Part shown: positions 1 to 64,000 of the stretch, piece by piece
Layout: each line of letters begins with the position of its first letter
Position numbering within the stretch: the stretch's first letter is position 1
NCBI RefSeq assembly: GCF_014610845.1
Contig: NZ_JABTCG010000006.1
Location: 1-64,000, forward strand
Source: Maribacter arenosus
Lineage (GTDB): Bacteria; Bacteroidota; Bacteroidia; Flavobacteriales; Flavobacteriaceae
Direction: 5' to 3'
Length of the DNA stretch: 64,000 nt
Position numbers and translations under genes: made by a program
The notes under the pieces: generated by a model
Database searches by the model: none
What the model saw: the letters and a program-made list of their open reading frames with translations, nothing else
Told to the model about the DNA's origin: nothing

Positions 1-78
1 TTACCATTCCGAACAGGGAAGTTAAGCCCGTCTGCGCCGATGGTACTGCCACACCAGGTGGGAGAGTAGGCCGCCGCC
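1..78 (+). rRNA. rrf: 5S ribosomal RNA, 3' part
   Basis: The first bases match the conserved second half of a bacterial 5S rRNA: the segment CCGAACAGGGAAGTTAAGCC followed by GCCGATGGTACTGC and the closing GGGAGAGTAGG. The 5' part, and presumably the 16S and 23S genes of the same operon, lie before the window. The end is set at about base 78, just before the terminator; the exact 3' end could differ by a few bases. Confidence 0.93.
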
Positions 79-85
79 TTCCTTG

Positions 86-118
86 AAGCCCCCCGCAGCA
101 ATGCGGGGGGCTTTTTTT
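86..118 (+). terminator. Rho-independent terminator of the rRNA operon
   Basis: A GCCCCCCGC arm (88-96) pairs perfectly with GCGGGGGGC (103-111) across a six-base loop, extended by AA/TT, and is followed by a run of T. It sits directly after the 5S gene and ends the rRNA transcript. Confidence 0.92.
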
Positions 119-204
119 ATGCCATCGTACCCTAAGGCATTGGGACGGCATGATCCTTTTTTGGTATTTTGAAGAAAAATTGAAATCAAGGTGGCGAGCT
201 GTCT

Positions 205-546
205 TCCATAATCCGGGAAAATGGTTGGAAGCTAATTCACTATTAGGAAGATGGGAATGACGAGCTCTATCATCTAAAATTAGATGATGGTGAGCGGTAT
301 AAATGATTTAAGGAAAATCCCGTTATTTCAGGACAAATGCGAACTAAGTTATTGGATGGGTTAGCAGATGTTGGTGCAAACATGCCAAGCCTGGATATTG
401 AATATGATAGCATTCTTGCCAAAGAAACACATCAAATAATAGTCAATGAAAAATGGCCGAGCTTAGAACAAGCTAGAAAAGAAATGTTGTTGCCGTATTT
501 TTCACCTGACGAAGATTGGTGGGGCAACGCTATTATCGATGACTGA
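205..546 (+). pseudogene. Decayed C-terminal remnant of a sulfatase
   Basis: Reading frame 1 from base 259 gives DELYHLKLDDGERYK, a stop (304-306), then NPVISGQMRTKLLDGLAD and VGANMPSLDIEYDS, running open to 546. The pattern ELYxLxxDxGE, an NP motif, then a helix ending in VGAxMPxxNxxYD is what the C-terminal tail of type I sulfatases looks like. A one-base shift near 300 would restore YNDLKENP, so I read this as a frameshifted fragment. The catalytic N-terminal domain is absent: an rRNA terminator lies only about 140 bases upstream. A short intact ORF starting at 337 (69 residues) could instead be a genuine small protein of unknown role. Assignment is by motif memory only. Confidence 0.45.
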
Positions 547-624
547 TGTTTACCATGGACTTTTAAAATTTCCAATTGTCCCTCCACCTAACGTAGAGGG
601 ACTTTCTTTAAATCTTTTTATTTA

Positions 625-1896
625 TTATTCCACTGAAGTAACCCTAAACTTATAGGGCGAATTCCAATGCTCAGGTAGGTCTTGGTCATCATTTACAACG
701 GTTGGCCTATTGCCACCAATATTAATTCTAATTATGTAAGTTCCTTCCTCGAGAGTTGAATCTGTTAGTGTATTATAAATCGAACCATTACTTGAAATCT
801 CACCTGATATTTCTTCGTAGGAAGCAACAATTGCAGATTCATCTTGCTTTGCCAATTGTACGCTAACATTGATACTTGAAGGCACTTCGAGCATCTCAAC
901 TTTAATTCTACCAGGTTCCCTAAGCTGTACTTTATAAAAATCATAACTCTGCGGGTCTCCATAAATAACACTATTATTTATATAACCAGTGATTGCATAG
1001 GCTTCTATAATCTCGTTCTTGGGAATTGCCTTTGCTTCTGAAAATTCGTCGTTAGGCTCATAACAATCTACTATATCTGTATAGCTCCAAATAATTTCAT
1101 AGGGAGTAGGGCTGGTGCCTGCGGGTACATGAGATGAGTAATGTGCTGCAATATCATAACTTACCCCTGGATAGACTAAAAAACTAGTTGTTCTGGTATT
1201 TTCGTCGCTCGTAGCCGCCGCCGTACTATTGGAGATAGCACCCGTGGTATCGTTAGATGATGTAACTTTTAGGCCTGGTACAACACCACTGTCATTAGTA
1301 AGGACAACTGTATAGTATCCACCACCAGGACTGGTTACCGCAGGTAAAAGACCTGTATATAAATCTGTTTCATTTATGGCATCCCAGAATTCGTTAATCG
1401 TATTCCCATCATTCATAGGTTCATATGGCATACAATCATTGAATTCTGCAAAATCGCGTACCCATTTTTGAATGTTGCCAGCTCCAGCTGCTGCAACCGA
1501 AATACGAAGCGTATCGTCGGTTCCAATTTCCATTTGAGCATTATAGTAGTTGTAGTCACTACCCAATTCAGAATAATCATAATTCTCTTCATCCCTGGAT
1601 AGGATATCCTTCCACTTGATGTCATCTTTGTCAAAACCTGAGTCTTGTGCTAGGATTATGACTCCTTGTTCTTCAATCACTCTTACAAGCATTCCGTTAT
1701 TTGATGGATTATTACCTGCAACCCTAAACCAGTCTCCTTGCAAGGCTTCAACATTATTGGTGGGTGTTTCAGGCTTGGGATTTTCATTTTTTGGATTTTC
1801 GGTATTCTGTTGCTCTTTTGGGATTTCAGGGGCATCCTCAGTAGTGCAAGCCATTGTAAATAATAATACGAATAGTGTTTTTACAATTGTTTTCAT
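625..1896 (-). CDS. Lipoprotein with C-terminal PPC-like domain, function unknown
   Basis: The 423-residue product begins with a lipoprotein signal (lipobox LFTMAC, acyl Cys17) and a Pro/Glu/Asn-rich linker (about 20-50), so it is probably surface- or outer-membrane-anchored. The middle part is unrecognised. From about residue 285, DCYEPNDEFSEAKAIP followed by DFYKVQL and a beta-rich tail resembles the bacterial pre-peptidase C-terminal (PPC) domain, usually found on secreted proteins after a catalytic or binding module. No catalytic motif is visible. It is 11 bases downstream of another lipoprotein gene on the same strand, so the two are probably co-transcribed. Confidence 0.75.
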   Translation of the reverse strand: MKTIVKTLFVLLFTMACTTEDAPEIPKEQQNTENPKNENPKPETPTNNVEALQGDWFRVAGNNPSNNGMLVRVIEEQGVIILAQDSGFDKDDIKWKDILSRDEENYDYSELGSDYNYYNAQMEIGTDDTLRISVAAAGAGNIQKWVRDFAEFNDCMPYEPMNDGNTINEFWDAINETDLYTGLLPAVTSPGGGYYTVVLTNDSGVVPGLKVTSSNDTTGAISNSTAAATSDENTRTTSFLVYPGVSYDIAAHYSSHVPAGTSPTPYEIIWSYTDIVDCYEPNDEFSEAKAIPKNEIIEAYAITGYINNSVIYGDPQSYDFYKVQLREPGRIKVEMLEVPSSINVSVQLAKQDESAIVASYEEISGEISSNGSIYNTLTDSTLEEGTYIIRINIGGNRPTVVNDDQDLPEHWNSPYKFRVTSVE

Positions 1897-1907
1897 ATGG
1901 AATGATT

Positions 1908-2861
1908 TTAATTAGTTATTGAAAATTTGTAAAATAATTTTTTCTCATCCGCTGCGGGCACCTCAGAAACTAGAATATAATTCCCCGGGGTAAGGTCTAC
2001 TTCAAAATACCCGGTGGTGCCACCTGGCAGGTTGTTCATGCCTCCCAAAAAAGTAAATCCATTTGGGGCCGGGCTTCTCAATCCCATAGGGTTCATCCAG
2101 TTCAACCATTCCAATAAATCGGGTAATTCGGCAGAATCGTCATAGCGTACTAGATTGATGTCGTGTCCCAAAAAGTGTTCATATACAGTCTGGTCCTCAA
2201 ACTGCACTTGAAAGATTTGCTTTCCAGAAGAAATGCTATCCTTCAGTGCGATGCCTTTTGTGCTTGAAATGTTGACATGGACAGTTGCTTTTGGAGGTTG
2301 TAATAATGTTTTGTTTTCGGTTACCATAATTTGCTTGTACATACCATGGCTGGTATGCCAAGTGCCGTCTATCATCTTCACATAACATTCCATTATATAG
2401 AGTCCAGGTTCAAGAAAGACGGTGCTTTTCGCGGTGTTTTTAGGAGAAATAAGCCCTGTACCACCCATGTACCTTACCTTTTGAAACCATTCTGGTAACT
2501 TGCCAAAAGCCAATACGGCATTGTCCATATCACCGTCCAGGATATTTTTCATGCCTTCCTCGAAAGGGGGAAGAATATCGTTTTTGGTATCCAATGCAGT
2601 TTTACCAGTTGGATATAGATCCAGTAATATAAAATGGACTTCTTTCGACTCATTTGAATAGGTCAACGTGTTCCAGCCAGAATTAAGCGTGTCTTTGGAG
2701 ATAAACTCCATACCACGGGTTAGTATGTTGACCATGCCGGAAGTTTTATCAATGGTCCCCGATTCAAGTTTTGACTTTTCACTTTTAGGGTTTTCCTTGC
2801 ACCCTAATAATCCCAGAAATAAACCGCTCCAAATGAACAGTTGTTTGAATTTAGCTTTCAT
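1908..2861 (-). CDS. Lipoprotein of unknown function
   Basis: A 317-residue protein with a clear lipoprotein signal ending LFLGLLGC (Cys21). The mature part has several beta-rich stretches and a C-terminal segment (TTGYFEVDLTPGNYILVSEVP) resembling beta-sandwich repeats of envelope proteins. I recognise no family and see no catalytic motif. It is the upstream partner of the PPC lipoprotein gene (11-bp gap) and probably forms a two-gene unit with it. Confidence 0.72.
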   Translation of the reverse strand: MKAKFKQLFIWSGLFLGLLGCKENPKSEKSKLESGTIDKTSGMVNILTRGMEFISKDTLNSGWNTLTYSNESKEVHFILLDLYPTGKTALDTKNDILPPFEEGMKNILDGDMDNAVLAFGKLPEWFQKVRYMGGTGLISPKNTAKSTVFLEPGLYIMECYVKMIDGTWHTSHGMYKQIMVTENKTLLQPPKATVHVNISSTKGIALKDSISSGKQIFQVQFEDQTVYEHFLGHDINLVRYDDSAELPDLLEWLNWMNPMGLRSPAPNGFTFLGGMNNLPGGTTGYFEVDLTPGNYILVSEVPAADEKKLFYKFSITN

Positions 2862-2871
2862 TCGATGGATT

Positions 2872-3006
2872 TTATTTTTTATAAATGTTGAATGTTTTTA
2901 TCACTTTATTGTTCTCCAATATTTTCAACTTGTATGTTCCTTTTTCCATATGATCAATAGGAACATAGATGCTACATCTATCTGTTTTGAACAATTTTAA
3001 ATACAT
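2872..3006 (-). CDS. Mini-ORF resembling a type IX secretion C-terminal tail
   Basis: A 44-codon ORF on the minus strand reads MYLKLFKTDRCSIY... and ends GTYKLKILENNKVIKTFNI plus YKK. The ending (G-x-Y-x-L-K-I, a turn, then K-x-F-x-I-x-K-K) resembles the C-terminal sorting tail of Bacteroidota type IX cargo. It may be a remnant of a larger secreted protein or a fortuitous ORF. It ends 10 bases before the start of the lipoprotein gene. Confidence 0.3.
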   Translation of the reverse strand: MYLKLFKTDRCSIYVPIDHMEKGTYKLKILENNKVIKTFNIYKK

Positions 3007-3121
3007 GTTTAAATTTTAGAACAGGGTAAATGTAGTATAGGAATTTGTATAGGGATTGTAGATATGTTCCAAAGGCTAAAACATATGTTACACCAAACGT
3101 AACTAGCTTATAAACAGATTG

Positions 3122-6100
3122 TTAAATCTTAAATGCTGTAGGGGTTTTACCAAAATGTTCTTTAAAACAGCGATTAAAGTATGACGGGGTGGAAAAACCT
3201 ACTTGATAGGCAACCTCAGAAACAGATGCATCTGTATTGAGCAATAAATCACTTGCCAGTTTTAATCTTTGTGAACGTATGAATTCTGTGGTAGACATTC
3301 CTACGATAGCCGTAAGCTTACGGTGTAACTGTGTCCTGCTCATACCCATTTGCCTGCAAAAAAATTCGCTATTGAAATCTGGGTCCGAAATATGGGTATC
3401 CAAAACCTTTTTAAGTTGACTAAGGAACCTACTTTCTGTTGAAGTAATTGCAATATCTGGTGTGATGCTCAAATATTGACTGAAATGCTTTTGTAATTTG
3501 AGGCGTAGATCTATTAGTTTTTGAACAGTAATCACCAATTTTTCACGATTAAAGGGTTTGTTGATGTATGCATCGGCCCCGGTTCTTAGACCTTCAATCT
3601 CATGTTGCTCCCCGCTTTTGGCAGTTAAGAGAATAATGGGGATATGGCTGGTTCTAGTGTCAAATTTTAAAGTATTGCACATTTTGATACCATCCATAAC
3701 CGGCATCATAACATCACTGATAATCAAATCAGGATTTAATTCAAATGATTTTTGTAAACCCTCTTCTCCATTTGTGGCTTCTTCAATCCTGTAATTGGTT
3801 TTAAATATGGATTTGATGTATTGTCTAATATCTGGGTCGTCTTCTACCAGTAAGAGCAATGGCTTTTGGCTGCTTCGCTCTAATTCAGTAGAATTATTCA
3901 ATGCATAATCCACATTTGAATCAATCTTTTTTACCTCTTTTGACCTAGAAATTTCATTTGTTGCGAAGTATGAGGCTTCTGTAGGTATGTTAACGGTAAA
4001 CTGCACTCTATTTGCATGGTCTAATTGGGCTATTACACTTCCGTGTAAACGAGTCGTTAACTCCTTAACCAGAGACAAACCTATTCCCGCTCCATTATTA
4101 TTTTTATCTGTTTGATAAAACCTATCAAATATTCTGGAGAGGTCTTCTTGTGCAAGCGAATGCGAATCATTTATGACACTTACGATCAAGTGATGCTCTT
4201 GTTGTTGTGCATTAAATGTTATTTTTCCTTTGGACGAAGTGTATTTAATGGCATTGGAAAGTAAATTTGAAATTATTTTTTCTAAAGCATCGCGATCAAA
4301 CCAGGCTAATTTTTGGACTTTAATCTGCTGCTCAAAATCAAGCCCTTTTACTTTTGCTTGAAATTCAAAGGAACTCAAAACTTCATTAAGAAATATTTTT
4401 AGATTATCCTCACTTACATTCAATTCCAACTTTCCAGATTCCAATTTGGAAAGGTCAAGCATTTGATTGACAAGGTTCAACAACCGGTCTGCACTTCTTT
4501 TGACTAAATTCAGTTCTTTTTTGTCCTGCTCATGAAGCCCTTTTTTTGCAAGTTGGTTTTCTACAGGTCCGGAAATAAGTGTCAACGGAGTCCTGATTTC
4601 GTGCGAAATATTAGTATAGAGGCGGTTTTTTAATTCATCCAGTTTTTGCAGACGCTCTTTTTCATCGTGCTCTTGGGCAAGTTCCATTTTCATTTGCCAA
4701 CGCCATCTTAAATAATGATAGATGCCAAATAATATGAACAACAATGCCAATACATACCCAGCTTTGGCCAAATTGGTCCAATACCAAGGTTTTAAGATGG
4801 TAAATGAATATTTGGTAGGTTCTTTGTTCCAAATACCGTCGTAATTGCTAGAAAGTACCTGAAATTCGTATTTGTTCGGGGGCAGGTTGGTATAGTGTGC
4901 CACATTGTTATTGCCGGCACTGATCCATTCGGCATCGTTGTTTACCAGTCGGTATTTATATTGGTTCAATTCTGGTTGTGCAAATTGTAGGGAAGAAAAA
5001 GTGAACGATAGGGTATTTTCAGTGTGCCCAAGTTGTAATTCATTTGAAAAAGGAATTTCTTTATTGAATACTTCCAGTTTGGTCAATGCGGTTTTTGGAG
5101 GGACAGGATTTGTTTTGAGGTCCTTTGGGTTAAACCAATTAAGCCCTTTTATTCCTCCAAAATATAAAATGCCACTAAGATTTTTATGAAAGGCCCCAGC
5201 ATTAAATTCGTACGACTGTAACCCAAAGTAATTGCTGTAATTTTCTATATCTGAAATGGAATCATTTTCAATTTTGAGTTTAGTAATTCCTTTGTTGGAA
5301 CTTAACCATAGATTTCTTGAAGCGTCAGGTAAAATGCCATAAATAATATCATTGGGCAGACCTTCTTTTCTGGTGTAGGTTTTTATAGTATTTTCTTTAA
5401 TGTTGTATGATTTTAAACCATTACCGTTTGTGCCAATCCAAAGCACGGAATTGTCATAGTGCAACGAATAAATCCTATCAGATATACCTTCAACTGGCAA
5501 AAATTTGTTCTCCAGTATGTCAAGACGGTATAGTCCGTCAAATTCCGTTCCTACCCAAAGGGTGTTTGTATCACCTTGCGCAATAGTATTAATATCCTGT
5601 TCAACGGTACTTATATAGTAGTTTGAAGCCAAGCTTGAATTTTCCGAAGTAAATTGTTTCGTTACACCTTGGTCTTCATCAAATTGCAAGAGACCATGGT
5701 TAGTACAAAGCCACATATTCCCCTTAACATCCTTAAAAATTTTTAAAACAGTAAATGGTGCTGTTTTTTTATAGGAAGTCATTTTACCATTGGCATCCAA
5801 CTTTTGAAGTCCATTGTTCAAATGCCCAATCCATAAACTGCCTTCATCATAAAACAAGCTAACAATTCTATTTCCCAAAAGATCTGAATTCGCAGACGAA
5901 TAAGTGATATAATTTTGGGCAACTAAATCTATCTTGGTCAATCCTTGGTCTTTAGTGCCAACCCATATGGTTTTGTCGTCACTGGTGGTAATGGCTCTTA
6001 TACCATCTATATTAACATTTTGAGATACCTGATCATCTGTCAGTACATTGAATTTTTTTAAGTAAGCATCATAGTAACATACCCCGTTTCCTTGTGTTCC

Positions 6101-7111
6101 TATCCAAATGACGCCTGCATTGTCTTCAAGCATAAAAAACAAAGAATTGGAACTAAGCGCATACGGGTCGTTCTTGTCATAAATAAAGTTTTGAATGGTT
6201 TTTAAATTGAAATCCACCAAAAAGACACCAAGCCTTTCAGTGGTAATCCAAAGCCGATCTTGTTTGTCGACCAAAAGGTCTTTAACAATTAAATTTCCGG
6301 GAAGGGGATCGTTGTCAAATCCTGTAAATGATTTGAAGCCAGGATCGTTTTTAGACTTTAAGTAGAGTCCTTTCTCATAGCTCCCTAGAAATATGGTGCC
6401 TGTCTTGGATTTTGCGAACCGACTGAATATGGTTTCAGGAGCAAGCTCAATAAACTGGTAGTCATCATCTTTGATCTCAATGATGCCATCATCTGTAGTT
6501 GCAAGAATGGTCTTGTCATCTGTCTCCAAAAAACTGCATACTGCAAAATGTCTATCTTTTGGTTTTAGGATTTGAAGCGTATCCTTGGTTTGATGGTCTA
6601 TTTTGAAAAGCCCTTCCCCATAAGTGCCAATGTAATAATTTTGGTTGGTATCTTGAGCGATTGTGATTACCTGTTCAAATTTAGGTACTTCATGAAAACT
6701 ATCAGTTTCATGTTGGTATCGATTTAATTTTCCTGAATTGGCCACGACCCATAATATCCCAGCTCTATCAACAAATAATTCTCCGGATATATACTTTACT
6801 TCTCGTTTTGTCTCACCGGAGGTGACATTGTAGTGTGTAAATTCCCTACCATCGTATTTATTGAGGCCATCTTCGGTATTAAACCATATAAAACCGATTG
6901 TGTCTTGAGCAATACTTAAAACACTATTTTGAGAGAGTCCTTCGTTTACTGTTAAATTACTGAAGGAAAATTGCTTTTGTATTGAGGATTCTTTTTGACT
7001 ATGTAAAATAGGACAACTGACCAAAAAAGATATGGTCAATATTAAAAAGTTTAATGTGAATGAACAATTGTTGAAAGGGAGCTTTTTTTTTCTAGAAATA
7101 GTTTGCAGCAT
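3122..7111 (-). CDS. Hybrid two-component system sensor/regulator (HTCS), AraC-type output
   Basis: At 1329 residues this is a full-length hybrid two-component regulator. An N-terminal signal/anchor (about 20-38) is followed by two-component-regulator propeller repeats (many VGTxxxGLxxxD/WIGTxGNG motifs, about 50-700), a Y_Y_Y domain, one membrane helix (about 780-800), a HisKA domain with phospho-His837 in NISHEIRTPLT, a HATPase with DRFYQTDKNNNGAGIGLSLV, a receiver with acceptor Asp1133 in LIISDVMMP, and a C-terminal AraC HTH. The family senses a glycan fragment in the periplasm and activates a polysaccharide locus. No susC/susD pair lies next to it here; gltD is upstream and two lipoprotein genes downstream, so its target is unknown. 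All key residues look intact. Confidence 0.93.
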   Translation of the reverse strand: MLQTISRKKKLPFNNCSFTLNFLILTISFLVSCPILHSQKESSIQKQFSFSNLTVNEGLSQNSVLSIAQDTIGFIWFNTEDGLNKYDGREFTHYNVTSGETKREVKYISGELFVDRAGILWVVANSGKLNRYQHETDSFHEVPKFEQVITIAQDTNQNYYIGTYGEGLFKIDHQTKDTLQILKPKDRHFAVCSFLETDDKTILATTDDGIIEIKDDDYQFIELAPETIFSRFAKSKTGTIFLGSYEKGLYLKSKNDPGFKSFTGFDNDPLPGNLIVKDLLVDKQDRLWITTERLGVFLVDFNLKTIQNFIYDKNDPYALSSNSLFFMLEDNAGVIWIGTQGNGVCYYDAYLKKFNVLTDDQVSQNVNIDGIRAITTSDDKTIWVGTKDQGLTKIDLVAQNYITYSSANSDLLGNRIVSLFYDEGSLWIGHLNNGLQKLDANGKMTSYKKTAPFTVLKIFKDVKGNMWLCTNHGLLQFDEDQGVTKQFTSENSSLASNYYISTVEQDINTIAQGDTNTLWVGTEFDGLYRLDILENKFLPVEGISDRIYSLHYDNSVLWIGTNGNGLKSYNIKENTIKTYTRKEGLPNDIIYGILPDASRNLWLSSNKGITKLKIENDSISDIENYSNYFGLQSYEFNAGAFHKNLSGILYFGGIKGLNWFNPKDLKTNPVPPKTALTKLEVFNKEIPFSNELQLGHTENTLSFTFSSLQFAQPELNQYKYRLVNNDAEWISAGNNNVAHYTNLPPNKYEFQVLSSNYDGIWNKEPTKYSFTILKPWYWTNLAKAGYVLALLFILFGIYHYLRWRWQMKMELAQEHDEKERLQKLDELKNRLYTNISHEIRTPLTLISGPVENQLAKKGLHEQDKKELNLVKRSADRLLNLVNQMLDLSKLESGKLELNVSEDNLKIFLNEVLSSFEFQAKVKGLDFEQQIKVQKLAWFDRDALEKIISNLLSNAIKYTSSKGKITFNAQQQEHHLIVSVINDSHSLAQEDLSRIFDRFYQTDKNNNGAGIGLSLVKELTTRLHGSVIAQLDHANRVQFTVNIPTEASYFATNEISRSKEVKKIDSNVDYALNNSTELERSSQKPLLLLVEDDPDIRQYIKSIFKTNYRIEEATNGEEGLQKSFELNPDLIISDVMMPVMDGIKMCNTLKFDTRTSHIPIILLTAKSGEQHEIEGLRTGADAYINKPFNREKLVITVQKLIDLRLKLQKHFSQYLSITPDIAITSTESRFLSQLKKVLDTHISDPDFNSEFFCRQMGMSRTQLHRKLTAIVGMSTTEFIRSQRLKLASDLLLNTDASVSEVAYQVGFSTPSYFNRCFKEHFGKTPTAFKI

Positions 7112-7207
7112 CTCACAACATTTTAAACAAAGGCAGGGTGGGACATTAAATTAATTTTACATCCCAAAAGATAAGCATTTATTAAATGTCACAACATAAA
7201 AACAATT

Positions 7208-8674
7208 TTATACCCTAGGCAAATCACCTTCACCTTTCAATGGCAGTTGTGATTCCCCCATGAGGTACGTATCTACATGAAAAGCCGCTTGTCTGCCTTC
7301 CGCTATAGCCCAAACAATTAAAGATTGGCCCCTTCTCTGATCTCCTGCAACAAAGACACCGGGTACATTGGTCATATAATCATTCTCAGAGGCCTTAATG
7401 TTTGTTCTTGGATCGGCTTCCAAGGCCAATTGTTCGGCAATGGTCATTTCAGAACCTGTAAACCCAAGAGCCAAGAGCGCTAATTCACATTTCCATTCTT
7501 TTTCAGTGCCCGCTACTTCTTTGAGCATCGGCCGCTTGCCCGGTTCCTTGATCCATTCAACCTCAGTGGTTATTAATCCTTTAAGATTACCTTCTTTATC
7601 CCCGATAAATTTTTTGGTAGAAATACTGAAAAAACGTTCGGCCCCTTCTTTATGGGATGAGCTAGTTCGAAGCCGCATTGGCCAAAATGGCCATGGTTGA
7701 TCTTCCGGTCGCTCTGTTGTGCCCATCGGCATAATTTCAAAGTTGGAAACCGACTTCGCACCATGTCTTATGGAAGTACCGATACAATCCGATCCCGTAT
7801 CACCTCCACCAATAACGATGACATTTTTGCCAGTGGCCAGAATTTCCTCCCCTAAATCCCTGATCCCATCGACCCGTCGATTATTTTGGCCTAGAAAATC
7901 CATTGCCTGAACCACACCCTTAAGATCCGCTCCTTCTATGGGAAGGTTTCTTCTAACCGTTGCTCCCCCACATAATACCAAGGCATCAAAATCATTCTTT
8001 AGTTGGTCCGCTTTGATATCAACACCGATATGAACCCCACATTTGAATTCAATGCCTTCTTCTTTCAACACCTCCAACCTTCTATCGATGACTTTTTTTT
8101 CCATTTTAAAATCTGGAATACCGTAGCGAAGAAGTCCTCCTGGTTTTTCATCCCTTTCATAAACAGTAACCAAATGCCCCGCTCTATTCAATTGTTGTGC
8201 TGAGGCCAAACCTGAAGGTCCGGAACCTATAATCGCTATTTTCTTTCCTGTACGTTTTTTTGGGGGTTTGGGTTTTATCCATCCATTGCTGAAAGCAGTC
8301 TCAACGATATTTTTTTCAATGTTTTCAATGGTTACGGGATCTTCATTAATCCCAAGCACACAGGCTTCCTCACATGGGGCTGGACATAATCTACCCGTAA
8401 ATTCCGGGAAATTATTGGTGGCATGCAGAATTTCAGCCGCCTTTTCCCATTTACCTTTATACACGGCATCGTTAAAATCTGGAATTAGGTTGCCCAAGGG
8501 ACAACCACTATGGCAAAAAGGAATACCACAATCCATACAGCGGGCTCCTTGTTCTTTCAATTGTGATTCCTTCAGCGGAATTGTAAACTCCTTGTAGTTT
8601 TTTACGCGTTTGTCTACCGGAGCGTATTCCTCTATTTTTCTATCGAATTCCAAAAAACCTGTTATCTTTCCCAT
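7208..8674 (-). CDS. gltD: Glutamate synthase small subunit
   Basis: The 488-residue protein is the FAD/NADPH-binding small subunit of glutamate synthase, which passes electrons from NADPH to the large subunit for making glutamate from glutamine and 2-oxoglutarate. The N-terminus carries the Fe-S cysteine pattern CMDCGIPFCHSGCPLGN and CPAPCEEAC. An FAD Rossmann motif IAIIGSGPSGLASAQQ (about 147) and an NADPH motif NVIVIGGGDTGSDCIG (about 285) follow. It lies 8 bases downstream of gltB on the same strand, a standard gltBD operon. Length is normal. Confidence 0.97.
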   Translation of the reverse strand: MGKITGFLEFDRKIEEYAPVDKRVKNYKEFTIPLKESQLKEQGARCMDCGIPFCHSGCPLGNLIPDFNDAVYKGKWEKAAEILHATNNFPEFTGRLCPAPCEEACVLGINEDPVTIENIEKNIVETAFSNGWIKPKPPKKRTGKKIAIIGSGPSGLASAQQLNRAGHLVTVYERDEKPGGLLRYGIPDFKMEKKVIDRRLEVLKEEGIEFKCGVHIGVDIKADQLKNDFDALVLCGGATVRRNLPIEGADLKGVVQAMDFLGQNNRRVDGIRDLGEEILATGKNVIVIGGGDTGSDCIGTSIRHGAKSVSNFEIMPMGTTERPEDQPWPFWPMRLRTSSSHKEGAERFFSISTKKFIGDKEGNLKGLITTEVEWIKEPGKRPMLKEVAGTEKEWKCELALLALGFTGSEMTIAEQLALEADPRTNIKASENDYMTNVPGVFVAGDQRRGQSLIVWAIAEGRQAAFHVDTYLMGESQLPLKGEGDLPRV

Positions 8675-8682
8675 GCTTCGAT

Positions 8683-11600
8683 TTATATTGTTTGTAATTT
8701 TTCCTTTTCTAACCGAATCAACGCTTGTTTGTATTCCTCAGGAAATACTTTAACGAAATCGGGAAGACATTTCTCCCAATGCTCTAAAATACGTTGTGCT
8801 AATGGACTCATCGTATAATTGTAGTGACTTTCAATAAGCTCCCTAAGCTCGTTTATATCCTGATCTTCCTCGACAGGTAATAGGTTTAAGGCCTCTATAT
8901 TACAATTTTTTTCAAACGTCTTGTTTTTATCGTAGACATAGGCGATGCCACCACTCATTCCAGCTCCAAAATTACGCCCTACTTCTCCAAGAATAACAGC
9001 TACGCCCCCGGTCATATATTCACAACCATGGTCACCGATACCTTCAACTACGGTTTTTGCCCCTGAGTTACGAACACAAAAACGCTCTCCTGCCTTACCA
9101 TTGATATAAGCTCTTCCTGCAGTAGCTCCATAAAGGGTTACATTCCCGGTAATGACATTTTCCTCAGGAATAAGGGTCGACCCTTCGGGCACCTTGATCA
9201 CCAATTTTGCTCCGGAAAGTCCTTTGCCCAAATAATCATTGGTGTTGCCATTGACGGTCATGGTAAGTCCCCTGGTTGCAAAAGCTCCAAAACTTTGTCC
9301 TGCAGAGCCAGTGAAATTCAATTTAATGGTATTTATAGGTAGACCTTGTGCCCCATAAACCTTGGAAATTTCATTACTGATAATTGCTCCAATGGCCCTA
9401 TCGGTATTTTTTATTGGAAAATCCAAAGAGATCTTTTCTTTTCTAAATAAAGCTGGATGTGCTTTTTCCAGGATTTCAAATTCTATTGATTTATGTACAT
9501 CATGTACTTGTTTTTGTGTATTGTAGAATTTGGTGCCCTTAGGAACATCTATTTCATGAAGAATTGGCGTTAGATCTATTCCATTTGCCTTATAATGATC
9601 AATAGCTTTTTTTCGGTCTAATTTTTGGACTTGTCCCACCATTTCGTTTACGGTCCTAAACCCTAGTTGCGCCATGATTTCGCGAAGTTCTTGTGCAACG
9701 AAATACATATAATTGACTACATGTTCGGGCTTACCTTTGAATTTTTTACGTAATTCCGGGTTTTGGGTCGCAATACCCACAGGGCATGTATTAAGGTGGC
9801 ATACGCGCATCATTATACACCCGGATGCTACTAAGGGTGCCGTTGCGAATCCGAATTCCTCTGCGCCCAAAAGACATGCTATAGCAACATCGCGGCCTGT
9901 TTTCAATTGTCCATCACATTCAAGGACAATTCTATTTCGCAGATCGTTCAGGACCAAGGTTTGTTGTGCTTCCGCGATTCCCAATTCCCAAGGAAGCCCC
10001 GCGTGTTTTAAAGAGGTCAAGGGGGAGGCCCCTGTACCGCCATCAAATCCAGAAATAAGAATCACATCCGCCTTTGCTTTGGAAACCCCTGCGGCAACAG
10101 TTCCAACACCGACTTCGGAAACCAATTTAACGTTGATACGTGCCTTCCGATTCGCCGATTTTAAATCAAAAATCAACTGGGATAAGTCTTCTATTGAATA
10201 AATATCATGATGTGGTGGTGGGGATATCAACCCCACATAAGGTGTTGAATTTCTAGTTTTCGCAATGGCCGGATTGACTTTAGGGCCAGGTAATTGTCCC
10301 CCTTCTCCGGGTTTTGCCCCCTGTGCCATTTTAATTTGGATTTCCTGGGCGTTCGTTAAATAGTTGGAAGTTACCCCAAACCTGCCGGATGCTACTTGTT
10401 TAATGGCACTGTTGCGCCAGTCGCCTGTCTGGTTTTTATAAAAGCGATCCGCATCCTCACCACCTTCGCCAGAATTACTCTTACCACCAATACGATTCAT
10501 GGCAATGGCCAGGTTTTCATGCGCTTCTTTGCTTATCGATCCATAGGACATGGCCCCGGTCTTGAAGCGTTTTACAATTTGTGTCCATGGTTCAACCTCT
10601 TCCAATGGAATAGGATCGTAGTTGGAAAATTCGAACAATCCTCGAATGGTCATCAAGTTTTTTGATTGCTCATTCACCATCGCAGCAAACTCTTTATATG
10701 TTTCGGGTTCATTACCACGAACGGCTTTCTGGAGTTTGGCAACCGATAGGGGGTTGAACATATGCTTTTCGCCGTTTCTTCTCCATCGATATTCCCCACC
10801 GATTTCTAAATCAAGATTGGCCGCGACTTCTTTTTTGGCATAAGCCCTATGATGTCTTTTTGCGATTTCCTTCTCTATTTCATAAAGCCCTACACCTTGG
10901 ATTCGGGTTGGCGTATTGGGGAAATACTTGTTTACTACTTTGGTATTGATCCCTATGCACTCGAACAGTTGGGAACCTCGATAGGAGTTCAAGGTGGAAA
11001 TCCCGATTTTGTTCATGACCTTAAGAATGCCTTTTCCAATGGCCTTATTGTAATTATTTATCGCCTCTTCAAACGTGAAGTCAGTAATGTCGTTTTCTTC
11101 AATCTGTTCTGCAATGATTTCATTGACCAGGTACGGGTTTATGGCACTGGCACCGAAGCCGAACAATAAGGCGAAATGATGAACTTCGCGTGGCTCCGCA
11201 GATTCAATAATGATACTTAGCTTTGAACGATTCCCATTTTTTCGAAGACCACTATTTACATACGAACAGGCCAATAAGGCAGGGATAGGAGCCATTTCCT
11301 CATTAGTATTCCTATCTGAGAGTATTATTATATTTGTGTCCTCATCGATTGCTCTTGAGGCTTGCTGTAAAATGGATTCAAGCGCATCTTCCAAGCCATT
11401 GAGACCTTTTACTATCTCGTACAGCATTGGAATTGAGACTACCTTATAGTCCGGGCTGGCATCGTAATTCTTTATTTTGTCCAAATCTTCCTTAGAAATG
11501 ACCGGATTTTGGATTTTTAATTTTCTACAATGCTTTTCGGTAATTTCAAAAAGGTTATAGTCACTTCCCAAGGTAAGACTAATATCGGTAATCAATTCCT

Positions 11601-13191
11601 CGCGAATCCCATCCAAAGGTGGGTTAGTGACCTGTGCGAACAATTGCTTAAAATAATTATAAATATGTTGTGGACGTTCGGACAGCACAGCAATTGGGGT
11701 GTCAGAACCCATGGATCCAATGGGCTCCTTGGCTGTTTTGCCCATGGGAAGGATTATGGTATTTATATCCTCCAGGGTATAACCAAAAACAGCCTTACGT
11801 TTTTCCAAGGAGGCTTCCCCAAGAAAAAGTGGACAATCATTATAAGGAATATCCCTTAAGTGCACTAAGTTATCATCCAACCATTTTTTATAGGGATGGC
11901 GCTTTGCAATCTCTTCCTTTATTTCTTCATCATTAATGATTCTACCTTCCTCCATGTTCACTAGGAACATTTTACCAGGCTCCAATCTTCCGTGAAATTC
12001 AACATTTTCCGGTTTAATTTCAATAACCCCGGTTTCAGAGGACATGATGACATATCCATTTTTGGTCACAGTATATCTGGAAGGTCGTAGCCCATTTCTA
12101 TCTAAAAGTGCACCGATATAGTTCCCATCGGTAAAGGGTATTGAAGCGGGTCCGTCCCAAGGTTCCATGGTGCAGGAGTTGTACTCGTAGAAAGCACGTT
12201 TTGCCTCGGACATTTCGGTATTTTTTTCCCAGGCTTCAGGCACGAGCATCATCATCGCCTCCGGCAGTGAGCGGCCGGTCATTAGCAGCAGTTCAACGAC
12301 CATATCCATGGTGGCGGAATCTGATTTTCCAGGTAGGATAATGGGCAGTATATTTTTAATGTCATCACCAAACCAATCACTTTCAAATAACTCTTCGCGC
12401 GATTTCATTCGCGATACATTCCCTCTTAAAGTGTTTATCTCCCCATTATGGCACATGTACCGGAAAGGTTGGGCAAGGTCCCAGGTGGGGAAGGTATTGG
12501 TAGAAAAGCGTTGATGTACCAAGGATAGTCTGGTAACAACCCTTGAGTCCATTAAATCTGTGTAATAAAGGCTAATATCCTTCGGCATTAATAGCCCCTT
12601 GAAAATGATGATCTTAGTAGAAAGGCTAGGGACGTAAAAGAACTTGCTTTCCGATAACTTGGAATTTAATATGGCATGTTCGGTCACTTTTCTTGCGATG
12701 AACAATTTCAAGTTAAACTGAAAATCATCCTGCTCCGGATTCCCTTTGGAAATAAAAACTTGTTTTACAAAAGGTTCGGTTTCCATGGCAATACGACCGG
12801 GTATCGACCGGTTTACTGGCACGTTACGCCAACCAAGTAATTGTAGGCCTTGGGATTTAATATTCTTTTCGAATTCTTCAATACAGAAAGCTCTTTGATT
12901 CTCCTTTTGTGGAAGAAAGACGTTCGCAACGGCATAAGCCCCTGCCGCCGGCAGTTCAAAATCGCAAACATCGGTAAAGAAATCATGGGGTATATCTATA
13001 AGTATTCCGGCCCCATCACCGGTTTTGCCATCAGCACTTACCGCACCACGGTGCTCAAGTTTATCCAAAATCTCCAACGCCTTATGGATAATGTCGTTCG
13101 ACTTTATTCCTTTTAGGCTACATATAAAACCGGCGCCACAATTATCGTGTTCAAATTCCGGCAGGTATAACCCTTGTTTTATCAACTTCAT
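8683..13191 (-). CDS. gltB: Glutamate synthase large subunit
   Basis: The 1502-residue large subunit releases ammonia from glutamine and transfers it to 2-oxoglutarate. The N-terminus ends its short propeptide at Cys18 (DNCGAGF), the glutaminase nucleophile expected after processing. Next come a class II glutaminase domain (to about 430), a central domain, the FMN synthase domain with the 3Fe-4S cysteines CHLNTCPVG, and the C-terminal GxGxG beta-helix domain (about 1250-1440). Length fits bacterial GltB. It is the first gene of the gltBD pair. A possible Bacteroidota -7 element (TATTTTTG on the minus strand, 13209-13216) lies just before the start codon, but its -33 partner is not obvious. 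Confidence 0.97.
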   Translation of the reverse strand: MKLIKQGLYLPEFEHDNCGAGFICSLKGIKSNDIIHKALEILDKLEHRGAVSADGKTGDGAGILIDIPHDFFTDVCDFELPAAGAYAVANVFLPQKENQRAFCIEEFEKNIKSQGLQLLGWRNVPVNRSIPGRIAMETEPFVKQVFISKGNPEQDDFQFNLKLFIARKVTEHAILNSKLSESKFFYVPSLSTKIIIFKGLLMPKDISLYYTDLMDSRVVTRLSLVHQRFSTNTFPTWDLAQPFRYMCHNGEINTLRGNVSRMKSREELFESDWFGDDIKNILPIILPGKSDSATMDMVVELLLMTGRSLPEAMMMLVPEAWEKNTEMSEAKRAFYEYNSCTMEPWDGPASIPFTDGNYIGALLDRNGLRPSRYTVTKNGYVIMSSETGVIEIKPENVEFHGRLEPGKMFLVNMEEGRIINDEEIKEEIAKRHPYKKWLDDNLVHLRDIPYNDCPLFLGEASLEKRKAVFGYTLEDINTIILPMGKTAKEPIGSMGSDTPIAVLSERPQHIYNYFKQLFAQVTNPPLDGIREELITDISLTLGSDYNLFEITEKHCRKLKIQNPVISKEDLDKIKNYDASPDYKVVSIPMLYEIVKGLNGLEDALESILQQASRAIDEDTNIIILSDRNTNEEMAPIPALLACSYVNSGLRKNGNRSKLSIIIESAEPREVHHFALLFGFGASAINPYLVNEIIAEQIEENDITDFTFEEAINNYNKAIGKGILKVMNKIGISTLNSYRGSQLFECIGINTKVVNKYFPNTPTRIQGVGLYEIEKEIAKRHHRAYAKKEVAANLDLEIGGEYRWRRNGEKHMFNPLSVAKLQKAVRGNEPETYKEFAAMVNEQSKNLMTIRGLFEFSNYDPIPLEEVEPWTQIVKRFKTGAMSYGSISKEAHENLAIAMNRIGGKSNSGEGGEDADRFYKNQTGDWRNSAIKQVASGRFGVTSNYLTNAQEIQIKMAQGAKPGEGGQLPGPKVNPAIAKTRNSTPYVGLISPPPHHDIYSIEDLSQLIFDLKSANRKARINVKLVSEVGVGTVAAGVSKAKADVILISGFDGGTGASPLTSLKHAGLPWELGIAEAQQTLVLNDLRNRIVLECDGQLKTGRDVAIACLLGAEEFGFATAPLVASGCIMMRVCHLNTCPVGIATQNPELRKKFKGKPEHVVNYMYFVAQELREIMAQLGFRTVNEMVGQVQKLDRKKAIDHYKANGIDLTPILHEIDVPKGTKFYNTQKQVHDVHKSIEFEILEKAHPALFRKEKISLDFPIKNTDRAIGAIISNEISKVYGAQGLPINTIKLNFTGSAGQSFGAFATRGLTMTVNGNTNDYLGKGLSGAKLVIKVPEGSTLIPEENVITGNVTLYGATAGRAYINGKAGERFCVRNSGAKTVVEGIGDHGCEYMTGGVAVILGEVGRNFGAGMSGGIAYVYDKNKTFEKNCNIEALNLLPVEEDQDINELRELIESHYNYTMSPLAQRILEHWEKCLPDFVKVFPEEYKQALIRLEKEKLQTI

Positions 13192-13497
13192 AAATTATGG
13201 TATTTGTACAAAAATATTATATAATATGAATTATGTTCATCATTGGGCCGTTTTGTAACAAAAAAAATCAACGTTTTTAAATAAACACCTAAATAACCTA
13301 AATATCGGATTTTTAGGCAGGATTTATTGTGAAATCCGTAAATGGTAATGGTAAGTTAAACGGTGTTTTCGACTGAAGTTACAATAAATTAAATCTCGAC
13401 AAAAGAACATTAACACCTTGCGACTTCACGTTCATTCAAATGAATCATCGCAAAGGCCATAAAAACAATCCAATGAGTTATTGCATCGCGTTTACTT
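13192..13497. other. Intergenic region upstream of gltB
   Basis: About 300 bases without a credible gene, between the gltB start and the stop of the acyl-CoA dehydrogenase gene. It is AT-rich near gltB. A short palindrome-like ATTCAAATGAAT lies around 13435. I see no RNA gene or strong terminator. Confidence 0.5.
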
Positions 13498-14640
13498 CTA
13501 ATTCCGTGTGATACTTCGTGAAATTACGATTTTCTGGATTTCTGAAGTGCCCTCATAAATCTGGGTAATCTTGGCATCACGCATTAAGCGCTCTACATGA
13601 TAATCTTTGACAAAACCGTTACCCCCATGAATTTGGACGGCTTCTATTGCAGTGTCCATAGCCACTTGGGAAGCGTAAAGTTTGGCCATGGCACTGGACA
13701 GGTCATAGTTATTGCCTTGGTCTTTGTCCCACGCCGACTTATAGACCAAATATCTTGCAGCTTCGATTTGCGTGTGCATATCGGCCAACTTAAAGGCTAT
13801 GGCTTGGTGGTTTGCTATTTCGGTGCCGAATGCTTTTCGTTCTTTGGAATACTTCAACGCCAATTCATAGGCGCCGGCAGCGATACCCAAAGCTTGGGCT
13901 GCGATACCAATTCTACCGCCAGACAAGGTTTTCATGGCAAATTTAAAACCAAAGCCGTCTTCGCCTATTCTATTTTCCTTTGGGATTTTTACATCATTGA
14001 AGTTCAAAGAATGGGTGTCACTACCACGTATTCCCAGTTTATTCTCCTTAGGGCCAATTTGAAAACCCTCCATACCTTTTTCTACAATCAAGGCGTTGAT
14101 TCCCTTATGCCCTTTGTCCCTATCTGTCTGTGCAATTACCAAATAAATTTCTGCAGTACCACCATTGGTAATCCAGTTCTTTGTTCCATTTAAAATGTAA
14201 TGGTCCCCTTTATCGATTGCCGTTGTCTTTTGTGAAGTGGCATCGCTTCCTGCCTCTGGTTCTGAAAGACAAAAAGCTCCTATTATTTCCCCTGTGGCTA
14301 AACGTGTGAGGTATTTTTGTTTTTGTTCTTCGTTGCCAAAAGCTTCCAACCCCCAGCATACCAATGAATTGTTCACTGATACCACAACCGATGAGGAAGC
14401 ATCTATTTTTGACAATTCTTCCATAACCAGGGCATAGGAAACCGTGTCGAGACCACTACCTCCATATTTCGGGTCCACCATCATTCCAAGAAAACCCAAT
14501 TCGCCCATTTTCTTTACTTGTTCAGTAGGAAATTTTTGGGCTTCATCACGTTCAATAACCCCAGGTAACAGCTCATTTTGAGCAAAATCACGGGCGGCTT
14601 CCTGAATCATTCGTTGTTCTTCGGATAAGGTGAAATCCAT
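13498..14640 (-). CDS. Acyl-CoA dehydrogenase
   Basis: A 380-residue acyl-CoA dehydrogenase that oxidises short or branched acyl-CoA esters with FAD, passing electrons to ETF. The family layout is complete: N-terminal helical domain, middle beta domain with GAFCLSEPEAGSDATS and NGTKNWITNGG (the two signature segments), and a C-terminal helical domain with QIHGGNGFVKDYHVERLMRD. The catalytic base is the Glu of QIYEGTSEIQ near the end. Length is typical of butyryl/isovaleryl-type enzymes; the precise substrate cannot be read. It is divergent from the dehydrogenase gene at 14911. Confidence 0.95.
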   Translation of the reverse strand: MDFTLSEEQRMIQEAARDFAQNELLPGVIERDEAQKFPTEQVKKMGELGFLGMMVDPKYGGSGLDTVSYALVMEELSKIDASSSVVVSVNNSLVCWGLEAFGNEEQKQKYLTRLATGEIIGAFCLSEPEAGSDATSQKTTAIDKGDHYILNGTKNWITNGGTAEIYLVIAQTDRDKGHKGINALIVEKGMEGFQIGPKENKLGIRGSDTHSLNFNDVKIPKENRIGEDGFGFKFAMKTLSGGRIGIAAQALGIAAGAYELALKYSKERKAFGTEIANHQAIAFKLADMHTQIEAARYLVYKSAWDKDQGNNYDLSSAMAKLYASQVAMDTAIEAVQIHGGNGFVKDYHVERLMRDAKITQIYEGTSEIQKIVISRSITRN

Positions 14641-14664
14641 AGTCTTAGATATTGGTTATTCTAA

Positions 14665-14672
14665 CAAATATA
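14665..14672 (-). promoter_or_regulatory. Candidate -7 element for the acyl-CoA dehydrogenase gene
   Basis: The minus strand reads TATATTTG, an exact match to the Bacteroidota -7 consensus TAnnTTTG, 25 bases before the start codon. No clear -33 TTTG is seen at the usual spacing, so this rests on one box. Confidence 0.4.
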
Positions 14673-14772
14673 CAGTAATGTTATAAATTTTCTTTGGCTT
14701 TGGGAAGTTGTTTTAAAGCGTAAAAATTTTGAGTTTAAAAGGTAGAAAGGCCTTTTTTTAATTTCTGTATTT

Positions 14773-14780
14773 TATATTTG
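14773..14780 (+). promoter_or_regulatory. Candidate -7 element for the dehydrogenase gene at 14911
   Basis: TATATTTG matches the TAnnTTTG -7 consensus. A perfect 10-bp palindrome TTCGATCGAA follows immediately (14781-14790), around the expected start of transcription, and could bind a regulator. The predicted leader is about 120 bases. Confidence 0.4.
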
Positions 14781-14910
14781 TTCGATCGAATTCTTCAAAT
14801 TGATATAAACCTAAGATTATCAGACATCACTATCCTAAAAAGGGGAAGAGGTGAAAGATTTTTTTGAGTATGGGGAGGAAATCAAAGTCAGGTCATCAGA
14901 ACAATAATTC

Positions 14911-16143
14911 ATGAAGAAACTTCTTCAAGCTTACGAGAATAAACCACCAGAAATAGTCTTTAACTGGAAAGATCCGGAGACTGAGGCCGAAGGATGGACA
15001 GTTATCAATTCACTTCGGGGTGGTGCAGCTGGTGGCGGTACTCGAATGCGGGAAGGCTTGGACCTAAACGAAGTGCTTTCCCTGGCCAAGACCATGGAAA
15101 TAAAGTTTACTGTTTCTGGGCCTCCAATTGGTGGTGCCAAATCAGGAATCAACTTCAATCCCCATGATCCAAGGAAGAAAGGGGTTTTAGAAAGGTGGTA
15201 CCATGCGGTAGCCCCATTATTGAAAAGTTATTACGGTACGGGTGGTGATTTAAACGTGGATGAAACGAAGGAAGTAATCCCTATTACGGAAGATGCAGGG
15301 GTATGGCATCCGCAAGAAGGGGTTTTCAATGGTCATTTTAAACCCACAGAGGCTGATAAGATAAATAGGATCGGTCAATTACGGTTAGGGGTTATAAAAC
15401 CTCTAGAGACGACGAAATACTCACCTGATGTTCCTAGAAAATATACCGTGGCCGATATGATAACAGGTTATGGTGTAGCGGAAGCTGTTCGGCATTATTA
15501 CGATATTTTTGGTGGCAATGTTATGGGCAAGCGAGCGGTTATTCAAGGTTTTGGGAATGTTGGTGGCGCTGCCGCTTTTTATCTGGCCCAAATGGGGGCC
15601 AAGATTGTCGGTGTTTTGGATAGAACCGGGGGAGTTATCAAAGAAGACGGATTTTCGTTTGAGGATATAAAAGAATTCTATTTAAATAAACAGGGCAATA
15701 ATTTAATGGCCAGTGCGGATCAAATGATTCCCTTTGAGGAAATCAATGAAAGAATCTGGACGCTACGGACTGAGATATTCGCACCTTGTGCAGCTTCAAG
15801 ACTTATTACGAAAGATCAGATTTCACAAATGATCGATACAGGTCTCGAAGTCATCTCATGTGGGGCCAACGTGCCTTTTGCAGACAAGGAAATTTTCTTT
15901 GGTCCTATTATGGAATATACCGATGGCAAGGTGAGCCTAATACCCGATTTTGTCTCAAATTGTGGCATGGCCAGGGTTTTTGCCTATTTTATGGAGAAAA
16001 GAGTGGGTATGGATGATGATTTAATATTTAAAGATACCTCGAATACCATTAGAAAAGCAATTTTGAATATCTTTAAACAAAATCATTCAAAATTGAATTT
16101 AAGTGCAACCGGATTTGAAATTGCGTTAAAGCAATTAGTTTAA
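14911..16143 (+). CDS. Glu/Leu/Phe/Val dehydrogenase family amino-acid dehydrogenase
   Basis: A 410-residue NAD(P)-dependent amino-acid dehydrogenase. The N-terminal catalytic domain shows GGAAGGGTRMREGL, the lysine-containing PPIGGAKSGI and GTGGDLNVDE. The C-terminal Rossmann domain has AVIQGFGNVGGAAAFYLA. The sequence is clearly different from the second family member in the island (50802-52094), so the two probably serve different substrates or conditions. Substrate (glutamate, leucine, phenylalanine or valine) cannot be assigned from motifs. It precedes the nhaD-type gene by 18 bases, suggesting co-transcription. Confidence 0.93.
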   Translation: MKKLLQAYENKPPEIVFNWKDPETEAEGWTVINSLRGGAAGGGTRMREGLDLNEVLSLAKTMEIKFTVSGPPIGGAKSGINFNPHDPRKKGVLERWYHAVAPLLKSYYGTGGDLNVDETKEVIPITEDAGVWHPQEGVFNGHFKPTEADKINRIGQLRLGVIKPLETTKYSPDVPRKYTVADMITGYGVAEAVRHYYDIFGGNVMGKRAVIQGFGNVGGAAAFYLAQMGAKIVGVLDRTGGVIKEDGFSFEDIKEFYLNKQGNNLMASADQMIPFEEINERIWTLRTEIFAPCAASRLITKDQISQMIDTGLEVISCGANVPFADKEIFFGPIMEYTDGKVSLIPDFVSNCGMARVFAYFMEKRVGMDDDLIFKDTSNTIRKAILNIFKQNHSKLNLSATGFEIALKQLV

Positions 16144-16161
16144 ATTAAACCAATAGTATAT

Positions 16162-17496
16162 ATGGAAACCATTATTATCATCGTTTTTTTAGCAGGTTAT
16201 CTTGCTATTACCCTCGAGCACAATCTTAAAATCGACAAACTGATCCCTGCCCTTGCCATGATGGCCTTATTGTGGGCGATTATCGCATTGACACATATGG
16301 ATGTTTTTGAGGTGAATGCGGAACTTAGGGAACTGGAACCTACACATCTGGATGAGATATTGCTCCATCATTTGGGAAAAACGGCAGAGATATTGTTTTT
16401 CTTGCTAGGTGCGATGACCATAGTTGAGATTATAGATTATTTCGACGGGTTTGCGACGATAAAGGGTTTTATTAAAACCAAGAGCAAAAGAAAATTACTT
16501 TGGTTGTTCTCCATATTGGCGTTTATTCTATCCGCGATAATCGATAACTTGACAGCGACAATTGTATTGGTCACCATCTTACAAAAGGTCATTAACGATA
16601 GAAATACCCGACTATGGTTCGCCGGTATGATTATCATTGCAGCCAATGCCGGAGGGGCGTGGTCGCCTATAGGTGATGTTACAACGACTATGTTATGGAT
16701 AGCGAACAAAGTTACTGCCTTGCAATTGATAGAACATGTTTTGATTCCTTCAATCGTTTGTATGGTGGTACCTGTTCTCTTCGCCATTCAAAATAAGGCT
16801 TTTAAGGGAGAAATTGACGGCGATCTGGATGAGGAACCTCCAAAGTCTAAGTTTGGCTCCACGATGCTATACTTAGGATTGGGTTCCATCGTTTTTGTTC
16901 CTATATTCAAAACCGTGACCCATTTACCCCCATACGTTGGTATGATGCTTTCTTTAGCGGTAGTTGCAACATTCGCAGAAATATATAGTAGTTCAAAATT
17001 CAGTATATCAAATGTAGAGGGGGAAGATCATGATACTACAGGTCATCATAGCCCGGTACACGCCTCGTTATCTAAAATTGAATTACCAAGTATATTGTTC
17101 TTTTTGGGAATCTTATTAGCGGTGGCGGCATTGGAATCCCTCGGTATTTTATTCCATGCTGCAGCAAGCTTGAATGAGGCTATACCTAACACCGATATTG
17201 TGGTCATGCTCTTCGGTGTGGGTTCCGCTATCATAGACAATGTGCCCTTGGTTGCGGCCAGTATGGGTATGTTCTCTGAAAGCATAGACAACCCATTATG
17301 GCATTTTATCGCTTACTCCGCCGGAACCGGGGGCAGTATGTTGATAATTGGGTCAGCGGCCGGTGTAGTGGCCATGGGTATGGAGAAAATAGATTTCTTC
17401 TGGTACTTGAAGAAAATAGCATGGTTGGCATTGGTCGGTTTTCTGGCTGGTGCGGTAGCTTTTGTTTTAATGCGAGATTTTGTGTTAAACGCATAA
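16162..17496 (+). CDS. nhaD: NhaD-type sodium/proton antiporter
   Basis: The 444-residue membrane protein has about 12 hydrophobic segments and the two NhaD signatures: IIDNLTATIVLVTIL with the conserved Asp-Asn pair, followed by ANAGGAWSPIGDVTTTMLW, and the mirrored SAIIDNVPLVAASMG near the end. This ion-transporter superfamily member exchanges Na+ or Li+ for protons across the inner membrane, as expected for a marine bacterium. It sits between an amino-acid dehydrogenase and exbB on the same strand. Confidence 0.9.
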   Translation: METIIIIVFLAGYLAITLEHNLKIDKLIPALAMMALLWAIIALTHMDVFEVNAELRELEPTHLDEILLHHLGKTAEILFFLLGAMTIVEIIDYFDGFATIKGFIKTKSKRKLLWLFSILAFILSAIIDNLTATIVLVTILQKVINDRNTRLWFAGMIIIAANAGGAWSPIGDVTTTMLWIANKVTALQLIEHVLIPSIVCMVVPVLFAIQNKAFKGEIDGDLDEEPPKSKFGSTMLYLGLGSIVFVPIFKTVTHLPPYVGMMLSLAVVATFAEIYSSSKFSISNVEGEDHDTTGHHSPVHASLSKIELPSILFFLGILLAVAALESLGILFHAAASLNEAIPNTDIVVMLFGVGSAIIDNVPLVAASMGMFSESIDNPLWHFIAYSAGTGGSMLIIGSAAGVVAMGMEKIDFFWYLKKIAWLALVGFLAGAVAFVLMRDFVLNA

Positions 17497-17546
17497 TTTA
17501 ATCGATAAAACACCGTTATTAAGGCAAATTAAAGAAGAGAAACTAT

Positions 17547-18239
17547 ATGTCAATGTTACAAGATCTTGCACAAGACCCTGCAGTGGGTGAAATTCTATCC
17601 GAAGAAAAGACACTCTCGGTCATAGATTTGATTTTTAGTGGTGGTACGGGTAGTATCGTTATTATTTCCGTACTGTTTTTAATGCTTTTTGTTGCGCTGT
17701 ACATTTACTTCGAGCGCATCTTTGCCATCAAGGCGGCTTCGACTATAGATAAGGATTTTATGAACCAGATTCGGGACCATGTCACTAATGGTAAATTGGA
17801 GGCCGCAAAATTATTATGTGCCCAAACCGATTCTCCAGTGGCCCGATTAACCGAAAAAGGGGTATCCCGTATTGGCAAACCTTTGGATGATATCAATACG
17901 GCCATAGAAAATGCAGGTACACTGGAAGTCTATAAATTGGAGCGGAATGTAAGTGTTTTGGCCACCGTTGCCGGTGCAGCTCCCATGATTGGTTTCTTAG
18001 GAACCGTTATTGGGATGATTTTGGCATTCCACGAAATGGCCTCCAGTGGGGGACAGGCTGAAATGGGCTCTTTGGCTTCCGGTATCTACACGGCCATGAC
18101 CACTACGGTAGCCGGTTTGATTGTAGGGATTATTGCCTATATAGGGTATAACCATTTGGTAAATAGAACGGATAAGGTAGTACACAAAATGGAAGCCAAT
18201 GCAGTTGAGTTCTTGGATCTTTTGAACGAACCACTTTAG
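17547..18239 (+). CDS. exbB: ExbB/TolQ/MotA-family proton channel subunit
   Basis: A 230-residue protein with three membrane helices (about 33-53, 135-155 and 185-205). The conserved block GAAPMIGFLGTVIGMILAFH and the later GIYTAMTTTVAGLIVGI are the family signature. With ExbD it uses the proton gradient to energise TonB-dependent outer-membrane transport, such as the SusC proteins. It is 9 bases upstream of exbD. Confidence 0.95.
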   Translation: MSMLQDLAQDPAVGEILSEEKTLSVIDLIFSGGTGSIVIISVLFLMLFVALYIYFERIFAIKAASTIDKDFMNQIRDHVTNGKLEAAKLLCAQTDSPVARLTEKGVSRIGKPLDDINTAIENAGTLEVYKLERNVSVLATVAGAAPMIGFLGTVIGMILAFHEMASSGGQAEMGSLASGIYTAMTTTVAGLIVGIIAYIGYNHLVNRTDKVVHKMEANAVEFLDLLNEPL

Positions 18240-18248
18240 GCCCGTAAC

Positions 18249-18635
18249 ATGAAATTAAAAGGAAGAAATAAAATAAGTCCAGACTTCAGTATGTCGTCTA
18301 TGACAGATATTGTTTTTTTGTTGTTGATATTTTTTATGTTAACGGCAAATTCACCCAATGCCTTGGATTTGTTATTGCCTAAGGCTAAAGGGAAATCCAC
18401 CAATACACAGAATGTTTCGGTCAGTATAAATTCGAACCTGGAGTATTTTGTGAACAATGAGAGAATTAACGGAGAATACATTGAAATTGAATTAAAAAAG
18501 GCACTGGAAGGACAAGAGAAACCCACAATTATCCTTAGGGCAGAAGAGAGCGTTGCCATTAGAGAAGCGGTAAACGTAATGGATATTGCCAATAGGAACA
18601 ATTATAAGGTAATCTTGGCCGTGCGACCTAATTAA
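18249..18635 (+). CDS. exbD: ExbD/TolR-family biopolymer transport protein
   Basis: The 128-residue protein has one N-terminal membrane helix containing the conserved acid (MSSMTDIVFLLLIFFML, Asp at about 18) and a periplasmic domain ending ILAVRPN. It works with ExbB as the proton-driven motor. Only one exbD gene is present here, whereas many Bacteroidota clusters carry two. About 160 bases separate it from the tonB-like gene. Confidence 0.95.
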   Translation: MKLKGRNKISPDFSMSSMTDIVFLLLIFFMLTANSPNALDLLLPKAKGKSTNTQNVSVSINSNLEYFVNNERINGEYIEIELKKALEGQEKPTIILRAEESVAIREAVNVMDIANRNNYKVILAVRPN

Positions 18636-18797
18636 TGCCTATTCAGCATTATAATAACGCATATCATTTGTTTCTTTTTCGCTCATATTTCTCCAAAAAA
18701 GATAACCGTAGCTCAGGCTATGCTGATATTTTTTGTATCATCTGAACAAAAAATAATTCAAATTAGTAATACGGTATTTTAAAAGTGAATTGGCATT

Positions 18798-19697
18798 ATG
18801 TCGTTTTTAGATACGAGACACAAGAAAAAATCATTCACGCTCACAACCGCCTTGTTGAGTGTACTTGTACTATTGCTTTTTTATATTGGAATGACTTATT
18901 TGGATCCCCCCATCGAAAACGGGATTTCCGTGAATTTTGGTACCATGGATTTCGGTATGGGGGATAACCAACCCAAAGAAAAAATAAGGTCTGAACCATT
19001 GGACATTCCAGAGCCCCCTAACGTACAAGAAGAGCAAGTTCAAGAAGCCGTGCCCGAAGAGGTACAAGAAGAGGTGGTTGAGAAAGATCAGCCAACAGAA
19101 AAAGTGCTTACCCAAGAAAGTGAGGAGTCCATCAAAATAAAACAGCAACAAGAAGCGAAACGAAAAGCGGAGGATGCAGCTAAAAAAGCCAAGGCAGAAG
19201 CCGATAGGATCGCAAGGGAAAAGCGCGAAGCCGAAGAACAGAAAAGAAAAGAACAGGAAGCAAAAAAAGCGGAGTTGGACAAGCTTATGGGCGGACTCAA
19301 TAAATCGGATGGTACGGCATCAGGTAGCGAAGGTGATGATAACAGACCCGGTGATAAGGGCCAACCCGACGGGGACCCTTATGCAACCAGCTATTATGGA
19401 GGACCAGGTTCTGGAAGTGAAGGTGTAGGTTATGGTTTAAGAGGCCGTGGAGCACCAACAAGAAAATTGTTTAAGCAAGATTGCAACGAATCTGGGACGG
19501 TTGTAGTTAGAATAGAAGTAGATAGAAATGGTATAGTAACAAAAGCAGAACCTGGAGTTAGGGGCACAATGAATAGTGCAGCTTGTTTATTAGAACCTGC
19601 AAAAAAAATTGCTTTATCACATAAATGGCCTCCAGATTCAAAAGCACCTCCAATACAAGTTGGATTTGTAGTCGTCAATTTTAAATTAGGGGAATAA
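18798..19697 (+). CDS. tonB: TonB-like energy transducer
   Basis: A 299-residue protein with an N-terminal membrane anchor (about 14-35), a Pro/Glu-rich stretch, a long charged Lys/Ala/Glu coiled coil (about 110-165), a Gly/Asp-rich linker and a C-terminal domain of about 75 residues with the TonB-like pattern GTVVVRIEVDRNGIVTKAEP. It would span the periplasm and transmit motor energy to TonB-dependent receptors. Its position after exbB/exbD supports this. Its stop codon abuts the GTG start of folC. Confidence 0.88.
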   Translation: MSFLDTRHKKKSFTLTTALLSVLVLLLFYIGMTYLDPPIENGISVNFGTMDFGMGDNQPKEKIRSEPLDIPEPPNVQEEQVQEAVPEEVQEEVVEKDQPTEKVLTQESEESIKIKQQQEAKRKAEDAAKKAKAEADRIAREKREAEEQKRKEQEAKKAELDKLMGGLNKSDGTASGSEGDDNRPGDKGQPDGDPYATSYYGGPGSGSEGVGYGLRGRGAPTRKLFKQDCNESGTVVVRIEVDRNGIVTKAEPGVRGTMNSAACLLEPAKKIALSHKWPPDSKAPPIQVGFVVVNFKLGE

Positions 19698-20909
19698 GTG
19701 ACCTATAAGGAAACCCTGGCTTGGATGTTCGCCAAACTTCCGGTCTATCAAGATAAAGGCAAATCTGCTTACAATGGGAAAATGGACAATATCCTATTGT
19801 TTTCTGCCTTTTTGAAACATCCCGAAACAAAATTCAAAAGTATACATGTGGCCGGTACCAATGGTAAAGGCTCCAGTAGTCATATGTTGGCTTCAATTTT
19901 ACAGGAGGCCGGTTATAGGGTCGGACTATATACCTCACCACATTTAAAGGATTTTAGGGAGCGCATCAAAATCAATGGTAAGCCCATCGGTAAGAAGCAA
20001 GTTGTTGGTTTTATAAAGGAGAACAAGGGTTTTCTTGAGAAAAACCAATTGTCTTTTTTTGAAATGACCGTTGGGATGGCCTTTTATTATTTTGCAAAGA
20101 AAAAAGTTGATATTGCAATCGTCGAAGTAGGATTGGGAGGACGGTTGGATTCTACCAATATCATTACTCCCGAAGTAGCGTTGATCACCAATATAGGAAT
20201 GGACCATGTGGATATGTTGGGAGATACCTTATCAAAGATCGCTATGGAAAAAGCCGGTATTATCAAGGAAAGTATTCCTGTTGTTATTGGCGAATATCAG
20301 GAAGAAGTGGTAGAAGTCTTTACATCTATCGCTAAGTCGAAAAATGCAAGGCTTGTTTTTGCCGATCAGACAATACATAAAATTTACAAAACATCCCTGC
20401 TGGGGAATTACCAGTCCAGGAATATTAAAGGTGTAATTGCCGTTTTGGAAGAACTTAAGGCATTTGCAGTTAAAAAAAAGCATATAAAAAGAGGGTTGAA
20501 AAAAGTGGTCAAGAATACCGGATTGTTGGGAAGGTGGCAGATTTTAGATAAAAACCCCATGACTGTTTGTGATACGGCCCATAACAAAGAAGGATTATCC
20601 TATGTGATCAGGCAATTGGAACAACAGGATTTCGAAAGATTGCACATCGTCCTTGGCTTTGTTAAGGAGAAGGATTTAGAGGGTATATTGCCCCTATTTC
20701 CCAAGTACGCACAGTACTATTTTTGCAGGCCAAATATCATGAGGGGTCTCGACGTTGCAATATTGGCGGAAAAAGCCCATGAGCAGGGCCTGAAAGGGGA
20801 TTCCTATAGCTCAGTAGAGGAGGCTTTCCGGGCAGCCAGTAAGAGAGCGGAAAAGGATGATTTTATTTTTATCGGAGGTAGCACTTTTACCGTAGCCGAA
20901 GTGGTTTGA
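19698..20909 (+). CDS. folC: Folylpolyglutamate synthase / dihydrofolate synthase
   Basis: The 403-residue Mur-ligase-family enzyme adds glutamate to dihydropteroate and folates using ATP. The P-loop is in HVAGTNGKGSSSHML (about 55), followed by LYTSPHLKDFRERI, EVGLGGRLDSTNII and the C-terminal CDTAHNKEG. The start is a GTG directly after the tonB stop (zero-base gap), which points to translational coupling. Length is normal. It is the last backbone gene before the tRNA and the integrated element. Confidence 0.95.
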   Translation: MTYKETLAWMFAKLPVYQDKGKSAYNGKMDNILLFSAFLKHPETKFKSIHVAGTNGKGSSSHMLASILQEAGYRVGLYTSPHLKDFRERIKINGKPIGKKQVVGFIKENKGFLEKNQLSFFEMTVGMAFYYFAKKKVDIAIVEVGLGGRLDSTNIITPEVALITNIGMDHVDMLGDTLSKIAMEKAGIIKESIPVVIGEYQEEVVEVFTSIAKSKNARLVFADQTIHKIYKTSLLGNYQSRNIKGVIAVLEELKAFAVKKKHIKRGLKKVVKNTGLLGRWQILDKNPMTVCDTAHNKEGLSYVIRQLEQQDFERLHIVLGFVKEKDLEGILPLFPKYAQYYFCRPNIMRGLDVAILAEKAHEQGLKGDSYSSVEEAFRAASKRAEKDDFIFIGGSTFTVAEVV

Positions 20910-20928
20910 TTTTTTTTGATCTTTTCTT

Positions 20929-20957
20929 TTGGGTGAAAGAAAACTATTCTATATTTG
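20929..20957 (+). promoter_or_regulatory. Promoter of tRNA-Val
   Basis: TTG (20929-20931) and TATATTTG (20950-20957, exact TAnnTTTG) are 18 bases apart, with the -7 box 10 bases before the tRNA. Spacing is slightly short of the usual 19-21. Confidence 0.5.
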
Positions 20958-20967
20958 CACCCCGTTA

Positions 20968-21042
20968 GGGCTCTTAGCTCAGCTGGTTCAGAGCACCTGC
21001 CTTACAAGCAGGGGGTCACTGGTTCGAATCCAGTAGGGCCCA
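20968..21042 (+). tRNA. tRNA-Val (anticodon UAC)
   Basis: The sequence folds into a standard cloverleaf. The acceptor stem is GGGCTCT/AGGGCCC (one G-U pair), the D-arm contains AGCTGGTTCAGAGC, the anticodon stem is CCTGC/GCAGG with loop CTTACAA (anticodon TAC), and the T-arm is ACTGG-TTCGAAT-CCAGT. No CCA is encoded, as is common in Bacteroidota. The 3' half serves as the attachment core of the adjacent element. A weak hairpin with T-run (about 21058-21082) may terminate transcription. Confidence 0.97.
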
Positions 21043-21043
21043 C
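21001..21043 (+). repeat. attL core of E1 (3' half of tRNA-Val)
   Basis: This 43-bp segment runs from the anticodon loop to one base past the discriminator and is identical to 59065-59107. Bases flanking on both sides differ between the copies (c versus g before, a versus t after), which defines the crossover limits. Confidence 0.9.
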
Positions 21044-21093
21044 ATCAATAAAGACAAGGCTTCCAAGAGATTGGGAGCTTTTTTGTTTTTAAA

Positions 21094-21115
21094 GGGGTGA
21101 AACAAGGGTGAAACA
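21094..21115 (+). repeat. Tandem 11-bp repeats, left arm sites of E1
   Basis: Two direct copies, GGGGTGAAACA and AGGGTGAAACA, stand head to tail 50 bases inside the left core. The same pair, with two changes, occurs next to the integrase gene at the other end. Integrase arm-type sites have this arrangement. Confidence 0.65.
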
Positions 21116-21148
21116 TTCATTCTTTGCATATATCTTCTTATCTTCATA

Positions 21149-21925
21149 ATGGGCTCTCATGCGATTATGAAATCTACCTTTAAAAATACAATTATTTTGC
21201 TTTTCCGGCGAATCGATAAAGCGGTTTTCGATGTGTATCGAACAGGCAGGGCATGGAAAACCAAGAAAGTGCCACATTGGGTCGTTTTGGTTTTGGCGCT
21301 CGGGTTATATTTTCTTATACTTTGGCAGGTATGGCCGTTCCTGTCCGCTTCTGAAACATTAGCCCTCAAATATTTTGGTTTTTTCTTGGTGCTGGTCTTT
21401 ACGATTTTGTTCTTGGGATTGGCAAAAATCTACGTTTCCAAGCTTCTTGATTATACAAGCCCCTATCCCATTCAAAATGAAAAAACCGGCGTAAGAGTTG
21501 ACAATAGGAGGTTTGAGACACCCTTTCGTTTCTCTCAAATAGCACATAGGATTGATTATGAAAAGGCCAATCTCTTCAGAGACTATCTAAGAACAAGCCG
21601 GGAGGACTACTTAAAACTGTTATCGGGGAAACAAGTTTCCGCAAAATTGACATGGATGCCTTTGACGGATAGAAAACTACCCAACTTCCGGCTTTTTTTC
21701 GAGTTTCTGAACCATATCTCCGAAGAGAATCTGGAAGGGTACTATGGGGAGAACCTGGTGCGCCTCTGTACTTATATCACCCTTAACTTTAAATCAAAGG
21801 AACACGAATGGACGGTAAAGCAACTTCAAAAGGCCCATTCGGGTTGGAAAAACTGCAATCCCAAACGGCGGATGGACCTGAAAATCGATATCGAAAACCA
21901 CCTTGTATTTCTTGGTCAATCATAA
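21149..21925 (+). CDS. Membrane protein of unknown function at the left end of E1
   Basis: The 258-residue product (a later start at 21167 is equally possible) has two membrane helices (about 45-65 and 75-97) and a soluble, basic C-terminal domain of about 150 residues. I recognise no domain. Its place immediately inside the attachment site, before the HTH and ATPase genes, suggests that it belongs to the element's core rather than to its cargo. Confidence 0.65.
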   Translation: MGSHAIMKSTFKNTIILLFRRIDKAVFDVYRTGRAWKTKKVPHWVVLVLALGLYFLILWQVWPFLSASETLALKYFGFFLVLVFTILFLGLAKIYVSKLLDYTSPYPIQNEKTGVRVDNRRFETPFRFSQIAHRIDYEKANLFRDYLRTSREDYLKLLSGKQVSAKLTWMPLTDRKLPNFRLFFEFLNHISEENLEGYYGENLVRLCTYITLNFKSKEHEWTVKQLQKAHSGWKNCNPKRRMDLKIDIENHLVFLGQS

Positions 21926-22061
21926 AATGAAAAGGAAAGTAAAGGAAAACAGAAGAAGCCTCTCCTTTACTTGATTTGCTGTGTTAGCGTATGCAAATTG
22001 CTTTCAAATAGTTCTATGGGCTAATCATGGAAAACGAGTGAAAACTTAATTTAAAAGCATT

Positions 22062-22373
22062 ATGAACAAGCAAAATTCTTCCCTGGTACAATTACTTCTC
22101 GAAAAAATAGACCATCTGGATGAAGCTGCCCTGGTCAAGAAAAAGGTCTTTAACGTTACGAACTTGCAAATGTATACGGGTTGGAGTCTTTCTAAAATCT
22201 ATAAGTTAACATCGGCGAGGTTGATTCCCTTTTCAAAGCCAACCAATGGGTCTCTGTTTTTTGAACGTGAAAAAATAGAGGACTGGCTGCTTCAAAATCC
22301 TTCCTATACCGAAGAGGAACTCCAAGAAAAAGTAAATTCCCATTTGAAAAAACATTATAGAGGTAACTCATAA
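22062..22373 (+). CDS. Helix-turn-helix DNA-binding protein (excisionase-like)
   Basis: A 103-residue protein with an N-terminal helix and a MerR/excisionase-type HTH: NVTNLQMYTGWSLSKIYKLT, a short wing, then SKPTNGSLFFEREKIEDWLL, where the target helix and W motif fit the HTH_17 family. Such proteins act as excision factors or local regulators in integrative elements. It is 9 bases upstream of the next gene, so the three genes 22062-23503 look like one operon. Confidence 0.72.
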   Translation: MNKQNSSLVQLLLEKIDHLDEAALVKKKVFNVTNLQMYTGWSLSKIYKLTSARLIPFSKPTNGSLFFEREKIEDWLLQNPSYTEEELQEKVNSHLKKHYRGNS

Positions 22374-22382
22374 GAAAGCACT

Positions 22383-22835
22383 ATGAAAGCCACCGATAGA
22401 AATTTTCAGGGTATTTGGATTCCCAAACTGATCTATTTGAATACCGAGGTTAATTGGTATGCCAAGATTCTATTTCTGGAAATCCACAGCTTTACAGAGC
22501 ACGGAAAAGAATGTTATATGTCCAACAAATACATTTCCTCATTTCTGAAAATCTCCGAAAGACAGGTCTCCCGATACATATCAGAACTAAAGGCATTGGG
22601 ATGGATCGAGGAAGCGTCTTTTGATGGGAGAAAGAGATACCTAAGAAGTATGCTCCAATTCAGTTTCCGAACGGTCGATTCAGACTTGACAATTCTGTCT
22701 AGGCAGCATCGAAAGTTTTATCGTAACAGCATTGACAAAAATGACCACCATAATAAACCAATTACAAAACAACATAAAAAATCAATTACTTCTTTAAAAG
22801 AAAATATTGAAAATAGAAGTCCAATTTTAGAATAG
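22383..22835 (+). CDS. Helix-turn-helix protein, probable replication/maintenance factor
   Basis: The 150-residue product starts GIWIPKLIYLNTEVNWYAKILFLEI and has a winged HTH in MSNKYISSFLKISERQVSRYISELKALGWI, like the N-terminal domains of phage and plasmid replication proteins (HTH_36 type). The C-terminus is basic and low-complexity. It sits between the excisionase-like gene and the DnaC/IstB-like ATPase gene, a layout I associate with element replication or maintenance. The exact function is inferred. Confidence 0.65.
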   Translation: MKATDRNFQGIWIPKLIYLNTEVNWYAKILFLEIHSFTEHGKECYMSNKYISSFLKISERQVSRYISELKALGWIEEASFDGRKRYLRSMLQFSFRTVDSDLTILSRQHRKFYRNSIDKNDHHNKPITKQHKKSITSLKENIENRSPILE

Positions 22836-22840
22836 GAAGC

Positions 22841-23503
22841 ATGAAAAAGGAAATATCAAGGCTGTTGAAAAAAGAAAAAGAAATGAAAGGGCCGCTATGC
22901 GAACCGGGTATTTTTAAAAAGCTTTTTTTCAAAATGGCACAAGAGTTTTATGCGAAAAGTAACACGGACTTTGAAGTGGATATTGGAAATAAGAATTTTC
23001 TAGGGCACTTCTGCAAATATTGGAACCGGGATATGGCCTTTGAAGTTTTGGAAAACATCTCCCTGAGAAAAGGGCTATTGGTGTTTGGTTCGTACGGGAC
23101 TGGGAAAACGTCAAGTTTTCAAATCATCCAAAATTTAGCAAAACACTATCAAGTTCGGGAACTGTGGTTTCCATCAATATCGACCCAGCAGGTAGTCGCC
23201 AAATTCAACCTGGAAAAGAATAAAGAGAACGTAATTCAATATTATTCCAGAGGGGTTTTTCTATTTGATGATCTGGGAGCTGAAATAGCCGGAAATAATA
23301 TCTATCAGTATGGAAAGGAAGAAGTGTTCGTACGCATTCTGCTAAACCGCTATCGGGATTTTGAAAGCCTGGGTACAAAGACGCATATCACAACTAATTT
23401 AAGCCTAGGTGAGATTGAACAACGGTATGGCAAGCAACTGGCCGACCGATTTATTAAAATGTTCAACTTGCTGAAGTTAGACGGACCAAGTAGGAGGAAG
23501 TGA
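22841..23503 (+). CDS. DnaC/IstB-like AAA+ ATPase
   Basis: The 220-residue protein has a Walker A motif in VFGSYGTGKTSSFQII (about 82), a Walker B in GVFLFDDLGAE (about 142) and a sensor-like THITTNLS (about 185). This fits the IstB/DnaC helicase-loader class. It is 5 bases after the HTH replication-type gene. A likely role is loading the host helicase on the element, or assisting recombination; transposon-type IstA is not present, so it is not an IS21 helper. Confidence 0.75.
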   Translation: MKKEISRLLKKEKEMKGPLCEPGIFKKLFFKMAQEFYAKSNTDFEVDIGNKNFLGHFCKYWNRDMAFEVLENISLRKGLLVFGSYGTGKTSSFQIIQNLAKHYQVRELWFPSISTQQVVAKFNLEKNKENVIQYYSRGVFLFDDLGAEIAGNNIYQYGKEEVFVRILLNRYRDFESLGTKTHITTNLSLGEIEQRYGKQLADRFIKMFNLLKLDGPSRRK

Positions 23504-23594
23504 CAAGGAAATGGAATACAGAATTAGCTTTAAATTTTACACTTTTCCTATAAAATGGAACAAGGTATTCCTGCAAGAAGTAAAACGAAGAAAA

Positions 23595-23667
23595 GGAATA
23601 GCAAGAGGGTAACGGGCTAAAGCCACGTTACGATACATAAATAATTGATTTTCAATGAATTGAAAAT
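23595..23667 (+). other. Candidate origin of transfer (leader, hairpin, palindrome), E1 copy
   Basis: The leader GGAATAGCAAGA (23595-23606) is followed by a hairpin, GTAACG-GGCT-AA-AGCC-A-CGTTAC (23609-23631), and 16 bases later by the palindrome ATTTTCAAT-GA-ATTGAAAAT. An equivalent with an identical leader, the same geometry and compensating base changes occurs on the minus strand at 62194-62263 in E2. Position upstream of a BfmA/BtgA gene supports an oriT role. Nicking has not been shown. Confidence 0.55.
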
Positions 23668-23726
23668 GATTTGGACTTCGCTCATCCGCTAAACTTGCGT
23701 CAAATAGGCTGGAAAGCCCTGAAAAC

Positions 23727-23744
23727 ACTGTAATAATTTACAGT
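23727..23744. promoter_or_regulatory. Palindrome, possible operator of the mobilisation gene
   Basis: ACTGTAA and TTACAGT form a perfect 7-bp inverted repeat around TAAT. The same half-site, ACTGTAAT, overlaps the start codon of the BfmA-type gene 150 bases downstream, and a related ATTTACAGTAAAT lies in E2 at 62130-62142. Confidence 0.35.
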
Positions 23745-23896
23745 ATTCAGTTTTTATAGAAACAAGATAAGATTACTTAGAATATTGAAATTCAATAGGT
23801 TGAGAATAATTGTGAATTGGATAGGGATTTTCAATTGTGGCAAATTCAATAGAAAAGTCTCCTAAAGACCTATAAACGTTATAAAAAATTACTGTA

Positions 23897-24463
23897 ATGG
23901 AAACAGATAACAAAAGGAAGAGCACATTTTCGGCCATAAGTATTAATCGAATAACCGCAGAGCGATTTCGGGCATACTCCAAGAGTGTTTCCAGATCACA
24001 TTCGGAAACCATGGATATTATGATCGACTTTTTCGAGAAAACGAAAATCACGCCGAGGAATGAAGTCATGATTTCATTTATCAGGTTCCAGAACTATATG
24101 ATAGGGCGGTTCGATTATTTGGAAGAACTGTTACGAACAATGGAGCGGGAACAAATAAGGCCGACCCATGATATGCTCAAAAGCCTATTCGAAGGAACGG
24201 CACTAAAGAAAAAAGAGCAACCCTTGCTTATGGACAAAAAGAACGTTAGAATGACCAAGGAGGAATGGGATATGGAAGAGGGAAAAATTTCGTTCGAAAA
24301 ATACCTTGGCGCTATAAAGGCCAGGGGCAGGGACAGACGCGTTTTTTCGAAAGTTCTAGACAGTATCACCAAAGTTGAACCCACCTTTAGCAAACCTTAT
24401 TTTAAATTGGAAATGGATGAAACAAAATTGGATGGTATCCGACAAGAGCTAAATGGGAAATAA
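23897..24463 (+). CDS. BfmA/BtgA-family mobilisation protein
   Basis: The 188-residue basic protein begins METDNKRKSTFSAISINR and continues with a helix-rich region (ITAERFRAYSKSVSRSHSETMDIMIDFFEK) that I associate with the BfmA/BtgA accessory mobilisation proteins of Bacteroides transmissible elements. These bind near the transfer origin and help the relaxase. Normally a relaxase gene follows; here 490 non-coding bases and then susC follow, so the relaxase is missing. The start at the ATG overlapping ACTGTAATGG fits the family N-terminus. Confidence 0.72.
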   Translation: METDNKRKSTFSAISINRITAERFRAYSKSVSRSHSETMDIMIDFFEKTKITPRNEVMISFIRFQNYMIGRFDYLEELLRTMEREQIRPTHDMLKSLFEGTALKKKEQPLLMDKKNVRMTKEEWDMEEGKISFEKYLGAIKARGRDRRVFSKVLDSITKVEPTFSKPYFKLEMDETKLDGIRQELNGK

Positions 24464-24493
24464 GGAAACAAACCTAGTTTTGCACAAGCAAGA

Positions 24494-24565
24494 TGCGCCC
24501 TATTTCGATTTCACTTTACGCTTACCTATCTGGACACTATAAAATCGAAATAGGATCCATGCGCA
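24494..24565. other. Conserved long stem-loop, E1 copy
   Basis: An outer pair TGCGC/GCGCA (24494-24498, 24561-24565) encloses a perfect 13-bp stem, CCTATTTCGATTT with AAATCGAAATAGG (24499-24511, 24542-24554), and a 30-base loop containing ACGCTTA, CT and ACACTA. A second copy lies at 62527-62600 with the same loop words but changed stems. It falls between the mobilisation gene and the susC promoter. Function unknown: origin, ssDNA structure or RNA are all possible. Confidence 0.6.
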
Positions 24566-24862
24566 AAGTTTAGGGGTAAGTATTTGGGAAGGAAAGTAGT
24601 CATAATCATTGGTAACAGGTAATTTTCCCTAATACCCTTCCTGCTACCTAACGGTCTAAAAAACGATTGTTTTACTAGACTATCCTATATTTATTTTTGA
24701 ATACTAATACACTCTATTTGCCCATTTTTGAATAACCCGGACGTTTTCATCCATTAAAAAACTCGGCGTTAATTTAGCCTAGATAGGATCCTAAATCCTT
24801 TGAACAATCTTACCTTAATTGGGAGCTCTTTTTAGTTAAAAGTTAAAAATCCCTTAAAATAT

Positions 24863-24894
24863 TTTGGAGGATATTAAATATTATCCTAATATTG
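24863..24894 (+). promoter_or_regulatory. Promoter of the susCD operon
   Basis: TTTGG (24863-24867) and TAATATTG (24887-24894) are separated by 20 bases counted from TTG, close to the Bacteroidota -33 TTTG/-7 TAnnTTTG pattern with one mismatch in the -7 box. The operator palindrome begins one base later. Confidence 0.6.
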
Positions 24895-24895
24895 C

Positions 24896-24912
24896 ATTAT
24901 GTAATACATAAT
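24896..24912. promoter_or_regulatory. Operator for the GntR/FadR regulator upstream of susC
   Basis: ATTATGT-AAT-ACATAAT is a perfect 7-3-7 inverted repeat. The identical half-sites with the same spacing occur at 32084-32100 next to the regulator gene. Placement over the expected transcription start predicts repression. Confidence 0.7.
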
Positions 24913-24950
24913 ACATTATACACAACTAATTCAACCTAAAGACATTTAGT

Positions 24951-27900
24951 ATGAGAAAAAAGAAGTTTAATATCAATTATCTGGTATTGATTTTGTTCTT
25001 AAGTGTGTCCTTAATAAGTTATGGACAAGAGCAGACAATCACAGGAACTGTAGTTTCAGCGGCTGACAATGTCCCTTTGCCTGGGGCCAGCATCATTATA
25101 AAAGGAACTACCACGGGTACCCAAACCGATTTTGACGGAAACTACACCATCAATGCCAATAATGGCGATGTTCTGGTGTTTAGCTATTTGGGATATAATT
25201 CAGAGGAAGTTACTGTTTCTAATGAAACTACCCTCAATATAGCGCTTGCCGAAAACGCTGCTATGTTGGATGAAGTTGTTGTTACAGGTTATGGTAGCCA
25301 AACAAGGGGTACTTTGACCACATCGGTTTCTAAATTGGATACTGAAATACTCCAGACTTCAACCAGGTCGAATGCGGCAACCGCGTTACAAGGGACAATT
25401 GCAGGTTTAAGGGTTACGAATTCTACGGGGCAACCCGGTGCTACACCCCAAATTGTTCTACGGGGGGGCACCAATTTTGATGGCACGGGTTCTCCCTTAA
25501 TATTGATCGATGGTATACCAGGTTCATTTTTTGCTTTGAATTCTGACGATATCGAATCAATTGAAGTACTAAAAGATGCGGCTGCAACAGCCATTTATGG
25601 AGCAAGATCTGCCAATGGTGTTATTTTGGTAACCACTAAAACAGGTAAGGTTGGCAAAGCCTCCATTAATTACAGGTATAAGTACAGTATGAATAAGGAG
25701 CGGGATGATCAAAAATATCTTACCGCCGCGGATTTTTTGAATTATAATAGGCAAGGTCATGCTTATTCAGAACAGACTCGTGGTAACCCAAATTTTATTC
25801 GTCAATTTATTAATGGGGACAATTCTTTTGGAATAGGTGGCAACACTACGAATTCTCCCTTTACCACACAACTGCTAACCGCTGATAATCAATATCTTTT
25901 AAATCAACCGGGATGGAGTTCTATTCCTGATATTTTGGATCCTAGTCGGCAGATTCTGTTTTATGACAATAAAAACGTCGGTGACCGTATATATCAAGAT
26001 AGTGAAACAAAAGATCATTATTTATCCTTTGATGGTGGTAACGAAAAAGGCACTTATTATCTAGGTCTTGGACTTTTGGATAATGATGGTCTGATCTTGG
26101 GGTCGGGTTTTAAAAGATACTCAGGTAAATTCACGGGGTCTTATAGGATTTCTGACAAATTAAAAGTAAACTCCAATATCTTATACTCACATTCCAACTT
26201 GAGTTTAAGTCCTTTAGGAAGTGACGATACAGTGTTCAGAAGATTTCAGGGACAAGCACCTACTTCAAGGGATTATGACAACAATCCTGATGGCACTTTC
26301 TCCGATATATATGCCGTAGGTCAAAACCAAGGTTTTGGTAACCCCTTGTATTATCAGGACAAGTTTGTTCGTAAAAATCTGGAACAGCGTTTATCCGCTT
26401 CGGTGGGAATTGACTGGAATATTTTGGAAAACCTAATCTTCTCGGTAGACGGAAGCCATTTTACCATCAATAACCATAACGAGAGCTTTAATAGGGCTTA
26501 TAGGGTAGGAAGCACAACAGGTCCTTTACGTACAGGTCGTGAGGCATCGGTAAGCTTAGAAAGAACATTACGAAATCAGTTAACTGGGACTTTGAACTAT
26601 ACCAAAAAAATCGGGAACCATAATTTTAACGCCTTGATCGGCGCAGAGTATTTTAAGGATAATTTCTTTACCACTTCAGCGGGAACAAGAAATTCACCAA
26701 CAGATCTAATCGAAACCTTGAATGCAGGAGCCGAAGCCGATGGTATTCCTTTTAGTTTTGAAACAGAATATGTTATTGCCTCTGCCTTTGGTAGGTTACT
26801 GTATGATTATGATAATAGATATTTATTGAGTTTCACCTTTAGAAATGATGGTTCGTCTCGGTTAGGGAACAATAAAACTGACTTTTTCCCAGGGGTATCA
26901 GCAGGTTGGAATGTTCATAATGAAGACTTTTTCAGTGATTCATCATTAAGTAAAGTTGTCAGTAGATTAAAACCAAGATTAAGTTACGGGGTTAATGGTA
27001 ATCAGGACGTATTGAGCAATTATGGTGTTTTTGGAGCATACGGCAGTCAGGGTGTTTATAACGGACAAACAGGTTATGCCAACTCCCTTTTGCCCACATT
27101 GGATCTTCAATGGGAAAAGTCAACCACCTTTAATGTTGGTTTGGATATCTCGTTTTTTAATGAACGGCTTACGTTTATAACCGATGTTTATTCAAGGGAT
27201 ATCAAAGATAAACTCGCGGATCTTACCTTGCCTTTCTATACGGGATTCAGTAGTATATTAACGAATAACGGAACCATTAGAAACAAAGGTTTTGAGCTAC
27301 AGGTCAATGGGGATATCATTAGAAATGAAGATCTGACCTGGAATGTGGGTGCCACATTTACCACCAATAAGAATTATGTAATAGATCTTCCAGAAAATGA
27401 TAATGATTTGAATAGACAAGGGGGGGAATTAATATGGAACCCTAACAAGGGTGAAGAAGAATGGGTAGGTGGTTTTCAGGAAGGACAGCGATCGGGCAAT
27501 GATCTTGTCGTAGCTTTTGAACAAGAACGTATTTATGCCAATCAAGCCGAGGCTGATGCGGATAACTCAATAACCGATGAATTTATGCCTGCAGCGAGTA
27601 TCAATCAACGTTGGGCCGGTGATGCGAAATGGGTGGACCAAAATAGCGATGGAGTTATTAATGGACTTGATAGGAAAGTGATAGGACGAACCACGCCAAA
27701 CTTCATTGGAGGTTTAACGACGAGCTTAAACTATAAAAACTTCAGTTTATTTGTCAAGACCGATTTTGCCACCGGGCATTTGGTTTGGAACCATATTAGG
27801 GCCAAAGGGTATGGGCAGACACAGGGTAATCTGAATCAACCCATAGAAGTATTGGAGTCCTGGACACCTACTAATACAGATACCGATTGGCCACGTATGG

Positions 27901-28205
27901 TTTTTGTGAATGATGCAAAAAATGTGTGGAGAGGAAATGAATCTGAAAGTAGTTTGCAAAATTTTGGAAATGAACAATTCTGGGAAAAAGGTGATTATTT
28001 AGCGTTACGGGAAGTAACCTTAAATTACAATGTACCAACGGAATATTTTAATGATGCCATTAAAGGCCTCAGTATTTATGTAACAGGATCTAATCTGCAT
28101 TATTTTAAAAGTATGAGCGGTGATACCCCAGAAATTGGTGGCGTGCAATATGGAGCATTTCCTGTTCCAAAAACAATTACCATTGGACTAAACCTAACAT
28201 TTTAA
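24951..28205 (+). CDS. SusC-type TonB-dependent outer-membrane receptor
   Basis: The 1084-residue protein has a signal peptide (to about 26), a carboxypeptidase-regulatory-like domain (about 28-100), the SusC signature LDEVVVTGYG (106-115), a plug with GSPLILIDGIPG, and a long barrel ending in an aromatic residue (GLNLTF). It forms the outer-membrane channel that imports glycan pieces captured by SusD, driven by TonB/ExbBD. It is 11 bases upstream of susD. Context (sialidase, sialic acid lyase, shared operator) predicts sialylated or hexosamine-containing ligands. There is no N-terminal STN domain, so no anti-sigma signalling is expected. Confidence 0.95.
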   Translation: MRKKKFNINYLVLILFLSVSLISYGQEQTITGTVVSAADNVPLPGASIIIKGTTTGTQTDFDGNYTINANNGDVLVFSYLGYNSEEVTVSNETTLNIALAENAAMLDEVVVTGYGSQTRGTLTTSVSKLDTEILQTSTRSNAATALQGTIAGLRVTNSTGQPGATPQIVLRGGTNFDGTGSPLILIDGIPGSFFALNSDDIESIEVLKDAAATAIYGARSANGVILVTTKTGKVGKASINYRYKYSMNKERDDQKYLTAADFLNYNRQGHAYSEQTRGNPNFIRQFINGDNSFGIGGNTTNSPFTTQLLTADNQYLLNQPGWSSIPDILDPSRQILFYDNKNVGDRIYQDSETKDHYLSFDGGNEKGTYYLGLGLLDNDGLILGSGFKRYSGKFTGSYRISDKLKVNSNILYSHSNLSLSPLGSDDTVFRRFQGQAPTSRDYDNNPDGTFSDIYAVGQNQGFGNPLYYQDKFVRKNLEQRLSASVGIDWNILENLIFSVDGSHFTINNHNESFNRAYRVGSTTGPLRTGREASVSLERTLRNQLTGTLNYTKKIGNHNFNALIGAEYFKDNFFTTSAGTRNSPTDLIETLNAGAEADGIPFSFETEYVIASAFGRLLYDYDNRYLLSFTFRNDGSSRLGNNKTDFFPGVSAGWNVHNEDFFSDSSLSKVVSRLKPRLSYGVNGNQDVLSNYGVFGAYGSQGVYNGQTGYANSLLPTLDLQWEKSTTFNVGLDISFFNERLTFITDVYSRDIKDKLADLTLPFYTGFSSILTNNGTIRNKGFELQVNGDIIRNEDLTWNVGATFTTNKNYVIDLPENDNDLNRQGGELIWNPNKGEEEWVGGFQEGQRSGNDLVVAFEQERIYANQAEADADNSITDEFMPAASINQRWAGDAKWVDQNSDGVINGLDRKVIGRTTPNFIGGLTTSLNYKNFSLFVKTDFATGHLVWNHIRAKGYGQTQGNLNQPIEVLESWTPTNTDTDWPRMVFVNDAKNVWRGNESESSLQNFGNEQFWEKGDYLALREVTLNYNVPTEYFNDAIKGLSIYVTGSNLHYFKSMSGDTPEIGGVQYGAFPVPKTITIGLNLTF

Positions 28206-28216
28206 ATTTTATAAAA

Positions 28217-29719
28217 ATGAAGAAATATATATATATACTATTAGCTACGTTTGCTTTGAGTGCTTGCGAGAGCGAGCTCGAACTAGAAAGCCCCAGCGAA
28301 TTGACTACGGCAGGTTTCTGGGATACGGAAGAAGGGGCAAGAACAGCACATACGGGATTGTATGCGAACTTAAGATCATCCGCCCAAGACTTTTGGTTAT
28401 TGGGTGAGATGCGAAGTGATATTTGGGGAGGACGAACTTATGAGTCTGCCTTTAACACCAACCTGATAGAATCCAATTTCACGGAAGCCACCGCACCTTT
28501 TGGCGGATGGGCTGGTTTATATACCAGAATACATAGAATTAATGACTTCTTGGCAAATGCACCAAATGTATCTTTTGTCAATGAAGACGATAAGAACCAT
28601 TTAATTGGACAAGCGTACGGCTTAAGAGCACTATATTACTATACACTTTTAAAAACATGGGGTGCTGTCCCTATTATTTTAGAACCTGTAGGCGCTATTG
28701 ATCCTTCTGACTTAAGCAAGCCACGATCACCCCAGGCAGAAGTGATGAGCTTGATAAAGTCGGATATTGGAGCCTCTTTAATCGCTTTTGGATCAGACGA
28801 TAGTTTTTGGGAAGATAGCAGGAATTTCTGGTCCAAGGCGGCCACATTGGCCTTGAAAGGTGATGTTTATATCTGGTCTGCTAATTTGTTGGGCGGCGGG
28901 AACGCGGATCTCAACGAGGCAAAAATAGCCTTGCAACAAGTTGCATCATTCGGGGTAAGTTTGGAAGCCGATATTTCCAGTTTATGGGGTGTAGAAAATG
29001 AAGGAAATAGCGAGTTCATTTTTGCCCTGCAATATAAGCGGGACGAAGCTTCCAATATATATAATAGTTTAACGGGCAGAAGTACGGAAATCAACCCTCA
29101 GTTTAATGATAAGGGAAGTTCTATGATCGATTTTGTAATTGCCGGCGCTAACAGATACGGGCAATCTGAAAAGACGATATTGTTGTTGGATGATAATGAT
29201 GACAGCCGCAAAGATGCAACATTTATTAGGCTATATGTAGATGACAACGGAGGGGCTGGTTACCCAACGTATAATGAGCCTGCTTATTTTGGTTCTGTTT
29301 TCAACAAGTTTTTGGGACGGGTTGATGGTACCGAACGCATCTTTGAAAATGATGTGCCAATATATAGATATGCCGACATCCTTTTATTATTGGCAGAGGC
29401 AAAAAATTTGTTGGGGGAGGATCCATCCGGAGAGATGAACCAAATTCGTCAAAGGGCGTATGGTGCAAATTATGTAGAGGCCATTCATGGTTATACCAAC
29501 GGTTCACAGACAGATAATGCCAATGCCATACTTGATGAGCGTTATAAGGAATTCATTGGAGAAGGTAAAAGATGGTGGGATTTGAGAAGGGCAGGAAGCA
29601 GTTTTGTTTTTGACAATATTAGTTTTCTTAGTCCTGGCGAAGAGTTTAAATTACTATTGCCCATCACAACAGATATGATCGGTAGAAACCCTGCTTTGGA
29701 ACAAACCCCTGGATATTAA
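28217..29719 (+). CDS. SusD/RagB-type nutrient-binding lipoprotein
   Basis: The 500-residue lipoprotein (lipobox ALSAC, Cys17) has the SusD layout: ESPSELTTAGFWDTEEGARTAHTGLY near the N-terminus, a TPR-like helical core with GQAYGLRALYYYTLLKTWG, and the C-terminal RYADILLLLAEAKNLLG ... DERYKEFIGEGKRWWDLRR. It caps the SusC channel at the cell surface and binds the glycan. It forms the susCD pair with the preceding gene. A terminator follows about 75 bases downstream. Confidence 0.95.
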   Translation: MKKYIYILLATFALSACESELELESPSELTTAGFWDTEEGARTAHTGLYANLRSSAQDFWLLGEMRSDIWGGRTYESAFNTNLIESNFTEATAPFGGWAGLYTRIHRINDFLANAPNVSFVNEDDKNHLIGQAYGLRALYYYTLLKTWGAVPIILEPVGAIDPSDLSKPRSPQAEVMSLIKSDIGASLIAFGSDDSFWEDSRNFWSKAATLALKGDVYIWSANLLGGGNADLNEAKIALQQVASFGVSLEADISSLWGVENEGNSEFIFALQYKRDEASNIYNSLTGRSTEINPQFNDKGSSMIDFVIAGANRYGQSEKTILLLDDNDDSRKDATFIRLYVDDNGGAGYPTYNEPAYFGSVFNKFLGRVDGTERIFENDVPIYRYADILLLLAEAKNLLGEDPSGEMNQIRQRAYGANYVEAIHGYTNGSQTDNANAILDERYKEFIGEGKRWWDLRRAGSSFVFDNISFLSPGEEFKLLLPITTDMIGRNPALEQTPGY

Positions 29720-29730
29720 GTAAAATAGTT

Positions 29731-29765
29731 TTTGAGTTAGTTTTGAGTTAGTTTGAGTTGAGTTG
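29731..29765 (+). repeat. Short imperfect tandem repeats (TTTGAGTTAG)
   Basis: Three to four imperfect copies of TTTGAGTTAG/TTTGAGTTG stand head to tail after susD. They look like replication-slippage repeats; no function is apparent. Confidence 0.5.
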
Positions 29766-29795
29766 TGTATTTAAGAAAAGATGCACAGTTTTGTG

Positions 29796-29834
29796 AAAGA
29801 GAGTTGTTCCCGGTTATTTCAACTCTCTTTTACT
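29796..29834 (+). terminator. Terminator after susCD
   Basis: AAAGAGAGTTG (29796-29806) pairs perfectly with CAACTCTCTTT (29820-29830) around a 13-base loop and is followed by T-rich sequence. It separates the susCD transcript from the lyase gene, which is 40 bases downstream, perhaps as an attenuator rather than a full stop. Confidence 0.65.
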
Positions 29835-29871
29835 TTTAACCAACTTCTTTTAATACGATTAATACTTATTT

Positions 29872-30777
29872 ATGAGTTTAAGAAATCTGATTGCCGCAAC
29901 TTATGCACCAATGCATAAAGACACTTCGTTGAATTTGGAAGTAATTGAAGTTTATGGTAAATTTCTAAAACGGAACAAAGTAGCTGGTGCCTTTATTAAT
30001 GGTTCTACTGGAGACTTTGCATCATTGTCCAGTACTGAGAGAAAGTTGATTGTAGAGGCATGGTCTGCAAAAAGACCTGATGATTTCTACATTATTAATC
30101 ATGTAGGGCATACAAGTCTTAAGGAAGCCATGGAACTTACCTTACATTCGGCGGATAAAGTCGATGCCATCGCGACATTGGCGCCGTTTTATTTTAGACT
30201 GAATACGGTTGAGAAGTTAGTGGAATATTGTAAGAACATAGCCGCTTGTGCACCAAACCTACCGTTCTATTATTACCATATTCCAGATTTGTCCGGTGCA
30301 CATCTTAAAATGATCGATTTTTTAAAAATCGCATCGAACGAAATACCAAACTTTGCGGGCTTAAAGTTTACCAAAAACGATTTGATAGATTTTAAATATT
30401 GCCTTGATTTTAAGGACAATGCCTACGATATACTTTTCGGGGTTGATGAGATATTCATCTCTAGCCTGCCACTAGGGGCAAAAGGATGGGTAGGTAGTAC
30501 CTACAATCATTTGGCACCCCTATATTATAAAATTAAAGAAGCTTTTGAGCGTAATGACCATAAAACAGCAGCCGATTTACAGACCAAGGCCATGATGTTC
30601 GTTGATATTCTGAACGGTAAAGGAGGTTTTAACGGTGTGGCTAAAGGCTACTTGAAAACCTTGGGTGTTGATTGTGGTCCCAGCAGGTTTCCACACACTA
30701 CTTTAGATGTTGAAGCTTACCTTGAAATTAAAAGTGAGCTTGATGTCATTGGGTTGCTCCCTTATATGAGCAAATAA
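29872..30777 (+). CDS. nanA: N-acetylneuraminate lyase
   Basis: The 301-residue TIM-barrel aldolase of the DHDPS/NanA family splits N-acetylneuraminate into ManNAc and pyruvate in the cytoplasm. GSTGDF (44-49) is the carboxylate-binding loop, Tyr135 in FYYYHIP and the Schiff-base Lys165 in FAGLKFT sit at the positions known for NanA. The flanking genes (YhcH protein, GntR regulator, epimerase, sialidase) fix the substrate. It is 55 bases upstream of the YhcH gene by the original start and 82 by the preferred one, probably one transcript. Confidence 0.93.
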   Translation: MSLRNLIAATYAPMHKDTSLNLEVIEVYGKFLKRNKVAGAFINGSTGDFASLSSTERKLIVEAWSAKRPDDFYIINHVGHTSLKEAMELTLHSADKVDAIATLAPFYFRLNTVEKLVEYCKNIAACAPNLPFYYYHIPDLSGAHLKMIDFLKIASNEIPNFAGLKFTKNDLIDFKYCLDFKDNAYDILFGVDEIFISSLPLGAKGWVGSTYNHLAPLYYKIKEAFERNDHKTAADLQTKAMMFVDILNGKGGFNGVAKGYLKTLGVDCGPSRFPHTTLDVEAYLEIKSELDVIGLLPYMSK

Positions 30778-30859
30778 ATAAGCTCAATTTTCTAAAATTC
30801 ATAAACAACATCAATGCAATGCTTTTTGCAAGTTGTTTTTTATTGCAGACCAACTTAAG

Positions 30860-31309
30860 ATGATAATTGACAAAATCGAAAACGCCGGTCTTTATACGGG
30901 GATAAGCGAACGTATTAAAACCGCCTTGGATTATATTCAGAATACCGATTTCAGTATAATGGGAAATGGTAATTATGAAATTGAAGGGGATACAATTTTT
31001 GCCCTGATAAATGAATATAAAACCAAAAATGCAAATGAAAGCTTTTTAGAAGGACATCGTGACTATATTGATGTGCAATATATTGTAGAAGGGTTTGAGC
31101 AGGTTGGCGTTGTGATGCTTGATGGTCAAAAAGCAATTAAAGAATACGATGCCAATGATGATTTTGTATTGTTCACTGAAAAACATTCTTTGGTTTCACT
31201 TAAGAAAGATATGTTTGTCATTTTCTTCCCTGATGACCTTCATATGCCTGGTTTAAAAATCGGAAAACCCGCTTTGGTAAAAAAAGTAGTTGTGAAGGTT
31301 AAGATTTGA
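30860..31309 (+). CDS. YhcH/YjgK/YiaL (DUF386) family protein, sialic-acid anomerase type
   Basis: I prefer the ATG at 30860 (149 residues, MIIDKIENAGLYTGISER), which matches the usual family N-terminus MIxDxLxNAxLY; an in-frame ATG at 30833 adds nine residues. The cupin-type fold shows GHRDYIDVQYIVEGFEQVG and a late HMPGLKIGKPALVKKVVVKV, with His and Glu residues for metal binding. In E. coli the relative NanQ helps open the sialic acid ring for the lyase. The 3' end overlaps the convergent regulator gene by 11 bases. Confidence 0.87.
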   Translation: MIIDKIENAGLYTGISERIKTALDYIQNTDFSIMGNGNYEIEGDTIFALINEYKTKNANESFLEGHRDYIDVQYIVEGFEQVGVVMLDGQKAIKEYDANDDFVLFTEKHSLVSLKKDMFVIFFPDDLHMPGLKIGKPALVKKVVVKVKI

Positions 31310-32021
31310 AGCTAGTAAGCACCCTTTCAAAATGTGGTTCTAAATGCTGCCTCATTGCAACTCTAAATGATTCCGGAGTTCCTTCGATCAATTCGTTCAA
31401 CAAATCTCTGTGCGAAATGAATTTCCCTCCAGAATACCTGAATTTGCTGGCGTCTGGTAACATGTGGTCATGAACATATTGAAAAACAGGCAACAAAAGA
31501 TCCTGAAAGCGCTGTAAGGTGCTATTATTTGATATTTGATACAACTTTCCGTGAAAGGCGACCTCATACTCCAAACTAAAAATAGTGGAATCTAGCCCGT
31601 TATCATCTTCATGAGAAACGATCCTGGAAAGTTCCTCTATATCTTTTTCTGTTTTTCTGGCAAACAACAGATCTGCCATTCCCATTTCAAGGATCAATCG
31701 TAATTCAAAAATATCCTTAAGTGTTTTGTCGCCTAATAAATTGGATTCCAGGACTTTTTCAAAATTTTGAATAATGTCCGGTTGGGAAAGTACCATGCCC
31801 TTGCGCTTTTTAGACTCGATCATGCCAATGGTCCTTAACCTTAAAAGGGCTTCCCGGATTACTGTTCTACTAACGCCTAATGCCTCGGCAAACTCTAATT
31901 CTTTGGGAATCTGATCCCCGATTTTTAGATTATTCTCCTTGAAATATTCTGTTAGACGAATTTCAACTTTATCAACTAAGGAAAGATTTGATAGGGGTTC
32001 TAGCTTGGTGAGCTTTGCCAT
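31299..32021 (-). CDS. GntR/FadR-family transcriptional repressor of the sialic acid locus
   Basis: The 240-residue protein has an N-terminal winged HTH (about 15-80; IPKELEFAEALGVSRTVIREALLRLRTIGMIE) and a helical FCD ligand-binding domain (about 95-225; FELRLILEMGMADLL, HGKLYQISNNSTLQR). FCD members bind sugar acids or fatty acyl ligands. It is transcribed divergently from the epimerase operon, with a perfect ATTATGT-N3-ACATAAT palindrome between. The same site upstream of susC suggests that it represses both units until a pathway intermediate binds. NanR is the functional parallel, but the exact ligand is inferred. Confidence 0.88.
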   Translation of the reverse strand: MAKLTKLEPLSNLSLVDKVEIRLTEYFKENNLKIGDQIPKELEFAEALGVSRTVIREALLRLRTIGMIESKKRKGMVLSQPDIIQNFEKVLESNLLGDKTLKDIFELRLILEMGMADLLFARKTEKDIEELSRIVSHEDDNGLDSTIFSLEYEVAFHGKLYQISNNSTLQRFQDLLLPVFQYVHDHMLPDASKFRYSGGKFISHRDLLNELIEGTPESFRVAMRQHLEPHFERVLTSFKS

Positions 32022-32051
32022 TTAATTAACTTTTGGTAAAACAATTAAAAA

Positions 32052-32082
32052 TTGAAAATGTCAGCATAAATCAATATATTTG
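32052..32082 (+). promoter_or_regulatory. Promoter of the epimerase-sialidase operon
   Basis: TTG (32052-32054) and TATATTTG (32075-32082, exact -7 consensus) are 20 bases apart, the same spacing as at susC. The operator begins one base after the -7 box. Confidence 0.65.
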
Positions 32083-32083
32083 T

Positions 32084-32100
32084 ATTATGTATGACATAAT
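32084..32100. promoter_or_regulatory. Operator for the GntR/FadR regulator in the divergent region
   Basis: ATTATGT-ATG-ACATAAT is a perfect 7-3-7 inverted repeat with half-sites identical to the susC operator at 24896-24912. It lies between the regulator gene and the epimerase gene, so it could also autoregulate the regulator. Confidence 0.7.
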
Positions 32101-32103
32101 GAT

Positions 32104-32120
32104 AATATCTACAAGATATT
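32104..32120. promoter_or_regulatory. Second 7-3-7 palindrome downstream of the operator
   Basis: AATATCT-ACA-AGATATT is also a perfect 7-3-7 inverted repeat, 20 bp centre to centre from the operator. The half-sites differ, so it may bind another regulator or be a weaker site for the same one. Confidence 0.4.
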
Positions 32121-32171
32121 ACAAATTTATGATATGTGCTAATTTAATGTTTCCATTAATTATTTTTAAGG

Positions 32172-33329
32172 ATGAAGTACTCAAAATTATATAGAGAGAC
32201 ATTACTTAATGATATTGTTCCCTTCTGGACAAACAACTCTTTGGATCAAACGAATGGGGGATACTATACTTGCCTGGATACCAAGGGAAAAGTCTATGAC
32301 ACGGATAAATTCATTTGGTTGCAAGGTCGCCAAGCCTGGACTTTTTCGATGCTTTACAATAAGGTGGAAGAAAATAAAAAATGGTTGGATATTGCAAAAT
32401 CAGGGATTGATTTTCTTGTGAACCACGGAATGGACAAAAATGGGGATTTCTATTTCTCAACCACAAAAGAGGGCAAGCCATTAGTTCAACCCTATAATAT
32501 TTTCTCAGATTGCTTTGCTGCCATGGCTTTCAGTCAGTACGCCATAGCCTCTGGTGATGAAGAAATAAAGGAATTGGCGAAGCAAACCTACTACAATATC
32601 CTTAAAAGAAAGGATAACCCAAAAGGTATTTATACCAAGAATACGGGGACTAGACCTTTAAAAGGTTTTTCGTTACCAATGATACTATCCAATTTGGTTT
32701 TGGAGCTTGAAGACATCCTAGATCCCGAAGAAGTGGATAGAACAATTGACTTTAGCATCAACGAAGTAATGAATGTATTCCTTGATAAGGATTCCGGTCT
32801 TATTTATGAAAACGTTCTGCCCGATGGCAGTCACGATGATAGTTTTGAAGGCCGACTTCTAAATCCCGGACACGGCATTGAGGCTATGTGGTTTATGATC
32901 GATATTGGCGCGAGAAGAAAGGATCGAAATTTAATACAAAAAGCTACCGAAACCATACGCAACATTTTAGAACACAGTTGGGATAACCAATACGGAGGTA
33001 TTTATTACTTCTTGGATGCCAAAGGCCATCCCCCCCAACAATTGGAATGGGACCAAAAACTTTGGTGGGTGCATTTAGAGTCCTTAGTAGCTTTGGCCAA
33101 GGCCTATGAGCATACCAAGGATGAAAGAATCTATAGTTGGTATAAAAAAGTCCATATATATTCTTGGACACATTTTTCAGACCCTGAAAACGGTGAATGG
33201 CATGGCTACCTAAATAGACAAGGTGAGGTTTTGCTCAATCTCAAAGGAGGGAAATGGAAAGGGTGTTTCCATGTGCCAAGGGCTATGTATCAGTGTTGGA
33301 AATCATTTGAAAAAATCGAATCTAAATAA
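32172..33329 (+). CDS. AGE-type N-acylglucosamine 2-epimerase
   Basis: The 385-residue (alpha/alpha)6-barrel protein belongs to the N-acylglucosamine 2-epimerase family: [49 protein letters not shown] and the late [13 protein letters not shown] and [10 protein letters not shown] carry the conserved Arg/His/Glu residues. It converts ManNAc from the lyase into GlcNAc, the Bacteroidota route (as in Bacteroides fragilis and Tannerella NanE) that needs no ManNAc kinase. It is the first gene of the plus-strand operon behind the repressor-controlled promoter, 12 bases before the sialidase gene. Confidence 0.92.
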
Positions 33330-33341
33330 ATTAATAAAGAC

Positions 33342-34475
33342 ATGAGAAATAGTATTGTAGCATTCATTATTCTTTTAATCATAACATCATGTTCCGCCCA
33401 AAACAAAGCATATCAAATTTCCGATGGGATGATCCAAATTCATGATCTGTTCAATGCTAGTACGAATGATAGCGTAGCTTGTTACCGGATACCAGCGATT
33501 GTGACTGCACCAAACGGGGATCTGATTGCGACCATTGACGAACGAGTACCTTCTTGTGGCGATTTAAAGTGGAGCAAGGATATTAATATTGTAATGCGAA
33601 GAAGTGAAGATAATGGCAAAACATGGTCTGTTATTGAATCTATTGTCGATTTTCCCTTTGGAAAATCAGCTTCCGACCCGTCCATGATCGTTGACCAAAT
33701 CACTAAAGAAATCTTCTTGTTTTATAATTATATGAATCTGGATACCGAAAAGGATATTTATTATTTACACGTTATGAAAAGTGCAGACAACGGAAAGACC
33801 TGGAGCGAACCAAAGGATATAACCTCGCAAATTGCGAAACCTGAATGGCATGGAGACTTTAAGTTCATTACCTCTGGCAGGGGAATACAGACAAGTAACG
33901 GGAAACTCTTGCATTGTATGGTGAACTTAAATAGTGGCATGCATTTATTTGGCAGTGATGACCATGGCGAAACATGGTTTTTAATCGATACACCCATAGC
34001 CCCGGCAGATGAATCCAAAGTAGTTGAGTTGGTAGATGGAAGTTGGATGGTAAATGCGAGGGGCAATGATAAAAAAGGCGTTAGATATATACATACGTCT
34101 TCTGATGAAGGCAAAACATGGACGACAAAAGCAGAACCCCAATTAACTGACCCAGGCTGCAATGCAAGCATTGTGCGATATACAGCCATTAAAGATGGGT
34201 ACACTAATAACCGACTCCTGTTTGCCAATGCCAATTCTGAAAAAGGACGTAAGAATATGACGGTTCGTGTGAGCTATGATGAGGGTAAAACATGGTCTGA
34301 CGGCAAAACAATTTATAAAGGACCCTCAGCCTATTCTTCATTGACCGTCCTAAAGAATGGTGATATCGGTTTATTCTTTGAAAAAGATGAATATACAGCG
34401 AATGTGTTTACGAGCTTTTCCTTAGAATGGTTAACAGACGGTAAGGATAGGTACGAAGAACCTAAGAAAAAATAG
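33342..34475 (+). CDS. nanH: Exo-alpha-sialidase (GH33), lipoprotein
   Basis: The 377-residue six-bladed propeller enzyme releases terminal sialic acids. It has a lipobox (LIITSC, Cys17), the YRIP motif (48-51) with the substrate Arg, and five Asp boxes (SEDNGKTW 88, SADNGKTW 147, SDDHGETW 205, SSDEGKTW 253, SYDEGKTW 311). Likely nucleophile is Tyr331 in GPSAYSSL, with Glu229 as partner. The lipid anchor would place it in the periplasm or on the surface. Compact size means there is no added carbohydrate-binding or lectin domain. Confidence 0.94.
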   Translation: MRNSIVAFIILLIITSCSAQNKAYQISDGMIQIHDLFNASTNDSVACYRIPAIVTAPNGDLIATIDERVPSCGDLKWSKDINIVMRRSEDNGKTWSVIESIVDFPFGKSASDPSMIVDQITKEIFLFYNYMNLDTEKDIYYLHVMKSADNGKTWSEPKDITSQIAKPEWHGDFKFITSGRGIQTSNGKLLHCMVNLNSGMHLFGSDDHGETWFLIDTPIAPADESKVVELVDGSWMVNARGNDKKGVRYIHTSSDEGKTWTTKAEPQLTDPGCNASIVRYTAIKDGYTNNRLLFANANSEKGRKNMTVRVSYDEGKTWSDGKTIYKGPSAYSSLTVLKNGDIGLFFEKDEYTANVFTSFSLEWLTDGKDRYEEPKKK

Positions 34476-34517
34476 AATTACTATTGCTGGGAATACCAAA
34501 TCATTGAAACAAGGAGT

Positions 34518-36578
34518 ATGACAATTAATTCGAAGCCACGCCGTATTATCTGGTTTCTAATACCTTTTATTCTTTTATCATTAGGGTGTACGAAGAATTT
34601 GGGTAATGCGGATATTGCTGCAAGATTTCCAATTATCCCAACACCAAAGGAAATGGTCTATGGGCAAAAGGAACTTTCATTTACTTCAGTTTCAATGGAT
34701 ACTTTAGCTTTCCGCAAAGCTTCAAGGGACTTGAACTCTTTTTTTCTTAGGCAGGGTTTTGTTGTAAATGACGATGGCCTGAAAATTACTTTTATAAAAG
34801 ACGATACCGACGATAAACTGGATAACGAAGGTTATAGTTTACATATCGATAGTAATGTATTGATCAAAGCCTCTACCGAAAAGGGTGCGTTTTATGGCGT
34901 GCAAACCCTAAAACAGATTTTTAGAAAATCAAAGGATACCGGCAACTTTCCTGTATTGGACATACGCGATTGGCCAACGTTTAAAATTCGGGGTTTTATG
35001 CACGATACGGGAAGAAATTTTCAATCCATTGCACAGTTAAAAGAGCAGATTGAGGTTTTGTCCCAATATAAGTTCAACGTTTTTCATTGGCATTTGACTG
35101 ACGATCCGGGTTGGCGTTTGGAAAGTAAAATATATCCTGAATTACAATCGAATGGAGCTTTTTCCCGACAACAAGGCAAGTTTTACACCCAAGAAGATTT
35201 TAAGGATATTCTTGCATTCTGTAAAGAACGAAATATCACGGTTATTCCGGAATTTGATATACCTGGGCATACGGCCGCCTTTAGAAAGGCCTTTGGTATT
35301 GACACCATGAAAGATGCGAAAGTATTACCCATTCTTTTGGATCTGTTCGATGAACTCTGCGGGCTGGCAGATGAAATCGAAATGCCCTATATCCATATGG
35401 GTACCGATGAAGTCAGGAATAAAGAGGAATATGTTTCCAACGATTTCATTTTGAAGATAATGGATCGAATTAAATCACATAAAAGGGAAGTCATCGTTTG
35501 GAAAGAGGGTATAAACCTTGCCGCCGATTCATTGTCTATCAACCAACTATGGGCGCAGCACCCACCAAAAGAAGACCATCGTTTTATAGACTCACGCGCC
35601 AACTATATCAACCATTTAGACCCTTTTGCGGGCATGTCGCGCCTCTATTTTCAACAGCCTTGTCGGCAGCCTAAGGGCGATTCATTGGCTTTAGGAGGGA
35701 TACTCTGCGCATGGCCAGACAACAGAATTGAAAATGAAAGGGATGTCCTTACGCAAAATCCCATTTACCCTTCCATAGTTTTTTATTCCGATGCCATTTG
35801 GAACGGAAGAGAAGAAGATTATAAGGAATATTGGGCCAAACTGCCCCCAATGGTTACGCCTGAATTTAAGGCGTTTAAAACATTCGAGGACAAAGTATTG
35901 GCACATAGGGATGCATTTTTTGAAGGAAAGGAATTCCCTTATGTAAGGCAATCGGATATTCAATGGAAAGTTATTGGGCCATTTGAACATAAAGGCGATT
36001 TGTCAAGAACTTTTCCTGTGGAAAATGAATTAAAAGATAGTTACAAAATAGATGGCCGAACCTATGAATGGAAAGATTCAATTGTCGGAGGAACAATTCA
36101 CTTGAAACATTTTTTTGGATTCCCTGCTTTGACCGAAACAAAAAGTGGCACCTATTACGCTTATACAGCTATTTATTCTCCTGATGCTAGAGTTCAGGAT
36201 TTTTGGATTGGTTTTCAAGGTTGGTCACGTTCGGGAGGGCGACGAGGAGGGCCATTTCCAGAAATTGGGCAATGGCATACCACAAATCCTAAAATTTGGA
36301 TAAACAAAAAGGAAATAGAACCGCCTAAATGGAAACAGCCTAGTTTAGGGGTGAAAACAGATGAAATACCCTTTATAGACGAGGATTATTTTTATCGTGA
36401 ACCTACAAAGATTAACCTAGATAAAGGCTGGAACAGGGTTTTGTTGAAAATACCGCACGGAGGCAATTCGTGGAAATGGATGTTTACCTGTGTGCCAGTG
36501 GATCTTACTGAAAAAGGTGTTCGCGAAGCGACCGGACTTAGATTCAAAACCAAGTTTAACGTTGATGAAAATGATTAG
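34518..36578 (+). CDS. Beta-N-acetylhexosaminidase (GH20), lipoprotein
   Basis: A 686-residue lipoprotein (lipobox LSLGC, Cys24) with the GH20 N-terminal alpha/beta domain (about 35-150) and catalytic barrel: IRGFMHDTGRNFQS, NVFHWHLTDDPGWR, and the catalytic pair Asp297-Glu298 in IHMGTDEVRN. The usual motif is HxGGDE, so Thr replaces the second Gly. It removes terminal GlcNAc or GalNAc exposed after sialidase and galactosidase action. The C-terminal 180 residues form an extra beta-rich domain. Its 3' end overlaps the start of the next gene by 14 bases. Confidence 0.93.
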   Translation: MTINSKPRRIIWFLIPFILLSLGCTKNLGNADIAARFPIIPTPKEMVYGQKELSFTSVSMDTLAFRKASRDLNSFFLRQGFVVNDDGLKITFIKDDTDDKLDNEGYSLHIDSNVLIKASTEKGAFYGVQTLKQIFRKSKDTGNFPVLDIRDWPTFKIRGFMHDTGRNFQSIAQLKEQIEVLSQYKFNVFHWHLTDDPGWRLESKIYPELQSNGAFSRQQGKFYTQEDFKDILAFCKERNITVIPEFDIPGHTAAFRKAFGIDTMKDAKVLPILLDLFDELCGLADEIEMPYIHMGTDEVRNKEEYVSNDFILKIMDRIKSHKREVIVWKEGINLAADSLSINQLWAQHPPKEDHRFIDSRANYINHLDPFAGMSRLYFQQPCRQPKGDSLALGGILCAWPDNRIENERDVLTQNPIYPSIVFYSDAIWNGREEDYKEYWAKLPPMVTPEFKAFKTFEDKVLAHRDAFFEGKEFPYVRQSDIQWKVIGPFEHKGDLSRTFPVENELKDSYKIDGRTYEWKDSIVGGTIHLKHFFGFPALTETKSGTYYAYTAIYSPDARVQDFWIGFQGWSRSGGRRGGPFPEIGQWHTTNPKIWINKKEIEPPKWKQPSLGVKTDEIPFIDEDYFYREPTKINLDKGWNRVLLKIPHGGNSWKWMFTCVPVDLTEKGVREATGLRFKTKFNVDEND

Positions 36579-39174
36579 TAAAAAAATTATTACCGTAGTA
36601 GCATTACTTTTTATCTGTGTTAATGTAGGTCTAGGTCAGGAAATTCCTAAACTTAAGATTACCGAATTACCCAGTTTGCCGGCCCAGGAAGAAGGAATGG
36701 CTTCCCTAGGGTATGCGGGTATGATGGGTGGGGTACATGACGAGGTTATTATAGCAGTTGGTGGCGCGAACTTCCCCGAAGGATTACCTTGGAAAGGTGG
36801 TAAAAAAGTCTATAGCGATAAGATTTACCTACTCAAAGATAATCAATGGCAGTTGTCTGGGCAGACGTTGCATTCGCCACTCGCTTATGGAGCTTCGGTG
36901 TCCATTCCTCAAGGTATTTTAATTATCGGTGGTGAAGACGGAACTACAACTAGTGATCAGGTAGTTCTAATAACGTATGATCCTACATCCAAAGATATCG
37001 GTATTGCCGACTACCCTTCCTTACCCGAAGCCTTGGCGTATTCAGCAGCAGTGGTCGAAGAAGATTTTGTTTATGTGGTAGGAGGTAAGAATGATAAGGA
37101 AAGTGTCAACTCATTCTATCGAATGAATTTGAAAGGGAAGAATAATTGGGAAAAACTGCCCGATTTTCCGGGTTCTCCGAGGGCGCTGCATGCAATCGCC
37201 GTACAAGAAACTAAAGATTCAAGAAAACTCTTCGTCATCGGCGGACGCAATCAAATCACCGGAAAGAAGTCAGAGGCTTTGACCGATTACCTTTCCTACG
37301 ATCTAAAGGACGGTGTCTGGAAGAACGAAGGTGCCCTTTTGATTGATGGTGCCCCAAGAGTATTGATGGGAGCCTCAGCGGAAACCATGGGTTCCATGCA
37401 CCTGATGGTCTATGGCGGTTCCGACGAGGTATTGTTCAATGAACTGGAAAATTTGGCCTTGCAATTGGGCCAGGAGCAGAACGATTCCCTAGTTGCAAAG
37501 TTAACAGGTAAAAGAGATGAAATCCTAAATACCCATCCCGGCTTTTCGAAAGAAATTTTGGGCTACAATTCCATAACAAATAAATGGTTCGTGTACGATG
37601 ATTTGCCCAACCAAATTCCCGTGACCGCACTTTCATTTAAAAAGGACGATGAATTTATTATCATCTCCGGAGAAGTATCCCCCGGAATACGAACACCCAA
37701 AGTCCTGAAATACAAAATAGCAGAGGCCGTTGAACCGTTCGGTATCATCAACTATTCGGTTTTAGCACTCTATCTTTTGATTTCGCTTGGTATCGGGATT
37801 TATTTTATGCGCAAACAAAAATCCACGGAAGATTACTTTGTAGGTGGTGGTCGTATTCCATGGTGGGCCTCAGGTCTAAGTGTCTTTGGAACCTTATTGA
37901 GCGCCATAACGTTTATGGCAATCCCTGCCAAGGCTTTTATTACGGATTGGTCTTTCTTTTTTCTAAATATTACAGCTATTTTGATAACCCCGGTAATCGC
38001 ATTTATTTTTATTCCATTTTTTAATAAACTCAAAATACGTACTGCTTATGAGTATTTGGAAGACCGTTTCAATTATTTGGCACGTGCCTTTGGTAGCCTG
38101 TCCTTTATTTTGTTCCAATTGGGACGTATAGGCATTGTATTGTTGTTACCATCTCTTGCCATTTCAATAGTCACTGGAATTCCCGTAACAACCAGTATTT
38201 TGATAATGGGTGTACTCTGCATTCTATATACCACCTTTGGAGGTATTGAAGCGGTGATTTGGACAGATGTCTTACAGGTCATAGTGCTTTTGGGAGGAAG
38301 TGTTTTGGCCGTAGTTTGGATTATGTTGCATACCGAAACTTCTTTTGGCGATATGATTACCTATGCTTCCGAACGCGATAAATTCAATATTGCAAATCTG
38401 GAATTTGATTTTACCGAATCGACCTTTTGGGTGGTCTTTATCGGTGGTTTGGCTTCTGCCATGGTTACCCAAGGTACGGATCAGACCATTGTGCAGCGTT
38501 TCCTGACTAGTTCCGATATTAAGAATTCCCAAAAAACATTATACACAAATGCGGTGTTGACCCTACCGGCCACTGTTATCTTTTTTGGCTTGGGAACCTT
38601 GTTGTTCATTTTCTATTCGGAGATGCCTAATGCGTTGTCCCCGGCTATTTCAAATAACGATTCCATCTTTCCATGGTATATTGTCCGGGAGCTACCCATT
38701 GGGGTTTCAGGTTTATTGGTAGCCGGAATTTTCTCGGCCGCCATGTCGAGTATCAGTAGCAGTCTCAATTCAGTGTCAACGGCCTATTGTAATGATTTCC
38801 ACGCGCATTTTAGACCGGAAGTAAAAGACAAGAAGTTATTGCGAATCGCTAGAATTGCAACTGTTGTCACAGGGGTCTTGGGCGTGTTATTGGCCCTTTG
38901 GATGGCGAGCTCCAATATCAAATCACTTTGGGATCAATTTTATCGATACCTAGGTCTTTTCACTGGAGGTCTGGGAGGTATGTTCCTATTAGGGATGTTG
39001 ACCAAAAAAGCCAATGCAACAGGAACGTTGTTGGGTCTGGTGGTAAGTGCCCTTTTAATTTGGTATATAAGTGTTTTCACCGAAATCAACTTTTTAATGT
39101 ATGCTTTTTTCGGGGTAGCTTCCTGTTTTATTTTTGGATATATTTTTAGTTTGATTTTTAAGGATAAAACCTAA
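36565..39174 (+). CDS. Kelch-type sialic acid mutarotase fused to a sodium:solute symporter
   Basis: The start is set at 36565 (MKMISKK..., 36571 also possible), overlapping the GH20 gene by 14 bases, because a signal peptide (IITVVALLFICVNVGLGQE) then follows at once; an upstream in-frame ATG at 36490 would precede it with non-secretory sequence. About 330 residues of kelch repeats (ILIIGGEDGT, YVVGGKN, FVIGGRN, MVYGGSDEV) match the cyclically permuted mutarotase relatives of NanM, which interconvert sialic acid anomers. From about residue 395 a complete SSS transporter follows (YFVGGGRIPWWASGLSVFGT, ILYTTFGGIEAVIWTD, SSSLNSVSTAYCND), with about 13 helices. The mutarotase would hang in the periplasm and feed Na+-driven uptake. 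Confidence 0.92.
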   Translation: MKMISKKIITVVALLFICVNVGLGQEIPKLKITELPSLPAQEEGMASLGYAGMMGGVHDEVIIAVGGANFPEGLPWKGGKKVYSDKIYLLKDNQWQLSGQTLHSPLAYGASVSIPQGILIIGGEDGTTTSDQVVLITYDPTSKDIGIADYPSLPEALAYSAAVVEEDFVYVVGGKNDKESVNSFYRMNLKGKNNWEKLPDFPGSPRALHAIAVQETKDSRKLFVIGGRNQITGKKSEALTDYLSYDLKDGVWKNEGALLIDGAPRVLMGASAETMGSMHLMVYGGSDEVLFNELENLALQLGQEQNDSLVAKLTGKRDEILNTHPGFSKEILGYNSITNKWFVYDDLPNQIPVTALSFKKDDEFIIISGEVSPGIRTPKVLKYKIAEAVEPFGIINYSVLALYLLISLGIGIYFMRKQKSTEDYFVGGGRIPWWASGLSVFGTLLSAITFMAIPAKAFITDWSFFFLNITAILITPVIAFIFIPFFNKLKIRTAYEYLEDRFNYLARAFGSLSFILFQLGRIGIVLLLPSLAISIVTGIPVTTSILIMGVLCILYTTFGGIEAVIWTDVLQVIVLLGGSVLAVVWIMLHTETSFGDMITYASERDKFNIANLEFDFTESTFWVVFIGGLASAMVTQGTDQTIVQRFLTSSDIKNSQKTLYTNAVLTLPATVIFFGLGTLLFIFYSEMPNALSPAISNNDSIFPWYIVRELPIGVSGLLVAGIFSAAMSSISSSLNSVSTAYCNDFHAHFRPEVKDKKLLRIARIATVVTGVLGVLLALWMASSNIKSLWDQFYRYLGLFTGGLGGMFLLGMLTKKANATGTLLGLVVSALLIWYISVFTEINFLMYAFFGVASCFIFGYIFSLIFKDKT

Positions 39175-39178
39175 GGAA

Positions 39179-40687
39179 ATGAGACTTGCTTTATTGGTCT
39201 TTCTGGTCTTTAGTACAAGTATCACTTCAGTCGGTGCCCAATTAAACGTATCGGAAATTTTTACCGATAACATGGTTCTACAGCGAAATAAGCCCATACA
39301 CCTATGGGGAAAAGGAACGCCAGAAGCTATGGTAAAGGTGAAATTAGCAGACGAAAGTTATAAAACCAGAGTTAGGCAAGACTCCACTTGGAATATATTT
39401 TTTGAAAAGCAAATAGCGAATTCAAGCCCACAATCAATCATAATAGAAAGTGAATCACAAAAGATACTTCTGAAGAATATACTAATCGGGGATGTATGGC
39501 TTTGTATTGGTCAATCTAATATGGAATGGCCTATGGCCAAAGAAATGTATTTTGAAGAAGAAAAAGAATTTGCTGATCAACCGCTACTTCGATATTACAA
39601 TCCGACCTATGCCGGTAAAGGCATTTTCAACAAATCTTTTACAGATTCGGTATTAAAACTACTTAGAAAGAGAGACTTTTACAAGGGCAATTGGGTGGAA
39701 AGTGATGTTAATTCCATCAAACAGATGAGTGCGGTTGGATACTACTTTGGGAAGGAATTACTTGAGAGCGAACGTATTCCCATTGGGCTGATTAATATGT
39801 CTATCGGTGGAGCCCCCATAGAAACCTTTATTGGCCACGATGCCATGGCTAGTAATCCTCGGTTCTCTGAAAAATTGAAAGGAAATTGGTTACACAATAA
39901 TGCTTTGCCCGTATGGATTCGAGAAAGGGGTCAACAAAATGTTGGTAAGATCAAAGTGATACATAAGGATGAACTTGGTCCAAACCATGCGTTTAAACCT
40001 GGATTCGCTTATTCAGCTGGGCTTGAACCGCTATTCAAGATGCCAATAAAAGGAATTATATGGTACCAAGGGGAAAGTAACGCTCAAGAGTTGGAAAGGG
40101 TAAAGGAGTATACAGAATTACAAAAACTGATGATTAAGGATTATCGTAAACAGTGGAAGCAGCCCAAAATGCCTTTTTATTGGGTGCAGCTTTCTTCCAT
40201 TGATTTAACGCACTATAATTCAAAATATTGGCCGGTATTCAGAAATGAGCAAAGAATAATGATCAACGAAATAGCGCATGGAGGAATGGCTGTTTCAAGT
40301 GATATCGGCGCTAAGAACGATGTGCACCCCACGAATAAAAGGGATGTAGGGCAGCGATTGGCACGATGGGCGTTGCATATGCCTTATGGTAAAAAAGTCG
40401 TGCCATCCGGACCATTGCCCAAAGAAGCTACCTATAAAAATGGTAAAGTCCTTATAGCTTTTAATTATACTGCCAATGGTTTAAAGACTTCTGATAATAA
40501 GGTAGTCAGGGGCTTTTCTATGGACGGGAAACATGAAGTGCCAACTACTTTAAAAGGGAATACGGTTGAGATACGTTCACGAAACAAGCCCGAATATGTA
40601 TATTATGGTTGGCAACCCTTTACCGATGCTAATCTGGTCAATTCCGAAAATTTACCAGCATCCACCTTTAGGTTAGAAGTCAATTAA
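39179..40687 (+). CDS. Sialate O-acetylesterase (SASA domain)
   Basis: The 502-residue secreted protein (signal peptide to about 20) has an N-terminal beta domain and an SGNH/SASA esterase core: nucleophile Ser113 in IGQSNMEWPM, SIGGAPIETFIG, GIIWYQGESNA and the catalytic Asp-x-x-His in KNDVHPTNKRDVG. Such enzymes remove O-acetyl groups from sialic acid so that sialidase and lyase can act. It is 4 bases after the transporter fusion gene and 11 before a second esterase gene, in the middle of the operon. Confidence 0.9.
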   Translation: MRLALLVFLVFSTSITSVGAQLNVSEIFTDNMVLQRNKPIHLWGKGTPEAMVKVKLADESYKTRVRQDSTWNIFFEKQIANSSPQSIIIESESQKILLKNILIGDVWLCIGQSNMEWPMAKEMYFEEEKEFADQPLLRYYNPTYAGKGIFNKSFTDSVLKLLRKRDFYKGNWVESDVNSIKQMSAVGYYFGKELLESERIPIGLINMSIGGAPIETFIGHDAMASNPRFSEKLKGNWLHNNALPVWIRERGQQNVGKIKVIHKDELGPNHAFKPGFAYSAGLEPLFKMPIKGIIWYQGESNAQELERVKEYTELQKLMIKDYRKQWKQPKMPFYWVQLSSIDLTHYNSKYWPVFRNEQRIMINEIAHGGMAVSSDIGAKNDVHPTNKRDVGQRLARWALHMPYGKKVVPSGPLPKEATYKNGKVLIAFNYTANGLKTSDNKVVRGFSMDGKHEVPTTLKGNTVEIRSRNKPEYVYYGWQPFTDANLVNSENLPASTFRLEVN

Positions 40688-40698
40688 AACAGCGTAAA

Positions 40699-41805
40699 AT
40701 GCTTCCATCATTTCGATTTTCAATACTACTCTTTTATTTTCTAGTTGTTTCAAACACCTATGGCCAAAAGGAAGGTTTAAAATGGTATTCATCGGATGAT
40801 TTTCAGGTAATGGGCAAATCACAAAATCCCGAAAAGCTTCCTTTTCAACGTTTTCCAAAAGCTATGGAATCGGTGGTTCGGGAAAGAGTATGGGAACTCT
40901 CTAAGAACTCTTCTGGGCTCTATGTAGATTTCGTAACCAATAGTTCAATCATTGAAGTGCAATATCAGGTGGAAGGTGAAATGGCATTTCCGCATATGCC
41001 CGCGACCGGGGTAAGTGGCGTGGACATGTATGTTTTGGATGACAAAGCGGAATGGCATTGGGTACGAGGAAATTACGATTTTAGAGATTCAATTTTGTAT
41101 TCATTCAGTGGACTGAAGGCCAATGTTTCGAAAAAGACAAGAATGTTCAGGCTATATTTCCCCTTATACAACACCGTTAAATGGCTTAGAATTGGAATTG
41201 ATAAGTCCGGGAATTTTAGACAAATCAATACGATGACAACAAAGAAACCGATCATTGTGTATGGCACCTCCATCGTACAGGGCGCATGTGCCAGTCGCTC
41301 GGGAATGGCTTGGCCCAGTATTCTGGGTAGAGCAGCACAAATCCCGGTCATTAATTTAGGGTTTTCGGGAAATGGGCGACTCGAATCAGAAATCATTGAT
41401 TATATAGCCCAGACGGAGGCATCGCTCTATATTTTGGATTGCATGGCCAATTTTACCTCTGGACAAGGGTTAGACCCGAAGTCCGCAAGGAAAAGATTAA
41501 AAAAAGCAGTTTTGGATATTAGAAAGAGACAACCCAAAACACCAATTTTGATTGTTGAACATGCTGGGTATTCCGATGGAGAGATCCAGCCGGGAAGATT
41601 AAGAATATATACTGATCTTAATAGGGCAACGAAAGAGGTTTATCAGGAATTGTTAAAAGAACAAATACCTGAAATTTATTTACTAAAGAAAGAAGAAATA
41701 GGTCTTGGATTGGATAGTTTTGTAGATGGGACCCACCCTAATGATTATGGGATGATGCAATATGCCAAGGCTTGTTTGGCAACAATCCGTGACATCCAGA
41801 ATTAA
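40699..41805 (+). CDS. SGNH/GDSL hydrolase with GxDLY N-terminal domain
   Basis: The 368-residue secreted protein (signal peptide, cleavage near YGQ 23) has a beta-sandwich N-terminal domain containing GVDMY (107-111; the GxDLY motif) and an SGNH core: Ser191 in VYGTSIVQG, NLGFSGNGRLE, ILDCMAN, and Asp343/His346 in DGTHPND. This group is usually an acetyl-ester hydrolase on glycans. With the SASA gene directly before it, a second O-acetylesterase of different position specificity is likely, though not provable here. Confidence 0.87.
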   Translation: MLPSFRFSILLFYFLVVSNTYGQKEGLKWYSSDDFQVMGKSQNPEKLPFQRFPKAMESVVRERVWELSKNSSGLYVDFVTNSSIIEVQYQVEGEMAFPHMPATGVSGVDMYVLDDKAEWHWVRGNYDFRDSILYSFSGLKANVSKKTRMFRLYFPLYNTVKWLRIGIDKSGNFRQINTMTTKKPIIVYGTSIVQGACASRSGMAWPSILGRAAQIPVINLGFSGNGRLESEIIDYIAQTEASLYILDCMANFTSGQGLDPKSARKRLKKAVLDIRKRQPKTPILIVEHAGYSDGEIQPGRLRIYTDLNRATKEVYQELLKEQIPEIYLLKKEEIGLGLDSFVDGTHPNDYGMMQYAKACLATIRDIQN

Positions 41806-41950
41806 GTCATGCAACGGTACATGATTGAGTGTATTTTGAGTGGAATAAACCGATCATTTAGGTAAACAATCCGACATGAAAAAGCCTGTAATTATAAGTT
41901 ATTAAACACCACTTCTTTGAACTAATTTTAGCTACACTTAAATTTAAAAA

Positions 41951-44900
41951 ATGATTAAACCAAAAGAAACTTTTAGCTTATTAGCACCATTTTTTTTACT
42001 AGCTATATCGCTTTACGGCCAACAGAAAAATCCTATTACAGATTACAAATACTTTATCGAAAATGAACAGGTCATTGGCGAGAATAAATTACCTGCACAT
42101 GCATCGTTTACATCATTCTCAACTATTGAAGAACGGGAAACGGATAGTCCGGGATATTATAAATCCATAAATGGTACCTGGAAGTTTAATTGGGTCAGGA
42201 ACCCTAAAGATCGTCCTTCTGCTTTTATGAATCCTGAATATGATGTTTCAAAATGGGATGACATCAAAGTTCCTTCCAATTGGGAGGTTGAAGGGTTTGG
42301 AATACCCATTTACGTAAACCATCAATATGAGTTTGCGGATTATAAAGCTCCCGTCGCCGACGATATGGAACTCGTAGGCAGAATTCCTAAAAATCCTGGG
42401 GATTTACCTAATGATTACAATCCCGTAGGCTCTTATGTAAAGGAATTCACATTGGATAAGGCCTGGGAAAGCAAAGAAATATTCTTGCATATAGGCGCAA
42501 TGAAATCTGGTGGATTTGTATGGATAAATGGGGAATATGTTGGATATTCCCAAGGTAGTAAATTACCTGCCGAATTCAATATTACCAAAGCAATTAAGAC
42601 CGGGAAGAATAGCATTGCATTACAAATCTTCCGCTGGACGGATGGTTCCTATTTAGAGTGTCAGGATTTTTGGCGCATCAGCGGTATAGAGCGCGACGTT
42701 TTTATGTATGCCCAACCGAAAGTTAGAATTCAAGATTTTGAAGTGACTTCAGTCTTGGATGATACATATAAGAATGGCAAGTTAACACTTGAATTAGAAG
42801 TGGAAAATCATCTTGTGAAAGATAGGACTGTCGTAATCTCCTATCAAGTGTTGGACAAAACAAATATTAGTGTAGCATCCAAGACAAAAACATTCAAAGT
42901 AGAAAAATCACAAAAGGCTTCGGTTGATTTTCAAATGACAATTCCAAATATTGAACCATGGAGCGCAGAACATCCGAATCTCTATACATTGGTATTAGAA
43001 ACAAAAGATAATGAAGGTAAGTTACTCGAAACAACCGCAACCAAAATTGGCTTTCGCTCTATTGAGATCAAGAACGGATTACTGTTGGTAAACGGTCAGC
43101 GCATTACATTAAAAGGTGTAAATGCACAAGAGACCGATCCAGAGACAGGTCATGTGATGTCTGACGAATTGATAATGAAAGATATACGTCTTTGGAAAGA
43201 AAACAATATAAATGCTGTGCGTTTAAGCCATTATCCAAGAGGTAAACGGTTTTATGAGTTATGTGACATATACGGAATTTATGTAGTTGATGAAGCGAAC
43301 ATAGAATCCCATGGTATGTATTATGGTGAACATTCATTGGCCAGAAAAACAAATTGGGAAAAAGCGCATGTTGATAGGATGGTCCGTATGGTAAAACGGG
43401 ACAGAAACCACCCATCGGTTATTATATGGTCCATGGGTAATGAAGCCGGAAACGGCATCAACTTTTTTAAAGGCTATGATGCGATTAAAACTAACGATAA
43501 TAGTAAACGACCTGTACAGTATGAGCGCTCTTATAAGGATTATGACGCTAGTTTGTACGATATGGACACTAACACTGATATTATTGTTCCACAATACCCA
43601 AGTCCTGCCCGTTTTGAAGAAATAGGTAGATCTAGAACAGACAGGCCATTTATTCCCAGTGAGTATGCCCATGCCATGGGTAACAGTACAGGGAACTTTC
43701 AGGATTATTGGGATATTATTGAACAATATGATAATCTTCAAGGTGGTTTTATTTGGGACTGGGTAGATCAGTCAATATGGAAAACAAATGATAAAGGTGA
43801 GCGCTACTATGCTTACGGCGGTGATTATGGGGAAAATATGCCATCCGATTATAGTTTCCTTAATAATGGCATTGTATTTCCAGATCGTACGCCCCAACCA
43901 GCACTCTTTGAAGTGAAGAAAGCCCATGAATTCATCAACTTTAAGCATAAGGGTATAAACAAGCACAATGAATTAAGGATTCTTGTAGAAAATTTATATG
44001 ATTTCACCAATCTTGATCAATTTGATTTTACCGCCAAGATCAAGGCAGATGGGAAAGTGTTAAAGACCATTTTACTTCAAAACATCGAGGTTGAAACACA
44101 TACCGGAAAACTTGTTCGGGTTCCGTTAAAAGAAATCGATTTCAAAGAAAACACTGAATATTTTGTGGAAATATCGGCAAGAACAAAAGGGGCTTGGGGG
44201 CTTTTGCCTGTAGGATTTGAAGTCGCGCATGAACAAATACCCTTGCCAACCAAGTTCAAAAAGGCAAAAGCAAATCTTACATCCAAATCGACATTGTACG
44301 TCAATAACGTTGGAGGAATTGTTTCTGTTTATAACGATATTGTTAAGGTTGTTTTCAGTAAGAAAGAGGGTAGAATTACCTCCTATACCTACAAGGACAA
44401 AGAATTAATCAGGGATGGCAATGGTCCAAAACCAAATTTCTGGAGAGCGGTGACCGACAACGATTTTGGTAACCAAATGGAGGAGAAAAGCATTGGATGG
44501 AAAATCGCTTCAAATAACAGTACGGTCAACGATATAGTTATTTCTGAATTAAAAAATGGCAGTGTTTTGATGACGGTTTTTTATGGACTACCCGCAGTCG
44601 AAACAACATTTACTTCTAACTATACAATTCATGGTGATGGTGTTATTCAAATCAAAAACACATTGAACACCACTAGCTATGAAGGAGATATCCCTAGAAT
44701 TGGGATGCGCTTACAATTACCAAAGACCTTTGATAACCTAAGTTATTTTGGAAGAGGTCCTTGGGAAAATTACCAAGACCGAAAAGCCTCAGCCTTTATT
44801 GATGTCTACAAGTCGAAAGTGACTGACCAATATGTGCCCTATATTCGTCCGCAAGATAATGGCTATAAAACTGATACAAGATGGTTGGCCCTTTCAGATG

Positions 44901-45253
44901 AAAATGTCACGGGTATATTATTTGTCTCTGAAACTGAAAAAGGAGTGGGGTTCAGTGCACTTCATATGATGAATGAAGATTTTGATACCACTGCTGGGAT
45001 TGATTATAAATCGTCAAATAATAGTAAACATACGATTGATATAACGAAGAAGAATTTGGTACAACTCAATATTGATTTAGGGCAGCGGGGTGTTGGAGGG
45101 GACGATAGTTGGTATTCAAAACCACAGGAGCAATATTTATATAAGGGAAGTGAAAGGCATTCATACAGTTTTTATATGATTCCTTTTGAAAATGGGACTT
45201 TGGATAGGTTTATCGAGTTAGGTAAACAATACAGAACTCCAAACGATAATTAA
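41951..45253 (+). CDS. Beta-galactosidase (GH2)
   Basis: The 1100-residue protein has a signal peptide (to about 24) and the full LacZ-type GH2 layout: jelly-roll sugar-binding domain (PSNWEVEGFGIPIYVN), Ig-like domain, TIM barrel with acid/base Glu498 in WSMGNEAGNG and nucleophile Glu571 in IPSEYAHAMGNS, and the C-terminal small-chain domains (FGRGPWENYQDRK). Inside this locus it would remove the galactose beneath sialic acid, before GH20 acts. It is separated from the esterase gene by 145 bases, so it may have its own promoter. Last intact gene of the locus. Confidence 0.94.
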   Translation: MIKPKETFSLLAPFFLLAISLYGQQKNPITDYKYFIENEQVIGENKLPAHASFTSFSTIEERETDSPGYYKSINGTWKFNWVRNPKDRPSAFMNPEYDVSKWDDIKVPSNWEVEGFGIPIYVNHQYEFADYKAPVADDMELVGRIPKNPGDLPNDYNPVGSYVKEFTLDKAWESKEIFLHIGAMKSGGFVWINGEYVGYSQGSKLPAEFNITKAIKTGKNSIALQIFRWTDGSYLECQDFWRISGIERDVFMYAQPKVRIQDFEVTSVLDDTYKNGKLTLELEVENHLVKDRTVVISYQVLDKTNISVASKTKTFKVEKSQKASVDFQMTIPNIEPWSAEHPNLYTLVLETKDNEGKLLETTATKIGFRSIEIKNGLLLVNGQRITLKGVNAQETDPETGHVMSDELIMKDIRLWKENNINAVRLSHYPRGKRFYELCDIYGIYVVDEANIESHGMYYGEHSLARKTNWEKAHVDRMVRMVKRDRNHPSVIIWSMGNEAGNGINFFKGYDAIKTNDNSKRPVQYERSYKDYDASLYDMDTNTDIIVPQYPSPARFEEIGRSRTDRPFIPSEYAHAMGNSTGNFQDYWDIIEQYDNLQGGFIWDWVDQSIWKTNDKGERYYAYGGDYGENMPSDYSFLNNGIVFPDRTPQPALFEVKKAHEFINFKHKGINKHNELRILVENLYDFTNLDQFDFTAKIKADGKVLKTILLQNIEVETHTGKLVRVPLKEIDFKENTEYFVEISARTKGAWGLLPVGFEVAHEQIPLPTKFKKAKANLTSKSTLYVNNVGGIVSVYNDIVKVVFSKKEGRITSYTYKDKELIRDGNGPKPNFWRAVTDNDFGNQMEEKSIGWKIASNNSTVNDIVISELKNGSVLMTVFYGLPAVETTFTSNYTIHGDGVIQIKNTLNTTSYEGDIPRIGMRLQLPKTFDNLSYFGRGPWENYQDRKASAFIDVYKSKVTDQYVPYIRPQDNGYKTDTRWLALSDENVTGILFVSETEKGVGFSALHMMNEDFDTTAGIDYKSSNNSKHTIDITKKNLVQLNIDLGQRGVGGDDSWYSKPQEQYLYKGSERHSYSFYMIPFENGTLDRFIELGKQYRTPNDN

Positions 45254-45266
45254 AGCAAAGGCTCAT

Positions 45267-45473
45267 ATGAAGACATATATTACACTAAAAGCATATTTCC
45301 AGAGTTTGTTTTTACTGGTTTTATTTCCTGTAGTCTGGAAGTCAGAAAGGAATAAGCCAGCACCGTACTGCCCATTAGTCCACATTCCAATTAGGTTCAT
45401 ATGTTTGGAGGATTATTTGTTTGGTTTTCGCGACAGAGACCGTATCTTCAACAGAAGTAATCAGGCATGGTAA
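45267..45473 (+). pseudogene. Truncated remnant of a secreted protein at the end of the sialoglycan locus
   Basis: A 68-codon ORF starts with a signal-peptide-like segment (LKAYFQSLFLLVLFPVVW) but continues with sequence that resembles no mature domain. Another frame reads ETVSSTEVIRHGKAGDKS before a stop at about 45490. I take this as the decayed start of a further secreted glycan enzyme, cut at the junction with the next cargo block. It could also be fortuitous. Confidence 0.33.
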
Positions 45474-45539
45474 GGCCGGCGACAAATCCTAGAGATTGGA
45501 GAGGGCCATTGGATAAAGAGTATTAATACGCGCAATATT

Positions 45540-46997
45540 TTGATAAAGGGTAAAATAGAAATACACGACAAATTTTCGGTCATCATTGATGTAACTTACG
45601 ATACGATTTCAAAAAAAAAGAAATCAAAATATACCACACTTACGTATCTGTTTCTCCCCGATAGTTTGAACATCAATGGCAAAACATATACCGGCGCTAA
45701 ATTTTATAATGATGTACGACTTTTTTTAAAGTATGATACGCCGAATTATTCGTTGGAAGAGATAAGTAGTGGGGAACGGTTTTTACTAAATAACCTAGCA
45801 AAGAATACTAAAATATGTATTAAAAATAGCTCTAAAGAGAATCTATCCCGTTTTAAGAATCAGGTAAAAATGTTCGCAGCTACTTTTAGTAGTTTGCTTA
45901 GGGATGAAACTGATTCTTTTATAAAACGAAAGGAAATATCCAATGATGAGACCATCGCTTTTTTAGAAAAAATAAAACTGATTTTATCTGAATTCAGGGA
46001 CATAGTCGTTTTACTGAAAAATACATCCCTAAAAGATGCTCACAAGAACGTTATGTTCTATGCGGATGAGCATATGAGCAACGTTGTGGAGTTAGAGCTC
46101 ATGAAACTTTTCAATAGTTTTAAAAACAGAAAAATAGGGACAAATTCACTCGAATTGATTGTAGCCCTTATTGAATCTGAGCAAAAATATAAAAAGCAGA
46201 AAAATTACGTTTCACCCAAAGATAAAAATGTAAACCCCGAGGACCTCCTTTATAAAAGAAACAGGTTAAAAAAATACATTGAAAGCGTTTTCTTTTTGTA
46301 TCAGGATATACGAAAAGACGGGGCCCTGTTCGAACAAACCGTATTGGCCCTTGCCGCAGGGCTTGCCATGGTCTTTTCAACCGCTGTTGCTTTTTATTAT
46401 CAACAGCTTTATGGCAATTTCACTATGCCTTTTTTTATCGCCTTGGTAGTGGGTTATATGCTCAAAGACCGTATAAAAGGTTCGGTAAGTCAACTGTTCG
46501 TGAGTAAATCCCATAGTTTATTTTACGATTATAAAATAAAGGTCACCAATGCCTTCGATAATAAAATTGGTATCATAAAGGAAAAGTTTTCATTTGTACC
46601 CCTAAAAAAATTGGGCGCAAAGGTTAAAAAGCATCGACAAAAAGATATGGTCATAGGTATTTCCGAAAGATCCTTGAATGAGCAAATAATAGAATATAAA
46701 AAGAAAGTCACCATCTACCCGAAAAAGTTTGGCAACGACCTTACCGATGAAAATATTATCGGCCTAACCGATATTACCCGCCTTAATTTTCACAGATTCA
46801 TACAGTATATGGATGATCCAAAAAAGGATTATATCTTAGTAAAGAAGGGCGAGGTGTATATGAAAGCTGCCAATAAGGTCTACAATATCAATATTATTCA
46901 AAAATACTATGCCGAGGAGGGTATTGAATTTAGTCGTTACCGCGTGATCATGAATAGAAATGGGATTAAACGAATAGAGAAGGTGGTGCTGGATTAA
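45540..46997 (+). CDS. Membrane protein of unknown function
   Basis: The 485-residue product starts at a TTG codon. The first 250 residues are soluble and mixed alpha/beta with a helical stretch; two close membrane helices follow (about 265-285 and 292-310: TVLALAAGLAMVFSTAVAFY, MPFFIALVVGYML), then a basic soluble domain of about 170 residues. I recognise no family. It is the only plus-strand gene in the block between the sialoglycan locus and the minus-strand stress module, and belongs clearly to neither. Confidence 0.7.
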   Translation: MIKGKIEIHDKFSVIIDVTYDTISKKKKSKYTTLTYLFLPDSLNINGKTYTGAKFYNDVRLFLKYDTPNYSLEEISSGERFLLNNLAKNTKICIKNSSKENLSRFKNQVKMFAATFSSLLRDETDSFIKRKEISNDETIAFLEKIKLILSEFRDIVVLLKNTSLKDAHKNVMFYADEHMSNVVELELMKLFNSFKNRKIGTNSLELIVALIESEQKYKKQKNYVSPKDKNVNPEDLLYKRNRLKKYIESVFFLYQDIRKDGALFEQTVLALAAGLAMVFSTAVAFYYQQLYGNFTMPFFIALVVGYMLKDRIKGSVSQLFVSKSHSLFYDYKIKVTNAFDNKIGIIKEKFSFVPLKKLGAKVKKHRQKDMVIGISERSLNEQIIEYKKKVTIYPKKFGNDLTDENIIGLTDITRLNFHRFIQYMDDPKKDYILVKKGEVYMKAANKVYNINIIQKYYAEEGIEFSRYRVIMNRNGIKRIEKVVLD

Positions 46998-47269
46998 GGA
47001 ACCCTATTCACTATGTATCTAATGTCTAGCGAGTTATTGTAAGTTCTGAAACGTTCCATAGAGTTTTGCTCCTTGGAACTTCAAAGACCTTTTGAAAGAT
47101 AAAAACATTGGATAAGCTGTAAAGTTGGGCGTCCTTACCAGAATCAAACTGCAGTATTGCAATAACTTAAAAACAAAGTAAAATGAAAAAATCTATTACC
47201 TTCATTTGATGACATGTTTTTAAAAGTTATTATACATCTTTTTATAAGTTGTAGATTGAAGATGTACAG
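46998..47269. other. Intergenic region between convergent genes
   Basis: About 270 bases between the convergent ends of the unknown membrane protein gene and the MscS gene. I see no clear terminator, RNA or ORF. Confidence 0.4.
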
Positions 47270-48523
47270 CTATGGATGGTACAATGCTTTTAAATTAGTG
47301 GGTAGTTCAAAAACCTCTAATTCAAAATAAGGCAGTGCGGCTAATAGATGATCAAAAACATCGGCCATGATGTATTCATAGTTTACCCATCGTTTGTCCG
47401 CACTAAAGGCATAAATCTCCAAAGGCAAACCCTGGGAGGTAGGGGCTAACTGGCGTACCATCAAGGTCATATCTTTGTTGACGGCTGGATGGTTTTCCAA
47501 ATAAGAGCTCACATATTTTCTGAATACCCCGATGTTGGTCAAGTTTCTACCGTTTATTGCCAATGTTTTATCAACCACATTTTCAAGGTTGTACGAATTT
47601 ATCTTTTCACTTCTAGTAATAAGATACGGTTTGATGAGTTGGATTTTTTTTAGGGATTCTATATATTCATCGGTCAAGAACCGGATACTTTTTTGACTGA
47701 TGATCAGTGATCTTTTAACGCGCCTTCCACCAGAGTCTTGCATGCCGCGCCAGTTTTTGAACGAATCGGAAACAAGGGCATAGGTGGGGATTGTGGTAAT
47801 GGTCTTGTCGAAGTTCTGCACCTTGACCGTGGCTAGGGTAATCCCGATTACATCGCCATCGGCACCATATTTATCAAAGGTGATCCAGTCCCCGATACGT
47901 ACCATATCGTTGATGCTTACCTGTATGCTTGCAACAAGGCCCAAAATGGAATCTTTGAAGATCAAAATAACAACGGCAGAACCAGCACCTAGGGCGGTGA
48001 AATATTTCCAAACGGTAATTTCGGTTAGGATCGCGAATACAGTAAAGATGCCAACGATCCATGCGAAGATCATAAGGACCTGAACATAGCTATCCATCGG
48101 CTTGTCCTTGAATCTCGGAATTGTTTTTAAGTAGTCGTTGATGCTCTTAAAAAAGCTCTTGACCACAAAAAGAGTGAGTACCACAAATAGAATTTGAAGT
48201 ATTTTCAAGGCTATCATTCCCCCGTAATCAAAACCAATAAACGCGAACGGGATAAACTCGAACAAAACCAACAATGGGATAATATGGGCCATATAGCGCG
48301 GCACCCTATTGACGACCAGGAAATTATCAAAATTGGTCCTGGATTTCCTGGCTAAGTTTACCGTAATTTTCCGTAGTATTTTCCAGATGATAAAATCGAG
48401 CAGCCAAGCTAAAATAAACGCGGCTACCAGTAAGGCTAGAAGGTTGAGGTAGGAGGCAAGACTTTCAGTAATTCCTATCTTTAACAGATAATCATATAAA
48501 ATTCGGTTTAATCCGTTGTCCAT
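47270..48523 (-). CDS. MscS-family mechanosensitive channel (YbdG/MscM-like)
   Basis: The 417-residue protein has about five membrane helices (20-45, 75-95, 100-125, 145-170, 175-195) and the MscS pore/beta region: LGAGSAVVILIFKDSILGLVASIQV, MVRIGDWITFDKYGADGDVIGITLATVKVQNFD. The C-terminus carries YDYENVVDKT-like repeats and QLAPTSQGLPLEIYAFS, which fit the YbdG branch. It opens under membrane tension to release solutes. It is the last gene of the minus-strand stress block. Confidence 0.9.
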   Translation of the reverse strand: MDNGLNRILYDYLLKIGITESLASYLNLLALLVAAFILAWLLDFIIWKILRKITVNLARKSRTNFDNFLVVNRVPRYMAHIIPLLVLFEFIPFAFIGFDYGGMIALKILQILFVVLTLFVVKSFFKSINDYLKTIPRFKDKPMDSYVQVLMIFAWIVGIFTVFAILTEITVWKYFTALGAGSAVVILIFKDSILGLVASIQVSINDMVRIGDWITFDKYGADGDVIGITLATVKVQNFDKTITTIPTYALVSDSFKNWRGMQDSGGRRVKRSLIISQKSIRFLTDEYIESLKKIQLIKPYLITRSEKINSYNLENVVDKTLAINGRNLTNIGVFRKYVSSYLENHPAVNKDMTLMVRQLAPTSQGLPLEIYAFSADKRWVNYEYIMADVFDHLLAALPYFELEVFELPTNLKALYHP

Positions 48524-48566
48524 TAGGTATGATGATTAATCGCTATATGCGAATAGCTTTTCTATG

Positions 48567-49082
48567 TTACTCTATTCTTTTCCCCTGTGTTGTAAAAGAC
48601 AGGCCTTTTGAGCCATAGGTAGAAATCATGACGCCTTCAAATAACGGTTCAGTCGATGTCATTTTTATTTTCCAATCGAAAATAAAGTTGGCCCCAGCGA
48701 CGCCTGTTTGGCCAACATCGTCGATAACGATTTCAACGGTTTCCAAGGGAGCAACATATATAGGTTTATCAAAATAAGTGTGTATCGGTTTAGCGTGGGT
48801 GTCATAATATTCTGCCTTTGTAATATACACGGTATCCTTTAAACCGATATTTCGAATGCTCGCCGTAACGGTTAGGTTATGTGTTTTATGTTCAGAAAGG
48901 CTATAAATCTGTGAATACACCGAAAGATATGTTTTACCCGATTCAAGCGAGTCCAATAGTGTGGAATGTACGGTTCTTTTTTCAAAATTTTCATGATGTG
49001 GTTCATTTGTTCCATAATGTTCTTCGCAGGAGCAAAACAAAACCAATAGAAAAAAAAGAATGATATTAGTCTTCATTAACAT
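48567..49082 (-). CDS. DUF3124 lipoprotein
   Basis: A 171-residue lipoprotein (lipobox VLFCSC, Cys about 19; a start two codons later at 49076 is equally likely). The mature part has STLLDSLESGKTYLSVYSQIYS, LTVTASIRNIGLKDTVYITKAEYYDT and FIFDWKI, which I associate with the DUF3124 beta-sandwich family. Function unknown. It stands between the UspA pair and the MscS channel with short gaps, so an envelope-stress role is inferred only from context. Confidence 0.75.
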   Translation of the reverse strand: MLMKTNIILFFLLVLFCSCEEHYGTNEPHHENFEKRTVHSTLLDSLESGKTYLSVYSQIYSLSEHKTHNLTVTASIRNIGLKDTVYITKAEYYDTHAKPIHTYFDKPIYVAPLETVEIVIDDVGQTGVAGANFIFDWKIKMTSTEPLFEGVMISTYGSKGLSFTTQGKRIE

Positions 49083-49116
49083 GACTTAAATGGGTTATTT
49101 TTAAATATGAGGATTC

Positions 49117-49962
49117 TTATCCGTGCAAAGCCAATACGGGTACATCCTTAAAATAGCCCAACTTACCCAAGGTGGGCTTACCGAAGCCCAATCTTTCCAA
49201 AAATGATGGTTTCTTGTCGATATAACTAATCATATTACTATGCCTGATCTCTACGAAAGAGCTCAATGCATCGGCCATCTTCAAATTGTGAAGTACGTTG
49301 AAACTAAGGTCAACATCCTTAAAATACTTTCGTAACCGTATCTTGTTATTTTTTTGTTGCAGGTTCAGGGAGCCATTATCCGTCAAACTAAGCACTTGTA
49401 TGCTGGCACCTGTCATTATCGCGATCTCGGCCAGGTATTTGATTTCGGAAGTTTTGAAATCGGTGTTGAAATTCGTAGCCAGAACAATTTCTTCCGGCCG
49501 GTCGAAGGTTACATTTTTGGGCACTACCAGAACAGGACACTTTCGTACGTTCTCAATAACTGCCAAGGTATTCTTTCCATATCTACCTTCCCTTTCATTG
49601 GTCATACCCTTAGCACCCATGATGATCATATCGATCTGCATGTCCGCAACGAGATCTTTGACCGTATCTAAAAACAAAGTTGAGCGGGAGACGATATGAA
49701 ACCGATGCTTCGGGTTATCGTTCTCAAAGGTCAACCTAACCATAATATCCCCCAGACTTTGCATGGAGCGCTTTTCCGAAAGCTTGTTAAATGCCTCGTC
49801 GGGATCCAATAAGGGAACACTGTCAAGACCATAAACATCTTTCGAATAGGTGTTCAGGATATAAAAATCACATTTATGATTCTCATAGAGTTTGATGCCA
49901 TATTGAATAGCGTTCCACGAATTTTTAGAAAAATCGGTAGGCAATAATAGTTTTTTCCTCAT
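49117..49962 (-). CDS. Universal stress protein, tandem UspA domains
   Basis: The 281-residue protein has two Usp domains: the first starts KLLLPTDFSKNSWNAIQYGIKLYE with IDMIIMGAKGMTNEREGRYGKNT (the ATP-binding G-2x-G-9x-G-type stretch), the second starts EEIVLATNFNTDFKTSEIKYLAEIA and looks degenerate in its nucleotide site. Tandem Usp proteins are usual in Bacteroidota. It lies 18 bases after a small unknown gene in the block. Confidence 0.9.
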   Translation of the reverse strand: MRKKLLLPTDFSKNSWNAIQYGIKLYENHKCDFYILNTYSKDVYGLDSVPLLDPDEAFNKLSEKRSMQSLGDIMVRLTFENDNPKHRFHIVSRSTLFLDTVKDLVADMQIDMIIMGAKGMTNEREGRYGKNTLAVIENVRKCPVLVVPKNVTFDRPEEIVLATNFNTDFKTSEIKYLAEIAIMTGASIQVLSLTDNGSLNLQQKNNKIRLRKYFKDVDLSFNVLHNLKMADALSSFVEIRHSNMISYIDKKPSFLERLGFGKPTLGKLGYFKDVPVLALHG

Positions 49963-49980
49963 GACTTTAAGGTTTTGATT

Positions 49981-50373
49981 TTAGCGTTTGGCTTCTAATA
50001 AAATGTTGGATAGCACTTTTAATTTTACATACCTAAATTTTTTTTTATGTGCTAGGTACAGATTGCGGTTTCTTTCATGCTTGCTCAGATAGAATGCATC
50101 ACATTCGACCGTATCGCATTCGATCGCAACTTTAATAACACCTTCATATCGATACAATGTTCTTAAGTTTAAGACGTTCTCCCTTCGCAGGGTCTGTAGC
50201 TCTTGATACAAAACGGCATTGTTCAACATTCTATCCTCGATATCCAACAGATACTCCAATTCTTCGTTGATATATTCGAGATCGTCGGTCCAATTGCTGA
50301 CCTCTGCCTTGTCTTTTTTTATCATAATACTACTGTCGGACTCATGGTTGTAAAATAATTTTGTTGCGTTCAT
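49981..50373 (-). CDS. Small protein of unknown function in the stress block
   Basis: The 130-residue product is charged and mostly helical (LEYINEELEYLLDIEDRMLNNAVLYQELQTLRRENVL), with a basic C-terminus. The helix with regular Leu spacing suggests a coiled coil. No membrane segment or known motif. Its start codon overlaps the end of the GreA/Rnk-like gene by 4 bases, so the two are translationally coupled and may act together. Confidence 0.65.
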   Translation of the reverse strand: MNATKLFYNHESDSSIMIKKDKAEVSNWTDDLEYINEELEYLLDIEDRMLNNAVLYQELQTLRRENVLNLRTLYRYEGVIKVAIECDTVECDAFYLSKHERNRNLYLAHKKKFRYVKLKVLSNILLEAKR

Positions 50374-50789
50374 AATATCATATTTGCATTAATGTATTTA
50401 TTCTCTTGGTCCACTTTTTCAATAATCAATTTTTGTTCGCCTGATGGGAATTCCCATGTTATCGAATCTCCCTCGGCGTAGCCAATAACCGCTGCCCCCA
50501 TAGGGGTTAGAATCGATACTTTGTTGTTTTTGACATCGCTGACGTTGGGCATGACCAATTTGAATTTTCTGTTCCATCCATTTTTCGAGGCGATGGTAAT
50601 CGTCGAATTAAAGCGGATGACATCGTTGGGCATATCCGCTTCGTCGTATATTTTGGCGGCCTCCAGTTCGCCCACCAGTTTCTTGACCGATGTGCGCAAG
50701 GTGTCGTCCCTATAATATCCTGTTAGGTTCATGAACCGTTTAAGGAGAACATACTCCTTTTTTTCTATGACTAAACTTCCGTATTTCAT
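50370..50789 (-). CDS. GreA/Rnk-like C-terminal-domain protein, copy 1
   Basis: The 139-residue protein ends with the FKBP-like GreA/GreB C-terminal domain as found in Rnk: DMPNDVIRFNSTITIASKNG, KFKLVMPNVSDVKNNKVSILTPMGAAVIGYAEGDSITW. The N-terminal 50 residues are not the long GreA coiled coil with its catalytic acids, so cleavage-factor activity is unlikely; binding RNA polymerase as Rnk does is plausible. Two relatives lie at 53544 and 54030 in the same block. It is 12 bases after the dehydrogenase gene. Confidence 0.82.
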   Translation of the reverse strand: MKYGSLVIEKKEYVLLKRFMNLTGYYRDDTLRTSVKKLVGELEAAKIYDEADMPNDVIRFNSTITIASKNGWNRKFKLVMPNVSDVKNNKVSILTPMGAAVIGYAEGDSITWEFPSGEQKLIIEKVDQENKYINANMIL

Positions 50790-50801
50790 GTTTGTTGATT
50801 T

Positions 50802-52094
50802 TTAAGGGAAAATTCCCCGTTGCACATATGCCTTCTCAAGACGCTCAATGGCGATAATGAATGCGGCGGTCCGCATATCCACTTTTCTGCTTTTTGCAGT
50901 TTCCATAACTTTGGAAAACGATTCTTTCAGTTTCTTCTCCAGTTTGGCCATGACCTCATCCAATTGCCAGATTTCGCCGTTACGGTTCTGTAGCCATTCG
51001 AAATAACTACCGATAACGCCACCGGAATTGCAAAGGATATCGGGAATGATTTCAATGCCTTTATTTAATAGAATTTTCTCCGCCTCCACATCGGTAGGCC
51101 CATTGGCCCCTTCGGCAATCAGATAGGCTTTTATGCGTTGTGCGTTTTCTGCGGTAATCTGATTACCCAACGCGGCTGGGACGATGATATCGCAATCCAA
51201 ACCGAAAAATTCCGAACTTTCTATGGGTCGGGCATCGGCAAAACCGCCGATACTTCGGTTATTCGACTCTGAAAAGGCTAGAAGACCTTCCGCCGAAATA
51301 CCGTTTTCATTGAGAATGGTTCCCGAGGCATCTTGAACGGCGGTCAAAACTGCACCTTCTTTTTCCAGGAAATGGGAAGTCCAGTACCCCACATTTCCAA
51401 AGCCTTGTACGATGAACTTTTTATCCTTTAGTTCAACATTCTTTCGTTCCGCCCAAAACTTGATGGTTAGAAATACCCCATAGCCCGTGGCCCGATCTCG
51501 TCCTTCCGAACCGCCTGCACCAATGGGTTTACCGGTAACCACGTGCATATTCGTAGAGCGTTCGGCAGGTGGTTTAGTGGACATATAGGTGTCCAATATC
51601 CACGCCATGGTTTGCGGATTGGTGTTCACATCTGGCGCGGGAATATCCAATTCAGGCCCGATGTTATCGCCCAAGGCATATGTAAATCGACGGGTTATCC
51701 TTTCCAGTTCGGTATCGGAATATTTTTTTGGATCCAACTGTATTCCCCCTTTTGCTCCGCCATAGGGCAAGCCAGCCAACGAAGTTTTCCAGGTCATCCA
51801 CATGGCCAATGCCCTTGCGGCATCGATATCGACAGTCTCGTGATAACGTAGCCCTCCTTTATAGGGACCCAATGCATTGTTATGTTGAACGCGGTAGCCC
51901 GTAAAGACCTCTACTTCACCATTATCCATACGGACCGGAAAATGTACGACCAGTTCATTGTTGGTCACTTCCAATATTTTACGGATATTAGGATTGAGGG
52001 TGATGATATCGGCAGCATTATCGAACTGTCGCATTACGTTGTCCAACATCCCCTGTTTGGGCTGTTTTTTTGGTGAAGCTAATTTTGTTGTCAT
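50802..52094 (-). CDS. Glutamate dehydrogenase-type enzyme (Glu/Leu/Phe/Val family)
   Basis: The 430-residue dehydrogenase has the hexameric GDH motifs: FPVRMDNGEVEVFTGYRVQH, GGLRYH, the catalytic PYGGAKGGI, DIPAPDVNTNPQTMAWILD, the Rossmann FIVQGFGNVGYW and LIAEGANGPTDVEAE. It interconverts glutamate and 2-oxoglutarate with ammonia. It is distinct from the backbone enzyme at 14911. Carriage inside a sigma54-controlled stress block hints at a nitrogen or osmolyte role, which is inference. Confidence 0.93.
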   Translation of the reverse strand: MTTKLASPKKQPKQGMLDNVMRQFDNAADIITLNPNIRKILEVTNNELVVHFPVRMDNGEVEVFTGYRVQHNNALGPYKGGLRYHETVDIDAARALAMWMTWKTSLAGLPYGGAKGGIQLDPKKYSDTELERITRRFTYALGDNIGPELDIPAPDVNTNPQTMAWILDTYMSTKPPAERSTNMHVVTGKPIGAGGSEGRDRATGYGVFLTIKFWAERKNVELKDKKFIVQGFGNVGYWTSHFLEKEGAVLTAVQDASGTILNENGISAEGLLAFSESNNRSIGGFADARPIESSEFFGLDCDIIVPAALGNQITAENAQRIKAYLIAEGANGPTDVEAEKILLNKGIEIIPDILCNSGGVIGSYFEWLQNRNGEIWQLDEVMAKLEKKLKESFSKVMETAKSRKVDMRTAAFIIAIERLEKAYVQRGIFP

Positions 52095-52095
52095 T

Positions 52096-52338
52096 TTATT
52101 TTATTAAAAGTTCTTTATTTTTATTTGCCTGCCTGCCGTAGGCAAGGTGGTCACTTGCCGTTTCTACTGAGACCATAACCATTGGTTCGTTATCCTTATC
52201 CAAGTGATGTACATATTCGCTACACGAGCTTATACTGCTCATATCCGTTGTCAACGAGCAATGAGGGGCATGCCTGCACGTTGAACATATACTCCGTTTA
52301 TAATTTTTCATTTTTTTTAATTTATTTAACGTGGTCAA
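52096..52338 (-). CDS. Small cysteine-rich protein
   Basis: The 80-residue product (a later start at M10, 52311, is possible) contains CSTCRHAPHCSLTTD followed by SSCSEY, four cysteines that could bind a metal. No family recognised. It ends one base before the GDH gene and starts 9 bases after the four-helix-bundle protein gene, so it is part of the block's transcript. An imperfect inverted repeat, TTGCCT/AGGCAA, lies in its 3' part (about 52127-52147). Confidence 0.55.
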   Translation of the reverse strand: MTTLNKLKKMKNYKRSICSTCRHAPHCSLTTDMSSISSCSEYVHHLDKDNEPMVMVSVETASDHLAYGRQANKNKELLIK

Positions 52339-52347
52339 AAACTTTAT

Positions 52348-52971
52348 TTAGCGTACTGCATGCATTGTTTTTACAGGATAGAAAATCAAGAACAATATGG
52401 CCACTCCTATAATGATCATAAAAGCGACTTCAAGTTTTGAGAGTAGAATGTTCATGCCCAGCGACTTGTTGGAAAGTTCCGTCAGTTGCTCGCTTTCCGA
52501 AAGTTGTATTTTGGCAAGGGCATCTAAATTTCGTTGCATCTCGTCCAGCGTTTTAAGGGCAACGATGCCCAAATCCGCTTCGATTTCATTGGAAGGTTGT
52601 ACAATTTTGTCTTCTAGCTCTTGTAGTTTGGAAAATTGTCTGTTCAATTCGTTGAGAAGACTTGATTCTTTTTGGGTCAGTTTGGTTATTCCAAAATCGA
52701 TGAGTAATAGTTGTGCTTTTTCATTTTCGGATGTAATGGTATTATCGTTATAGTTTTTAATCAACTTGAGTTTTTTGTTATGGAATATTGTGCTTAACTG
52801 GTAGATATAATCCTGAACCACCACACGATCTTTATATACAGAATTGACGGTAGTCTGAATCGTCGAAAAATGTCTTGAGTCCAATCGATTAGATCCCAAG
52901 ACCAGAAGAAAAGCTATGGTCATTATTAAACCTATTTGTATACGTTGTGCTACTGAAAATTTTGTAAACAT
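52348..52971 (-). CDS. Membrane protein with four-helix-bundle sensor domain
   Basis: The 207-residue protein has two membrane helices (about 12-28 and 180-200) flanking a periplasmic, helical domain of 150 residues (STIQTTVNSVYKDRVVVQDYIYQLSTIFHNKKLKLI) like the 4HB_MCP sensor domain. The cytoplasmic part after helix 2 is only about eight residues: no HAMP, methyl-accepting or kinase domain is present. It may be a partner subunit for the nearby histidine kinase, which lacks its own sensor membrane domain; that link is inference. Confidence 0.7.
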   Translation of the reverse strand: MFTKFSVAQRIQIGLIMTIAFLLVLGSNRLDSRHFSTIQTTVNSVYKDRVVVQDYIYQLSTIFHNKKLKLIKNYNDNTITSENEKAQLLLIDFGITKLTQKESSLLNELNRQFSKLQELEDKIVQPSNEIEADLGIVALKTLDEMQRNLDALAKIQLSESEQLTELSNKSLGMNILLSKLEVAFMIIIGVAILFLIFYPVKTMHAVR

Positions 52972-53118
52972 GTTTTCTGTTTTTCTCGATTATTTTTCTA
53001 ATTGTTATTAGATGGGGCTATAATCCGTGGAAAAAAATCCACCCGGTCCTGGTCTTTTATTTATTTGAGCAAATCAAGATCTAATGAACCGGATGGATTG
53101 CAACAACCAATCAAAAAG

Positions 53119-53484
53119 TTATTTTTCGGCCTGTAATTCGCCAGACTGTATGGCTTGGTCAAAATCGGCCCCTATCACGGTATGGCTGCCAAAGAAACGC
53201 CCGCCGTCTTTGCGCTTGATCTTAACCTGTGTAGTACCGTCCTTCTTTTCCTTAATGGACGTTATCACAACCCTGTTGCCTTCCACAAGTTTGTAATTCG
53301 CTCGACCACCTCGTTTGATGATAAAATTTGGTCTGGGAAAATTTATGTGTTTGTACGTGTTCGTTTCAGGCTTTCCTATCTCGAAAACGTCGCCGACTTC
53401 GACATCGTTAGATACTGATTTTGCATTATCTTGTGCATTGAGCACACTTATTGAAAGTAAAAGGGCAAATACATACTTGAGCAT
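53119..53484 (-). CDS. Small secreted protein of unknown function
   Basis: The 121-residue product has a signal peptide (KYVFALLLSISVLNAQ, cleavage near 18) and a small basic beta-rich domain (PNFIIKRGGRANYKLVEGNRVVITSIKEKKDGTTQVKIKRKDGG). No family recognised. It lies between a GreA/Rnk-like gene and the four-helix-bundle protein gene, with gaps of 59 and 147 bases. Confidence 0.6.
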   Translation of the reverse strand: MLKYVFALLLSISVLNAQDNAKSVSNDVEVGDVFEIGKPETNTYKHINFPRPNFIIKRGGRANYKLVEGNRVVITSIKEKKDGTTQVKIKRKDGGRFFGSHTVIGADFDQAIQSGELQAEK

Positions 53485-53543
53485 AATTATATATTTAAGG
53501 TTAAAGAATTATTATATTTTTATGGTAAAATCTTTTTGAATGT

Positions 53544-53963
53544 CTATTCTGAAATATTCAATTCGATCTGTGTTCTAGATTGGACCACTTTTTCAATCTT
53601 CAACAACAGAACATTACCTGTGAGACCATACCTTATTGTGTCACCTTCTGAAAGTCCAACAACAGATGCGCCCAATGTGCTTATGACCGAGATTTTGTCA
53701 TTTTTGATATTTTCCTCATAGGGCGGTACCAACTGTAAGGTTTCATGCCATCCACATGTACTGGACAATGTTACAGTGGAGTAAATTTGCACGATATCAG
53801 TAGGTATGTCATCCCGATCGACTATCAGCGCCTCGGACATATTATCTGTAAGGATATCCAAGGTGTTCTTATGAACATAATTCTCAAGCATCCCATTCAT
53901 TTCTTGATAGTACTTTATCATCACAAAATTTTCCTTTTTAAATATTAGACTGCCGTATTTCAT
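53544..53963 (-). CDS. GreA/Rnk-like C-terminal-domain protein, copy 2
   Basis: The 139-residue protein starts MKYGSLIFKKENFVMIK, nearly the same as copy 1, and has DIPTDIVQIYSTVTLSST, LQLVPPYEENIKNDKISVISTLGASVVGLSEGDTIRYG. The central motif S-x-LGA-x-V-x-G-x-x-EGD is the GreA C-terminal signature. The catalytic coiled coil is lacking. Same size as copy 1 and 66 bases downstream of copy 3. Confidence 0.8.
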   Translation of the reverse strand: MKYGSLIFKKENFVMIKYYQEMNGMLENYVHKNTLDILTDNMSEALIVDRDDIPTDIVQIYSTVTLSSTCGWHETLQLVPPYEENIKNDKISVISTLGASVVGLSEGDTIRYGLTGNVLLLKIEKVVQSRTQIELNISE

Positions 53964-54029
53964 CTTCTCTTTCCTTTAATTTTTTATATTATTATCCCTT
54001 TTCTCTGTGTTCGTAGACAAAGCTCTATT

Positions 54030-54506
54030 CTATATTTTGGGAAGCATCTCATTCAAAACATCCTCAGATATATATTCCTTTATTTGGCCGTGGCTCTGCT
54101 CTACCTTTTCGATTAGCAATGGAATGGAACCTATGGGCGTTCCATAGTTAAACGTTTCGCCCTCTGAAAGACCGATAACGGATGCTCCCAAAGCACTCTG
54201 TACCGAAAGCCGATTCCTTTTAATATCCATTTCGTAAGGCAATACCATAAGAAAGGTTTGGCGCCATTCCGATGCGGAGGCTACTGTAACCCACGAATAC
54301 AGACGAACGATATCTTCGGGCATATCCTCAAAATCCAAAAACGAAGCATCTTCCATTTTCTCTTCCAAAGTCTCCAACGCATCCTTATGGGAATAATCTT
54401 CGATCAAATGGTTCATATGCCGATGCTTAAGAATCATCTCATAGTCTTTTTTTGCCAAAACAAGACTATCATATTTCGTTGTCCTTTGTTTTATTAATTC
54501 GTTCAT
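54030..54506 (-). CDS. GreA/Rnk-like C-terminal-domain protein, copy 3
   Basis: I choose the ATG at 54506 (158 residues, MNELIKQRTTKYDSLVLAKKDYE), which aligns with the other two copies; an upstream ATG at 54554 adds 16 unrelated residues. The core is DMPEDIVRLYSWVTVASASE, LMVLPYEMDIKRNRLSVQSALGASVIGLSEGETFNYG. It is the first gene of the minus-strand block, downstream of a candidate sigma54 promoter (54641-54655). Confidence 0.8.
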   Translation of the reverse strand: MNELIKQRTTKYDSLVLAKKDYEMILKHRHMNHLIEDYSHKDALETLEEKMEDASFLDFEDMPEDIVRLYSWVTVASASEWRQTFLMVLPYEMDIKRNRLSVQSALGASVIGLSEGETFNYGTPIGSIPLLIEKVEQSHGQIKEYISEDVLNEMLPKI

Positions 54507-54640
54507 TTCTAGTTTTATTCCTGTCCTTTTTACCTCCAATATTTCCCAGACCATCCTTCTTTCTCAGATGGTTCTTGGCACTTTGGATCGAAGGAAAAAA
54601 TAACAGCATTTTTTGATTTCTTAAGTTCCATTCATACAAG

Positions 54641-54655
54641 GCAAATGACATGCCC
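54641..54655 (-). promoter_or_regulatory. Candidate sigma54 promoter of the stress block
   Basis: The minus strand reads GGGCATG-TCAT-TTGC, matching the sigma54 consensus TGGCAYR-N4-TTGC except at the first base. It points at the first GreA/Rnk-like gene, about 135 bases away, next to a sigma54 activator gene. The word TGACATGCC (plus strand) occurs here (54646) and exactly 21 bp further upstream (54667). Confidence 0.5.
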
Positions 54656-54784
54656 AAAAGAGTGGCTGACATGCCAAATATTTACAACTAATTGATATTC
54701 AATTAGTAATAAACGATTTAAAAAAGATGTGATAAAAACAAACTGGGGAGAATTTCCCCGGTCGGGGAGTTTTGAACCAGTTGA

Positions 54785-56110
54785 TCAGTTCAGTTTATCG
54801 CGTAAGGTCTTACGGTCGATTTGGAGGATTTCGGCGGCTTTGGTCTTGTTGCCACCAACATTTGCAAGTACACGTTTTACATATTCTTTTTCCATTTCCC
54901 GAAGGGGAATAAAACCCGTAGCGGGAAAATCTATTTTATATTTTAAATTTTCCGGAAGGTCTTTAACATTGATGGTGCCATCGCACATGATGACCGCCCG
55001 TTGGATAATATTTTCCAATTCCCGAATATTTCCCGGCCAATGGTAGCGTTGTAAAACCTGTAGGGCATCGGGGGAAATCCTCATAAGGCGGTCTTTATAT
55101 TCCACTCCATATTTTTGCACGAATTTATCGACCAATAGAGGAATATCCGATTTACGTTCCCGAAGTGGGGGCACATTGATTTCCACTACGGTCAGGCGAT
55201 AGTAAAGATCTTCGCGGAAATCCTTTTTCTTAATATCTTCCAATAGGCTGCTATTTGTAGCGGCAATAATACGGATATCCACTTTTTCAGCCTTTCGGGA
55301 ACCCACTTTTGTAATCTCCTTTTCTTGAAGGGCGCGGAGAAGCTTCATCTGAACGGAAAGGGGTGCCGTACCTATTTCGTCCAAAAAGAGGGTACCGCCT
55401 TGAGCAGCCTGAAAGAATCCGCTTCTGTTTTCGTTGGCACCGGTAAAGGCTCCTTTGGTATAACCAAAAAGTTCGGCCTCCAATAAATTTTCAGGAATGG
55501 CACCGCAGTGTACGGCTACAAATGGGGCACGTGAAAATTTGCCGGAATAATGGATGGCCCGCGCCACCAATTCCTTGCCCGTACCACTTTCACCCTGGAT
55601 CAATACCGTAGCCTTGTTGTTCTTTACCCTATCGATGATGTCCATGATTTTTTGAAAAGCTTCCGATGCGCCGATCATATCGGCATAGCTATTGCTCGTA
55701 GTACTATCAATTATAGGTTGCCGTTTTTTTCTTTTTGAATCGCTCACTAAGGACTTTTGAACGGCTAGTTTCAGTTCGTCCTTGGTAAAGGGTTTGGTCA
55801 AGTAGTCCGTCGCACCTGATTTGATGACCTCTAAAGCACCATCCACCGAGGGATAACCGGTAATTACCAGCTTGGGCATTTCAGGGTAATGTTCATCGGC
55901 AAACTTTACTAACTGCAGTCCATCAACTTCGGGCATTTGAATATCGGTAATCAACAAGTCGATATAAGTGTCCTTTAAAATATATAAAGCTTCCTTGACC
56001 GAAACGGCCTTATAAGTATGATAGTCCATTGACTGTAGGTGGCGCTGCAACAATTCCAGAATATCGATATCGTCATCGACCAATAGTATATTTTCTTTTC
56101 GAAGTCCCAT
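54785..56110 (-). CDS. Sigma54-dependent response regulator (NtrC family)
   Basis: The 441-residue activator has a receiver domain with acceptor Asp56 (DLLITDIQMP), an AAA+ domain with Walker A GESGTGKE (173-180), the sigma54-contacting GAFTGA (220-225) and LFLDEIG, and a C-terminal Fis-type HTH (NVGGNKTKAAEILQIDRKTLR). All features for opening sigma54 promoters are intact. It is transcribed with the histidine kinase gene two bases upstream and probably controls the downstream stress block. Confidence 0.95.
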   Translation of the reverse strand: MGLRKENILLVDDDIDILELLQRHLQSMDYHTYKAVSVKEALYILKDTYIDLLITDIQMPEVDGLQLVKFADEHYPEMPKLVITGYPSVDGALEVIKSGATDYLTKPFTKDELKLAVQKSLVSDSKRKKRQPIIDSTTSNSYADMIGASEAFQKIMDIIDRVKNNKATVLIQGESGTGKELVARAIHYSGKFSRAPFVAVHCGAIPENLLEAELFGYTKGAFTGANENRSGFFQAAQGGTLFLDEIGTAPLSVQMKLLRALQEKEITKVGSRKAEKVDIRIIAATNSSLLEDIKKKDFREDLYYRLTVVEINVPPLRERKSDIPLLVDKFVQKYGVEYKDRLMRISPDALQVLQRYHWPGNIRELENIIQRAVIMCDGTINVKDLPENLKYKIDFPATGFIPLREMEKEYVKRVLANVGGNKTKAAEILQIDRKTLRDKLN

Positions 56111-56112
56111 AT

Positions 56113-57201
56113 CTACAATTTAGGTAAATCTATGGTAAAAATTGTTCCTTTCGGGGTATTTGAACTGTGCGAAATTGTTCCCTTATGGCTATTGATTATA
56201 CCGTGCACAACGCTTAGACCGAGTCCGGAACCATCTCCCAAAGGTTTTGTTGTAAAAAAGGGTTCAAAAACCTTATCCTCATTTTCAGGGTCGATACCCG
56301 GGCCTTCATCGGCAATTCGAATCTGTATACTTTTACCATTACTATCAACTGCAACATGAATCTTTCCCGCTTTAGGGGAAAAATAGATGGCGTTCATAAT
56401 CAGGTTGAAAAGAACTTGGGTCAATTGTACGGTATCTGCTCGGAGTTCGATTTTTTGTTCATTAAAAGACTTGATCAGTTTGATGTTTTTAGTCCGTAAA
56501 GAAGGACCAAGTAGCTTCAATACATTTTCAACCACTGGAATCAATGCTACAGACTTCATTTGCTGTGGCATTTCACAGGCGAAGAACATCAATTTTTTGA
56601 CCACCTCACGACTGAAAATCGCATTATCCACAATTTTATCCAAATCCCTACTGGCTTTCGGGTCTGTTACCCTTTCTTTCAAAAGTTCGGTAAAACCCAA
56701 AATATTGGCTAATGGAGTATTGAGTTCATGTGCAATGCCTGCGGTGATCTCCCCTAATATATGTAAACGGTCTGCACGCTCCACTTGACGTTTAATGGCC
56801 GCTTCACTATCATGTACCTGCTTTCTTTCCAACAAGTTTCCAACAGCCAATGCTACGTTCTCCAATAACTTTTCCTCTTCCTCCAAAAAGTCGGCTTGTT
56901 CATATTTTTTCTTTGGATATCCTACTTTAATAAATCCTTCAAGTTTGTTGAAAACCTTAATATCGGATTTTATATAAATCATGTCAGCCTTGAATTCTTC
57001 GGTCTTGATGTCATAATCGCCACTTTTTAATGCCACCTCGGTATCATGCTCAAATTGCCATGCTTTTTTCAGACAATAGGCAATGGCTTCAAGGGAAGTT
57101 CCTAAAAGATCGTAATCGGAATTTACAATAATTGACGTGACCTCGTAAAGACAGGTAAGTTCTTTAATTCGTTCTTTTAATTTTGCTTCTGTGCTGACCA
57201 T
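56113..57201 (-). CDS. Soluble sensor histidine kinase, partner of the sigma54 regulator
   Basis: The 362-residue kinase has an N-terminal GAF-like domain (about 15-125: VTSIIVNSDYDLLGTSLEAIAYCLKKAWQFE), a HisKA segment with His158 in GIAHELNTPLANILGF, and an ATPase domain with NLIMNAIYFSP, IADEGPGIDPENEDKVFEPFFTTK and GSGLGLSVVHGI. No membrane helix is seen, so it senses a cytoplasmic signal or docks to a membrane partner. It sits two bases before the regulator gene. Confidence 0.93.
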   Translation of the reverse strand: MVSTEAKLKERIKELTCLYEVTSIIVNSDYDLLGTSLEAIAYCLKKAWQFEHDTEVALKSGDYDIKTEEFKADMIYIKSDIKVFNKLEGFIKVGYPKKKYEQADFLEEEEKLLENVALAVGNLLERKQVHDSEAAIKRQVERADRLHILGEITAGIAHELNTPLANILGFTELLKERVTDPKASRDLDKIVDNAIFSREVVKKLMFFACEMPQQMKSVALIPVVENVLKLLGPSLRTKNIKLIKSFNEQKIELRADTVQLTQVLFNLIMNAIYFSPKAGKIHVAVDSNGKSIQIRIADEGPGIDPENEDKVFEPFFTTKPLGDGSGLGLSVVHGIINSHKGTISHSSNTPKGTIFTIDLPKL

Positions 57202-57703
57202 TTCAATCTTCTCATTGAATAAGTGAAGTTCTTAAAAATATGTTTGGAACGGAAATTTACTTTTGAAAATATTACTGCGTTTTACCTAACTCCTGCGGTA
57301 GTCGGGCAATCCATTCCCTACAATCCTCACACAGCGACCCTACATTGACCATTAATCAGAGATATTCGCGTTAAAGCTTTTTAGCCAAGGTACAATAGTC
57401 CTATTTTCATCTTTTTTAAAAGTTTTGTTAATTAACCTTTTATGGAACTCGGTTTAGCTAATTCTAAGTGTTCAGTTAGTTTCTAGGCAATACCGGAAGC
57501 ACTTATCTTTTCTTTCATTCCGCAGGCTACATTCCCTGAAAAATAAGAGCTTTCGATTCCTCGCCATACAGGGTGTGATTGATCAACCAATTGTTTTGAA
57601 TTAAATATTATCGATCACAACCAGTATTGGTTGCCAACTCTTTATCCCAGATTTAGTTCAACCATCACTAAGAAAAAGGTGAAGGAATGTTTTTCTACGG
57701 CCA
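57202..57703. other. Intergenic region between histidine kinase and E1 integrase
   Basis: About 500 bases without a credible ORF. It should contain the promoter of the kinase-regulator pair. I see no strong hairpin or RNA. The base composition resembles decayed coding sequence, but I could not match a protein. Confidence 0.4.
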
Positions 57704-58915
57704 TCACCATAGGAGTACTTCCACAGCCTCATCCAATACTTCTGCGCCAAACTCACGGACATAGGCCTTAGTGGTTAATACACTTTGGTGGCCAAGCGTC
57801 TCTCCAATAACATCAATACTAACCCCTTTTTCACGGAGGCACATGGCAAAACTATGCCTAGCCACATAACTAGTCACATTTTTGGTTATACCCGCTTTCT
57901 CGGCTAGTATTTTTAAGCTTTTATTGTAAAGTCCAAGTGTTTTGTGTTTTCGATTTTCAATTTGAGTAGGGGTCATACGGTCATTTAACAAAATCGGGAA
58001 GACGTAGTTGGTATCCGTTCTGTTCTGATTATAATAATCAAGGATTTCTTTGACTGGAGGTACAATCTTTATGGAAAAATTCCCTTGGGTTTTAGCCCTT
58101 GCGTAAGTGATTCGCTTATTGGAAATATCAGACCATGTTAAACGCATCATATCCGCAAAATTCATACCTCTTGTATAGAAGCTGAATAAAAAATAGTTCT
58201 TTGCATTAATAAGTTGAATATCCTCCCCACAATCCAAAGTCTTGAATGTTTCGATTTCTGCCAAATTCAAAGCGTGTTTTATTCTCTTTCCTTTAAGCTT
58301 CGAGATTTTATATTTATGAAAAGGATAAATATGTTGCTTTATCAAGTCCCTTCGGACAGCAAGGTTGAAAATGGTGCGAAGACTTCGCATGCGCACTGAG
58401 ATACCTCCATTAGAACCACCTCGACTTCTAAGAAATACCTCGTACTTATCGAGAAATGTGACATTGATTTCCCGCATATATAAGATAGGCTTCTTGTGAA
58501 ATAGTTTTAATGAATTTATAGTGTCTTTATTTGTACGGGCATAACCCGTTCTTCCCGAAATTTCTAGATCATTGACTACTGAAGTCCAAAAGGAAAATAA
58601 ATCGATTTTACTTCTTTTTGAACCGAAACGGAAGCGATGCTCAAATTCCTGTAGAGTAAAATCGACATCGTCAATGTTAAAATCGGAAATTATATTTCGA
58701 GCTTTAATTTTTAAAGTATCCAACAATCGATTATTCTGCATTGCATTGGGGTGTCTGGTCTTAAAACAATGTTCGTTTTCATCCCAAAGCTCATTTTTTA
58801 CAGATAAACCTGTGGAAAGAATTTTTTTCCGACGGTCTTTTAGCACTTGTAAAACGATGGAATGTTCGCCTTCAGCGTTAGCTTTTTTCTTCAATTTTAA
58901 TTTAATACTTACCAT
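57704..58915 (-). CDS. Tyrosine recombinase (integrase of E1)
   Basis: I prefer the ATG at 58915 (403 residues, MVSIKLKLKKKANAEGEHS), the usual start of Bacteroidota integrases; an in-frame ATG at 58993 would read through the arm repeats. The N-terminal arm-binding and core-binding (SAM-like) domains precede the catalytic domain, with RGMNFADMMRLTW (first Arg), the VARHSFAMCLREKG block (H-x-x-R region), LGHQSVLTTKAYVREF (His and nucleophile Tyr). It would cut and rejoin the 43-bp tRNA-Val core. It lies about 150 bp inside the right att site and points away from it. Confidence 0.94.
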   Translation of the reverse strand: MVSIKLKLKKKANAEGEHSIVLQVLKDRRKKILSTGLSVKNELWDENEHCFKTRHPNAMQNNRLLDTLKIKARNIISDFNIDDVDFTLQEFEHRFRFGSKRSKIDLFSFWTSVVNDLEISGRTGYARTNKDTINSLKLFHKKPILYMREINVTFLDKYEVFLRSRGGSNGGISVRMRSLRTIFNLAVRRDLIKQHIYPFHKYKISKLKGKRIKHALNLAEIETFKTLDCGEDIQLINAKNYFLFSFYTRGMNFADMMRLTWSDISNKRITYARAKTQGNFSIKIVPPVKEILDYYNQNRTDTNYVFPILLNDRMTPTQIENRKHKTLGLYNKSLKILAEKAGITKNVTSYVARHSFAMCLREKGVSIDVIGETLGHQSVLTTKAYVREFGAEVLDEAVEVLLW

Positions 58916-58929
58916 GCTTTTTTCTTGAG

Positions 58930-58951
58930 GGGTGAAACATAGGTGAAACAA
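58930..58951 (+). repeat. Tandem 11-bp repeats, right arm sites of E1
   Basis: GGGGTGAAACA and TAGGTGAAACA stand head to tail 14 bases before the integrase start and match the left arm pair (21094-21115) at 20 of 22 positions, in the same orientation. Confidence 0.65.
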
Positions 58952-59064
58952 ATTGCACCTTTTTTGAAAACGCATGAAAACAAGTAAAAACAAAAACCCA
59001 ATAAATACAAGGGTTTCCAGAGATTGAAGAAAAATGCAAACAAATGAAAAGACAAATATTCGCG

Positions 59065-59107
59065 CTTACAAGCAGGGGGTCACTGGTTCGAATCCAGTAG
59101 GGCCCAC
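59065..59107 (+). repeat. attR of E1 and attL of E2: copy of the tRNA-Val 3' half
   Basis: Exact 43-bp copy of 21001-21043, without the 5' half of a tRNA. It ends E1 and, given the second integrase and second arm-repeat pair to the right, begins E2. Confidence 0.9.
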
Positions 59108-59114
59108 TTAGTAA

Positions 59115-59152
59115 ACATAGGCCTTCACAGATGTGAAGGCCTATGTCGTTTT
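59115..59152 (+). terminator. Strong hairpin terminator just inside E2
   Basis: ACATAGGCCTTCACA (59115-59129) pairs perfectly with TGTGAAGGCCTATGT (59132-59146), followed by CGTTTTT. It follows the tRNA copy as a tRNA terminator would, so an earlier tRNA-Val context may be preserved here. Confidence 0.75.
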
Positions 59153-59159
59153 TCCGCAA

Positions 59160-59182
59160 TGCACAGTTTGTGCACACTTTTG
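59160..59182 (+). repeat. Tandem 11-bp repeats, left arm sites of E2
   Basis: TGCACAGTTTG and TGCACACTTTT stand head to tail, starting 52 bases after the tRNA-derived core. The pair recurs with one change at 63967-63988. Confidence 0.62.
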
Positions 59183-59439
59183 AAGTTTTCTCGATATTTC
59201 TTTAAAATTTAACATTTGTTGCTCTTAATTGAATCAAGTTGAGCTTCGTTATTCTTATTTAGGGGTATATTTTCCTACTTTTAAGTTTACAAATATATAA
59301 CCAATTAATGGCCTTATTTCAAACTTCCTTACTTTAGAACTATCTTAAACAATTAGATGAAAAATTCAAAAGGTACCGGTAAAATGAATCGATTAATTAA
59401 AACATTCGACGACCAATAAATGGGTAAGAATATTAAAAT
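59183..59439. other. AT-rich non-coding stretch at the left end of E2
   Basis: No ORF, hairpin or promoter that I can support; AT-rich sequence between the arm repeats and the terminator of the hydrolase gene. Confidence 0.4.
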
Positions 59440-59473
59440 AAAAAAGATGCTCCCTAATGAAGCATCTTTTTTT
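59440..59473. terminator. Bidirectional terminator downstream of the E2 hydrolase gene
   Basis: AAAAAAGATGCT (59440-59451) and AGCATCTTTTTT (59461-59472) pair around a nine-base loop, with A-run and T-run on the two sides, so it works for either strand. It lies 28 bases past the minus-strand stop codon. Confidence 0.8.
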
Positions 59474-59500
59474 AAATGGATTTATTCAATTGACGTATTT

Positions 59501-61063
59501 TTACTTATGATTTTTAAGCCAATTACGTAAAGGACTCCAAACAAGTTGATCTGCATCATAACCCAACCAAAGATCGGAATGACTATAACCAGGTACAATA
59601 TGATTTGTTATGTCTGTGCTTGCTGTTAAACTACTCGAAAAAATGCCAGCTTCTCCTGTAGCTATTTCTGAACCAATATAAAGAATCGGTAGTGATATTT
59701 CGCCAAGATGATCATCAAAAGTAACATCTCTCGTCGGGCAACCGCATGCACTTACTTCATAAAATATTTGCATTGGCCAATAGGGAGCAATGTTTACAGT
59801 CTGTCTAATAAATCTAAAAGGGTCTGTATAGAAAAACTCGTCTTGGTTACCAGCACAGAAAACCTGAGAGGTATTAGCCATAAAAAACTGCAAGTTGGTT
59901 AAACTGCTATTAAATTGTGAAGGATCATTAGGCGCATTAAGAGTTAAATTAGCAAATGCCATAAAACCAGCTCCCCTATCGTCTTGATATTGAGGACTGT
60001 TTAGAAGATACTCCTTATAATCTGCATCACTGCAGGCAGTTGCTTGTAAACTTTCATTATCATATTTAAACGCATAATCTACAGGAATAATACCTTTTAT
60101 ATCGCGTCTAAACCAATGTTGCTGGGTTTCTCTATCAGCTGCTCCATAGACAATTTGTACTCCATAACTGAACCCTAAAAGGTTCATACGCGAAAATCCT
60201 TGACGTGTTAAACCACGGATCAATCTAGCAATAGACATGGCGGTTAAAGCATGGTCAATATCTTTTTCGATTCCCCAGCCTTGCATAAACGAGAAGTCTG
60301 TAGTTTCCAAAGGAACCATATTCCAGCCCATATCAATTCCCCAAACATCAATATCATTTGAGGCTAAATAAAAAGATGATGAGGTTTTTGCATCAATGGT
60401 TTCAGCTCCAGCGGTTAAGAACACGTCATCGAAATCCTGTATGGCACCATGCACCATAAAAACATGACCTTTAGTGCGAACCGGTTTATAGGCACGACTT
60501 TCCCGAACAACACGATGGATACGGACTACATCAAATTCACCTGGACCCATGACAACCTCAAACTGATAGTGCGCAATACCGCCACCGAGATCTTCTCTTG
60601 TCATATTGTTAAGGCAACTACTTTTTCCACTATTGAAAGATTTATTTTGAAGATTATCAAACCCGCTTTGATCATAGAGATTAATAATTTCAATGTTGCT
60701 TTTCTCAGCATTTTTAATTATCAGATCATCCGGCGTTAAACCAAGACCTATTAATTTTAAATCGAGTTTATCGATTGATATTTCCTCCTGGTAATTGCCA
60801 GGTTCAATATAAATGACACTTCCAGATTTGGCTGCATCTACCACATCCTGAATGGATTCATCCTGCTGCACAAATAGAATTTCTGATCCTAAATCTAGTT
60901 GGCTTAATAAATCTTGCCAAGGAAGTGATTCTTCGATGGAAACCGAATCTTCAAGATATAATTCATCTGAAATTGGTTTTTCACAGCTGTAAAAGAGTAC
61001 AATGATCACACTCGAAAGGATTGTGATCATAAAAAATCTGAATAGTGACTTTAAAGTTTTCAT
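59501..61063 (-). CDS. Alpha/beta-hydrolase lipoprotein with beta-helix-like N-terminal segment
   Basis: The 520-residue lipoprotein (lipobox IVLFYSC, Cys27) first shows a segment like the start of pectinesterase/right-handed beta-helix repeats (SIQDVVDAAKSGSVIYIEPG, then ISIDKLDLKLIGLG; about 70-120). From about 195 an alpha/beta-hydrolase follows: FMVHGAIQDFDDV (oxyanion HG), nucleophile in NLLGFSYGVQIVYG, and a late His in GYSHSDLWLG. Several cysteines (CGCPTRD) suggest extracellular folding. Substrate unknown. It is the only cargo gene of E2 and has its own terminator. Confidence 0.8.
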   Translation of the reverse strand: MKTLKSLFRFFMITILSSVIIVLFYSCEKPISDELYLEDSVSIEESLPWQDLLSQLDLGSEILFVQQDESIQDVVDAAKSGSVIYIEPGNYQEEISIDKLDLKLIGLGLTPDDLIIKNAEKSNIEIINLYDQSGFDNLQNKSFNSGKSSCLNNMTREDLGGGIAHYQFEVVMGPGEFDVVRIHRVVRESRAYKPVRTKGHVFMVHGAIQDFDDVFLTAGAETIDAKTSSSFYLASNDIDVWGIDMGWNMVPLETTDFSFMQGWGIEKDIDHALTAMSIARLIRGLTRQGFSRMNLLGFSYGVQIVYGAADRETQQHWFRRDIKGIIPVDYAFKYDNESLQATACSDADYKEYLLNSPQYQDDRGAGFMAFANLTLNAPNDPSQFNSSLTNLQFFMANTSQVFCAGNQDEFFYTDPFRFIRQTVNIAPYWPMQIFYEVSACGCPTRDVTFDDHLGEISLPILYIGSEIATGEAGIFSSSLTASTDITNHIVPGYSHSDLWLGYDADQLVWSPLRNWLKNHK

Positions 61064-61774
61064 GATTTTTAAATTATATGTTAATATTTATATTATTCCT
61101 ATGGTCTTGATATAGTAAATTTTTTCATCTTGCTAATATTTTCGTTAGATTTTAGGTTTATAACTCGTTCAAATAGGTTTTATTAGGTTGTTTTTTCATT
61201 ATGACTTAAGCAAATGCAACCAATCTTAAATTAAAGTTAGAATTCGTTATTTACTTTATACATGATCTTCGTCATACTAAATTTGTTAACGAAAAATGTA
61301 TTGCAAAATTGGATTAGATTTAATCAGTTAATTATGTTTTAGTGTTTTGTTAATGTTAAATACTGAAGCTAAAAAATATAAATTGGCCTAATAGGGTTTT
61401 GGTAAAACAATAGAGGATAGGAGCGTTAAAATTTTTTGGTGGATAGCACTACATATTGGTGATTTACACAATGTTTTAAAGAGTTCCAGCTGTCCTTATG
61501 GTTAAAATTGACCCTAAAATATACCGAGTGTGCTGTGATTGTTTCCGAAGTTATCTTAAAGCCTTGATTTTACAAGCAGTTCTTTCCCTGTGCTTTTATG
61601 AAAAGTTCGAAGAAGCAAGAGGTTAAACCGCTTGGTAGATGTCATTAATCCTAATCTATAGTTATTCAATTAATTACATTATTTAATATTGATTTTTATT
61701 TCCATATTTAAAGTAAATAGTCTGGTAGCCCTTATATTATGCCAAACTTTTAGAGAAAAAATTAATTCAAGATG

Positions 61775-61796
61775 TGTCTTTGTTGCCACAAAGACA
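61775..61796. repeat. Perfect inverted repeat in E2
   Basis: TGTCTTTGT and ACAAAGACA form a 9-bp stem with a TGCC loop; there is no T-run after it, so it is not an ordinary terminator. Confidence 0.55.
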
Positions 61797-62193
61797 TTCT
61801 TGCTTTGCTCCCGATGGTTGCAAAGGAAAAATCCGTTAAGAGTGAATTTCTTCACTCCAAAAACTGAAAAGCGAGCGAAACCAAGTGAAGTGCTACAAGG
61901 CAAAATCCTTACCAAACTAATCTGCTTGTGAGGAAAACCGATTAATTCTGAGCAAGTATGATCTGTAAGTGCAATTTGAACATAAAGAACACCTTGACGG
62001 CAATAATGATGTCCACCACATCATAGCTGGACATGCTTTTAATATTCTATGGAATCATCCATCATTATCGACGTCCTTTATAAGTATTTATAGTAAGTTT
62101 TTTCAATGTTCAGTGAGGTTCCCAGCGTATTTACAGTAAATATTTATTGACTTTTGACCAACAGGTACATAAAATAATTCATCTAAACCATTG

Positions 62194-62263
62194 ATATTCA
62201 GTGGACTGAATATTTAATCAAACCCTGTAACACCGGCTTGCCGTGTTACCGTCTTGCTATTCC
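62194..62263 (-). other. Candidate origin of transfer (leader, hairpin, palindrome), E2 copy
   Basis: On the minus strand the leader GGAATAGCAAGA (62263-62252) is followed by the hairpin GTAACA-CGGC-AA-GCCG-G-TGTTAC (62249-62227), and 13 bases later by ATATTCAGT-CC-ACTGAATAT (62213-62194). The leader is identical to the E1 copy; hairpin stems and palindrome arms differ by compensating changes. No mobilisation gene is next to it here. Confidence 0.55.
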
Positions 62264-62265
62264 CC

Positions 62266-62328
62266 TTCGCCCCGTAGGGCGAATTCAGAATACCTTTCCT
62301 AAAAGGTAAAGGTTTCATAGAAATGAAA
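62266..62328. repeat. Three successive small hairpins in E2
   Basis: TTCGCCC/GGGCGAA (62266-62283), ACCTTTCCT/AGG-T-AAAGGT (62292-62313, one bulged base) and TTTCAT/ATGAAA (62313-62328) follow the oriT-like module directly. Such a run is more than expected by chance, but no function is assigned. Confidence 0.5.
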
Positions 62329-62526
62329 TGGTCAAAATGGGAATTTTGGGAGTTGTTGGGATTCAAATTTGAAGGGATTTGGACAGAACATGGAAATCCT
62401 TGAACATCCCTCAAAAGATGTTCTAGGATCGGGTTTGTGGTGGAAGTTGAAAATTCGTTCGCTTGTCGGACTGGAAATAACCCGTAGGGTTATTCTATTT
62501 CGACAATGCCACGAACAGCTTAGCAA

Positions 62527-62600
62527 TTGCACCCTATCCGATTTTTGTTTCACGCTTATCTTTCCGAACACTACAAAAACCGGACAGGAACCCCGTGCAA
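62527..62600. other. Conserved long stem-loop, E2 copy
   Basis: An outer pair TTGCAC/GTGCAA (62527-62532, 62595-62600) encloses a 15-bp stem, CCTATCCGATTTTTG with CAAAAACCGGACAGG (62533-62547, 62574-62588), with two A-C mismatches that become G-T wobbles on the minus strand. The 26-base loop has ACGCTTA, CT and ACACTA as in E1. It lies about 70 bases downstream of the integrase stop. Confidence 0.6.
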
Positions 62601-62671
62601 GGTTAGTTTTGGTAAGATTTGGGGATGATTTTGCACTATAATGTAACTATAACTTAATGAAAGGCCATATA

Positions 62672-63928
62672 CTAGGCGACAATACGTTCGTTGGCCTCAT
62701 CCAAAGTGTTGTTGTCAAAACGCTTTAAATAAATTTCAGTGGTCTTTAGTGAACTATGACCCAGACCCTCACTTATAATGGCCGTTGAAATTCCCATATA
62801 TTTGGCAATGGTTGCCCATGAATGACGAATTGAATAAGTAGTGAAATGTTGTTCAATTCCAGCATCCGATGCAATAACCTTAAGCCTTTCGTTGACCCTT
62901 CTCCTTATAGTTTTATACTTTTCATATTTAGCCGTGCTACCGTCATAATTGGCAGGAAATAGAAAATCATTGTCTTCCTTGTCCCCTAAGTAATGTTTTA
63001 GAATTTCCTTCAACTCGGTGGTCAACTTGACCGATAAAGGATCGCCTGTTTTACTTCGTCCGTAAAATATTCTTTCCAAGCGGACATTTGACTTTTTAAG
63101 TTTCACTAGATCTATTAAATTCATTCCTCGACAATTGAACATAACAAGCGCATAGTTTTTAGTATGCCACAAAGCGGACCCTTTTTCGTAGTTCAATTTT
63201 CGAATATTCAGAAAGTCCTCTTTTGAAATCGCTCTTTTCTTGGTCTGGTTCGATGAGGGAATCTTGTAACGATGAAAGGGATTTTTGGCGACTTCGATTC
63301 TGTCCTCGTTGATCGCTGCGTTATAAATTGCACGAATCGCTCTCAGAACCGAACTTATGCTGTTTGGTTTCACCCCTTCCGACTCTTTATGTACCTGGTA
63401 ATCCTTAAGCATTGTTACATTAAGTTGGTCCAACCTGATATCCCGGTTATTATTGAATTTTATAAATGCTTTTATCCCACTGAGATACCATTGAGCTGAG
63501 CTTGGCTTATTTGTCTTAAGTTTCCTATCGATAATTACTTGGCCCCAATCTTTTAACATTAAACCATTGGACATTTTACTTTTAAGTTCCGGACTTATCC
63601 GGTCCTCCCACTTTTTTTTGATTTCCTTGACCAATGTTTCTACATCCATATATTGTATAGCATCCCCTAGCTCGTTTATTAAGCTTCGAGCCATGTGAAG
63701 TTTGTCGTATAGAATTTGATTGATTTTTGTAATGTCCAGATTCTTATTGACAAAAACCGAACGTTTTAGACAAAATGAAATGGAATCCCATCCTTTTTTT
63801 GAAGTTTCGTATGGTAATCGAATAATTCTTGGCTTATTATGAAACACACGTAATGCAATTGGGAAAAGTTCCGAAATTGCATTTTTCGATGATTTTCTTG
63901 TGTCCAATATGAGCCTAACTTTAGCCAT
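62672..63928 (-). CDS. Tyrosine recombinase (integrase of E2)
   Basis: The 418-residue integrase has an N-terminal arm-binding domain (MAKVRLILDTRKSSKNAI), a SAM-like core-binding domain (about 125-215) and the catalytic residues: Arg in FNCRGMNLIDLVKL, a Lys-bearing hairpin (YGRSKTGDPLSV), YSIRHSWATIAKYMG and LGHSSLKTTEIYLKRF with the nucleophile Tyr. It differs clearly from the E1 integrase. Orientation and distance to the arm repeats mirror E1, so it should act on the next att copy beyond the window. Confidence 0.94.
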   Translation of the reverse strand: MAKVRLILDTRKSSKNAISELFPIALRVFHNKPRIIRLPYETSKKGWDSISFCLKRSVFVNKNLDITKINQILYDKLHMARSLINELGDAIQYMDVETLVKEIKKKWEDRISPELKSKMSNGLMLKDWGQVIIDRKLKTNKPSSAQWYLSGIKAFIKFNNNRDIRLDQLNVTMLKDYQVHKESEGVKPNSISSVLRAIRAIYNAAINEDRIEVAKNPFHRYKIPSSNQTKKRAISKEDFLNIRKLNYEKGSALWHTKNYALVMFNCRGMNLIDLVKLKKSNVRLERIFYGRSKTGDPLSVKLTTELKEILKHYLGDKEDNDFLFPANYDGSTAKYEKYKTIRRRVNERLKVIASDAGIEQHFTTYSIRHSWATIAKYMGISTAIISEGLGHSSLKTTEIYLKRFDNNTLDEANERIVA

Positions 63929-63966
63929 TTTTAGGTGCTTAATCTACCTCAAGTTAGGAATAAAAA

Positions 63967-63989
63967 TGCACACTTTGTGCACACTTTTG
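63967..63989 (+). repeat. Tandem 11-bp repeats, right arm sites of E2
   Basis: TGCACACTTTG and TGCACACTTTT stand head to tail 38 bases before the integrase start and match the left pair (59160-59181) at all but one position. Confidence 0.62.
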
Positions 63990-64000
63990 TTTGCATTCAA

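Follow-up and report, generated by a model that had tools for sequence, protein, structure and literature searches.

An attachment gene and two tandem units

The window analysed here, 64 kb of DNA from Maribacter arenosus, contains a sole tRNA gene, tRNA-Val(TAC), at 20968-21043 on the plus strand (ARAGORN; Rfam RF00005). The 3' 43 bp of this gene (att1, 21001-21043) recur exactly and on the same strand at 59065-59107 (att2), a spacing of 38064, and they form the only direct repeat family reported when the region 19000-62000 was searched for repeats of at least 25 bp with a seed of 16. The original prediction of a single 38-kb element bounded by this tRNA-Val repeat was correct as to the repeat and as to a tRNA-integrated unit of 38.06 kb. 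It overlooked a third exact copy of the 43 bp (att3, C21:64092-64134, 92 bp past the window end) and a second integrase, which rule out a single simple island; att1, att2 and att3 delimit two tandem units of 38.06 kb and 5.03 kb.

The conserved backbone of the 38-kb unit comprises its left ~3.6 kb and its right ~1.6 kb, with the cargo in between. The left genes, all on the plus strand and given here with their identities in G298, a genome of another genus, encode a 258-aa protein for which family searches found no family (21149-21925; 75%), an HTH_17/excisionase-like protein placed by family matches, one of them weak (22062-22373; 89%), a replication initiation-like protein with an HTH_36 domain (22383-22835; 80%), a DnaC-like helicase loader (22841-23503; 87% and 80%), and a mobilisation protein of the BfmA/BtgA family (NF041200; 23897-24463; 79%). 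Because the left end is made up of excisionase-like, replication initiator-like, DnaC-like and BfmA/BtgA proteins, the mobilisation genes predicted there are rightly so called, but no relaxase was recognised in Pfam scans of the unit's 31 ORFs, five of which have no Pfam family, and in this the unit departs from a canonical integrative and mobilizable element (IME), which encodes its own. The same scans found no type IV secretion genes of the kind that mark an integrative and conjugative element, nor any virion or packaging genes of the kind that mark a prophage or satellite (PHROGs was applied to 9 proteins only), and a prophage was rejected on the latter ground. Elsewhere in the genome the relaxase family PF03432, the single relaxase family searched genome-wide, occurs only on contigs C20, C3 and C12.

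The integrase expected at the right end is Int1 (57704-58993, minus strand), a tyrosine integrase with three Pfam integrase-type domains; its listed start is a TTG, and the G298 relative suggests a site 26 codons later. A tyrosine integrase thus adjoins att2, one member of a pair of direct repeats from a tRNA 3' end, the arrangement that defines a tRNA-3'-end element, and the 12 bases that precede att2 (59053-59064) are identical in the G298 relative. Behind att2, the 5-kb unit (59108-64000 in the window, ending at att3, C21:64134) encodes a 520-aa protein with no family found (59501-61063, minus strand) and a second tyrosine integrase, Int2 (62672-63928, minus strand), with 31% identity to Int1.

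In each unit, therefore, a separate integrase lies immediately within the right att copy, and each unit has its own copy of a hairpin described below, both of which argue against the att1-att3 stretch (43.1 kb) being one composite mobile unit with att2 as an internal scar. At its right end the 38-kb unit also matches the G298 right end up to the repeat. The composite unit is favoured by the identity of att1 and att3, which equals that of att1 and att2, and by the congener G011, in which the tRNA-Val gene leads into DNA resembling the flank right of att3; on balance we consider it distinctly unlikely.

This G011 stretch is an empty site: its DNA after tRNA-Val aligned to the right of att3 with a score of 75 against a null maximum of 31, and gave no alignment to the DNA right of att1 or att2. 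Empty sites reading straight from the tRNA into the DNA beyond the last att copy had been anticipated, and this held in one of ten post-tRNA stretches and for the att3 flank, not for those of att1 or att2. Of the other nine, three (G001, G004 and G010) resemble the flank right of att1, one (a second G008 contig) the flanks of att2 and att3, and five (G002, G003, G005, G006 and the 109 bp of G008) no flank at all. G011 also carries core sialic-acid genes in this tRNA-Val interval, with no further att copy there, which in part answers to the arrangement that the original prediction had named as telling against it, a locus at the same place without flanking tRNA copies.

The absence of a recognised relaxase would also suit a decayed, immobile island left by one insertion, its cargo now resident, and no second genome with the unit was found among 12 genomes of the genus. 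Against such decay, the att copies match exactly, the reading frames of all five left genes are open, and those of Int1 and Int2 are intact and retain the R(GMN), RHS, GH and Y blocks common to seven aligned integrases, blocks which we take to be catalytic; we regard decay as unlikely. Outside the window, the closest full-length relative of Int1 in these 12 genomes had 48% identity (pieces, 58-61%), and Int1 relatives in plasmid records (167 records) were all below 60%.

The sialoglycan locus and its affinities

Most of the cargo is a sialoglycan locus, on the plus strand except for its regulator. It encodes a SusC-like TonB-dependent transporter (24951-28205), a SusD-like protein (28217-29719), a NanA-type lyase of the DHDPS family (29872-30777), a YhcH/YjgK/YiaL protein (30833-31309), a GntR/FCD regulator (31299-32021, minus strand), a GlcNAc 2-epimerase (32172-33329), a sialidase with BNR repeats (33342-34475), a GH20 hexosaminidase (34518-36578), a NanM-type epimerase joined to a sodium:solute symporter (36490-39174), a SASA (sialic acid acetylesterase) family protein (39179-40687), a GDSL esterase (40699-41805) and a GH2 beta-galactosidase (41951-45253), followed by a 485-aa protein with no family found (45540-46997). 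The gene families at 24951-45253 bear out the predicted sialidase-to-lyase pathway with SusC/D, regulator and esterases, and the SusC/D pair with sialidase, lyase, epimerase and transporter identifies a SusC/D-type sialic-acid locus. A GlcNAc kinase for the pathway would have to come from the chromosome. The cargo's right-hand 10 kb, overlooked in the first reading, form a second, stress/redox module (47270-57201, minus strand) with an MscS-type channel, a DUF3124 protein, a Usp protein, three proteins with GreA/GreB C-terminal domains, glutamate dehydrogenase, a sigma-54 response regulator, a histidine kinase and small unknowns.

Sialic acid use had been presented as a trait normally discussed for gut and oral Bacteroidota; it is not special to these, since 49 of 71 loci encoding a relative of the window sialidase belong to Flavobacteriaceae. 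In an account of one of its members the family is described as mainly marine (PMC4324048). Quick trees of the 30-34 best relatives, with SH-aLRT support only, disagree between genes: epimerase and sialidase group with the congeners G005 and G010 (97*, 99*), SusC and the NanM-symporter protein with other genera (99*, 96*). The species proxy comprised four genes and ten genomes with a midpoint root, G008 and G010 being less than half filled. Import of the present locus en bloc was rejected because of this disagreement, and we propose from these sequence affinities that the locus was assembled from congeneric and foreign parts. The idea that the trait can be gained in one step is likewise not supported, given the mixed affinities, the lack of a recognised relaxase or type IV secretion system and the chromosomal kinase that would be needed.

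The congeneric affinities, and the core genes of G011 in the same interval, are what might be expected if the locus were resident in the chromosome of the genus and the flanking mobile genes had arrived separately around it. We hold this to be very unlikely: the locus is enclosed by att1 and att2 and does not lie beyond att3, the affinities of SusC and the NanM-symporter protein are with other genera, and a related element in Pseudozobellia bears a sialic-acid locus as well.

In G005 and G011 the core sialic-acid genes lie outside such a unit, in G005 209 bp behind a tRNA-Asp gene of which no repeat was found beside the locus; nor was a tRNA-Leu repeat found beside the G232 locus. Because a tRNA gene lies within the DNA examined at only 4 of the 71 sialidase loci, there is no general link between the two, and tRNA proximity was rejected as a sign of mobility. 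A model of the hairpin matched one (L140) of the 70 other sialidase loci, so most of them are not seen in a setting of this kind. The integrase scan of the 71 loci, by BLAST with the window's and a few related proteins, can miss other integrases. In plasmid records, sialidase relatives (22 records) were all below 60% identity.

Related elements and a candidate transfer origin

In G298 the left backbone, 81.7% identical in nucleotides over 3.6 kb, lies beside tRNA-Asn, and ahead of an integrase with 84% identity to Int1 stand the same 12 bp and 43 bp copied exactly from that tRNA-Asn, a repeat that begins two bases before the anticodon, as in tRNA-Val. These two ends lie on different contigs, C27 and C17, so we infer rather than read that they form one element. 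Integrase relatives of 46-49% are flanked by repeats of tRNA-Asp (G011) and tRNA-Asn (G001, G199). The more distant Pseudozobellia relative, on NZ_JADNYK010000003.1, spans at least 17 kb, its left end lying left of position 438768 and outside the DNA examined, and within these 17 kb holds, besides its own sialic-acid locus, a DnaC piece (69%), BfmA (30%), the hairpin, an integrase (47%) and a 43-bp copy of tRNA-Arg type. Together these comparisons support the 38-kb unit as a tRNA-integrated element with a close backbone relative in tRNA-Asn (G298) and a distant one in Pseudozobellia.

Each unit of the window keeps one covarying hairpin of about 95 bp, at 24494-24588 in the 38-kb unit and 62528-62623 in the 5-kb unit (both plus strand). 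In an alignment that omitted the two weakest of 17 matches (L278, L279), 43 cells were changed on both sides, and 0 of 500 shuffles scored as high. In 7 of 17 loci the hairpin stands at the end of a relaxase-MobC pair, after the MobC stop codons; the genome's own relaxase locus on C3 has the same hairpin site, and it is absent, within the flanks examined, from those on C20 and C12. On sequence grounds we consider the hairpin a candidate transfer origin (oriT). It could instead be an RNA, or else serve as a terminator or in replication, an alternative favoured by its position after the stop codons and by its compensatory changes, which suit RNA as well as single-stranded DNA; this is quite possible, somewhat short of an even chance. 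The 5-kb unit nevertheless retains the hairpin with no mobilisation gene recognised in it, and no Rfam family reached its gathering score for the hairpin in the window, the one match close to the 62.5-kb copy, obtained when the threshold was permissive (E 0.62), being due to chance. Plasmids gave no match to it.

A sialoglycan island and its possible mobilisation in trans

The likely explanation, in our judgement, is that the stretch 21044-59107 is an integrative element that targets tRNA genes, has no recognised relaxase gene, may be mobilised in trans and carries sialoglycan and stress/redox cargo; behind it, at the shared site, lies a further, 5-kb element that has an integrase and a hairpin of its own. 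Int1, aided by the Xis-like protein, would recombine the 43 bp that reach from the anticodon loop as far as the tRNA 3' end, and the tRNA would therefore be rebuilt at insertion and excision. The excised circle may replicate through the Rep/DnaC pair, and BfmA and the hairpin would make it accessible to the relaxase and pore that a co-resident element supplies. In a recipient, as the gene families suggest, sialidase, SusC/D, the NanM-symporter, lyase and epimerase would turn sialoglycans into GlcNAc, which would pass to the recipient's chromosomal enzymes; the stress/redox module would be gained as well.

A Vibrio 57-kb island is likewise inserted in a tRNA gene and has a tyrosine integrase, a directionality factor and sialic-acid catabolism, but its site is tRNA-Ser; the present unit differs from it in its SusC/D-type locus and its integrase, in having relatives in several tRNA genes, and in its candidate mobilisation site. 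With the non-canonical IMEs or mobile genomic islands outlined in PMC5704250 it shares its own integrase, an RDF-like gene, a possible oriT, an accessory protein and the lack of a recognised relaxase; that outline names Firmicutes and Proteobacteria for such elements, and counts the few Bacteroidetes IMEs then known as canonical, with their own relaxase. Among these, NBU1, Tn4555 and Tn4399 are integrated and mobilised in trans by a helper, as proposed here, and NBU1 has a tyrosine integrase and an RDF, where the 38-kb unit has Int1 and an RDF-like gene; all three encode a MobP relaxase (PMC5704250), and none was recognised in that unit. Flaviramulus ichthyoenteri Th78, another member of the Flavobacteriaceae, has a sialic acid lyase and sialidases like those of the window and, unlike it, a reported TRAP transporter; the passages on these genes mention no mobile setting, and the main text of that account does not contain the word 'horizontal' (PMC4324048). 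No report of a mobile sialic-acid locus in Flavobacteriaceae was found in the open-licence literature searched.

Since an island in a tRNA gene here has a related island in another genus, with a similar gene set beside a different tRNA copy, the sialic-acid diet probably travels between genera, though the island would need a helper. More tentatively, and with greater doubt than belief, we suggest a Flavobacteriaceae family of relaxase-less elements that would move in trans through a structured oriT, switch tRNA target while keeping the crossover in the anticodon loop, and repeatedly acquire whole sialoglycan loci and redistribute them between genera. Because integrases of 84% identity lie beside copies of two different tRNA genes, both copied in one register, target switching by a tyrosine integrase becomes testable, and the hairpin offers a testable transfer site for elements without a recognised relaxase. 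The 38-kb unit also represents a concrete vehicle by which sialoglycan feeding could spread within the Flavobacteriaceae.

Two tandem units behind one tRNA gene

The window carries a sole tRNA gene, tRNA-Val(TAC), and an exact 43-bp copy of its 3' part at 21001-21043 (att1) and 59065-59107 (att2) forms the only direct repeat family of at least 25 bp reported between 19000 and 62000, as the original prediction had stated for the two ends of a 38-kb element. A search of the organism's own genome (G000, 24 contigs) located a third exact copy on the same contig (att3, C21:64092-64134), and a second integrase, Int2 (62672-63928), lies between copies 2 and 3. A single tRNA-Val gene is thus followed by two units in tandem, of 38,064 bp and 5,027 bp; tRNA-Val(GAC) is next, at C21:68979. 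The contig opens within a 5S rRNA gene (positions 1-82; Rfam match, 5' end cut off), and the window start is therefore probably an assembly break at an rRNA operon.

The left backbone of the 38-kb unit encodes a 258-aa protein, an HTH_17/Xis-like protein, a replication initiator-like protein, a DnaC-like loader and BfmA, and its right end encodes the integrase Int1 (57704-58993), so that both the mobilisation gene and the integrase are where they had been predicted. The predicted sialidase-to-lyase pathway with SusC/D, regulator and esterases is likewise matched by the families of the first cargo: SusC/D, NanA-type lyase, YhcH, GntR, GlcNAc 2-epimerase, sialidase, GH20, NanM joined to a sodium symporter (NanM-SSF), SASA, GDSL and GH2. 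A second cargo (47270-57201) comprises MscS, DUF3124, Usp, three GreA/GreB-domain proteins, glutamate dehydrogenase, a response regulator and a histidine kinase. Within it (50370-54554), glutamate dehydrogenase and stress genes form a single module with the three GreA/GreB C-terminal-domain proteins; the module recurs as a smaller syntenic set in the congeners G001-G004 and more fully in G232, a genome of another genus. No relaxase or T4SS family was recognised among the 31 scanned ORFs of the unit, some of which, such as the 258-aa and a 485-aa protein, matched no family. The genome has PF03432 relaxase matches on contigs C20, C3 and C12, and five ROK-family matches, by family only, on C1, C18 and C19. 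Relaxase-less IMEs are described from Firmicutes and Proteobacteria, and the few Bacteroidetes IMEs then known are all classed as canonical, in a 2017 paper (PMC5704250).

The tRNA-Val site in congeners

A tRNA-plus-upstream query matched all 12 genus genomes (G007 and G009 only at tRNA-like pieces), and in eight the DNA separating the two tRNA-Val genes was readable. This interval measures ~1.0 kb (G003), 2.8 kb (G006), 4.1 kb (G005), 24.1 kb (G002), 27.3 kb (G011), 47.9 kb (G000), 48.7 kb (G004) and 56.2 kb (G001). Empty sites had been expected to read from the tRNA straight into the DNA right of the last att copy. When ten stretches downstream of the tRNA were compared with the right flank of each att copy (60 shuffles each), this was found in G011, which matches the right flank of att3 (score 75, null maximum 31) and whose own 43-mer differs at three bases; it was not found in G002, G003, G005, G006 or G008 (109 bp only), which matched the right flank of no att copy. 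G001, G004 and G010 match the right flank of att1 (57, 74 and 63; null maxima 28, 35 and 31), which we interpret as a shared tRNA terminator or as old left ends. Another G008 contig, with its own 43-bp copy, matches the right flanks of att2 (81) and att3 (58). An exact att copy on a short G008 contig (L056:244-286) has flanks resembling those of the 5-kb unit.

The G011 interval also contains lyase, epimerase, sialidase and NanM-symporter genes at 74-81% identity, and no second att copy was found in it; the same gene neighbours occur in G009 on an 11-kb contig. In G005, these four genes and SASA lie 209 bp behind tRNA-Asp, of which no repeat was found beside them. The 49-56 kb intervals of G001 (L046-L049) and G004 (L050-L052) contain several SusC- and SusD-like proteins and no second exact att copy; in both genomes the interval is a hot spot for SusC/SusD-type loci.

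Relationships of the sialic-acid genes

The cargo genes differ in their nearest relatives. The epimerase of G000 groups with those of G005 and G010 (SH-aLRT 97), with no supported join to the G009/G011 pair, and its sialidase groups with G005 and G010 (99), then G009 and G011 (96). SusC groups with G232 and the fetched loci L140, L139 and L119 (99), and NanM-SSF with the G232 group (96), G005/G010 being next outside (99). Among the compared loci, best identities fall to congeners for NanA (G005, 77%) and SASA (G010, 72%), to G232 for SusD (85%) and GH20 (70%), and to Snuella for GntR (75%). Disagreeing trees and two-way best identities mark the sialic-acid locus as a mosaic. A four-gene species proxy places G000 as the sister of G001-G004 plus G006 (95), genomes in which no close sialidase relative was found (completeness of G006, 68%). 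The second-cargo glutamate dehydrogenase shows 84% identity to single loci of G001-G004 and equally to G232, where ~6.5 kb separate the second-cargo homologues from a sialic-acid locus with another sialidase-like protein (29%) and no tRNA repeat was found beside the locus. Arenibacter certesii and Maribacter ulvicola (L154/L155; summed end branches ~0.03 for epimerase and ~0.01 for NanM-SSF) present what looks like a recent intergeneric transfer, since both proteins are nearly identical across genera.

A relative of the window sialidase is encoded at 71 loci, 49 of them in Flavobacteriaceae (genome_contigs), and an Int1- or Int2-like ORF accompanies three: L119, L140 and L182. The order in L140 (Pseudozobellia sp. 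WGM2) is DnaC-like piece (69% across 122 aa), BfmA (30%), a copy of the ~95-bp hairpin described below, lyase (55%), SusC (86%), SusD (82%), GntR (61%), epimerase (75%), sialidase (74%), NanM-symporter (82%), a GH20-like protein (30%), an integrase (47%) and then a 43-bp tRNA-Arg(TCT)-type 3' part (17132-17174) that differs from the tRNA-Arg(TCT) of L159 at 5 of 43 bases; its own tRNA would sit beyond the fetched DNA. The sialic-acid locus of Sediminicola luteus is flanked directly on its left (L182:4760-6600) by two fragments resembling tRNA 3' ends and by an integrase like Int2 (57%), and that of Maribacter sp. 4G9 (L119:51-1313) by a different integrase (24% to Int1). The literature describes VPI-2, a 57-kb tRNA-Ser island required for growth on sialic acid (PMC3014918), and sialic-acid genes reported in 2015 in a Flavobacteriaceae fish isolate (PMC4324048).

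A shared hairpin and the element family

Both units contain a non-coding hairpin of ~95 bp (24494-24588 and 62528-62623), which has 17 matches in nine of the 12 genus genomes at E <= 0.01, a threshold that two of the 17 barely pass. At seven of the 17 loci it sits no more than ~3 bp from where a MobC gene, itself behind a relaxase, ends, and at four more it has a BfmA-like gene within ~1 kb; with thirteen reference proteins as queries, no mobilisation gene was found nearby at the other six, including the 5-kb unit. A 20-pair structure, derived from the same sequences on which it was scored, is paired in 92.8% of cells over 21 aligned copies, with 43 cells changed on both sides, a value reached in 0 of 500 shuffles and far lower in slid versions; 17 of the 21 copies lack pairing at 16-66. 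In 1.57 Mb (83 sources), the hits of a covariance model built from these sequences were limited to the two window copies and L140, each a training sequence, plus one further match at E 0.61; in 58 further sources it retrieved nine copies, eight from training and one new (L080:140-233, G009), which adjoins an integrase (26% to Int1). The window hairpin matches no Rfam family at gathering score. Its placement suggests a candidate oriT.

Int1 relatives occur in 18 of 349 family genomes (E <= 1e-100, G000 included), the closest beyond the window being in G298, of another genus (84%), which a search with the DnaC-like protein also retrieves (87% and 80%). Its contig C27 carries the five left backbone genes after tRNA-Asn (75-89% identity; 81.7% at the nucleotide level over 3.6 kb), and contig C17 an integrase open over 402 aa. 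In front of this integrase lie 12 bases identical to those at the corresponding place in the window, together with a perfect 43-bp copy of the C27 tRNA-Asn; we infer that the two ends belong to one element. More distant relatives are bounded by tRNA-Asp repeats in G011 (45 bp, 17.9 kb, relaxase present) and by tRNA-Asn repeats in G001 (18.2 kb; one mismatch in the 43 bp) and G199 (11.9 kb; 43 bp). Val, Asn and Arg-type repeats start two bases before the anticodon, and the Asp repeat reaches two bases further. The 38-kb element is real, its transfer and excision being putative, and its family occupies several tRNA genes, with sialic-acid cargo in two cases.
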